Below are positions 1 through 33,431 of a DNA stretch of 33,431 nucleotides, piece after piece. This DNA comes from Planctomyces sp. (GTDB lineage Bacteria > Planctomycetota > Planctomycetia > Planctomycetales > Planctomycetaceae): NCBI GenBank assembly GCA_005778115.1, contig SXKJ01000120.1, positions 1 through 33,431 of the forward strand, read 5' to 3'. The position numbers were made by a program, and so were the translations under genes. Position 1 is the first letter of the stretch. The number at the start of each line of letters is the position of its first letter. Below the pieces are notes generated by a model. The model did no database searches. It worked only from the letters and a program-made list of their open reading frames with translations, and was not told the DNA's origin.

Positions 1-56
1 AGCCCCCCGGTGAATTCGCGGACAAACCGGGGGGGGCTGACGCCGCCCCGCTCGCC
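1..56. repeat. Palindromic repeat family F1, copy truncated by the window start
   Basis: The right arm (26-56) reads accgggggggg-ctgacgcc-gccccgctcgcc and matches the right arm of the complete copy at 3254-3282, with two extra G in the G run. Only the inner end of the left arm (1-11, agccccccggt) is present, so the element continues to the left of the window. Other copies lie at 3205-3282 and 33375-33431, and a degenerate one at 19684-19762 inside a gene. Confidence 0.9.
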
Positions 57-161
57 GGATTGTCTCATGCAGAGCCGAGCGCGGTTAAGATTTCCGTCCG
101 TGCGGCGAATGACGCCGCACGAGATACGGCGAGGGACAGACTCCTCGAAGGCAGCGACGCC

Positions 162-2330
162 ATGAAGTTCACGTTCGGTCCGGAATCACGACCGCTCGAC
201 GGGTACACGATCAAGCGAGCCATCGCACGCGGTGGCTTCGGTGAGGTGTACTACGCGCTGAGCGATTCCGGGAAAGAAGTCGCGATCAAGCTGCTGCAAG
301 AGAATCTGGAGATCGAGCTGCGCGGCGTGACTCAATGCTTGAACCTCAAGCATTCGAATCTGGTGACGCTGTTCGATATCAAGCAGGACCGCGACAACGA
401 CCACTGGATCGTGATGGAATACGTCGGCGGCAAGACGCTCGACAAAGTCATTCACGAAGCGCCGAACGGGTTGCCGTTGGAGGATGTGCTGGCATGGCTG
501 GGTGGCATCGCTGGCGGCATCGGCTACCTGCATGATCGAGGCATTGTGCATCGCGATCTGAAGCCGGCAAACATCTTTCGCGAGAACGGTGTCGTGAAAG
601 TTGGCGACGTCGGTCTCTCGAAGTTCATCGCTCCCAGTCGTCGCTCGGCACACACGCAGAGCGTTGGGACTGTCTATTACATGGCTCCTGAAGTTGCGAA
701 GGGGCGATACGGCAAGGAGGTCGATGTCTATTCGCTCGCGGTGATTCTGGTCGAGCTATTGACCGGCAAAGTGCCGTTTGATGGCGAGACGACCGCTGAG
801 ATCTTGATGAAGCATTTGACCGAGCGACCGAACCTCTCCGCGATCCCACCCAACCTGCGTGGAGTGTTCGAGGCCGCGTTGGAGAAAGATCCGCAGCGAC
901 GCACGAGCGATGTGCTGGAACTCGCTCGACATTTCCGCAATGCCGCTCGTTGCGAAGCGAGTGCGTCGTCACCTGTCATCGAGCAAAACGGTGCCGACTA
1001 TCAGGAGATTCATGCCGAGCGACTCAGGATCTGTTCGCAACTGCGGGGACTGCTCGACAAAGCTCGTAAGCTGGAGACGGCCGCCGATCGCGACCGCGTT
1101 TGGGGCCGGAAGCAGTTGGAACTCGAAGAGCTGTTGCGGCAGGCTCAAGCGATTCGGTCCAACGCTTTCGTCCATGACGAACGTTGCTGGGACTATTCGG
1201 CCGAGGGAACGCTCGCGTCACTGACGTCGATCGCCGCCAAGTTCCGCAACCTGGCGACGCCGCGACTGCCGACGCTCGAGTACGCCGACACACAAGCGTT
1301 TGAACAACCAGCGGCGTACAAACAGCCGGCTCCGCGACCGAGTCCGTTTCCGAAGTCCGCATCTCCGAAATCGGCATGGGACACTTTCTGCTATGCGTGC
1401 GGAGCGCATGTCGGCGGATTGAAGAAGTCGGCGCAGACGCATCCGCTGATGGCTTGGTTGGCCGTGGCCACGTTTTTCCTCTTCTCGATGAAGTACTGGC
1501 CGGGAATGAATTTCGCGCGGATCGGCCACGAGACGCAGCTTGTCTGGTTCTTGATTGGCAGCGTTGCGATCTTCGAGATCTTCCGAATGATCTCGCTCGG
1601 ATTCGATCGGCTGTTTGGCCCGCCTCCACCAAATTCCAACGAGCGTGCCGGTCGAGCGTCCAACGCGGCTCCATTCCGAGCGGCTTATCGAGTCGTGAAT
1701 CCCAATAGCGTGCGCGAGATTTCGTGGCGAAGGCGACTGACCGAACTCAGCGGCTCGCTGGCCACCGCCGGTTTGGCGACGGCGGTGGTGACGGCCGTGC
1801 TGGCGAATGTCGAGCAGTTCTTCGGATCGAGCGCGTTGATTGGTCACTTCGCGACCGGCACGCTGATCGGTTCGTGGAGCTTGCTGATCCTCGGCAAGCT
1901 GCGTGAAGGGATGCCGCGCGAGCGTTACATCGATCGGATGTTGTTGACCGGTGTCGGCATGGTGGTCGGCGTCGCGCTGTTTCAACTCAATGACTGGCTG
2001 CTGATCGACTTGTTGGCTGACGGCTCGCCCGCGCATCAAAGCCTCCTGGCGATGACCAGCTCAACAACGCCAAGCAATTCTCATCGGCTGTTGGCCGAGA
2101 GCTACATCGCGTTCTTCGGGACGCTGTTCGGCCTGCGTCGTTGGTGGTGGCAGACCGACTCGTTCCGTCCGTATCGGTTTCGAGTCCTCTCCGTCTGCCT
2201 GACGGCGCTGATCGGATCAGGAGCTGCCTTCGCATGGGGCTTCCCTGTTTTATGGGGCACCGTCTGGGCCGCCAGTTTGTCGAGCGTCGTGCAACTCTCG
2301 GCGGTGTGGGTGCCGAGGGAGCATCGCTAG
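162..2330 (+). CDS. Membrane-anchored Ser/Thr protein kinase (Hanks/PknB-like)
   Basis: Transfers phosphate from ATP to Ser/Thr of unknown protein targets; the catalytic domain should face the cytoplasm. The kinase domain covers about residues 15-265: glycine loop ARGGFGEVYY, VAIK lysine K43, catalytic HRDLKPAN with D132, the metal-binding loop written DVG instead of DFG (D149), and MAPE at 174-177. A linker of about 170 residues contains a CYAC pair, and the last ~270 residues hold roughly seven hydrophobic segments, more membrane than the usual single-pass bacterial kinase. The ATG at 162 is chosen because a GAAGG sequence lies 10 nt upstream; the frame stays open to a TTG at 60, but those 34 extra codons border a repeat. 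The next gene follows 20 bp downstream on the same strand, so the two are probably cotranscribed. The assignment to the kinase family is secure; the function is unknown. Confidence 0.93.
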   Translation: MKFTFGPESRPLDGYTIKRAIARGGFGEVYYALSDSGKEVAIKLLQENLEIELRGVTQCLNLKHSNLVTLFDIKQDRDNDHWIVMEYVGGKTLDKVIHEAPNGLPLEDVLAWLGGIAGGIGYLHDRGIVHRDLKPANIFRENGVVKVGDVGLSKFIAPSRRSAHTQSVGTVYYMAPEVAKGRYGKEVDVYSLAVILVELLTGKVPFDGETTAEILMKHLTERPNLSAIPPNLRGVFEAALEKDPQRRTSDVLELARHFRNAARCEASASSPVIEQNGADYQEIHAERLRICSQLRGLLDKARKLETAADRDRVWGRKQLELEELLRQAQAIRSNAFVHDERCWDYSAEGTLASLTSIAAKFRNLATPRLPTLEYADTQAFEQPAAYKQPAPRPSPFPKSASPKSAWDTFCYACGAHVGGLKKSAQTHPLMAWLAVATFFLFSMKYWPGMNFARIGHETQLVWFLIGSVAIFEIFRMISLGFDRLFGPPPPNSNERAGRASNAAPFRAAYRVVNPNSVREISWRRRLTELSGSLATAGLATAVVTAVLANVEQFFGSSALIGHFATGTLIGSWSLLILGKLREGMPRERYIDRMLLTGVGMVVGVALFQLNDWLLIDLLADGSPAHQSLLAMTSSTTPSNSHRLLAESYIAFFGTLFGLRRWWWQTDSFRPYRFRVLSVCLTALIGSGAAFAWGFPVLWGTVWAASLSSVVQLSAVWVPREHR

Positions 2331-2350
2331 TCATGTGAAAGGCGTTTGCG

Positions 2351-3181
2351 ATGTTTGGGTTTGGTGTTTGGGAATTATTGATCATCGCCGGATTGATCAT
2401 TGTTGTGATTCAACGGCATTCTCCGCGGACCGAACAAGCGCTACCGAAGCTGTGGGCGTCACTGGCCGTGATCGTCGTTGCGATAGCCGTCTTCGCGGGA
2501 TTCTTCTGGAGTCGCGGCCATGTCAGCACCGAGACCATCAATTGGCAGTGGACGAAACATGGCAACGAAACCCAAGTGGCACCTCTACGGTTAGAACCGG
2601 CGTTACCTGTGATGGAGAGGCCATCGGTCGCGGAGGCGCTGCCTGTCACGCCGAATGCCGAGCTACCCGAATGGACTCGAAAGACGTCGTACGTTGATGG
2701 AGCGAATACGTTCGTGGTTGTGAAGAGCGGCCGGTTCGCGACGCTCGATGAGGCGGAACTGCACGCCTTCGATGAAGCGGGACATGCGGCCGCTCGACAT
2801 TATCGGCACCTCGATCCCAGCGGAGTCGGTCGGTGTGCTCCGTCGCAGCGGCAGATGGTTCGTGACTCGGCGATCCGTGATCGCTTCGAGGAAATCAGCC
2901 GGCATGACTTCGGTGCGATGAAGGATTATCCGATGCACCAAGTCTGGCTGCGCGTGGAACTGAGCCCTCAGCTTGGCCAGCGATTTGCCGAGCCGTGGCG
3001 GCAAGCCACCGTGGCCACTCGACTGCACGCGCTGACCGTCTGGAGCATTTGGGGCACTGCCGCCGCTGCGCTGATCGCGTTCGCATTGCGACTCGACACC
3101 GCGTGGAACGGCCGCCGCCGAGCCGTCATCGTTGGCACCGCCGCGGCGCTGATGCTCGCCAGTTTGGCATTCCTCGTGTGA
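2351..3181 (+). CDS. Membrane protein of unknown function with a TatA-like N-terminus
   Basis: I do not recognise a family for the whole 276-residue protein. It starts MFGFGVWELLIIAGLIIVV, which resembles the opening of TatA/TatB (short hydrophobic helix beginning with MFG and a WELLI/GELLI motif), but the amphipathic helix and the length do not fit TatA. A second hydrophobic stretch follows at about 35-53, then a soluble, probably extracytoplasmic region of about 170 residues, then two more hydrophobic segments near 228-245 and 258-276. ATG 2351 has AAAGG eight bases upstream. It lies 20 bp behind the kinase and is likely in the same operon, so it may be a partner or target of it (inference). 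Confidence 0.75.
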   Translation: MFGFGVWELLIIAGLIIVVIQRHSPRTEQALPKLWASLAVIVVAIAVFAGFFWSRGHVSTETINWQWTKHGNETQVAPLRLEPALPVMERPSVAEALPVTPNAELPEWTRKTSYVDGANTFVVVKSGRFATLDEAELHAFDEAGHAAARHYRHLDPSGVGRCAPSQRQMVRDSAIRDRFEEISRHDFGAMKDYPMHQVWLRVELSPQLGQRFAEPWRQATVATRLHALTVWSIWGTAAAALIAFALRLDTAWNGRRRAVIVGTAAALMLASLAFLV

Positions 3182-3204
3182 GCGCAAAAAACAAATGACG
3201 CGAC

Positions 3205-3282
3205 GGCGAGCGGGGTGGCGTCAGCCCCCCGGTATTCCGCAGACACCGGAACCACCGGGGGGCTGACGCCGCCCCGCTCGCC
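3205..3282. repeat. Palindromic repeat family F1, complete copy
   Basis: Two 29-nt arms (3205-3233 and 3254-3282) are complementary with one mismatch around a 20-nt loop. The arm starts ggcgagcggggtggcgtcag. It sits between two convergent genes (stops at 3181 and 3313), so the transcript could also act as a bidirectional terminator hairpin, although there is no U-tract. Confidence 0.95.
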
Positions 3283-3312
3283 AATTTGACGCGAAGCGGT
3301 GCCGTAGACGGC

Positions 3313-4398
3313 TTACTCCCACGCGACACCCGTTTGCTGCGCGACGAAGCGCAGGTCTTCGACGACCGCCGGAACCAGCGGGATGCCAGTGATGCGGCGG
3401 TCGGCTTCGGCGAGTCGCTCGGGATCTCCGGGAATCAGCGGGCCTGTCGTTCCAGGGGCGGGCTTGGTCGCTCGGAAGGTGCGAATCCAATCGTCGATCT
3501 GTTGTTTGAATTCGGTTGGGTCGATGAAGGCGTCGATACGCATCGCTCCGAAGAAGTGACCGATCCCCTGGCCGACTCGGCGCGGCGGTTCGGCATGATC
3601 CAGAGTGAACGGAGGGGTGAATGGTCCCCAATTCGCGCCGCTCAGTGGGCCGCATAACAAATCGACCAGTGCGCCCAGGCAATAGCCTTTGTGTCCGCCG
3701 TGCTCGCGATCAGCCCCCAGCGGCAGCATCGCGCCGCCGTTGACCATCGCGTGTGGATCGGTCGTGGCATTGCCGTCGCGGTCGATGGCCCAACCGTCGG
3801 GGAGCGGTTTGTCCGTGCGGATCGCCATCTCAATCTTGCCGAACGCGGCGGCTGGCGTCGCCATGTCGATCACGATCGGCGGTTCTTCTAAACCCGGAAA
3901 CGCGATCGCCAGCGGATTTGTGCCGAGCATCTTCTCGGCTCCCCACAACGGCGCGACGATCTTCGTCGTGTTGGTCATCGCCCAACCGATCATTTCGCGC
4001 TTCAACGCTTCGAGCACATACCAGCCGGCGATGCCGTAATGATTGGTATGCCGCACCGCGACCCAGCCAGTCCCCGCATGATCGGCCTTGTCCATCGCGA
4101 TCGCATTCGCCTTCGGCCCGACCACCAGCCCCAGCCCGTTGTCACCATCCACCGACGCCGTGCTGAGCGACTCGCGTACCACGCGAATGTTCGGCCGCGG
4201 ATTGATCCGCCCAATCGACAACATGCTGACATACGACCGCAACCGCGCGATCCCATGCGAGTCGATCCCACGCAGATCGCTCAATACCAGAATATCTGCC
4301 GCTTGGTTCGCGTCCGGGGCAGGAACACCGAAATGCTGAAACACACGCGACGCAAACTCGTGCAGATGACTCGCAGAGAAGATTTCCAATTCAGGCAT
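3313..4398 (-). CDS. Ldh2-family NAD(P)-dependent malate/L-lactate/ureidoglycolate dehydrogenase
   Basis: A 361-residue 2-hydroxyacid dehydrogenase of the Ldh_2 family (PF02615), which interconverts a 2-hydroxy acid and a 2-oxo acid using NAD(P). Family landmarks are present in order: GIDSHGIARL with the conserved His at 48, GRINPRPN at 63-70, RHTNHYGIAGWY at 116-127, the cofactor/substrate region APLWGAEKMLGTNPLAIAFP at about 149-168, DMATPAAAFGKIE, and the C-terminal GGHKGYCLGALVDLL. Length is typical. The open frame reaches far upstream, but the ATG at 4398 starts the recognisable fold and has GAGG eight bases before it; upstream codons run into a palindromic repeat. The substrate cannot be deduced. 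It is downstream of pepA and a GxxExxY gene on the same strand. Confidence 0.93.
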   Translation of the reverse strand: MPELEIFSASHLHEFASRVFQHFGVPAPDANQAADILVLSDLRGIDSHGIARLRSYVSMLSIGRINPRPNIRVVRESLSTASVDGDNGLGLVVGPKANAIAMDKADHAGTGWVAVRHTNHYGIAGWYVLEALKREMIGWAMTNTTKIVAPLWGAEKMLGTNPLAIAFPGLEEPPIVIDMATPAAAFGKIEMAIRTDKPLPDGWAIDRDGNATTDPHAMVNGGAMLPLGADREHGGHKGYCLGALVDLLCGPLSGANWGPFTPPFTLDHAEPPRRVGQGIGHFFGAMRIDAFIDPTEFKQQIDDWIRTFRATKPAPGTTGPLIPGDPERLAEADRRITGIPLVPAVVEDLRFVAQQTGVAWE

Positions 4399-4425
4399 CC
4401 AGACATCCTCGTTTTCATTGCCTTC

Positions 4426-4484
4426 ATTCCTCTGGCCCCATTCCTCTGCCAAACACTTCGGCAGAGGAATGGGGCCAGAGGAAT
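4426..4484. repeat. Palindromic repeat family F2, complete copy (downstream edge of the GxxExxY cassette)
   Basis: Perfect 25-nt arms (4426-4450 and 4460-4484) around a 9-nt loop; the arm begins attcctctggccccattcct. The right arm runs up to the TAA stop of the GxxExxY gene (4484-4486). A second copy with the same left arm lies just upstream of that gene at 5324-5369. Confidence 0.95.
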
Positions 4485-5287
4485 TATTGATGCAGGTGTG
4501 TCGCCATCCGTATTTCGGAGCGATTGAGATTGATCCAATGAATGGCGTGTAAGTCGGACAGAGCCAACAGACGGCGGAGCTGAGCTTCGACGTTGTCGAG
4601 CCCTGACGTGAAGGCAGAAAGTCGGAAAGCGACCTTCGGTGCGTGGCAGAGAAACCGCTGAGTCCCCAGTGAAAGCGCACGTCGGCGGAGCGGCAATCGC
4701 TGCTCAACCACCTTGTCGCCGCCGAAGAAATAGATCAGAGCATCCTCGTAATGCTCGAATTCGAGGTATCCGCCCCAATCGCCCAGCAGTTCCAACATCA
4801 GCGACCGCAGTCTCGCGCAGCCGGATGTGAGGTCGTGCCATGCGCTCGAGTCAATGTGCAGTCGATGGCGGTCGGCATGGGTGATTCCAGTTGCTCGCAG
4901 CAGCCCTTCCACCTTCGGCGGCCGAAAGTTGAGCAGCTTGCCGCGAGTTGCTTCCAACAGAAACAGGTAGGTGAAGAGCTGTGCCTCATGGTCCCCGGTC
5001 AGCGTCAACACGGTTTTCAATTCGTAGACCAGGTCGTCGGCGATCAAGTCGATCGACAGCTCTTTGATGAAATCCTGATGCGACAAAACCACTGGCACCT
5101 CAACCTGCACATCCCGAAATCCATCTGCCAACAACCGAGCTTGCAAATCAAGCTGATACACCCCTTCCTCGCACATCCGGCCCAGTTCGTTCTGGCTCTT
5201 GAAGGCGTGCCCCATCACCCGAAAGTCTCGCTCATTGAACTCTTCCGGATTCAGGTGCCGGACTTTGATCGGACAGGAAATCGGCAC
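4484..5287 (-). CDS. GxxExxY family protein with a C-terminal extension (PD-(D/E)xK-like fold)
   Basis: The N-terminal ~130 residues match the GxxExxY family (PF13366): FRVMGHAFKSQNELG at about 22-36, the name motif as MCEEGVY (first Gly replaced by Met; E and Y kept), then SIDLIADDLVYELK, which supplies the D...ExK of a PD-(D/E)xK-like core, and HEAQLFTYLFLL. The remaining ~130 residues are an extension I cannot assign. Function of the family is unknown; a nuclease-like role is only inferred. The frame is open from a TTG at 5350 inside the repeat, but a GTG at 5287 with GGAGG seven bases upstream is the better start (267 residues). The gene occupies the space between pepA and the dehydrogenase and is bracketed by F2 palindromes, as if inserted. 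Confidence 0.85.
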   Translation of the reverse strand: MPISCPIKVRHLNPEEFNERDFRVMGHAFKSQNELGRMCEEGVYQLDLQARLLADGFRDVQVEVPVVLSHQDFIKELSIDLIADDLVYELKTVLTLTGDHEAQLFTYLFLLEATRGKLLNFRPPKVEGLLRATGITHADRHRLHIDSSAWHDLTSGCARLRSLMLELLGDWGGYLEFEHYEDALIYFFGGDKVVEQRLPLRRRALSLGTQRFLCHAPKVAFRLSAFTSGLDNVEAQLRRLLALSDLHAIHWINLNRSEIRMATHLHQ

Positions 5288-5294
5288 GGAAACA

Positions 5295-5299
5295 CCTCC
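5295..5299 (-). promoter_or_regulatory. Ribosome binding site deciding the GTG start of the GxxExxY gene
   Basis: GGAGG on the minus strand, followed by seven bases and GTG (5287-5285). No comparable site precedes the upstream TTG at 5350, which lies inside the palindromic repeat. Confidence 0.75.
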
Positions 5300-5323
5300 C
5301 AATTCAATTGTCCCAAGTTGTTC

Positions 5324-5369
5324 ATTCCTCTGGCCCCATTCCTCTGCCAAATGCTTTGGCCAGAGGAAT
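5324..5369. repeat. Palindromic repeat family F2, shortened copy (upstream edge of the GxxExxY cassette)
   Basis: The left arm (5324-5348) is identical to 4426-4450. The right arm is shortened to 12 nt (5358-5369, ggccagaggaat), which pairs with the outer end of the left arm, so the copy has lost the inner part of its right arm. It ends two bases before the stop codon of pepA (5372-5374). Confidence 0.92.
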
Positions 5370-5371
5370 GT

Positions 5372-6862
5372 TTAAGGCAAAGGTGTGGCTGCGACTTCGA
5401 CGAGGGTGCGGACGAAGCAGCCGGTGGCACCTCCTTCGCGGTGGCCTTTGTTGGCGGAGGCGAAGGCGGGGCCCGCGATGTCGAGGTGGACCCACGGTTT
5501 GCCAGCGACGAATTTCTCCAGGAACTTCGCAGCGGAGATGGCTCCGCCCCAGCGGCCACCGACGTTTTTGCAGTCGGCGACATCACTCTTCAGCAGTTCG
5601 TTGTAGGAATCGAACATCGGCAGTTGCCACAAGTCCTCGCCTGCCGCTTTCGCTCCGGCGAGGACCGCGTCGCACCACGGCTGATTGTTGGAGAATGCTC
5701 CGGCGACATCTTCACCCAGTGCGACGACGCACGCGCCGGTCAGTGTGGCGAGGTCGATGAGACGGTCGGCTCCATGATCGGCGGCGTAGCTGAGGACATC
5801 GTTGATGACCAATCGTCCTTCGGCGTCGGTGTTGTGAACCTCGATGGTCACGCCGTTGCGAGCGGTCAGCACGTCTCCCAGCTTGTAGGCTTGGGCACCG
5901 AGCATGTTCTCGACCAGCCCTGCGTAGCCGATGACGTTGACCGGCAGCTTGAGCCGCGCGATGGCGGTCATCGCGCCGAGCACCGTGGCGGCTCCGGCCA
6001 TGTCGCACTTCATGGTCAACATGCCGTCGGTCGGCTTGATCGACAGGCCGCCGCTGTCGAAGGTGACTCCCTTGCCGACAAAAGCCAGCGTCGGCGAATT
6101 CGGTGCGCCGCCACGATGTTCTAGTACCACCATGCGAGCCGGACGATCGCTTCCTTTCGCGACCGCCAGCAACGAGTCGAAGTGTTCGGTGGCGAGTTGT
6201 TTCTCGTCGAAGACCTGACAAGTTAATCCGCACTTTGCGGCTTCGGCTTGAGCACGAGCGGCGAAGGTTTCGGGGTAGATGTCGTCGGGAGTTCGATTCA
6301 CCAGTTCGCGCGTGAGATTGATCGCCTCGCCGAGAATGCGGCCGCGCTCACAAGCCGTCGAGGCCGCAGTGACATCACCGCCAGGAGGCAACACGATCTG
6401 CGCGGCGGCGAATGGAAACCGTGATCGCTCGGCCTTATACAAGTCTTGTCCGTGCGAGCCGACGATCAACGCACTGGCGGCGATCTCAACCGCTCGGTCG
6501 CGCGGCAATGGGCCGAGTTGTTCTGGCACGCACAAGGCGATGCGGACATCGGCTTTCGACGACACCTGCCGAGCGGCGGTCATCGCCACTTTGTCCCAGC
6601 GCGCGACCGACAGGTCCGCTGGTGAGCCGAGACCCACTAACAACAGTCTCCGTGATTTGAGCGACGGCGTGTCGGGAACGATCAGCAGCTCGGCCAACTT
6701 GCCGGTGAGATCCCCCGCCTCGCGCAGGCGGCTGAGTTGTTCCAGCAGTGCATTGTCCAATGCGACAAGCTCATCGGACCAGTCGCCCGATTCGGGAACA
6801 CCGACGACCAGCCAATCCGCTTCCACTTCACGCGCTGACGCACTGACGACTCGCAAATCCAT
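5372..6862 (-). CDS. pepA: Leucyl aminopeptidase (M17 family)
   Basis: Cytosolic two-metal exopeptidase that removes N-terminal residues, with Leu preferred in the family. The M17 signature NTDAEGRL is at 344-351, and the metal/catalytic region GKGVTFDSGGLSIKPTDGM is at about 263-281, giving the active-site Lys264 and metal-binding Asp269. The N-terminal ~170 residues form the less conserved M17 N-terminal domain. 496 residues is normal for the family. The ATG at 6862 has AGGAG a few bases upstream. The frame continues upstream by 10 codons (MKTCPTSGVI) into a palindromic repeat, which should not be taken as protein. It lies downstream of a lipoprotein gene on the same strand. Confidence 0.96.
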   Translation of the reverse strand: MDLRVVSASAREVEADWLVVGVPESGDWSDELVALDNALLEQLSRLREAGDLTGKLAELLIVPDTPSLKSRRLLLVGLGSPADLSVARWDKVAMTAARQVSSKADVRIALCVPEQLGPLPRDRAVEIAASALIVGSHGQDLYKAERSRFPFAAAQIVLPPGGDVTAASTACERGRILGEAINLTRELVNRTPDDIYPETFAARAQAEAAKCGLTCQVFDEKQLATEHFDSLLAVAKGSDRPARMVVLEHRGGAPNSPTLAFVGKGVTFDSGGLSIKPTDGMLTMKCDMAGAATVLGAMTAIARLKLPVNVIGYAGLVENMLGAQAYKLGDVLTARNGVTIEVHNTDAEGRLVINDVLSYAADHGADRLIDLATLTGACVVALGEDVAGAFSNNQPWCDAVLAGAKAAGEDLWQLPMFDSYNELLKSDVADCKNVGGRWGGAISAAKFLEKFVAGKPWVHLDIAGPAFASANKGHREGGATGCFVRTLVEVAATPLP

Positions 6863-6874
6863 GATGACTCCTGA

Positions 6875-6933
6875 CGTGGGGCAGGTTTTCAACCTGCCTG
6901 TGGCTCAATGGCAAGTAACAAACCTGCCCCACG
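6875..6933. repeat. Palindromic repeat family F3
   Basis: Arms 6875-6888 (cgtggggcaggttt) and 6920-6933 are perfectly complementary, with a further short complement (aacctgcc) inside the loop. It lies in the gap between the lipoprotein gene and pepA, just upstream of the pepA ribosome binding site. Confidence 0.85.
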
Positions 6934-6989
6934 CAGTAGCCTGTCGCGTTCGGTCGGTCATTTCAAGCGGCGTGCCGCAGTGCTCGCGA

Positions 6990-7817
6990 TCAGCGTTTCA
7001 CGTCGCGAACTATCCGCGCGACTTCGTAGACCGGCTTGCCCAGTCGGTCGGCTTGCTGCGGATCGAATTGGCCCTCGATCCGGACGATCTCGCCGCTGCG
7101 GAGATACTTGAAGTGCGCGGTGTTCTTCAGCGTCACTTCGCCGCCGTATTGATCGTTGTCGTCGGGAGTCTGGCTGTAGGTCAGATGCCAGACTTGCAGC
7201 TTGGGATTGAACTCAATGACCCCTTTGAGCCACGAGTAACCTTCGGCGTCGTAACCAAATTGGTCTTTGACCGCGCTGGCCGGCAAAACGGTGTTCGCGC
7301 GGACTTGCGTATTGAAGTTGGCCGATCGCACGTTGGATGTGGCTGGTTCGGATTCGTCCTCAGCCAGGAACATCTCCGGTTCTGTTTGATCCAGCTCGTT
7401 GTCGAACTCTTCTTCGTTGAGCGGTCGCGGCCGAGTGCGTTGGCTCGTGCGGACGCCACGTCGTTCGATCGAGGCGTCTTCATCGAAACTACCTGGATCG
7501 ACGACAGGCAGCGGAGTCTTCTTGAGATCGGTCGGTGTGGGAACGCTCTTGACCGAGTCTGAATCGTCTTCGTCGCCAAACGAAGTCGGAGCCGCTTTGC
7601 GAGCAGGTTCGGGAGCAGACAACGTGCTCGAACCAGAAGGAGCCGCGGGTACCCAAGTCGCTCCCGACGGAGTTTGGACCATCGTGTAGGGCTGCGAAAC
7701 CATCGCCGTGTGCGGTGGCGCGTACGCTCCCTGATAACCATACGGGCCAGGACTGAAACAGCCCGTGACGAACAAGCACAGCAACCCCGACAGACCCAAC
7801 CAGCAATCCTTGTGCAT
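6990..7817 (-). CDS. Predicted lipoprotein of unknown function
   Basis: A 275-residue exported protein. The N-terminus MHKDCWLGLSGLLCLFVTGC ends in a lipobox (VTGC, Cys20), so it is probably acylated and membrane-anchored. Residues ~21-175 are a low-complexity Pro/Ser/Asp/Glu-rich linker. The last ~95 residues form a compact domain (GYSWLKGVIEFNPKLQVWHL, later KNTAHFKYLRSGEIVRIEG) with a beta-strand pattern suggesting a small OB-like fold (inference). ATG 7817 has a strong GGAGGGGG sequence upstream. I do not recognise a named family. It is divergent from murE. Confidence 0.85.
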   Translation of the reverse strand: MHKDCWLGLSGLLCLFVTGCFSPGPYGYQGAYAPPHTAMVSQPYTMVQTPSGATWVPAAPSGSSTLSAPEPARKAAPTSFGDEDDSDSVKSVPTPTDLKKTPLPVVDPGSFDEDASIERRGVRTSQRTRPRPLNEEEFDNELDQTEPEMFLAEDESEPATSNVRSANFNTQVRANTVLPASAVKDQFGYDAEGYSWLKGVIEFNPKLQVWHLTYSQTPDDNDQYGGEVTLKNTAHFKYLRSGEIVRIEGQFDPQQADRLGKPVYEVARIVRDVKR

Positions 7818-8127
7818 AATGTTCCCCCTCCCTGGGAAGTAGTCGGGCGGAGTGGTAGGGGCTTTTCGGCAAACGTGTCCAGACCGATTCCGGGGAGCGC
7901 GAATTCGCGAACGTGACGTGCTCGAATTCGCGGGCGATAGCGCTACCGAAACTCGGCTTGACCCATTCGGTCATTTGTCGAGAATCCCGCCCCCTCGATC
8001 GGTTCGGCGTTCTTGCCGGACTCACTTCATCACTAGCCCCACGCGCCAGCGAGGGACGGAGTCTTCTCTCGCTCGCGCGTCTGGCTTGTCTGAGACCCTT
8101 CACGTCCTACGGCAAGGAGGCCCCGAC
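7818..8127. other. Intergenic region between divergent lipoprotein and murE genes
   Basis: 310 bp without a supported gene, expected to hold both divergent promoters, although I cannot point to clear -35/-10 boxes. It contains an imperfect inverted repeat: acgcgccagcgagg at 8041-8054 against tctcgctcgcgcgt at 8067-8080. Near 7898-7935 the motif cgaattcgcg occurs twice within 40 bp. The murE frame stays open backwards through most of this stretch, but nothing in it resembles MurE. Confidence 0.6.
8114..8120 (+). promoter_or_regulatory. Ribosome binding site deciding the GTG start of murE
   Basis: AAGGAGG, a near-perfect anti-16S match, lies seven bases before the GTG at 8128, where similarity to MurE begins. 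This rules out the long upstream extension of the open frame. Confidence 0.85.
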
Positions 8128-9633
8128 GTGCCCGCCCGCAATCCATTTCCGCCCGTCAGTCTAAAAACGCTTCTCCCGGACGCTCAGTTCGTTGGTGATG
8201 ACGACATCGTCGTCACACACGCGACCGAACGCAGTGACTTAGTCAGCCATGGCAGTTTATTCGCCGCGATTCCCGGTACACGACGCAACGGTGAAGAGTT
8301 CGCTCACGATGCTGTACTGCGCGGCGCGGAGGCATTGCTGCTCAGCCGCGAACTGCCTGACTTGCCCGTACTGCAATGCGTCGTCCCCGATGTCCGCCGA
8401 GCGTTCGCGCTGTTGTGTGATGCTCTGGCCGGGCACCCTTCGCGATCTTTGAAGCTGGCCGGAGTCACCGGGACGAACGGCAAGACGACGACCACTTGGA
8501 TGATTCGTTCGACCCTGCGCGCGGCCGGCAATCAGACGGGAATCTTGGGGACGATCGAATACAACGACGGCTCACGACGCGAACGAGCCGGCCTGACGAC
8601 TCCCGATTCGCAAGTCTTGTCGAATTGGCTGGCCTCAATGGTCGCGGCGGGGACGACTCACGCGGCGATGGAACTTTCGAGCCATGCCCTCGACCAGGGT
8701 CGTGCCTGCGGCACGCAGTTCGACGCGGCCGTCGTGACCAATATCACCCAGGACCATTTCGATTATCACAAGGACTTCGGAGCTTACCTCGCGGCGAAGT
8801 CGCGGATTGTCGAGCACCTCAAGCCGGGCGGAGTGCTCGTGCTGAACGCGGACGATGAACGCAGCTCGTCAATCGCACGGTTGCTGCCGGCGAATCGGCG
8901 ATTGTTGACGTTTGGCATTGATCGCGAAGCGGACGTGACCGCGCCGATCTTGGACGAATCCGCAGCGGGAACTCGATTTGTCCTGGGCTGCGGTTCCGAG
9001 GCGGAAGAGGTCTTCACGCCATTGATCGGCCGATACAACGTCGCGAACGCTTTGGCTGCCGCCGCGGTCGCTCATCATTTTGGAGTGCCACTCAAGACGA
9101 TTGCGCTGGGCATCGGATTGCTCGGTGCCGTTCCGGGACGCATGGAGCGTGTGATCGCCGGCCAGGCGTTCGACGTGTTTGTGGACTTCGCGCATACGGA
9201 AGACGCGCTGGCACGCAGTCTCGCCAATTTGCGACGAGTCTGTTCGCAGCGAATCATCATCGTATTCGGGGCCGGGGGAGATCGCGATCGCAACAAGCGG
9301 CCGAAGATGGCGCGAGCGGCGTCGGCAGCGGACTTGATCGTCATCACCAGCGACAACCCGCGCACCGAAGATCCTCAGCTCATCGTCGATGACATCCTCG
9401 CCGGCTTCGCGCCGAGCTTTCCGCCGCTGCACGTCGAACTCGATCGTCGCACCGCCATCTCGTGGGCTCTCGATCAAGCTCGCCCTGGCGACTGCGTGCT
9501 CATCGCCGGCAAAGGACACGAGACCGAACAGATCATCGGCACGAAGCGTTTCCCGTTTGATGACCGCGAGGTCGCCGGAGCGGCGCTGACAGGCGTGGGT
9601 CGAACGCTCGTGGAAGACGGAGCCTGGCGGTGA
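8128..9633 (+). CDS. murE: UDP-N-acetylmuramoyl-L-alanyl-D-glutamate ligase adding the third stem residue
   Basis: Cytoplasmic ATP-dependent Mur ligase that adds residue 3 to UDP-MurNAc-L-Ala-D-Glu. It has the P-loop GTNGKTTT at 115-122, the carbamylated-lysine region AAKSR with Lys224, and the late motif DNPRTEDP at 409-416. DNPR is the form associated with meso-diaminopimelate-specific MurE, so meso-DAP is the likely substrate (family knowledge). The PDYAHTPD-type motif appears as FVDFAHTEDAL. 501 residues is normal length. The start is the GTG with AAGGAGG in front. murF begins inside the murE stop codon (GTGA overlap), so translation is coupled. Confidence 0.96.
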   Translation: MPARNPFPPVSLKTLLPDAQFVGDDDIVVTHATERSDLVSHGSLFAAIPGTRRNGEEFAHDAVLRGAEALLLSRELPDLPVLQCVVPDVRRAFALLCDALAGHPSRSLKLAGVTGTNGKTTTTWMIRSTLRAAGNQTGILGTIEYNDGSRRERAGLTTPDSQVLSNWLASMVAAGTTHAAMELSSHALDQGRACGTQFDAAVVTNITQDHFDYHKDFGAYLAAKSRIVEHLKPGGVLVLNADDERSSSIARLLPANRRLLTFGIDREADVTAPILDESAAGTRFVLGCGSEAEEVFTPLIGRYNVANALAAAAVAHHFGVPLKTIALGIGLLGAVPGRMERVIAGQAFDVFVDFAHTEDALARSLANLRRVCSQRIIIVFGAGGDRDRNKRPKMARAASAADLIVITSDNPRTEDPQLIVDDILAGFAPSFPPLHVELDRRTAISWALDQARPGDCVLIAGKGHETEQIIGTKRFPFDDREVAGAALTGVGRTLVEDGAWR

Positions 9634-11120
9634 CACACACATCACTCACTTCATTAGCGAACGCGACGCGCGGTGCGTTGATCGGAGGACCGTCCGAAGA
9701 CGCCCGCTGTGGTCGCGTGATGATCGACTCGCGGCTGATCCTGCCGGGCGATTTGTTCTGGGCGTTGCCCGGCGAACATCACGACGGGCACGACTTCCTG
9801 GCGGAGGCTCAGCAACGCGGAGCCAGCGCGGCCGTCGTGCAATTTGATCGACTGCCCCAAGCTCAACAACTCTGGCAGAACGGAGCGCAGCACAGTCCTG
9901 AGTCACCGTTGATTGTGGTCGAGAACACGCTGACCGCGCTTGCCGAGTATGCTCACTGGCATCGGCCGAACCACGAAGCGTTGGTCATCGGCGTCACAGG
10001 CAGCTTCGGCAAGACCACGACTCGCGAGATGATTCACGCGGTACTCTCGGCGTCGCATTCGGGCATTCGCAGTGTGAAAAACTTCAACAATCACATCGGC
10101 TTGCCGCTGAGCGTGCTCGAGCTGAATCGAAGCCACGACTTTGCCGTGTTCGAGATGGGCGCGTCGGCGCTCGACGAGATCGCCTTGCTGGCGGAGATCG
10201 CTCGGCCGGACATTGGCGTCATCACCGGCATCGGTCTGGCGCATGTGGAAGGGTTCGGCTCTCCGGAAGGAATCATTCGCGGCAAAGGTGAATTGCTGGA
10301 GGCATTGCCTCTGAGCGGATTCGCGATTGTCCCCGGTGACGATCCCGTAACGCGCGCGATGGCCAGCCGTGCTCGGTGTCCCGTGCTGTTCGTCGGCGAG
10401 TCGGAGATCAATCATGTGCGTGCGACGAACGTGCGACTGGCCAATCAACGTCTGACCTTCGAGGTCGAACAGATCGAATACACGGTTCCCGTCAGCGGCC
10501 GGCACTTCCTGACGGCCGCGTTGTCCGCGTTGACGATTGCGAATGAAATCGGAATCTCACCGACGAACATCGCCAAAGGATTCGCGAGTTTTCAAGCCGC
10601 TCCGGGACGATGCCAGGTGCATCACATCGGCCCGTGGATCGTGATCGACGACACCTACAACGCGAATCCCGCGTCGATGCGCGCCGCCTGCATCACGCTG
10701 CGTGACTGGCAAGGAGCCAACAAACGGCTGCTCATCACGGGCGACATGCTGGAACTGGGAACGCACGCCGAGCAGTCCCACATCGAACTGGGCCGCTCCG
10801 CCGCCGAGATCGCGGTCGATGGCTTGTTCGTCATCGGCGAGCACGCCGATCTTGTAGTACGCGGAGCACTCGCCGGTGGCCTGCGACCCAGCCGATTGGC
10901 TCAATGCGATGACCTGGAGATCCTGTTGACCGCTCTCGATTGTGTGCTCGAACCGGGCGATGTCTTGCTCGTGAAAGGCTCACGCGGAATGCGCATGGAA
11001 CGTGTCATCGCATGGCTGCGCGAGAAAGCGGAGGGAGCGGAGGTCAGAGATCAGGGTTTAGTCCCAAACAAATCCTCGAACATGTTCTCAAGTCCCCGCC
11101 CCCTAGCCCCTAACCCCTAG
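9630..11120 (+). CDS. murF: UDP-MurNAc-tripeptide--D-Ala-D-Ala ligase
   Basis: Adds D-Ala-D-Ala to complete the pentapeptide precursor in the cytoplasm. The Mur ligase P-loop reads [11 protein letters not shown] at 124-134 (Phe in place of the common Asn), and family landmarks [11 protein letters not shown] and [12 protein letters not shown] follow. It starts with GTG overlapping the murE stop. The conserved MurF end is near residue 464 (AWLREKAE); the final ~30 residues (…[12 protein letters not shown]…PRPLAPNP) have no MurF counterpart I know and are encoded by a repetitive C-rich stretch (11090-11128) containing cccctagcccctaacccc, so the tail appears to come from repeat invasion. mraY starts 11 bp later. 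Confidence 0.95.
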
Positions 11121-11131
11121 CCCCTCCCAAT

Positions 11132-12235
11132 ATGCTCGTCTGGCTTCTGCACCATTTCAGCTCGTTCTTTGAACGCTTCGAGCAGACGTTCTCCGGCGAC
11201 TCGCGTGTGTTCCTGACCGCGCGCACGGCAATCGCGGGAATGACGTCCTTTCTGCTGTGCATCGTCTTCGGCCCACTGGCGATTCGCTGGTTGCAACGCC
11301 GCTTTCTCGAACGGATCGGCAGCGATTCGGAACAGCTCAACCAATTGCATGCGTCCAAAAATCGCACACCGACCATGGGCGGACTGTTCGTCATGGGAGC
11401 CGTCACGCTGGCCACATTGATGTGGGGCAATCTCTCAAACGTCTACGTCATCCTCGGTCTCGTGACGACGATCGGCTTCGCGACGTTGGGTGCGGTCGAT
11501 GACTGGATCAAGCTCAGTACATCACGAAACGGCTTGAAGGCCGGCACAAAAATGGCCGTGCAGATTGTGTTGTCGATCGGCATCGCCACGACGTTGTACT
11601 TCCAGCAGTGGGGCCAGCCGCATCAATGGGAAGTCATCTGGCCCATAGGTAATGCCGCTCTGTGTCTGGGAGCCTCCTGGGTGCTGTGGGCCATTCTGGT
11701 GATGGTCGGCAGTTCCAACGGCGTGAACCTGACCGACGGCTTGGATGGACTCGCCAGCGGATGCACGATCTTCGCCGGCTCGGCGTTTGTCGTACTGGTC
11801 TACCTCGCGGGACATCGGACGTTCTCCGAGTACCTCAGCATTCCGCATGTCGTCGGTGCGGGAGAACTGGCCGTCGTGATCGGCGCGCTGGTCGGCGCGA
11901 TGCTGGGCTTCCTGTGGTTCAACTGCCATCCGGCCCAAGTCTTCATGGGAGACACCGGTTCGCTGCCGGTCGGAGCGTTGCTCGGTCTGGCCGCGTTGGT
12001 CACGAAGCAAGAGTTCTTGCTGGCGATCGTCGGCGGCGTCTTCGTCGTCGAGACGCTGAGCGTTATCGCTCAAGTGTTTCACTTCAAACGGACTCGCGAA
12101 AAGCTGCTGCTGTGCAGTCCGTTACACAATCACTATCTGTTCGCCGGGCACCATGAAATGAAAATCGTGGTCCGCTTCTGGATCATCTCGGCCCTGCTGG
12201 CCTTGCTCGCCGTGGCGAGTTTGAAGATTCGGTAA
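11132..12235 (+). CDS. mraY: Phospho-N-acetylmuramoyl-pentapeptide transferase
   Basis: Integral membrane enzyme that moves phospho-MurNAc-pentapeptide onto undecaprenyl phosphate, making lipid I. Diagnostic motifs: TPTMGG near residue 76, [33 protein letters not shown], and the C-terminal [19 protein letters not shown]. About ten hydrophobic segments and 367 residues fit MraY. The DNA just before the ATG is C-rich (cccctcccaat) and lacks a Shine-Dalgarno match, an oddity likely caused by the repeat that extended murF. In the standard dcw order murD, ftsW and murG would follow; here a long palindrome and an unrelated gene follow instead. Confidence 0.96.
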
Positions 12236-12255
12236 CTGCGAACATGCAACGCGAA

Positions 12256-12507
12256 GCGTAAGTTTTGAAGTTGCGCCTTTCAGTCGCGAAGCGACGTCAG
12301 CATATAGCTGCGGGCGTCAGCCCGCAGATAAGCGTTGGAATTCGACTTTGAGCCGCGAAGCGGCGACAGCAGATTGCTGTCACGCAGAATGCTGTCGCCG
12401 CTTCGCGGCTAGAAGAACTACTTCCAACGATTCCTTGCGCTTACGCCCAAGGCTATCTGCTAACGTCGCTTCGCGACTCCTGAACAGCGCAGCTTCAAAA
12501 CTCACGC
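12256..12507. repeat. Long imperfect palindrome of about 250 bp (family F4)
   Basis: The left arm (12256 to about 12371) can be aligned with the reverse complement of the right arm (about 12390-12507) along almost its entire length. The innermost 21 bp on each side (12351-12371 and 12390-12410, containing gccgcgaagcggcgacagc) are perfectly complementary around an 18-nt loop; the outer ends (gcgtaagttttgaag / cttcaaaactcacgc) are nearly so. The arms carry smaller palindromes such as tcgcgaagcga and tgcgggcgtcagcccgca. This fills most of the 379-bp gap between mraY and the next gene. No protein is encoded. It resembles a nested MITE-like element. Confidence 0.88.
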
Positions 12508-12600
12508 GTCGGGTTATTAGAGTCCCGCCGTTCGTCATCGCCGGACAGTCGGTTGAGCCACCGCTACACTCTCCCGTCATCAAATTCCCTCCTGCCCATT

Positions 12601-12606
12601 GAGGAG
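12601..12606 (+). promoter_or_regulatory. Ribosome binding site deciding the start of the PSCyt/PSD gene
   Basis: GAGGAG is eight bases before the ATG at 12615 but only two before the in-frame GTG at 12609, so the ATG is the better start. Confidence 0.7.
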
Positions 12607-12614
12607 CTGTGCTC

Positions 12615-15600
12615 ATGCGATTCACGCGTTTTCTCTTGTTGTTGTCGTGCTTGCTCGCCGTTCAGACCGCTCAAGCGGACGACGCGATTCTCTACAACCG
12701 CGACATTCGGCCGATCCTGACCGACATGTGCTTCCCGTGTCACGGGCCGGACAGTGCCGCTCGGAAGGGGGACTATCGGCTCGATCGCCGAGAGGATGCG
12801 ATCGGCAAGAAAGTCATCGTGCCCGGCAAGCCGGACGAAAGCGAAATGATGCGCCGCATTCTTTTCGCCGATGCCGACGAAGTGATGCCGCCGCCAGCCA
12901 TCAAGAAAACGCTTTCCGCGAAGCAGAAAGATCTGTTGAAGAAGTGGATCGCCGGAGGAGCCGAGTACCAGGCTCATTGGTCCTTCATCGCGCCGACTCG
13001 ACCCGCGTTGCCGAAGGTCAAGAACGAAGCTTGGGCAAAGAATCCCATCGACCGGTTTGTGCTCGCGAAGTTGGAAGCCGCTGGGCTGACTCCCGCCGCT
13101 GAAGCCGATCGGCGGACGCTGGCACGGCGAGTCAGTCTCGACATCACCGGCCTGCCCCCCAGCATTTCGTTGGTCGACGAGTTCGTCAACGACAGGTCTG
13201 ACAATGCCTATGAGAAACTGATCGACAAGCTGATGACCTCGAAGCAGTGGGGTGAGCATCGCGGGCGGTACTGGCTCGACGCCGCTCGGTACGCCGACAC
13301 GCACGGGATTCACTTCGACAACTACCGCGAGATTTGGGTCTATCGCGACTGGGTCATCAACGCCTTCAACCGCAACATGCCCTTCGATCAATTCACGGTC
13401 GAGCAAATTGCTGGCGACCTGCTGCCGAGCAAGACACTCGATCAAGAAGTCGCATCGGGCTTCAATCGCTGCAACATCACGACCAACGAAGGTGGCTCGA
13501 TCGCAGAGGAAGTCCTCGTCTCGTACACGCGCGATCGGACAGAGACTGTCTCGCAAGTGTGGCTGGGGCTGACGGCAGGGTGTGCGGTCTGTCATGACCA
13601 CAAGTTCGATCCGATCTCGCAGCGCGAGTTCTATTCGCTGGCGGCGTTCTTCAATAACACGACGCAAGGGGCGATGGACGGCAACATCCCCAACACGCCG
13701 CCGATCATCACCGTCCCCAAATCCGAAGATCGCGAGAAGTGGGATGCCGTCTCCGCCGCGCTGAAGGCGATGCGTGCCAAGCTGGAAGCTCGCAAGCAGG
13801 AGGCTCGTGCCGAGTACGACAAGTGGCTGGCCGAAGCGAAGGTCGAGCAACTCGCCGCGCTCGTGCCGACCGAGGGATTGAAACTCCACGCGCCGCTCAA
13901 CGAAGGGAGCGGCAACTCGCTGAAGCTGATCGTCGACGGTCAGGAGCGGACCACCGAAATCAAATCCGGTTTCGATTGGGTCGCCAACGGCAAGGTCGGA
14001 GCCAAGGCGATGGCCATCAAGATCGGCGATCACCCATTGCAGGTCGCCGATGCCGGGGACTTCGAGAAGGATCAAGGCTTCTCGGCGTCCGCGTGGGTCA
14101 AAATCACGAAGCGCAACCAAACCGGAGCCATCCTCGCACGCATGGATGGTCCCCCGACTCATCGCGGCTGGGATCTGTGGTTGCAGGCCGATAAGCCGGG
14201 CATGCACATCATCAATGCGTGGCAGACCGATGCTCTGAAAGTCGTCGGCAAGACGCCGCTGCAACCGAATCAATGGAATCACGTCTGTGTGACCTACGAC
14301 GGCTCCGGCAAAGCGGCCGGCGTGCGAGTCTTCGTCAACGGCGTGCAACAGGCGGTCGATGTCGAAGTCGATCTGCTCAAATCGACGATCCGCGGCGATA
14401 TCCCGCTGACGATCGGCCAGCGCAGCAAAGGAGAACGCCTGCAAAACGCCGTCCTGCAAGACGCTCGCGTTTATGGCCGAGCGCTCGCGAACAGCGAGAT
14501 CGAACAACTGACTCGCACGCCGCAAGCGGTCGAGTTGCTCGCAAAGCCCGCCGATAAGCGGACGCCGCTAGAGGTCAGCGAACTCGTCGACGGGTGGCTG
14601 GTCACGCTCGACGCTCCGTACCGAGAACTCAATGGCCAGATCGCCGCTGCTCAACAGGATGAAGTCGCGATCAAGTCGCGCGGTTCGATCGCCTACGTCA
14701 TGAACGAGAAATCGGAAGAGGCGATGGCCTACATCCTCTTTCGCGGCGAATACGACAAACGCAAAGACCCGGTGAAGCCGAGCACTCCCGCCGCGCTGCC
14801 GGCGTTCCCCAATGAAGCTCCGAAGAACCGCATCGGCTTCGCGAAATGGCTGCTGCAACCGGAGCACCCGCTGACCGCGCGCGTCAATGTGAATCGTTTC
14901 TGGCAAGAAGTCTTCGGTACCGGTCTCGTGAAGACCTCCGGAGACTTCGGCATCACCGGCGAACTGCCGTCCCATCCAGAGTTGCTCGACTGGCTGGCCG
15001 TCGACTTCCGCGAGTCCGGCTGGGACATCAAACGCTTCTTCAAGGCGGTCCTGATGTCGAACACCTACCGCCAATCGGCGGTCGTCACGCGAGACAAGTT
15101 GGAGAAAGACCCACAGAACCGACTGCTCTCCCGCGGCCCGCGCTTCCGCATGGATGCCGAAATGATCCGCGACTACTCACTGGCCACCAGCGGCCTGCTA
15201 GTCCCCAAGATCGGTGGACCCAGTGTGAAGCCCTATCAACCCGATGGCGTGTGGGAAGCGGTCGCAATGATCGGCAGCAACACCCGCGACTACAAACGAG
15301 ACACCGGCGAGAACCTCTATCGCCGCAGCCTCTACACATTCATCAAACGCGCGGCTCCGCCCGCTTCGATGGAGATCTTCAACGCGACCGCTCGCGAAAC
15401 CTGCATCGTCCGCCGCGACCGCACCAACACGCCGCTGCAAGCGCTCGTGACACTCAACGACGTGCAACACGTCGAAGCCGCGCGGCAATTGGCTCAATCC
15501 CTTTTACTGCCGGAATACAAACCCGATCCGAAAATCGACGATACGACTCTGCGATTGAATGACCTCGCCAAACGACTGCTGGCCCGTCCGTTCCGCGCCG

Positions 15601-15791
15601 AGGAACTTATCGTCGTCAAGAAATCGTTGGCGGAGTTACACGCCCACTACGAGGCCCATGCAGAGGAAGCCAAGCAATTGATCTCGTTCGGCGAATCGAA
15701 GCCGGACGAGCACGTTCATCCCGCCGATCTGGCCGCCTGGACGATGCTGGCCAACGAACTGCTGAACCTCGACGAAGTGCTGACGAAGTAA
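12615..15791 (+). CDS. Secreted PSCyt1-DUF1549-LamG-DUF1553 protein
   Basis: A 1058-residue planctomycete-type protein. A Sec signal peptide (MRFTRFLLLLSCLLAVQTAQA) is followed by a PSCyt1 domain (PF07635) with the haem-type motif CFPCH at 39-43 and the conserved MPPP, then DUF1549/PSCyt2 (PF07583) with LDITGLPPS and a second CxxCH in CAVCHDHKFDPIS. A concanavalin/LamG-like module (about 430-620: LHAPLNEGSGNS, FSASAWVKI, WNHVCVTYDGSGK) comes next, then DUF1553/PSD1 (PF07587) with NRFWQEVFGTGLVKTSGDFG and NTPLQALVTLNDV. Biochemical role is unknown; LamG suggests binding to a polysaccharide or surface ligand (inference). Unlike the other two PSCyt/PSD genes here it has no DUF1501 gene behind it and no palindrome inside it. 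Confidence 0.93.
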   Translation: MRFTRFLLLLSCLLAVQTAQADDAILYNRDIRPILTDMCFPCHGPDSAARKGDYRLDRREDAIGKKVIVPGKPDESEMMRRILFADADEVMPPPAIKKTLSAKQKDLLKKWIAGGAEYQAHWSFIAPTRPALPKVKNEAWAKNPIDRFVLAKLEAAGLTPAAEADRRTLARRVSLDITGLPPSISLVDEFVNDRSDNAYEKLIDKLMTSKQWGEHRGRYWLDAARYADTHGIHFDNYREIWVYRDWVINAFNRNMPFDQFTVEQIAGDLLPSKTLDQEVASGFNRCNITTNEGGSIAEEVLVSYTRDRTETVSQVWLGLTAGCAVCHDHKFDPISQREFYSLAAFFNNTTQGAMDGNIPNTPPIITVPKSEDREKWDAVSAALKAMRAKLEARKQEARAEYDKWLAEAKVEQLAALVPTEGLKLHAPLNEGSGNSLKLIVDGQERTTEIKSGFDWVANGKVGAKAMAIKIGDHPLQVADAGDFEKDQGFSASAWVKITKRNQTGAILARMDGPPTHRGWDLWLQADKPGMHIINAWQTDALKVVGKTPLQPNQWNHVCVTYDGSGKAAGVRVFVNGVQQAVDVEVDLLKSTIRGDIPLTIGQRSKGERLQNAVLQDARVYGRALANSEIEQLTRTPQAVELLAKPADKRTPLEVSELVDGWLVTLDAPYRELNGQIAAAQQDEVAIKSRGSIAYVMNEKSEEAMAYILFRGEYDKRKDPVKPSTPAALPAFPNEAPKNRIGFAKWLLQPEHPLTARVNVNRFWQEVFGTGLVKTSGDFGITGELPSHPELLDWLAVDFRESGWDIKRFFKAVLMSNTYRQSAVVTRDKLEKDPQNRLLSRGPRFRMDAEMIRDYSLATSGLLVPKIGGPSVKPYQPDGVWEAVAMIGSNTRDYKRDTGENLYRRSLYTFIKRAAPPASMEIFNATARETCIVRRDRTNTPLQALVTLNDVQHVEAARQLAQSLLLPEYKPDPKIDDTTLRLNDLAKRLLARPFRAEELIVVKKSLAELHAHYEAHAEEAKQLISFGESKPDEHVHPADLAAWTMLANELLNLDEVLTK

Positions 15792-15819
15792 TCCATCTCA
15801 GTATCTCAGAGACCAATTC

Positions 15820-16416
15820 ATGCCCCGCAAATCGACCGCCGAGATCGCTTCTCCCGACCTCATTGAACGGCGAATTCACATTGTTCGCGGACAGCGTGTG
15901 ATGCTGGATTCAGACCTCGCGGACCTCTACGGGACGACCACGATGGCACTCAACCAAGCGGTGAAGCGAAATCTCGACAGGTTCCCCGATGACTTTTCGT
16001 TTCACCTGACGGAGCCAGAGGTTGCAGCTTTGATATCACAAATTGTGATATCAAAGCCGGGCCGCGGAGGCCGCCGAAAGCCAACTCGCGTTTTCACGGA
16101 ACACGGCATCGCCATGCTCTCCAGCGTCTTGAATTCGTTGACCGCCGTGCGAGTCAACATTCAGATCATTCGCACGTTCGTCCGGTTGCGTCGTCTGCTC
16201 GCCACACCCGGCGAGTTGGTCACGCAGCTTCAGCAGTTGGCCGAGACCGTGCAACTGCATGACCGGCAAATCAAAACGATCACCGATGTGCTCACCAGGA
16301 TGATGGAACCACCTCCGGAACCGGCCAAGAAAGGTCGTATTGGATTTCAACCACCCGATTCCATGAGCGATCAATCGCCACCGCCCGCGATGCGCTCTAC
16401 ACGATCTCGCGAATGA
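15820..16416 (+). CDS. ORF6N domain protein
   Basis: A 198-residue protein of the ORF6N group (PF10543), a KilA-N-like DNA-binding domain common in phages and mobile regions. Family landmarks: ERRIHIVRGQRVMLDSDLADLYG at about 17-39, NQAVKRNLDRFPDDFSFHLT, the SQIVISK…GRGGRRK segment, and FTEHGIAMLSSVLNS. A C-terminal helix (LLATPGEL…QLAETVQLHDRQIKTI) likely forms a coiled coil, and GRIGFQPP is a typical ending. The last residues overlap the 3' end of the convergent DUF1501 gene by 20 bp. It is probably a DNA-binding regulator or a mobile-element relic; no target is evident. A 31-bp palindrome lies inside it. Confidence 0.88.
   Translation: MPRKSTAEIASPDLIERRIHIVRGQRVMLDSDLADLYGTTTMALNQAVKRNLDRFPDDFSFHLTEPEVAALISQIVISKPGRGGRRKPTRVFTEHGIAMLSSVLNSLTAVRVNIQIIRTFVRLRRLLATPGELVTQLQQLAETVQLHDRQIKTITDVLTRMMEPPPEPAKKGRIGFQPPDSMSDQSPPPAMRSTRSRE
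16027..16057. repeat. Perfect 31-bp palindrome inside the ORF6N gene
   Basis: Arms gctttgatatcacaa and ttgtgatatcaaagc are exactly complementary around a single central base. It encodes ALISQIVISKP, which agrees with the family sequence at this place, so it does not look like an inserted element. It could be an operator or chance. Confidence 0.8.
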
Positions 16417-17902
16417 CCTGCCCTTCGAGGAACGTCAGTCGTTCATCGCGGCCGAGGTGTGGATAAGTCAGTTGATGCTGATCGAGTCCGAGTTGATGCA
16501 GTATCGTCGTGTGAATGTCGCGGAAGTGATACGGCTTCTCGACTGCCTTGAGCCCGATCGCATCAGTCGCTCCAACCGCTTGTCCTCCCCGAATGCCTCC
16601 GCCGGCCATCCACATCGAGAAGCCGAGATTGTGATGATCGCGGCCTCCGGTCGGCGATTGCGCATCCGGGGAGCGCCCGAACTCGCCACCCCACAGTACC
16701 AGCGTTGTGTCGAGCAAGCCGCGTCGCTTGAGATCCTTCAGCAAAGCGGCCACAGGTTTGTCCGTCTCAGCCGCTTTGCGAAGGTGATTCTCCTCAATGT
16801 CACCGTGAGCATCCCACTGCATGTTGCCCGGCCCGCCACCAGAGACGACGCAAACAAAACGAACGCCGTTCTCAACCAGCTTCCGAGCGAACAAACAGCG
16901 CCGGCCGTAATCGTTGGTTGGCTCCGAACCGATTCCGTAGAGGTCCAGTGTTTCTTGCGGCTCGCGCGACAGGTCGAACACTTCCGGTGCCTCGGTCTGC
17001 ATGCGGAACGCCACGTCGTAGGCGTTGATGCGCGCGTGGAACTCCTCATCAGCGGGATCGAGCGATGACTCATTCAGGCTCCGCAAGAACTCCAACGTGC
17101 GGCGGCGTTGCTGGGGCGTGACATGTTTGGGCAAATCCAAATTGAGTACCGGGTGATCCCCCGGACGAAACATCGTCGGCTGATACACCGCCGGCAGGAA
17201 CCCATGCGCGTACATCGGCTGACCCGCTTCGAGCGCTCCCTTCGGATCGGGCATCACGACGTAGGAGGGCAATGATCGGCTCTCGGCACCCAATCCATAC
17301 AGCAGCCACGAACCCATGCTGGGGAAACCCGGCACCACGCGGCCAGAGAACAATTCATATTGCGCGGCCGAGTGAACCACACTGTCGCCGTAGCACGATC
17401 GCAGTACCGCAATGTCGTCGATGCAGGTCGCCGTGTGCGGGAATAAATCGGAGACCTCAATGCCGCTCTCGCCGTACTTGCGAAACGTCCGCTTGGTTCC
17501 CAACAGCCGAGCGTCGGTATGCACGAACTGGTACTTCGCCTCACCAAATTCCTTCGGCCGCCGCTGCCCATTGAGTTTGTTGAGCAGCGGTTTTGGATCA
17601 TACGTTTCGACGTGACTAGGACCACCGGCCATAAACAGGAACACAATGGACTTCGCCTTCGCCTCAACGTGCGGATGCTTTGCCGCCAGCGGATTCGTAA
17701 TCGCCGCGCGAAGTTGCTCCTCGTGCAGCAACGACGCCAACGCCAATCCACCGAACCCGCAACACGCTTCACGCACAAACTCGCGGCGCGTGCGTGTGGC
17801 ACGAGCGTGAACATAGGATGGGCACTCGTGCCCGTCCTCAATTGTCAGTCGATCATCGGGTCGGGCAAGAGTGCCCAACCTACGGCGAGTGTCATCGAAC
17901 AT
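16397..17902 (-). CDS. DUF1501 protein, Tat-exported
   Basis: A DUF1501 (PF07394) protein related to the alkaline-phosphatase/sulfatase superfamily; activity unknown. A twin-arginine signal (TRREFVREACCGFGGLALASLL) is followed by KSIVFLFMAGGPSHVETYDPK, the conserved metal-site-like start, and near the end LWGGEFGRSPDAQ and GGRDHHNLGFSMW. It is the partner of the DUF1549/DUF1553 gene just upstream: the ATG at 17902 overlaps that gene's TGA by 11 bp, implying translational coupling (a second ATG at 17914 is also possible). A palindrome (17814-17882) adds about 24 residues (RRLGTLARPDDR…) before the RR motif. The frame remains open far upstream only as an antisense-like shadow of the neighbouring gene. 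Confidence 0.93.
   Translation of the reverse strand: MFDDTRRRLGTLARPDDRLTIEDGHECPSYVHARATRTRREFVREACCGFGGLALASLLHEEQLRAAITNPLAAKHPHVEAKAKSIVFLFMAGGPSHVETYDPKPLLNKLNGQRRPKEFGEAKYQFVHTDARLLGTKRTFRKYGESGIEVSDLFPHTATCIDDIAVLRSCYGDSVVHSAAQYELFSGRVVPGFPSMGSWLLYGLGAESRSLPSYVVMPDPKGALEAGQPMYAHGFLPAVYQPTMFRPGDHPVLNLDLPKHVTPQQRRRTLEFLRSLNESSLDPADEEFHARINAYDVAFRMQTEAPEVFDLSREPQETLDLYGIGSEPTNDYGRRCLFARKLVENGVRFVCVVSGGGPGNMQWDAHGDIEENHLRKAAETDKPVAALLKDLKRRGLLDTTLVLWGGEFGRSPDAQSPTGGRDHHNLGFSMWMAGGGIRGGQAVGATDAIGLKAVEKPYHFRDIHTTILHQLGLDQHQLTYPHLGRDERLTFLEGQVIREIV
17814..17882. repeat. Palindromic repeat family F5, in frame inside the DUF1501 gene
   Basis: Arms 17814-17837 (taggatgggcactcgtgccc…) and 17858-17882 are complementary over about 25 nt with four mismatches. 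The element is translated as residues ~7-30 of the DUF1501 protein, upstream of its twin-arginine motif. Confidence 0.88.
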
Positions 17903-20246
17903 ACAAAAACTCATTGAGATTGAAGAGGGCCAGCGCGAACTCGCCGAGCGGCTGCTCGCGGAGAAACTCGGAAGATCGTTGAAGTTCATTGGCCGTGGGT
18001 GCTCGGCCGAGTGCCAATCGGAAGGCTCGGTCGATGATCTTTTCGCGATCGCTGCCGCAGTCACGTTCCAGTCGCTTAGCGAACGCCTGGGCCAAATCAT
18101 TCGCCAACGTGCCGTTGAGCAATTCCAACGCTTGCGGCGGATGCGTGCTCGATTCCCGCCGAGCACAACTGGTCTGCAACGCGGGAGCATCCAAGTTCTC
18201 GAAGAACGGCAACCGCAAGTTGCGCTTCGCAATCAGATAAATCGAACGACGGTCGTGTTCGCTCACGTCGGACGTGATCGCCCACTGCGAAGGCTTGTAA
18301 AGCAACCCCACCAAGTCGGGATCGACCGGCACAATGACGCTCGGCCCGCCGGCCTTGGGATTGAGTCGACCGGAGACGGCGAGCATTGAGTCGCGGATTT
18401 CCTCGGCCGAAAGACGACGTTGAAGTTGGGAGTGAGGAGTGGGGAGTGGGGAGTCGGAAGACAATCGACCATCTGCTGTGTTCTTCTCCCCACTCCCCAC
18501 TCTCCCCTCCCCACTTCGGTAGTTCGCACTCAACACCATCAGCCGATGCAACGGCTTCAATCGCCAGCCATTCTCAATCAACGATGCCGCCAGCCAATCG
18601 AGCAGTTCAGGATCGCTCGGTTTCTCCCCCTTGAGGCCGAAATCGTTGGCGGTCTTCACAAGGCCCGTTCCGAAATGTTGTTGCCAGACTCGATTCACGA
18701 TGACCCGCGCGGTCAACGGGTGATTGGGCGACGTCAGCCACTTCGCCAACTGCATGCGCGGTTGCGTCTCTCCCGGCGAGAGTTCGGGGAGATCGTCGGC
18801 GACCAACACGCTCAGAGGCCGCGGTTGGACGGGCTCCCCTTTGTTCTCCCACACGCCGCGTTTGAGAACATGGATCGCCGTCCGTTTCGCGAAGTCATTG
18901 TGCGTGCTCGGAATGGTCGGCAGCGGCGCGGGGAGTTTGTCTTCCAAGTCTTCGATCTGTTGCGCCAGCCGATCTTTCTCGGCGGCGGTCGTCGCGTCTT
19001 TGATCAGCTTCTGAACGCGAGCAATCTCGTCTTTGACCTTCTTCGTCTCGGCCTCCCACATCTGCCGCTCGTCGGCTGAGGCCAAAACAAGATTGTGTTC
19101 CTCGGTCGCCGCGAGGTACGCCTGCAAGCGGTAGTAATCCTTCTGAGTGATTGGCTCCAGCTTGTGGTTGTGGCACCGAGCACAGCCGACCGTCAGCCCC
19201 AGAATTGCCGCACCCAGGATGTCGGTTCGCTCGGTGAGCACTTCGTTACGACTCAGCGCGATGTCGGTATTCCCCGCATTGCGCCGCACCGGGCCGAGCC
19301 GATGAAAGATCGACGCGGTCAAACACTCGCGGTTCTCCGGTTCGATCTCGTCTCCGGCAAGTTGCTCGGTGAGGAACCGATCAAACGGCTTGTCCTTGTT
19401 GAACGAGTCGATGACGTAATCGCGATACCGCCACGCATCGGGAATGTGCCGGTCGTATTCGTACCCTTCGGTCTCGGCGAATCGCACGACATCAAGCCAC
19501 TGCTGAGCCGCCTTCTCACCAAAATGCCGACTGCCGAGCAACCGATCCACTACCTTCTCGTAAGCCTCCGGCGATTCATCCCCGACAAACGCCTCAACCT
19601 CTTCCGGAGTCGGCGGCAAGCCAATCAAGTCAAACGTCACTCGCCGAATCAGAGTGCGTTTGTCGGCTTCACGAATAATTTCTGGCGAGCCGGCGGGCGT
19701 CAGCCCCCTGACATCTTTCGAGCCTCGCAAATCGTCCGAGGGCTGACGCCCATCGGCTCGCCTACGCAGAGGCTGAAACGCCCAATGTCGCCGCGCCTCA
19801 TCAAACTTGGAATCCTCCGCCTCGGTCGGTTCCCGATCTCGCGGATCGGGAGCACCCATCTCCACCCACTTCACGAAGTCTGCAATCGTCTTGTCCGAGA
19901 GTTTTCGCTCCTTCTTCGGAGGCATCGCCATGCCCCCCTCATGCCGAATCGCCTGAATCAACAAACTCTCGTCGCTCTTCCCCGCCACAACCGCAGGCCC
20001 GCTGTCCCCACCGCGCAGCACCCCCGCTTTGAAATCCAACCGCAAACTACCCTTCAATTCCTCCGCCTGCCGCGAGTGACACGAATAACACTGAGCCTTC
20101 AACACCGGCTCAATCTTCTCCCGAAAGAACCGCAGGCCGTCCGCGTCATCCGCGTGCGCCGACGTACTCGACATCACCAAACAGACCACCGCCACGACAC
20201 CGAACCCGCAGCGGCAGCAAGCATCATGGAAAAAAGAGTCGAGCAT
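17892..20246 (-). CDS. Secreted PSCyt1-DUF1549-DUF1553 protein
   Basis: A 784-residue exported protein. Signal peptide (about 1-32), PSCyt1 with CYSCH at 53-57 and MAMPP at 106-110, DUF1549 with VTFDLIGLPPTPEE at 203-216 and CARCH at 355-359, a coiled-coil-like stretch (KKVKDEIARVQKLIKDATT), and DUF1553 with NRVWQQHFGTGLVKTANDFG and QTSCARRESSTHPPQALELLNG. The two CxxCH motifs could bind haem c, but haem attachment is not shown for this family as far as I know. Two palindromes are translated within it: residues ~162-188 (between PSCyt1 and DUF1549) and ~577-608 (loop before RRLSAEEIRDSML). The stop overlaps the DUF1501 start. A toxin remnant lies 24 bp upstream. Confidence 0.93.
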   Translation of the reverse strand: MLDSFFHDACCRCGFGVVAVVCLVMSSTSAHADDADGLRFFREKIEPVLKAQCYSCHSRQAEELKGSLRLDFKAGVLRGGDSGPAVVAGKSDESLLIQAIRHEGGMAMPPKKERKLSDKTIADFVKWVEMGAPDPRDREPTEAEDSKFDEARRHWAFQPLRRRADGRQPSDDLRGSKDVRGLTPAGSPEIIREADKRTLIRRVTFDLIGLPPTPEEVEAFVGDESPEAYEKVVDRLLGSRHFGEKAAQQWLDVVRFAETEGYEYDRHIPDAWRYRDYVIDSFNKDKPFDRFLTEQLAGDEIEPENRECLTASIFHRLGPVRRNAGNTDIALSRNEVLTERTDILGAAILGLTVGCARCHNHKLEPITQKDYYRLQAYLAATEEHNLVLASADERQMWEAETKKVKDEIARVQKLIKDATTAAEKDRLAQQIEDLEDKLPAPLPTIPSTHNDFAKRTAIHVLKRGVWENKGEPVQPRPLSVLVADDLPELSPGETQPRMQLAKWLTSPNHPLTARVIVNRVWQQHFGTGLVKTANDFGLKGEKPSDPELLDWLAASLIENGWRLKPLHRLMVLSANYRSGEGRVGSGEKNTADGRLSSDSPLPTPHSQLQRRLSAEEIRDSMLAVSGRLNPKAGGPSVIVPVDPDLVGLLYKPSQWAITSDVSEHDRRSIYLIAKRNLRLPFFENLDAPALQTSCARRESSTHPPQALELLNGTLANDLAQAFAKRLERDCGSDREKIIDRAFRLALGRAPTANELQRSSEFLREQPLGEFALALFNLNEFLYVR
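18422..18517. repeat. Palindromic repeat family F6, in frame inside a DUF1553 domain
   Basis: Left arm 18422-18461 and right arm 18482-18517, both based on ggagtggggagtggggag, are complementary with small gaps. Translated on the minus strand it gives about 32 residues (GEGRVGSGEK…LPTPHSQL) between LSANYR and RRLSAEEIRD. Confidence 0.9.
19684..19762. repeat. Palindromic repeat, degenerate F1 family copy, in frame inside a DUF1549 gene
   Basis: Arms 19684-19706 and 19740-19762 are complementary with two mismatches. The left arm ggcgagccggcgggcgtcag resembles the F1 arm at 3205 (ggcgagcggggtggcgtcag). It encodes about 27 residues (ADGRQPSDDLRGSKDVRGLT…) between the PSCyt1 and DUF1549 domains. 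Confidence 0.85.
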
Positions 20247-20269
20247 GGAAATTGGCTCTCGAAGTCAAG

Positions 20270-20467
20270 CTATCTGCAAAACGGATTGGAAACTAGCACA
20301 CCGTTATAGGTCTGGCCGTCGTTGAGATCCTCGCTGATGACCTCGCCGCATTCGTGATGAAACGAACTCACGGCGATCAAGTCCAACGCCTTATGCTGCT
20401 TGATGGCGTCCGACGAATCGCAGGAATAGATCAGGACGGTTGTGTCGAGAATCAGCTTACCGATCAT
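20270..20467 (-). pseudogene. PIN-domain (VapC-like) toxin with an internal in-frame deletion
   Basis: The frame starts MIGKLILDTTVLIYSCDSSD, a typical PIN beginning with the first acidic residue in LDT, then jumps from ALDLIAV to CGEVISEDLNDGQTYNGVLVSNPF, the typical PIN C-terminus. Together only about 65 residues remain of an expected ~130, and the central acidic residues of the nuclease site are missing. The start ATG (20467; another at 20476) overlaps the stop of the antitoxin gene, as in intact vapBC pairs. It is most likely an inactive remnant, though it can still be translated. Confidence 0.75.
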
Positions 20468-20693
20468 AGAGTTCATCCCGGCAAGTCCAGAGTTTGCCTC
20501 CCATTGGTCGGCTCAGTTCACGGAGAGTCTCGATCAATTGATCGGTCGCAGTCGTCGTTGCGGCACGGTCATCACTCGGCAATTGAGCAAAATATCGCCC
20601 GACCATCGCATCGATCGTGATGTGTCGCCGCTCGGCTGTCCGTTTTTCACGCTCGGCCAGTTTCTCATCGACTTGAACAGTCAAAGCAACCAT
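20457..20693 (-). CDS. VapB-like antitoxin of a broken toxin-antitoxin pair
   Basis: A 78-residue protein. MVALTVQVDEKLAEREKRTAERRHITIDAMV has the pattern of a ribbon-helix-helix antitoxin (short beta strand with alternating residues, then two helices). The C-terminal part, RELSRPMGGKLWTCRDELYDR, is of the kind that wraps around a PIN toxin. ATG 20693 is preferred; it has AGGG upstream and the TTG two codons earlier is not needed. Its stop overlaps the toxin start. With the toxin gutted it may now be an orphan DNA-binding protein. It sits upstream of the DUF1549/DUF1553 gene on the same strand. Confidence 0.75.
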   Translation of the reverse strand: MVALTVQVDEKLAEREKRTAERRHITIDAMVGRYFAQLPSDDRAATTTATDQLIETLRELSRPMGGKLWTCRDELYDR

Positions 20694-21335
20694 TTCCAAA
20701 TCCCTTATTGACTGGCCATTCGATTTGTTTCCAGGCTCGTTTTCAACGCGATTCTAACGGTTGCCAAGATACCATTCGCATACCGATTTTGTGAGTTCTC
20801 CATATGGATACGACCGGTTGCGACGACGACCACGCACGATCGCACGCAAAAAAGTTGATGCTCGTGGGGCGACAGCAGTGCTTACTAAATGAAAAGGGGC
20901 CAGCAGCGATCGCCGACGGCCCTTGTCAGAGTTAACGTCCAATCAGGATCTATCTGCAACGAACCAGAAAACGAAAATACCCGCCGTTCTTGCGAAAGAC
21001 TGGCCGCTTCGTAATCCACTGAAGACTTCCCGTCGAAATCGCACCTAAGTCTTTAGTCGATGGGAACAACTCCGTAACTTGGGTTCGTGTTGATCCATGA
21101 ACAAATCTGGCTAACCCCGGTTACATGGCTTGAATCGGGGCTAACGCCGCTCGGGTTGTTTCGGTAACGCGAATTCAGTTGAGCTCGAATGATCAACTGT
21201 TGGCCTGAAACTACTCCAAAAGCCGGGCTTGCCACATCAAAAAAAATTGAACTAGAACCCCCATTGTCCCAGCGAATCGGCGGAGCCGGTGCGCGATTGG
21301 AACAGACCGAAGACTCTCAGCGGAAAGGATGCCGC
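20694..21335. other. Intergenic region between divergent antitoxin and lpxD genes
   Basis: About 640 bp with no gene I can support. It is less GC-rich than its surroundings. Short frames on the minus strand (20754-20942 and 21053-21235) show no recognisable protein pattern. A weak stem (taaccccg/cggggcta near 21112-21145) is present. It probably holds the promoters for both flanking genes and may be decayed accessory DNA linked to the broken toxin-antitoxin locus. Confidence 0.5.
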
Positions 21336-22439
21336 ATGACGATCACCGTGGATCAATTGGCTCGGAAACTCCAGGGCGATGTGCTCGGAAATCGCGAACG
21401 AGAAATCTTCGACTCGAAAGGACTGCTGAAGGCGACCCCCGAGGATGTGACCTTCGTCGCCGATGAGCAGAACCTGCGGTCGCTCAATAAGTGCCGAGCT
21501 GGCGTTGTGCTGGTTAATGCCGAACGATTGGCAACCGCTCAACAACTGATGGCGCTGCAGGACACGACCTTCATCGTGGTCGAAGATCCGCTGACGGCCT
21601 TTGTCGAAACCATGCGACAGTTCCGACCACAGCGTGAGCGACCGCAGATGGGGCTCTCGCCAAATGCCCATATCGATCCGACCGCGAAGATCGGCGCGGA
21701 CACGAACATCCATCCCGGCGTGGTGATCGGTGCCGATGTTGTCATCGGCAGTGGCTGCGACATTCATCCCGGCGTGGTGATCGGTGCTGGTTGCCGTGTC
21801 GGCGATCAGACGACGATCCATCCACACGTGGTCCTTTATCCGGAGATCACGGTCGGCAATCGCGTTCTGATTCATGCCAACGCGGTTCTCGGAGCGGACG
21901 GGTTCGGTTATCGCTTCGAGCAAGGCCGCTTCGTGAAGATCCCACAGCTTGGCACGGTGCGCATCGACGACGACGTCGAGATCGGAGCCTGCACGACGAT
22001 CGACCGCGGCATGGTCGGCCCCACGATCGTCGGCGAGGGAACGAAGCTCGATAACCTCGTGATGATCGCCCACAACTGCGAGCTGGGAAAACACAACGCC
22101 TTTGTCTCTCAAGTGGGACTGGCTGGGTCCGTAACAACCGGTGACTACGTCCGGTGCGCCGGACATGTCGGTATCGCGGATCACGTGCATCTGGGGACTG
22201 GCTGCACTCTGGCCGCGAAAGCCGGAGTCCACAAGAACATCCCCGAAGGCCAAACCTACGCCGGTACTCCCGCGGGGCCGATCGACGAGCAATTCAAAAT
22301 CATGATGGCCATGCAGAAGGCTCCGGAGATGCGCACTCAGCTTCGGCAACTCGACCGGCAAGTCACCGAGTTGACCAAGCAGTTGACGGAGCTTCGCAAC
22401 CAAATGTCCGAGTCGCTGGCCGAAGCGGCGGCGGCGTGA
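21336..22439 (+). CDS. lpxD: UDP-3-O-acylglucosamine N-acyltransferase
   Basis: Third step of lipid A synthesis: transfers a hydroxyacyl chain from ACP to the 2-amino group of UDP-3-O-acyl-glucosamine. The N-terminal uridine-binding domain (about 1-105) is followed by a left-handed beta-helix of hexapeptide repeats (IGADTNIHPGVVIGADVVIG…) and a C-terminal helix (about 315-360). GADGFGY at 186-192 and the catalytic His246 in MIAHNCELG are as expected of LpxD, and LAGSVTTGDYV follows. 367 residues. ATG 21336 has AAAGGA six bases upstream; the frame is open further upstream without similarity. lpxI follows about 90 bp later on the same strand. Confidence 0.96.
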   Translation: MTITVDQLARKLQGDVLGNREREIFDSKGLLKATPEDVTFVADEQNLRSLNKCRAGVVLVNAERLATAQQLMALQDTTFIVVEDPLTAFVETMRQFRPQRERPQMGLSPNAHIDPTAKIGADTNIHPGVVIGADVVIGSGCDIHPGVVIGAGCRVGDQTTIHPHVVLYPEITVGNRVLIHANAVLGADGFGYRFEQGRFVKIPQLGTVRIDDDVEIGACTTIDRGMVGPTIVGEGTKLDNLVMIAHNCELGKHNAFVSQVGLAGSVTTGDYVRCAGHVGIADHVHLGTGCTLAAKAGVHKNIPEGQTYAGTPAGPIDEQFKIMMAMQKAPEMRTQLRQLDRQVTELTKQLTELRNQMSESLAEAAAA

Positions 22440-22466
22440 GTCGCGCGACCGTGATGACTCGTTGAT

Positions 22467-22515
22467 GTAGCCGAACTCGTGAGAGTTTGGACCGAAGCCT
22501 CACGACTTCGGCTAC
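22467..22515. repeat. Palindromic repeat family F7 between lpxD and lpxI
   Basis: Arms 22467-22483 (gtagccgaactcgtgag) and 22499-22515 are complementary with one mismatch around a 15-nt loop. It ends 13 bp before the lpxI start codon, so the hairpin could influence translation or partial termination between the two genes. Confidence 0.88.
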
Positions 22516-22528
22516 GGAACTCATTGTC

Positions 22529-23434
22529 ATGTCTCATTCCTCCACCAATTCAACGCTGCGTCTGGCGAGTCCCGAGTCCGGGCTGCGGATCGGCTTGTTG
22601 GCGGGATCGGGCCGCTTTCCGATCGCGTTCGCCGAGGCAGCTCGACGAGCGGGATATGCGGTGCATTGCGTGGGTGTGGAGGGACTCTTTTCGGAAGAGC
22701 TGCGTGACCTGTGCAACAGCGTCGACACGACGCCACTATCGAAGATTGGCCGCGCCATTCGGCTCTTTAAGCGACGCCGAATCAGTCAGGTCGTCATGGC
22801 GGGGAAGATCGAAAAGGTGGCACTGTTTCAGAAATGGCGCTGGGTGAAACTCATGCCGGATTGGCGGACGCTGCACATGGCGCTGCGGTATTGGTCCGAC
22901 AAGAAGGATGACACGCTGCTCTTGGCTGTCATCCGCGAGTTCGAGCGGGATCAAATCTATTTTGAATCAGCCCTCAAATACTGCCCGGAGCTACTCGTGA
23001 AACATGGATTCTTAACGCGTCGCAAGCCGACGCCGGCGCAATGGACGGACATCCGCTTCGGCTGGGAAATGGCCAAGGAACTGGGCCGGTTGGACATCGG
23101 CCAGTCGGTTGTCGTCAACGACTCGGCTGTGATCGCAGTGGAAGCGATCGAAGGAACGGACAACTGCATTCGCCGTGCGGGGGAACTGTGCGGCCGCGGT
23201 GGGTTCACCGTCGTAAAGGTTGCGAAGCCGCAGCAAGACATGAGATTTGACGTGCCGACGGTCGGGCTCGGAACGTTGCAGACGATGCACGAAGCGGGGG
23301 GCCGGGTGCTGGCGATCGAGTCTGGCATGACGATCTTCCTCGATCAGCAAGGGGTGATTGACCTCGCTGACAAGCTGGGCATCGCGATCGTCTCCGTGAA
23401 GGCGGAAGAGATGATGCTCCGCATGGCGGGCTAA
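22529..23434 (+). CDS. lpxI: UDP-2,3-diacylglucosamine pyrophosphatase LpxI
   Basis: Hydrolyses UDP-2,3-diacylglucosamine to lipid X and UMP in lipid A synthesis; this is the LpxI (formerly DUF1009) type, used in place of LpxH. Landmarks: RIGLLAGSGRFPIAFAEAAR near the N-terminus, VVMAGKIEK, the central DDTLLLAVIREFE, VVVNDSAVIAVEAIEGTD, and DVPTVGLGTLQTMHEAG followed by VLAIESGMT; the Asp in FDVPT is probably the catalytic one known from the family. 301 residues. ATG 22529 starts the protein; the 14 upstream codons lie in a palindrome. Its position behind lpxD supports the assignment. Confidence 0.94.
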   Translation: MSHSSTNSTLRLASPESGLRIGLLAGSGRFPIAFAEAARRAGYAVHCVGVEGLFSEELRDLCNSVDTTPLSKIGRAIRLFKRRRISQVVMAGKIEKVALFQKWRWVKLMPDWRTLHMALRYWSDKKDDTLLLAVIREFERDQIYFESALKYCPELLVKHGFLTRRKPTPAQWTDIRFGWEMAKELGRLDIGQSVVVNDSAVIAVEAIEGTDNCIRRAGELCGRGGFTVVKVAKPQQDMRFDVPTVGLGTLQTMHEAGGRVLAIESGMTIFLDQQGVIDLADKLGIAIVSVKAEEMMLRMAG

Positions 23435-23449
23435 GTGGATTTGCCGAGC

Positions 23450-23509
23450 AAAGTAGACGAGTCACTCCGTGACTCGAACTTTCCGGTCACGGAGTGACCG
23501 GTCTACTTT
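23450..23509. repeat. Palindromic repeat family F8, possible bidirectional terminator
   Basis: Arms 23450-23476 (aaagtagacgagtcactccg…) and 23484-23509 are complementary with few mismatches around a short loop, and each contains its own small palindrome (gtcactccgtgac). It lies between the convergent lpxI and homospermidine synthase genes and reaches the stop codon of the latter (23508-23510). The A-rich start and T-rich end would allow intrinsic termination in both directions. Confidence 0.88.
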
Positions 23510-24989
23510 ACGTCGCGATCAGGAATTGTTCGAACTGCCAGTCTTCGTGATCATCACCGTTGTCGCGCGGCTTGTTCGCTCGGCCGTTCTTTTTCTCCGA
23601 GTCTTGATGGCCATTGATTCGCGGCGACCAATCGACCGGCCGCGAGATAAACGGGCCGAGGTACGGCATTGCGATGTCGAGCACCTCTTCGTGCGGTAGG
23701 TCGTCCGGTAGTTTCACTCCCTTTTCGGGATTACGAATCATCCAGAACAACGCCCCCAACAACGACGAGGCGACTTGCAACGTGGTGGGGTTCTGACCGG
23801 GGAGCAACGCTCGCGACTCTTCGATGTCCAACATGCTGCCGATCCACCACGACTTGTAATCATGGCCCATCAACAGGCATCCAAGTTCATCTCGGCCGGA
23901 GACGATCTCGTTGCGAAGAATTCGTTCATGCCGATGACGTTGGTACTCATTGCTGCGGAGTTCATCCAACGAGCCTATCGCATCGTCGCACGGGCAGTAG
24001 GCGTAGTGGACTGTGGGCCGATAGATGACTCCACCTTCCTCATCCACGCAGGTCAGCCGCTCAGAGATACTGAAGGCTTCGCCGTGGCGGATCACCATGC
24101 CGCGCATCTCGCCGGACGGGCACCACGAGCGGACCCATGTGTTGATTCCACGCCGCTCCAGACAGATTTGATTTCGCGGCCCATGCGTGTGCTCGCAAGC
24201 GTCGTGAGGCAATCGCTTCTCGTGCGTGCCCCAGCCCAATTCAGCGGGAGCGATCCCCTCTTCATACAGTCCCTCAACACTCCAGGTGTTGACGAACTCG
24301 TCGGCTGACTTGGGTTTGTTGGAGGTCTGAGTGTCGCGCTCCGAAATGTGGATCACCTTCACGCCGCTGAGCATCGCAAGTTCATTGAATGACAATCGTT
24401 CGATCGCGCGGCGCAGGGCGGGAACTCGGCGATTGCGCGGCCGGTCCTCAATGATCCGTCGCGAGATTTGCAGCAGCGCCTGCTTTGTGAAGTGAGACAC
24501 GAGTCCGGGGTTGGCTCCGTGATCGAGCACCGCCGTCGGGCCGTGATTGTCGCCCCAGCGGTCGATCATTTTCCGAAGCTGCATGTGCCGGTGATACAGT
24601 GTCTGCTCGGTGATCGGCCGGCGAGACATCCCCTGGTACGGATCCCAGACTTCGACCGACGTGTTGATGTACCGCACACCGTGCTGGCGGCACCAGTCGA
24701 GCAAATCGGTGGTCTGCAAGTTCCACGCGAGGTCAATCAGGATGTCGCCCGGCCCCAAATATCGGCCGAGTTGCTCGCGGTACTTCCCCTTCGTCAGCCG
24801 CTCCTGCACGAAGTTCACGCCACTGCCGATTGCCGAGGCGATCAGTTCGCGGTTGTCCCGCATATCTATGACCGTGACTCGTCCCGCCGGCATCTCGATG
24901 TGCCTGAGCAAGAGCGGGATCGTGCATTGAGCCACGCCTCCACAACCCAGAATCAAAAGCTTCCCGTCAAATCGAATCTGGTGCTGCAT
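23508..24989 (-). CDS. hss: Homospermidine synthase (saccharopine dehydrogenase-like)
   Basis: NAD-dependent enzyme that joins an aminobutyl group from putrescine to a second putrescine, giving homospermidine. The N-terminal Rossmann start FDGKLLILGCGGVAQCTIPLL, then VTVIDMRDN, LIDLAWNLQTTDLLDWCRQHGVRYINTSVEVWDPY and the signature TAVLDHGANPGLVSHFTKQAL match bacterial homospermidine synthases. About 493 residues is in range. The last ~30 residues (HQDSEKKNGRANKPRDNGDD) are charged and probably disordered. It lies downstream of an ornithine-type decarboxylase on the same strand, but about 940 bp away. The related carboxynorspermidine synthase is an alternative; the sequence motifs and length favour homospermidine synthase. 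Confidence 0.88.
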   Translation of the reverse strand: MQHQIRFDGKLLILGCGGVAQCTIPLLLRHIEMPAGRVTVIDMRDNRELIASAIGSGVNFVQERLTKGKYREQLGRYLGPGDILIDLAWNLQTTDLLDWCRQHGVRYINTSVEVWDPYQGMSRRPITEQTLYHRHMQLRKMIDRWGDNHGPTAVLDHGANPGLVSHFTKQALLQISRRIIEDRPRNRRVPALRRAIERLSFNELAMLSGVKVIHISERDTQTSNKPKSADEFVNTWSVEGLYEEGIAPAELGWGTHEKRLPHDACEHTHGPRNQICLERRGINTWVRSWCPSGEMRGMVIRHGEAFSISERLTCVDEEGGVIYRPTVHYAYCPCDDAIGSLDELRSNEYQRHRHERILRNEIVSGRDELGCLLMGHDYKSWWIGSMLDIEESRALLPGQNPTTLQVASSLLGALFWMIRNPEKGVKLPDDLPHEEVLDIAMPYLGPFISRPVDWSPRINGHQDSEKKNGRANKPRDNGDDHEDWQFEQFLIAT

Positions 24990-25307
24990 TTTGTTTCGAT
25001 ACGTTTCCAGTGTTAAAGGGAGATGAAGCTAAGCCAATCCGAGCAGACCCCAACGGCCCAACATACCATCCGACATGGGCGCACTCAGATTCCAACGTGT
25101 CGTAATGTCTTTGCCGTGAGGCATGATCGCACCTGAGAAAATTTGGGGCGTCGCTGCTTCGTCACCGACGAAGACTTCGCCAAACGCCACCGTGCAAGAA
25201 GAGCGGCCAGCATCCTAGCGTGACCGCGATCGTGGGGATTGTAATGAAACACCTTCCGACTCAAAGCCCAACGGCCAGAAATTGTTGAGTCGACGGTCTT
25301 CAAGCCT
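24990..25307. other. Region upstream of homospermidine synthase, no supported gene
   Basis: About 320 bp. On the minus strand a frame from GTG 25190 to TAG 25029 encodes 53 residues (starting VAFGEVFVGDEAATPQ, ending GLLGLA) and ends 40 bp before the hss start. I do not recognise it and give it little weight. Another minus-strand frame in this stretch (HYNPHDRGHARMLAALLAR) also has no recognisable family. The stretch may be remnants of a lost gene. Confidence 0.35.
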
Positions 25308-25432
25308 GCGCTCGGCGAGGGTCTCCCGACCCCGCCGAGGGTTTGACCGAAGGTCTCCAATGTCTTCGCGACGCGTCAAGGGAGACCTACGGTCCAGAGA
25401 AGCGGCGGGGTCGGGAGACCCGCGCCGAGCGC
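25308..25432. repeat. Palindromic repeat family F9
   Basis: Outer arms 25308-25336 (gcgctcggcgagggtctccc…) and 25404-25432 are nearly perfectly complementary over 29 nt. An inner pair (gaccgaaggtctcc from about 25345, and ggagacctacggtc at 25381-25394) continues the stem. It lies in the debris between the two polyamine genes. Confidence 0.88.
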
Positions 25433-25574
25433 GTGGCCCAATGTCCAATCCGCCTTCGGCGGACTCGACGGCTTGCGGCTCTACGGCATCCACTTTCCCG
25501 ACGTGCATCTGGGAAACATCCGCGTCAGGAAATGAGGGCGCGGAATTGAGACACGATGAAAGAGGCTGTCGGAA

Positions 25575-25885
25575 TCAAAACTCCGAAGGATCAGCCCAAA
25601 CGAAATCCGCCTCTGCGAGCTCCGAATGCCCTTCGAGATTAAGGACGAAATGCCGCAACGCGTCCTCAATTGCGTCATCAACCGTATCACCGACGCCGCC
25701 GATCCAATCTGGAGGCCGTCTTTGTCGCGAATGGCAACATTTGGGCTCGCGAAGAACGAACCGTTCCGTCGTTCAAACACCTTCACTTTGAAACTTGCGA
25801 AGGGCAGCCCAGAGAGTGGTGGGCCGATCTGAAACTTCCCCAACACTCGATCCACAGGACCGAGACCATCGACATGCAGTTCACG
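25575..25885 (-). pseudogene. Frameshifted remnant of a small protein gene
   Basis: One minus-strand frame, open from 25885, reads LPFASFKVKVFERRNGSFFASPNVAIRDKDG and degenerates near 25700. A second frame continues with GGVGDTVDDAIEDALRHFVL and ends NLEGHSELAEADFVWADPSEF at the TGA of 25575-25577. Joined, they give a plausible small protein of about 100 residues with an acidic helix and a WADPxEF-type end; the switch between frames implies a single-base indel near 25690-25710. Family not recognised. It lies downstream of the decarboxylase gene on the same strand. Confidence 0.5.
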
Positions 25886-25928
25886 TCATCCAGCCATCAG
25901 GAATTCTTCAGAGTAAAATGGCGAGGAG

Positions 25929-27104
25929 CTACTCCACCTCGACGTACCTCGGAATGTCGAGGCCGTTGAAGCCGCAGGCGCTGGCGGAGGAGTAGGCTCC
26001 CATCGTGGGGACCAGGACCAGTTCGCCGACTTCCAGGTCGGGCAGAGGTTGGTCGCGGCAGACGATGTCGCCGGAGTCGCACGTCGGGCCGGCGATGATG
26101 CACGGGCGATGCGGGCGGTTCTCGGCGTTCTCGACCAGTAGCGGGAATTCGGCGTGGTCGTAGACGATGCCGGAGAAGGCTCCGTACAGGCCGTCGTCGA
26201 TCACATACTGCGTCGTGCCGCTGCGGTTCGACTTGCCGAGTACTCGCACGATCAGCGTTGCGCATTCGGCGACAAGGCCGCGGCCCGGCTCGGCGATGAA
26301 GCGGACGCTGTCCCCCAGGTCGCCGAACGTGTCGTCCAACGCCTCTTGCAGGCTGCGGCAGAACAGCTCCAGCGAGATCACTTCGCTCTTGTACGGAGCC
26401 GGGAAGCCGCCACCGATGTCGAGCACTTCCAACGGGCAGCCGATCTTCACACCCTCGTCCCAGACTTGGCGAGCTTGTAGCAGCATGGCTCGGAAGTCGG
26501 CCGGGTTCAGGCACTGCGAGCCGACGTGGAACGACAACGCTTTGACGTTCATGCCGGCTCGGTGAGCTTGCCGCAACAGCTTGCCGGCTTCCTTCGGAGC
26601 ACAGCCGAACTTGGCGGACAAGTTGATGAGGCTCGACTGCGAACTGGCGGCCAATCGCAGAATCAGATTCACGTCGGGCGTGTACTTCACGAACTTGGCG
26701 ATCTCGGACGGCGCATCAAACGTGAACCAACGCAGTCCCTCGGTATAGCAATCGACGAGGTTGGCGACCGTCTTGCACGGGTGCGTGTGGATCATCTGGT
26801 CCGGAGTGAAGCCGGCGTTGAGCGCGGCCTGCATCTCGCGGTACGAGCAGACATCGACCGACGAACCGAACTCGCGCAGGTTCTTCAGCACGAGGTATTC
26901 TGGGTTGGCCTTGGCCGCGTAGAACAACTCGACACCCGGCATCTCGGATCGCATCGCTTCATAGTTGCGTTGCAACGCCGAACGGCTGAGCACGAGCGTC
27001 GGCGAGCCGTGAATTTCGGCGATGGCCTTGGCTTGATCGAAACGGATCACCGGTTGAGCAACACGCGTGGCAGATTGCACTCCACAATCAAGCAACGTGG
27101 ACAT
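25929..27104 (-). CDS. PLP-dependent ornithine/lysine-type decarboxylase (fold type III)
   Basis: Probably makes putrescine from ornithine in the cytoplasm. PLP lysine K65 in FYAAKANPEYLVLKNL, His193 in SFHVGSQ, phosphate-binding GGGFP at 231-235, EPGR at 272-275, the catalytic cysteine in GPTCDSGD (Cys342, contributed across the dimer), and MGAYSSASACGFNG at 368-381 are the landmarks of the eukaryotic-type ODC group. At 391 residues it is a normal length. ATG 27104 has GGAG seven bases upstream; the open frame continues upstream without similarity. A homospermidine synthase gene on the same strand suggests ornithine as the substrate; lysine, or a carboxypolyamine as used by NspC, is not excluded. 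Confidence 0.92.
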   Translation of the reverse strand: MSTLLDCGVQSATRVAQPVIRFDQAKAIAEIHGSPTLVLSRSALQRNYEAMRSEMPGVELFYAAKANPEYLVLKNLREFGSSVDVCSYREMQAALNAGFTPDQMIHTHPCKTVANLVDCYTEGLRWFTFDAPSEIAKFVKYTPDVNLILRLAASSQSSLINLSAKFGCAPKEAGKLLRQAHRAGMNVKALSFHVGSQCLNPADFRAMLLQARQVWDEGVKIGCPLEVLDIGGGFPAPYKSEVISLELFCRSLQEALDDTFGDLGDSVRFIAEPGRGLVAECATLIVRVLGKSNRSGTTQYVIDDGLYGAFSGIVYDHAEFPLLVENAENRPHRPCIIAGPTCDSGDIVCRDQPLPDLEVGELVLVPTMGAYSSASACGFNGLDIPRYVEVE

Positions 27105-27964
27105 GGGCGACTCCAAAAGGAAAGATCTCTCCGCACACCGAGTCATTCGGCGGACATGAACGCGGATCGAAAGAACGTGTGGTCGATCACGGCTTGTGAG
27201 AGATAAAGGAAAGAAAGCACGCCAAAGAAAGAGACAGCAAACCTCGCCCATCAGGCGAGCGATCTCAACGGCGAGGAAACCGCCGCAAAAATTGCAGTGG
27301 CAGAAGTTGTCCCGCTCGAACCGTGGCCGCCAACCAAACGCGATACGCGCGGGCGGGGCTGAGCGAGATGGAGCCAGCAAGGCTCAGGCAGAGGGGGGAA
27401 ACGGAGAGGCGCTCAAAACGGCGATCAGCGGAACTGTTCAACGCGGGCCGGAGCGACACACTTTTCAAACGGATCAATCCATCACACAGGCGAGACGACA
27501 CAGCATGCAGACGCTGCAAAGGCCCTGGGGGACGACGGCGATAACACGATGGGGGCTGCTCAGCGGTCTCTACCATTGTGTCGCGTGGTGCCTCGTGAGG
27601 AGGAGCGGTGGGTAATTTCACGGACGGAAGCGTGTGGGATTCTACGAGTCTGTTTTTCGATGTCCAACACTGTCTTGCCAAGTTTTTGAAAATTTCGGCA
27701 GTCCGAGCCTCCAGCTTGATCCAGATCCGCCTGGAGAGGGAAAAAGGACGGAGATGGGTTTCTCAACTGGCGACCGGCTCCACATGCTGGTCTTCATCCG
27801 TAAGAAAAGGAGACGCTCGCCAGCGTGTCTCTCGAATGCCGGAGCAAGCTATAAGGTCTCTCTTGGCGAACTGACGTGATCCAGCGGCCGATACCTGCGA
27901 CCTTAGCCGCTCTGGAGACCGCTCGATCGACGGACAGATTCCGCTCCCCCGACGCAAAACGAGA
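27105..27964. other. Long intergenic region between divergent genes
   Basis: 860 bp between the decarboxylase (-) and a PSCyt/PSD gene (+). The short frames in it show no recognisable protein pattern. The part next to the decarboxylase is purine-rich on the plus strand (27196-27240: agataaaggaaagaaagc…) and is followed by a perfect 6-bp stem (ctcgcc 27243-27248 / ggcgag 27254-27259). It must hold both promoters; a long 5' leader for the decarboxylase is possible but I cannot identify a regulatory RNA. Confidence 0.5.
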
Positions 27965-30900
27965 ATGTCTATGCGAGCTACTTTCGCGAGCCTGTTTCTC
28001 GCCATTCTGACTGCGGCTCATGGCCTGCCCGCTCACGCGGATGACTCGGATTTCGAGTTCTTCGAGAAGAAGGTTCGGCCGGTGCTGGTCAAGCATTGCT
28101 ACAAGTGCCACTCGGCGGATGCGAAAAAGCTCGGAGGCGGCCTGCCGCTCGATCATCGTGAGGGACTCCGCCAGGGAGGCGAAACCGGGCCGGCCATCGT
28201 GGTCGGCAAGCCGGACCAGAGCCTGCTCATCAAAGCGATCCGTTATGAAGACGACTCGCTCAAAATGCCCCCCAAGGGAAAGCTACCGGCGGCCGCGATC
28301 GCGGATCTCGAAATCTGGATCAAGAACGGCGCAAACGACCCGCGAGACAAACCGACTCGCGCCCCTGCTGCGGATTCCTGGGCCGAGACGTTTCGCAGTC
28401 GGCGCGATTGGTGGAGCCTGAAGCCGGTCCAGAAGCCGATCGTCCCGCAACCGAAGAACGGAGCCTGGTCGCCTCATCGCGTGGACCGCTTCGTTCTCGC
28501 CAAGCTGGAAGAACAAGGACTGACTCCGGCAGACCAAGCTGACCCCCGAACGCTGGCTCGGCGACTGAGCCTTGTGCTGACCGGCCTGCCGCCAAACGTC
28601 GCTCGGCTCTCCAAAGCCGAGCCGCTCGGTTCTGGGGAACCAAGCTACGAGCAACTGGTCGATTCGCTGCTGGACTCCCCGCACTTCGGCGAGCGGTGGG
28701 CGCGGCATTGGATGGACGTCGTCCGCTTCACCGAGACTCACGGCAACGAATGGAACTACGAAGTCCATCACGCCTGGCGGTATCGCGATTACCTCATCCG
28801 AGCCTTCAACGCGGACGTGCCGTTCGATCAATTCATTCGCGAGCACATCGCCGGCGATCTGCTCCCCGTAGGGTGGGTCGAGTCATCGAGACCCACCAAC
28901 GTAAAGAGTGAGCAACCTAATGGTGGGTCTCGCGGACTCGACCCACCCTACAAGGCTCGCCTTCACCCCACCGAGCACTTCAACGAATCGATCATTGGCA
29001 CCGGCTTCTATCGCTTCGGAGAGGTGAATCACGACGATTGCATCAGTCTCACCTCGCTGGGCTACGACATCGCCGACAATCAGATCGACACGCTGACGAA
29101 AGCGTTTCAAGCGACGACCGTCGCGTGTGCTCGCTGTCACAATCACAAGCTCGATGCGGTTTCGATGGAGGACTACTACGCGCTGCTCGCCGTGTTGCGC
29201 AGCTCGCGAATGGTCAGCCACGGGATCGACTCGCCGGAATCGAACGCTCGGCAAAAGAAGCGTCTGAGCCATCTCAAGGATGAGCTTCGCAAAGAATTGG
29301 CAACCGTTTGGCTCAATGAGGCTCAGCAGTTCGCCCGTTACATGCTGGCCGCGCAGGCCAAGCGAGCTAATCGTCCTGACGCCGAAGAACTGGCCAAGGG
29401 GCTTGATCCTCCGCGATTGGAAAAGTGGATCGCCAATCTTGCGGCCGAGAAGCAGCCGTTCGATGACCCGTTTCAGCCGTGGCGATTGCTCGTAGACCGG
29501 ACGCCCACGTCCGGTCAATTGAGTTCGGCCGTAGGCGTCCGAACTACCGAATTCGTGGCCGCCTGGCAAACACTGTCACAGCAATTCGCGAACGAAGACC
29601 GTGAGCGGTCCGAATTCAATCGGACACAGTTCGTCAGCTTCGCCGATTTTCGGGGCGACGTCGTGTCGCCGGTCGCTGCTGAATGGCAAATCGCCGGCCA
29701 AGGATTGCAGGAGGCTCCGTCGCGCAGCGGTGACTTCGCATTGCATCCCGAAGGGGACGCACTCGTGCGAGCGATCCTGCCCGCCGGCCGTTTCACATAT
29801 GCGTTCTCGGACAAGCTCAACGGCACGCTGCGATCGCCGGTGCTGCCGCTGGGGAAGAAGCACATCAGCTTTCAGGTCATCGGCCAACGCAGCAGCGCGG
29901 TCCGATTGGTCTCGAACAACTGCCAGCTCAACTACAAGAACTACAAAGCGCTGACGTCCGCCGACTGGCAATGGATCACGTTTTCGCCCCCCGACGAGCG
30001 GGACCAACTCCGGACGTATGCCGAGCTGATGACAATGTTCGACAACCCGAAGTTTCCCGACCAACTCTCCGCGCTCGGCGGCGACGGCGGCAACTATCGG
30101 CTGCCTTGGGAGAAGGCTGCTGAAAATCCTCGCTCGTACTTTGGCATCACGCGCGTCGTCCTGCACGATGTTGGCGAACCGCCGAAACCGGAAGTGACTC
30201 ACCTGCGCCCGCTGTTCCGTGATCCTGCCTCGCAAGCCGATGTTTCTAGTCGTTATGCGTCGGTGATTGTCGCAGCGCTGCTACGCTGGGCAGACAACAA
30301 AGCCACCGACGACGACGTCCGCTGGATCGACGCACTTCTGAGGCGCGAGTTACTCCACAACAAGCTCGCTCCATCGCCACGAGTCGAAGAACTCGCAAAG
30401 CAATACCGACAGACCGAAGCCGAACTCTCATTGCCGCGCGTCATTGTGGGGATCGGCGACGGCGGGCCCGGGATCAATCAGCCGATATTCGCACGCGGCG
30501 ATTGCACTCGGCCGGGGGAGGCGGTGCCGCGACGCTATCTCGAAGCGTTGTCTCGCACGAGCGAGTCATTCACGAGTCCCGGCAGCGGACGCTTGGAACT
30601 CGCCGAGCGGATTGCCAGCGCGGACAACCCGCTGACCTCGCGAGTCATCGTCAATCGCGTCTGGCATCATCTTTTCGGCACCGGATTAGTTCGCACGGTT
30701 GATGATTTCGGACACGTCGGCGAGCAACCGTCGCATCCAGAGCTGCTCGATCACCTCGCCACGAAGTTTGTGGAGGATGGCTGGTCGATCAAGAAATTGA
30801 TTCGCGAGCTTGTGCTGACGCGCACGTTTCAGATGTCGAACCAGCCTTCCGCAACCGGTCGCGAGAGTGATCCGCTCAATCGGTTGCTGCGGCATTACCC

Positions 30901-31462
30901 CGCTCGGCGATTGGAAGCAGAAGCCGTGCGCGATTCGATCCTTGCTGCGTCGGGCCGTTTGGATCGCACCATGTTCGGGCTCAGCGTGCAACCGTATCGC
31001 GAGAAAGAATACGCCGATCGCCGCCTCTTCCCCGGCCCGTTGGATGGCAGCGGTCGCCGCAGCATCTACATCAAAAACAATTTGATGGAGGCTCCGAAGT
31101 TCCTCGGAGCGTTCAATCTTCCCGGCGGCAAAGTGGCTCAAGGCCGCCGCGATGTGACCAACGTGCCGGCTCAGGCGCTGGCGCTACTTAACGATCCCTT
31201 CGTGTTGCAGCAGGCGGAGGTGTGGGGCGCGAGCTTGGTGAAACGTCCAGATGAAACGATCCCTGCCAGGATCAACGCGATGTTTCAGATCGCGCTCACC
31301 CGTCCGCCAACCGGCGATGAGCAAGATCGTTTTGAGCAAGCTGTCCGGCAACTTGCAGACTTGCACCAAGTCGCCGGCCCTAATGTGCTGACGAGCCAAG
31401 TCGTCTGGAAGGACGTCGCTCACGCGCTCTTCAACGTCAACGAGTTCATCTATATTCCCTGA
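27965..31462 (+). CDS. Secreted PSCyt1-DUF1549-DUF1553 protein (long form)
   Basis: A 1165-residue exported protein. Signal peptide (MSMRATFASLFLAILTAAHG…AHA), PSCyt1 with CYKCH at 45-49 and KMPPKGKLP, DUF1549 with LSLVLTGLPPNV, WARHWMDVVRFTETHGNEWNYE and CARCH at 388-392, a ~350-residue central region that looks like a beta-sandwich, and DUF1553 with NRVWHHLFGTGLVRTVDDFG and NVPAQALALLNDPFV. Two palindromes are translated inside DUF1549 or just after it: residues ~302-329 (GWVESSRPTNVKSEQ…) and ~510-528. Either ATG 27965 or 27971 could start it. The four-helix-bundle gene and a DUF1501 gene follow on the same strand. Confidence 0.93.
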   Translation: MSMRATFASLFLAILTAAHGLPAHADDSDFEFFEKKVRPVLVKHCYKCHSADAKKLGGGLPLDHREGLRQGGETGPAIVVGKPDQSLLIKAIRYEDDSLKMPPKGKLPAAAIADLEIWIKNGANDPRDKPTRAPAADSWAETFRSRRDWWSLKPVQKPIVPQPKNGAWSPHRVDRFVLAKLEEQGLTPADQADPRTLARRLSLVLTGLPPNVARLSKAEPLGSGEPSYEQLVDSLLDSPHFGERWARHWMDVVRFTETHGNEWNYEVHHAWRYRDYLIRAFNADVPFDQFIREHIAGDLLPVGWVESSRPTNVKSEQPNGGSRGLDPPYKARLHPTEHFNESIIGTGFYRFGEVNHDDCISLTSLGYDIADNQIDTLTKAFQATTVACARCHNHKLDAVSMEDYYALLAVLRSSRMVSHGIDSPESNARQKKRLSHLKDELRKELATVWLNEAQQFARYMLAAQAKRANRPDAEELAKGLDPPRLEKWIANLAAEKQPFDDPFQPWRLLVDRTPTSGQLSSAVGVRTTEFVAAWQTLSQQFANEDRERSEFNRTQFVSFADFRGDVVSPVAAEWQIAGQGLQEAPSRSGDFALHPEGDALVRAILPAGRFTYAFSDKLNGTLRSPVLPLGKKHISFQVIGQRSSAVRLVSNNCQLNYKNYKALTSADWQWITFSPPDERDQLRTYAELMTMFDNPKFPDQLSALGGDGGNYRLPWEKAAENPRSYFGITRVVLHDVGEPPKPEVTHLRPLFRDPASQADVSSRYASVIVAALLRWADNKATDDDVRWIDALLRRELLHNKLAPSPRVEELAKQYRQTEAELSLPRVIVGIGDGGPGINQPIFARGDCTRPGEAVPRRYLEALSRTSESFTSPGSGRLELAERIASADNPLTSRVIVNRVWHHLFGTGLVRTVDDFGHVGEQPSHPELLDHLATKFVEDGWSIKKLIRELVLTRTFQMSNQPSATGRESDPLNRLLRHYPARRLEAEAVRDSILAASGRLDRTMFGLSVQPYREKEYADRRLFPGPLDGSGRRSIYIKNNLMEAPKFLGAFNLPGGKVAQGRRDVTNVPAQALALLNDPFVLQQAEVWGASLVKRPDETIPARINAMFQIALTRPPTGDEQDRFEQAVRQLADLHQVAGPNVLTSQVVWKDVAHALFNVNEFIYIP
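28868..28951. repeat. Palindromic repeat family F10, in frame inside a DUF1549 domain
   Basis: Arms 28868-28898 (gtagggtgggtcgagtcatc…) and 28921-28951 are complementary over 31 nt with two mismatches around a 22-nt loop. The element is 84 bp (28 codons) and adds residues ~302-329 between GDLLP and the HFNESIIGTGFYR motif. Confidence 0.93.
29492..29547. repeat. Palindromic repeat family F11, in frame inside the same gene
   Basis: Arms 29492-29505 (gtagaccggacgcc) and 29534-29547 (ggcgtccgaactac) are complementary with two mismatches; the interior is less well paired (ccggac…gtccgg is a local stem). It is translated as VDRTPTSGQLSSAVGVRTT. Confidence 0.7.
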
Positions 31463-31466
31463 AATA

Positions 31467-31500
31467 AGTGCGGAGCGGGGAGTGCGGAATGCGGAGTTTT
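31467..31500 (+). repeat. Repeat family F12, copy before the four-helix-bundle gene
   Basis: agtgcggagcggggagtgcg… repeats the unit gtgcggagt in the same orientation as the copy at 31919-31954 on the other side of the small gene. It begins five bases after the stop of the DUF1549/DUF1553 gene. Confidence 0.85.
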
Positions 31501-31534
31501 AAGGCCTGCTGTCATGGGCCGATGTGAGGCCTGA

Positions 31535-31909
31535 ATGCCAACCACTGAACCATCGCCCTTGCTCAACCGGTCAAAGCAGTTTGCTCTGCGAACGATTCGG
31601 TTGGTGGAGAGTCTGCCTCGCAAGCGAGCCAGTGGTGTGATTGGTAAGCAGTTGTTGCGCGCGGCGACGTCTGTTGGTGCGAATTACCGTGCGGCGTGCC
31701 GTGGACGTTCTCGTGCGGAATTCTGTGCAAAGCTGGGAATCGTTGAGGAGGAAGCTGATGAGTGCGTCTACTGGCTGGAGTTGGTGATGGTGTCAGGCCT
31801 CTTGAAGAAAGAGTTGGTCGAGAAACTACATGATGAAGCGACGGAGATCCTGAAAATGGTCGTTGCCTCAATCCGTACCGCCCGTCCGAGTCCGAGGAGC
31901 CAGCGATGA
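31535..31909 (+). CDS. Four-helix-bundle protein of the 23S rRNA intervening-sequence (S23) family
   Basis: A 124-residue all-helical protein (PF05635 family). Landmarks: LLNRSKQFALRTIRLVESLP, GVIGKQLLRAATSVGANYRAA with the typical SVGANY turn, RSRAEFCAKLGIVEEEADECVYWLEL, and a last helix LHDEATEILKMVVASIRTA. Relatives are encoded in 23S rRNA insertions of spirochaetes and are similar in fold to the Avd protein of diversity-generating retroelements; the cellular role is unclear. Start ATG 31535 has GAGG upstream. It sits between a DUF1549/DUF1553 gene and its DUF1501 partner, flanked by copies of repeat F12. Its stop overlaps the DUF1501 start (ATGA), and the GAGGAG ribosome binding site for DUF1501 (31894-31899) lies within it. 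Confidence 0.92.
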   Translation: MPTTEPSPLLNRSKQFALRTIRLVESLPRKRASGVIGKQLLRAATSVGANYRAACRGRSRAEFCAKLGIVEEEADECVYWLELVMVSGLLKKELVEKLHDEATEILKMVVASIRTARPSPRSQR

Positions 31910-33345
31910 AACGTGTTTGGAGTGCGGAGTGCGGAATGCGAAGTGCGGAGTTGTCGCGGCGCGAATTGCTCCGTACTTCTGCCAACGGTTTCGGCATTGT
32001 TGCGCTCTCGGCAATGATGGGCAGTCAGGCATCGGCCCTCACAACTCCGCACTCCGCACTCCGCACTCCGCACTTCCAGCCGCGCGTCAAGAACGTGATT
32101 TTCCTGTTCATGGACGGAGGAGTTTCACACGTCGATTCGTTCGATCCAAAAACGAAGCTCGATGAACTCGACGGCAAGCCGTTCCTTGAATCGAAGAACC
32201 CGACCGCGAACGGCAATCGCCAGTGGCTGAAGTGTCCGTGGACGTTTCGGAAACATGGCGAATGCGGAATGCCGATCAGCAGTCTGTTCCCGCACATCGC
32301 GACGCATGCCGATGACCTCGCGGTGATCCGCTCGATGAAGGCCGACTTGCCGATCCATTCGACGGGGGTGCTCTTCCTACACACCGGCTCGAACAACGCC
32401 GGCCGGCCGAGTCTTGGTTCGTGGGTCAACTACGGTCTCGGCTGCGAAAGCCAGAACTTGCCGGGCTTTGTCGTGCTCAGTTTCGGAGTCGTCCCCTGCG
32501 GCGGTCTCGAAAATTATTCGAGTGGCTTTCTGCCCGCGAATCATCAGGCCACGCTGCTCGCGGCCGATGGCACGCCGATCGACAACATTCATCCGGCCGA
32601 CAAAGACTCTCGCATTCAACTCGCCAAGCTCGCGTTACTGCGCGGACAGAACGAAGCGTTCTCGCGGTCGCTCGGTGGAGACGACGATGTCGATGCGGCG
32701 ATCAAGAACTACGAGATGGCGTTCCGAATGCAGTCGCTCGTCCCCGATCTGCTCGATCTGAGCCGCGAGACCGAAGCCACACAGAAGCTATACGCCCTCG
32801 ACTCGAAAGTTCCCTCGCAGCGGCTGTACGGCATCCAATGCCTGCGAGCACGCCGGCTGATTGAATCGGGCGTCCGCTTCGTCGAGATCACCTGCCCGCC
32901 CGGCGCGTCGAACGGCACATGGGACCAGCACGGCAATCTCAAAGCCGGCCACGAAAAGAACGCGCTCGACACCGATCAGGCGATCGCCGGACTGATTACC
33001 GATCTCAAGCAGCGCGGTTTGTTCGAGGAAACGCTGCTCGTGTGGGCCGGCGAGTTTGGTCGCACGCCGCACTCCTCCGGCCGAGACGGACGAGATCATC
33101 ACCCCGAAGGTTTTTCCGTGTGGCTTGCCGGTGGCGGCGTGCGCGGAGGCACGATTTACGGCGCGACCGACGACCTCGGTATGCACTCGGTTGAAAACAT
33201 CTGCACGATGCACGACCTGCACGCCACAATTCTGCATCTGCTTGGCCTCGACCACGAACGCCTGACGTTCCGCTTCAGCGGCCGAGATTTCCGTTTGACC
33301 GATGTGCATGGCAACGTCGTCCGCGAGGTGCTGACGTCCGCTTGA
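31906..33345 (+). CDS. DUF1501 protein, Tat-exported, with repeat-derived segments around its signal
   Basis: A 479-residue DUF1501 (PF07394) protein and probable partner of the DUF1549/DUF1553 protein upstream. Twin-arginine signal LSRRELLRTSANGFGIVALS at about 16-35, then KNVIFLFMDGGVSHVDSFDPK, and near the end VWAGEFGRTPHSSGRDGRDHH and HDLHATILHLLGLDHERLTF. Odd: residues 5-17 (WSAECGMRSAE) and 46-58 (TTPHSALRTPHF) are translations of opposite copies of repeat F12, so the native signal peptide is enclosed by an inverted repeat. ATG 31906 has GAGGAG six bases upstream and overlaps the stop of the four-helix-bundle gene. Confidence 0.93.
   Translation: MKRVWSAECGMRSAELSRRELLRTSANGFGIVALSAMMGSQASALTTPHSALRTPHFQPRVKNVIFLFMDGGVSHVDSFDPKTKLDELDGKPFLESKNPTANGNRQWLKCPWTFRKHGECGMPISSLFPHIATHADDLAVIRSMKADLPIHSTGVLFLHTGSNNAGRPSLGSWVNYGLGCESQNLPGFVVLSFGVVPCGGLENYSSGFLPANHQATLLAADGTPIDNIHPADKDSRIQLAKLALLRGQNEAFSRSLGGDDDVDAAIKNYEMAFRMQSLVPDLLDLSRETEATQKLYALDSKVPSQRLYGIQCLRARRLIESGVRFVEITCPPGASNGTWDQHGNLKAGHEKNALDTDQAIAGLITDLKQRGLFEETLLVWAGEFGRTPHSSGRDGRDHHPEGFSVWLAGGGVRGGTIYGATDDLGMHSVENICTMHDLHATILHLLGLDHERLTFRFSGRDFRLTDVHGNVVREVLTSA
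31919..32077. repeat. Inverted pair of F12 repeats enclosing the Tat signal of DUF1501
   Basis: Left copy 31919-31954 (ggagtgcggagtgcggaatg…) and right copy 32041-32077 (acaactccgcactccgcact…) are complementary over about 36 nt with few mismatches. The 86 bp between them encode the native twin-arginine signal. A third copy at 31467-31500 is in the orientation of the left copy. Confidence 0.92.
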
Positions 33346-33374
33346 TAAATGCCAGCTCGGCCAAAAATGAAACT

Positions 33375-33431
33375 GGCGAGCGGGGCGGCGTCAGCCCCCC
33401 GGTGCTGCGTCGAATGCACCGGAGGGCTGAC
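33375..33431. repeat. Palindromic repeat family F1, copy truncated by the window end
   Basis: A complete left arm (33375-33403, ggcgagcggggcggcgtcag…) and the first 14 bases of the right arm (33418-33431) are present before the sequence ends. Confidence 0.93.

Follow-up and report, generated by a model that had tools for sequence, protein, structure and literature searches.

A contig of Planctomyces sp. (SXKJ01000120.1, assembly GCA_005778115.1), analysed here over its whole length of 33,431 nt and called the window, contains many palindromic sequences, some of them inside genes. The initial annotation counted at least twelve unrelated families and placed six sites in frame, all in exported proteins. 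The locus raises the question of what these palindromes are, how they came to lie within reading frames and whether they are confined to the secretome.

To count the palindromes, we used a hairpin finder with a cut-off score of at least 14 and 30 dinucleotide shuffles of the window as background, and extended the census to a 751-kb set made of sampled genome plus the window; the search is biased towards inverted pairs, and the census covers those rather than single units. The reported palindromes are present: the window holds 13 hairpins against a shuffle mean of 0.07, and the 751-kb set holds 231 against 2.3 in shuffles, which by extrapolation would give about 2,300 such hairpins in the whole genome. 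The count of twelve families was about right, since the 13 hairpins fall into 12 sequence clusters, to which 29492–29547 adds one further element, missed by the finder because its arms are imperfect, and from which the hairpin at 16027–16057, inside an ORF6N gene and with no second copy in the 751-kb sample, is probably to be subtracted as not an element. Eight of the 12 clusters are multi-member within the 751-kb set, which contains 31 such clusters in all, so that sequence clustering places dozens of palindrome families side by side in one planctomycete genome. The elements of the window are listed in Table 1. Both contig ends carry half a family 0 element (31–56 and 33375–33403).

Table 1. 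Repeat elements of the window and the genes associated with them (strand given for genes).
Feature	Position	Strand	Remarks
Family 0 half-element	31..56		Contig end
Family 0 element	3205..3282		Outside predicted coding
Family 16 hairpin	4426..4484		Related stretch at 5321-5360
Family 18 GTGG-footed dimer	6875..6933		Upstream of PepA coding stretch
Heptad (CCCCTAG) array	11100..11125		MurF reading frame ends inside
TIR/MITE-like unit, 197 bp	12282..12478		Ends are inverted Acido-Lenti-1 (RF01687) matches; inner hairpin 12346-12415
DUF1501 protein	16400..17811	-	Portion downstream of 17814 element
Family 6 dimer	17814..17882		Between DUF1549 stop and conserved part of DUF1501
DUF1549/DUF1553 protein	17892..20246	-	Carrier of 18422 and 19684 elements
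Inverted pair of heptad (AGTGGGG) arrays	18422..18517		In frame in 17892..20246 protein
Family 0 element, GGCGAGC foot	19684..19762		In frame in 17892..20246 DUF1549/DUF1553 protein
Family 4 GTAG-footed dimer	22467..22515		Outside predicted coding
Family 17 dimer, GTAG near both ends	23450..23509		Between predicted coding stretches
Family 12 long dimer	25308..25432		Outside predicted coding here
DUF1549/DUF1553 (PSCyt1-PSCyt2-PSD1) protein	27965..31462	+	Carrier of 28868 and 29492 elements
GTAG-footed inverted REP dimer, family 5	28868..28951		In frame in 27965..31462 DUF1549/DUF1553 protein
GTAG-footed REP dimer	29492..29547		In frame in 27965..31462 protein
Single heptad array	31467..31497		Related to 31919 arms
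DUF1501 protein	31906..33345	+	Second DUF1501 of window
Inverted heptad arrays (GGAGTGC)	31919..32077		Flank N-terminal signal region of 31906..33345 DUF1501
Family 0 half-element	33375..33403		Other contig end

The elements are not single-copy, as 188 of the 231 hairpins have another locus within the 751-kb set. The core of family 5 occurs at 149 sites within three mismatches in 7.43 Mb (control, 0), and one family has at least 88 exact unit copies among the matches listed; the strict family 0 pattern gave only 19 matches on both strands, indicating that this family is diverse. Analysis of the ends of the 188 repeated elements revealed GTAG or GTGG near an end in 69 (at both ends in 59) and GAGC at both ends in a further 33, while 86 have none of these feet. 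GTAG feet were also seen by eye at 22467, 28868 and 29492, inverted dimers lie at 28868, 22467, 23450 and 6875, and family 0 and the heptads have no GTAG/GTGG foot.

We found 16 Y1_Tnp matches. Families 0, 3, 5 and 10 flank both sides of RAYT-like matches (L011, L012, L016 and L014, respectively), and family 1 adjoins L013 and L015 on one side only; for family 5, the sites C501:17812, 18438 and 18482 surround a transposase match at 17904-18269. The matches L011–L015, among them the partners of families 0, 1, 3 and 10, are partial and weak (31.9–39 bits against a cut-off of 23), L016 is nearly full-length and the weakest (24.3 bits), and L009 contains an internal stop. No element family was found on both sides of nine of the 16 matches, nor was a transposase neighbour found for most families in the 751-kb set. 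Acido-Lenti-1 forms 22 inverted pairs in the genome, of which two measure 657–658 bp and both enclose a Y1_Tnp, 19 measure 183–199 bp and one 242 bp; both ends at C109 and one end at C209 score below the Rfam gathering threshold. Acido-Lenti-1 thereby shows both traits of TIRYT/MITE elements, a Y1 transposase framed by terminal inverted repeats and shorter copies that lack it.

These data bear on the two mechanisms suggested at first. Trans-mobilised non-autonomous elements are probably the better description, judging from the sequence neighbourhoods of the four families that flank Y1-type matches and from the copy number of family 5. A local origin by template switching between short inverted repeats, with no mobile element involved, is unlikely as a general explanation: it accounts poorly for hairpins with other loci in the sample, for a family with so many exact copies and for several families set around transposase genes. 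It could hold for the heptad arrays at 18422 and 31919, which have tandem-repeat arms and no assigned transposase, the latter with almost no net length change.

Comparison with orthologues upheld four of the six in-frame sites claimed for the window (18422, 19684, 28868 and 29492), where the segment is variable among orthologues, and did not uphold the other two. At 28868 the loop has 37 residues against nine in L046 and L048, an excess of 28 codons or 84 nt, the same size as the element; the eight residues directly downstream also differ, so that an exact insertion is not proved. The segment at 29492 adds about 10 to 15 residues, and its element, which by eye resembles L090:7547-7610, is also present in L040 and L045 and absent from the remaining 11 aligned orthologues. 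The elements at 18422 and 19684 occupy loops of variable length in which orthologues hold other repeat families, and the heptad pair at 18422 has no further copy in the 751-kb sample. The element at 17814–17882 is probably intergenic, as judged from sequence; orthologue matches to the adjacent DUF1501 protein start at query residue 29–32, in one case at 62. The pair at 31919–32077 is N-terminal and brings almost no net length change relative to orthologues. Two sampled copies of family 12 also lie in frame within DUF1549/1553 genes (L080, L096).

Across the 751-kb set, with genes called by a home-made Markov/Viterbi caller, 38 of the 231 hairpins (69 of which have ambiguous flanks and seven lie at contig edges) are in frame without a stop in the coding sequence of 30 genes, confirming that in-frame insertions exist. 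Other copies exist for 30 of the 38; the eight without a second locus in the sample include those at 18422 and 16027 of the window and those in the LeuRS and ATP-grasp genes. Three cases close to a protein start (L017:1598, L097:13058 and 31921 of the window) may belong to a leader or fall outside the real coding sequence. Pfam matches were obtained for 26 of the 30 carrier genes and belong to diverse families. The cytosolic carriers include MutS, leucyl-tRNA synthetase (LeuRS), DnaX, an enolase, a UvrD/AddA-type helicase (two elements), an ATP-grasp protein, an aminotransferase and a U32 peptidase.

A system aimed at exported proteins, or favoured by selection in them, is hardly credible in view of these carriers. 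The four clear insertions of the window do all lie in DUF1549/1553 proteins, and matches to DUF1549/1553 and DUF1501 are numerous in the genus. However, signal-peptide-like genes hold 19 of the 34 in-frame elements whose gene start is visible, where coding length predicts 51% (p = 0.61), so there is no secretome bias by this crude rule, which missed the DUF1549 protein at 17892-20246. The companion statement that cytosolic enzymes are spared also fails, given the sampled cytosolic genes with in-frame elements and, in the window itself, the MurF frame that ends in a heptad array (11100-11125). That the elements evolved to be stop-free was considered and rejected, the repeated elements having 2.81 of six frames open against 3.42 in shuffles, and adaptation for coding likewise finds no support.

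That strong hairpins occur within conserved housekeeping proteins, MutS and an enolase for example, could also suggest that the segments are excised from the RNA or bypassed by the ribosome, the proteins never containing them. This is very unlikely, since the 38 cases keep the frame without stops, which would be needless under excision or bypass. Moreover, 27 same-strand elements bring a stop or a frame change and look mostly intergenic: at least 22 of them have an ATG between 1 nt ahead of the element end and 72 nt past it, a weak test as an ATG there is fairly frequent by chance, and in nine of the 27 the second base of the element is the first of the stop codon that closes the upstream frame. 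With those 22 or more taken as intergenic, five candidates for out-of-frame insertion remain (L069:6252, L088:4153, L097:4440, L102:14401 and L103:15471).

To compare the same loops among species, we searched 12 genomes of the genus, own genome included, most of them, like our own, fragmented assemblies, and found orthologues of MutS, the insert-bearing enolase and the AddA-type helicase in 11 each and of LeuRS in 10. Most of these genomes, again with our own, have a second enolase-like match of about 50% identity, so the insert-bearing enolase may not be the only one. The loop table omits all LeuRS rows, our own AddA site 2 row, one row each of AddA site 1 and 18422, and six of the 14 rows of the 28868 site; anchor patterns were unmatched in the dropped rows. 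LeuRS loops and the 28868 site were read from orthologue alignments (the latter also from the table), our own AddA site 2 was read from the survey of in-frame elements and an alignment, and MutS with its insert was examined by PDB sequence alignment.

The analysis revealed that one loop holds different repeat families in different species of the genus, with two to five families at six of the seven tabulated sites, some of the assignments depending on two or three weak matches. On the gene trees, the family labels are scattered: in the DUF1549A tree, families 5 and 15 each appear in two separate parts, and at AddA site 2 family 0 occurs in our own genome and in the distant G001. L108 and L113 do not differ in any of the tree columns and may reflect cross-contamination. 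The 37 extra codons at AddA site 1 exceed the length of the 69-nt hairpin, and no clear target-site duplication was seen at this site, the sole one inspected. The shortest MutS loop of the genus (L161) reads CGTAG, possibly a scar.

We propose, with a probability of about 0.83, that these sequences are mostly non-autonomous REP/BIME and TIR (MITE) mobile elements that land widely, are kept in frame at tolerant loops and are replaced by others in sister species. Y1 tyrosine transposases (RAYT-like HUH enzymes) would copy the palindromes by acting on foot and hairpin as single-stranded DNA, and a pairing of family and transposase is observed for five families and the Acido-Lenti-1 unit. Insertions would spread widely and gene-breaking ones would be lost, while insertions that leave the frame intact and fall in a tolerant loop, whatever the protein, would persist and be translated, mostly as a segment of 15–50 residues. 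Because few loops per protein would tolerate insertion, the same loop would be refilled by different families in sister species, presumably by new insertion rather than recombination.

Loop tolerance and the loss of all other insertions suffice to explain the pattern. A tentative extension, which we consider rather unlikely, is that a few loops of housekeeping proteins serve as permanent landing pads where a resident palindrome or scar attracts, or recombines with, incoming families, the site being conserved across the genus while the inserted peptide would turn over; the scattered family labels and the CGTAG of the L161 MutS loop support it. If true, RAYT elements would keep supplying MutS, enolase, LeuRS and AddA-type enzymes with new loop sequence. 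It is quite unlikely that the peptides themselves are adaptive, that is, that positive selection acts on the variable loops of enzymes of repair and translation. The repeated occupation of the same loops, including those of MutS, LeuRS and the AddA-type helicase, and the intragenic REPs reported earlier in DNA repair genes (PMC3733652) would fit this idea; however, the elements are no more open to translation than shuffled sequence, and the tolerance of few loops explains the recurrence without selection.

In this genome REPs seem to contribute parts of housekeeping proteins, at a number of sites estimated at a few hundred from the 38 found in 751 kb (30 with other copies). Sister species reveal loops that tolerate foreign peptide, a natural insertion-tolerance map of enzymes, and the transposase–element pairs form a set for biochemistry. 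Such segments, and planctomycete Acido-Lenti-1 "RNAs", may be mobile-element sequence and should be read with this in mind. REPs are usually treated as extragenic. Dispersed tandem heptamers characterise the heptanucleotide STRR of cyanobacteria; heptad arrays are present in this genome and may or may not be of that kind.

The elements resemble GTAG-tagged REP/BIME sequences with their RAYT (TnpAREP) in the GTAG/GTGG foot, the short stem-loop, the inverted dimers, the high copy number and, for several families, the flanking of a transposase. They differ in that dozens of clusters share one genome, many with other feet, and perhaps in that 38 of 231 hairpins are in frame in genes. The Acido-Lenti-1 pairs that twice enclose a Y1_Tnp, with units of about 195 bp elsewhere, recall TIRtrons/TIRYT (terminal-inverted-repeat tyrosine transposase units) and MITEs, whereas Rfam lists this repeat as an sRNA. 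The likeness to the Rickettsia RPE drawn by the initial annotation holds at the level of features: palindromic, dispersed and in frame in unrelated genes (38 hairpins, 30 genes). PMC3733652 assigns RPE-4 and RPE-6 to the CGTC REPs, which reportedly have no dedicated transposase. In nematomorph mitochondria (PMC6649704), inverted repeats are likewise tolerated in coding sequence, but their arms encode conserved protein regions, whereas the planctomycete arms are extra sequence in variable loops.

We found no report of multi-family in-frame elements in planctomycetes in the open-licence literature. Intragenic REPs themselves are already known: Di Nocera et al. 2013 (PMC3733652) describe REPs wholly inside ORFs in Opitutus, Rickettsia, Thauera and Xanthomonas, with genes for repair and for tRNA synthetases among the carriers. 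They also describe two Xanthomonas species whose recB holds different REPs at nearly one site, and REP ends that supply stop codons, features shared with the present elements. In comparison with that text, the new part is multi-family turnover at common loops of housekeeping enzymes, here genus-wide, with several families per site in MutS, the AddA-type helicase, enolase and DUF1549 proteins, and established by orthologue alignments that include short-loop relatives.

The hairpin search revealed 13 palindromic hairpins in the window, compared with 0.07 in shuffles, and 231 in a sample of 751 kb (60 stretches, three of them masked, together with the window), compared with 2.3 in shuffles. The source genome measures 7.43 Mb in 515 contigs, with the window as contig C76 (1-33431), and extrapolation gives a genome total of about 2,300 such hairpins. 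Palindromes are far above the chance level. Clustering of the 231 hairpins yields 31 groups of two or more and 57 singletons, 88 in all, and 188 of the hairpins have at least one further locus within the sample. The initial annotation had counted at least twelve palindrome families in the window, and its claim of many families is upheld by the 31 multi-member clusters. A 31-nt palindrome within an ORF6N gene (16027-16057) has no other copy in the sample and is probably not a mobile element. Both contig ends of the window (31-56 and 33375-33403) are family 0 half-elements, and five copies of family 5 lie at most 65 bases from the low-numbered end of contigs C10, C71, C346, C386 and C417, so the assembly was probably broken by the repeats. 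By MutS, the nearest relatives among named genomes, where very near records may be missing, are an unclassified bacterial MAG (70%), followed by Planctomycetaceae and Thalassoglobus (66%), which places the source among the planctomycetes.

Many elements show the anatomy of a REP dimer, in which a GTAG or GTGG foot is followed by a short stem-loop and an inverted mate. Among the 188 repeated elements, GTAG/GTGG was found near both ends in 59 and near one end in 10, GAGC near both ends in 33, and none of these feet in 86. The genome contains 16 matches to Y1_Tnp, a profile of RAYT-like tyrosine transposases; every match exceeds Pfam's cut-off, five are partial and another has an internal stop. 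Family 0 (window 3205 and 19684) flanks the match L011 on both sides, as do family 5 (window 28868) with L016, family 3 with L012 and family 10 with L014, and two further clusters surround L005, L006 and L008; for the remaining nine of the 16 matches no element family was found on both sides. Family 1 adjoins L013 and L015. These neighbourhoods correspond to the REPtron arrangement of RAYTs described in passages of PMC3733652 and PMC6006769. The family 5 unit occurs at 149 sites in the genome at up to three mismatches (reversed control pattern, 0), and the strict two-armed pattern of family 0 gives 19 strand matches (control, 0).

The Rfam family Acido-Lenti-1 (RF01687), listed there as an sRNA, has at least 59 matches in the genome, of which at least 28 exceed the gathering score; the count is a lower bound because scoring covered 150 of 1507 first-look candidates. 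No matches were found in any of 14 control genomes. Inverted pairs of less than 800 bp account for 44 of the 59 matches (22 pairs), and the opposite arrangement was not found among the 59. The pairs span 183-199 bp in 19 cases, including one in the window, 242 bp in one and 657-658 bp in two, and three of the four ends of these last two are below the gathering score. In this genome, Acido-Lenti-1 behaves as the terminal inverted repeat both of a unit with a tyrosine transposase and of the corresponding MITE. Transposition is not mentioned in the passages retrieved from its describing paper (PMC2864571).

Location of paired repeats, heptad arrays and element-supplied stops (C, contigs of the source genome; L, loci; five of the nine stops are given)
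Feature	Location	Remark
Acido-Lenti-1 pair	window 12282-12478	183-199 bp class
Acido-Lenti-1 pair	C109:6154-6810	encloses Y1_Tnp
Acido-Lenti-1 pair	C209:2972-3629	encloses Y1_Tnp
Tandem heptad array	window 11100-11125	
Tandem heptad array	window 18422-18517	inverted pair
Tandem heptad array	window 31467-31497	
Tandem heptad array	window 31919-32077	inverted pair
Tandem heptad array	L075:6678	
Tandem heptad array	L080:8444	
Tandem heptad array	L097:4520	
Stop at second element base	L031:1508	
Stop at second element base	L069:5475	
Stop at second element base	L076:931	
Stop at second element base	L078:13144	
Stop at second element base	L099:5957	

No transposase was assigned to the tandem heptad arrays, some of which lie in coding frames, with orthologue peptides such as NFKLQIANFKLQ. 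The reading frame of MurF (window 9630-11120) runs into a heptad array and terminates there, the modelled coding signal having stopped at 11046; an element seems to provide the C-terminus of this cytosolic Mur enzyme.

Six in-frame sites in exported proteins had been proposed for the window. The claim stands for 28868, 29492, 19684 and 18422, where the loops vary in orthologues; the 17814 element is probably positioned between genes, and the 31919 pair is N-terminal, with a net length change of almost nil. The 28868-28951 loop, followed in eight sequences, has 37-38 residues with family 5 in the source genome and the genus genomes G002 and G006, 31 residues with a family-15-like dimer in G007, G010 and G004, and 9 residues with no element in G003 and G011. 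The 28 residues by which the family 5 and element-free loops differ match the 84-nt element in length; residues just downstream also differ, and the full alignment holds additional short sites. The 29492-29547 element is found in the source genome, G010 and G002 and is missing in the other 11 of 14 sequences, and the 19684 and 18422 loops carry different repeats in sister species.

Coding frames were called from the flanking sequence after masking of the elements; on this basis, 38 of the 231 hairpins are in frame and stop-free within coding sequence. The others are noncoding (66), at gene edges (20), ambiguous (69), at contig edges (7), between same-strand frames that differ (18), in the same frame with a stop (9) or between opposite-strand neighbours (4). 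Other copies in the sample exist for 30 of the 38; the eight lacking one include the elements at window 16027 and 18422 and those of leucyl-tRNA synthetase (LeuRS) and an ATP-grasp protein. The 38 elements occupy 30 genes, all Pfam-scanned, four with no Pfam match. By protein family, eight carriers count as cytosolic: a UvrD/AddA-type helicase (two elements), MutS, LeuRS, DnaX, an enolase, an aminotransferase, a U32 peptidase and the ATP-grasp protein. A signal-peptide-like start was seen in the genes of 19 of the 34 in-frame elements whose gene start is visible, where coding length would predict 51% (p = 0.61), and the restriction to the secretome suggested in the initial annotation is therefore not upheld. 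Among the 27 same-strand elements that bring a stop or separate different frames, the stop of the upstream frame starts at the element's second base in nine, as the TAG of a GTAG foot or, in family 1, the TGA of the initial GTGA, and an ATG, alone weak evidence, is close behind the element in at least 22; these elements look mostly intergenic. Nothing pointed to an adaptation of the elements to coding: 2.81 of six frames were open, versus 3.42 in shuffles.

Several loops hold different families in different genomes, some of the assignments being based on two or three weak matches. The MutS site, directly before the Walker A motif, was compared in 11 genus genomes and carries family 13 in two, family 3 in two, the purine-rich array of family 62 in one and family 27 in one; it is longer, with no family assigned, in four and short in one (L161). 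The stretch measures 33 in one genome and 45-87 in the other ten, and outside the genus at most 36 in 69 of 75 measurable sequences and 44-66 in six; a solved MutS aligned across the site has a gap where the insert sits. Site 2 of the AddA-type helicase holds families 0, 2, 6, 15 and 39, while site 1 is occupied in the source genome only. The enolase site, between two stretches matching solved enolases, holds family 0 or a VGHVSNVP-coding hairpin with no match among the source-genome families. In the DUF1549/DUF1553 protein at 17892..20246 (-), clusters 0, 6, 41 and 72 occur at 19684 and clusters 27, 79 and 86 at 18422. Segments of the LeuRS editing-domain region differ in length and sequence. 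When the loop columns are left out of the gene trees, the family labels come out scattered, which indicates re-filling, recombination or both. Two loci, L108 (G002) and L113 (G009), have identical tree columns in different genus genomes, which may reflect cross-contamination of the assemblies or an exchange in the very recent past.

The families are dispersed, several have transposase matches in their neighbourhood, and some elements lie in frame and turn over at shared loops. RAYTs would move the elements by single-strand transposition, frame-breaking insertions would be lost and the remaining ones would be translated. Intragenic REPs, REP-supplied stop codons and different REPs at one recB site are in print, in passages of PMC3733652. 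Our literature search found no account of housekeeping enzymes in which one loop takes up several families within a genus, and this, to our knowledge, is the new part, intragenic REPs themselves being known. Some of the elements described here are likewise intragenic, some supply stops, and different repeats occur at one site, as in those passages; the difference is that several families share a loop on a genus-wide scale.
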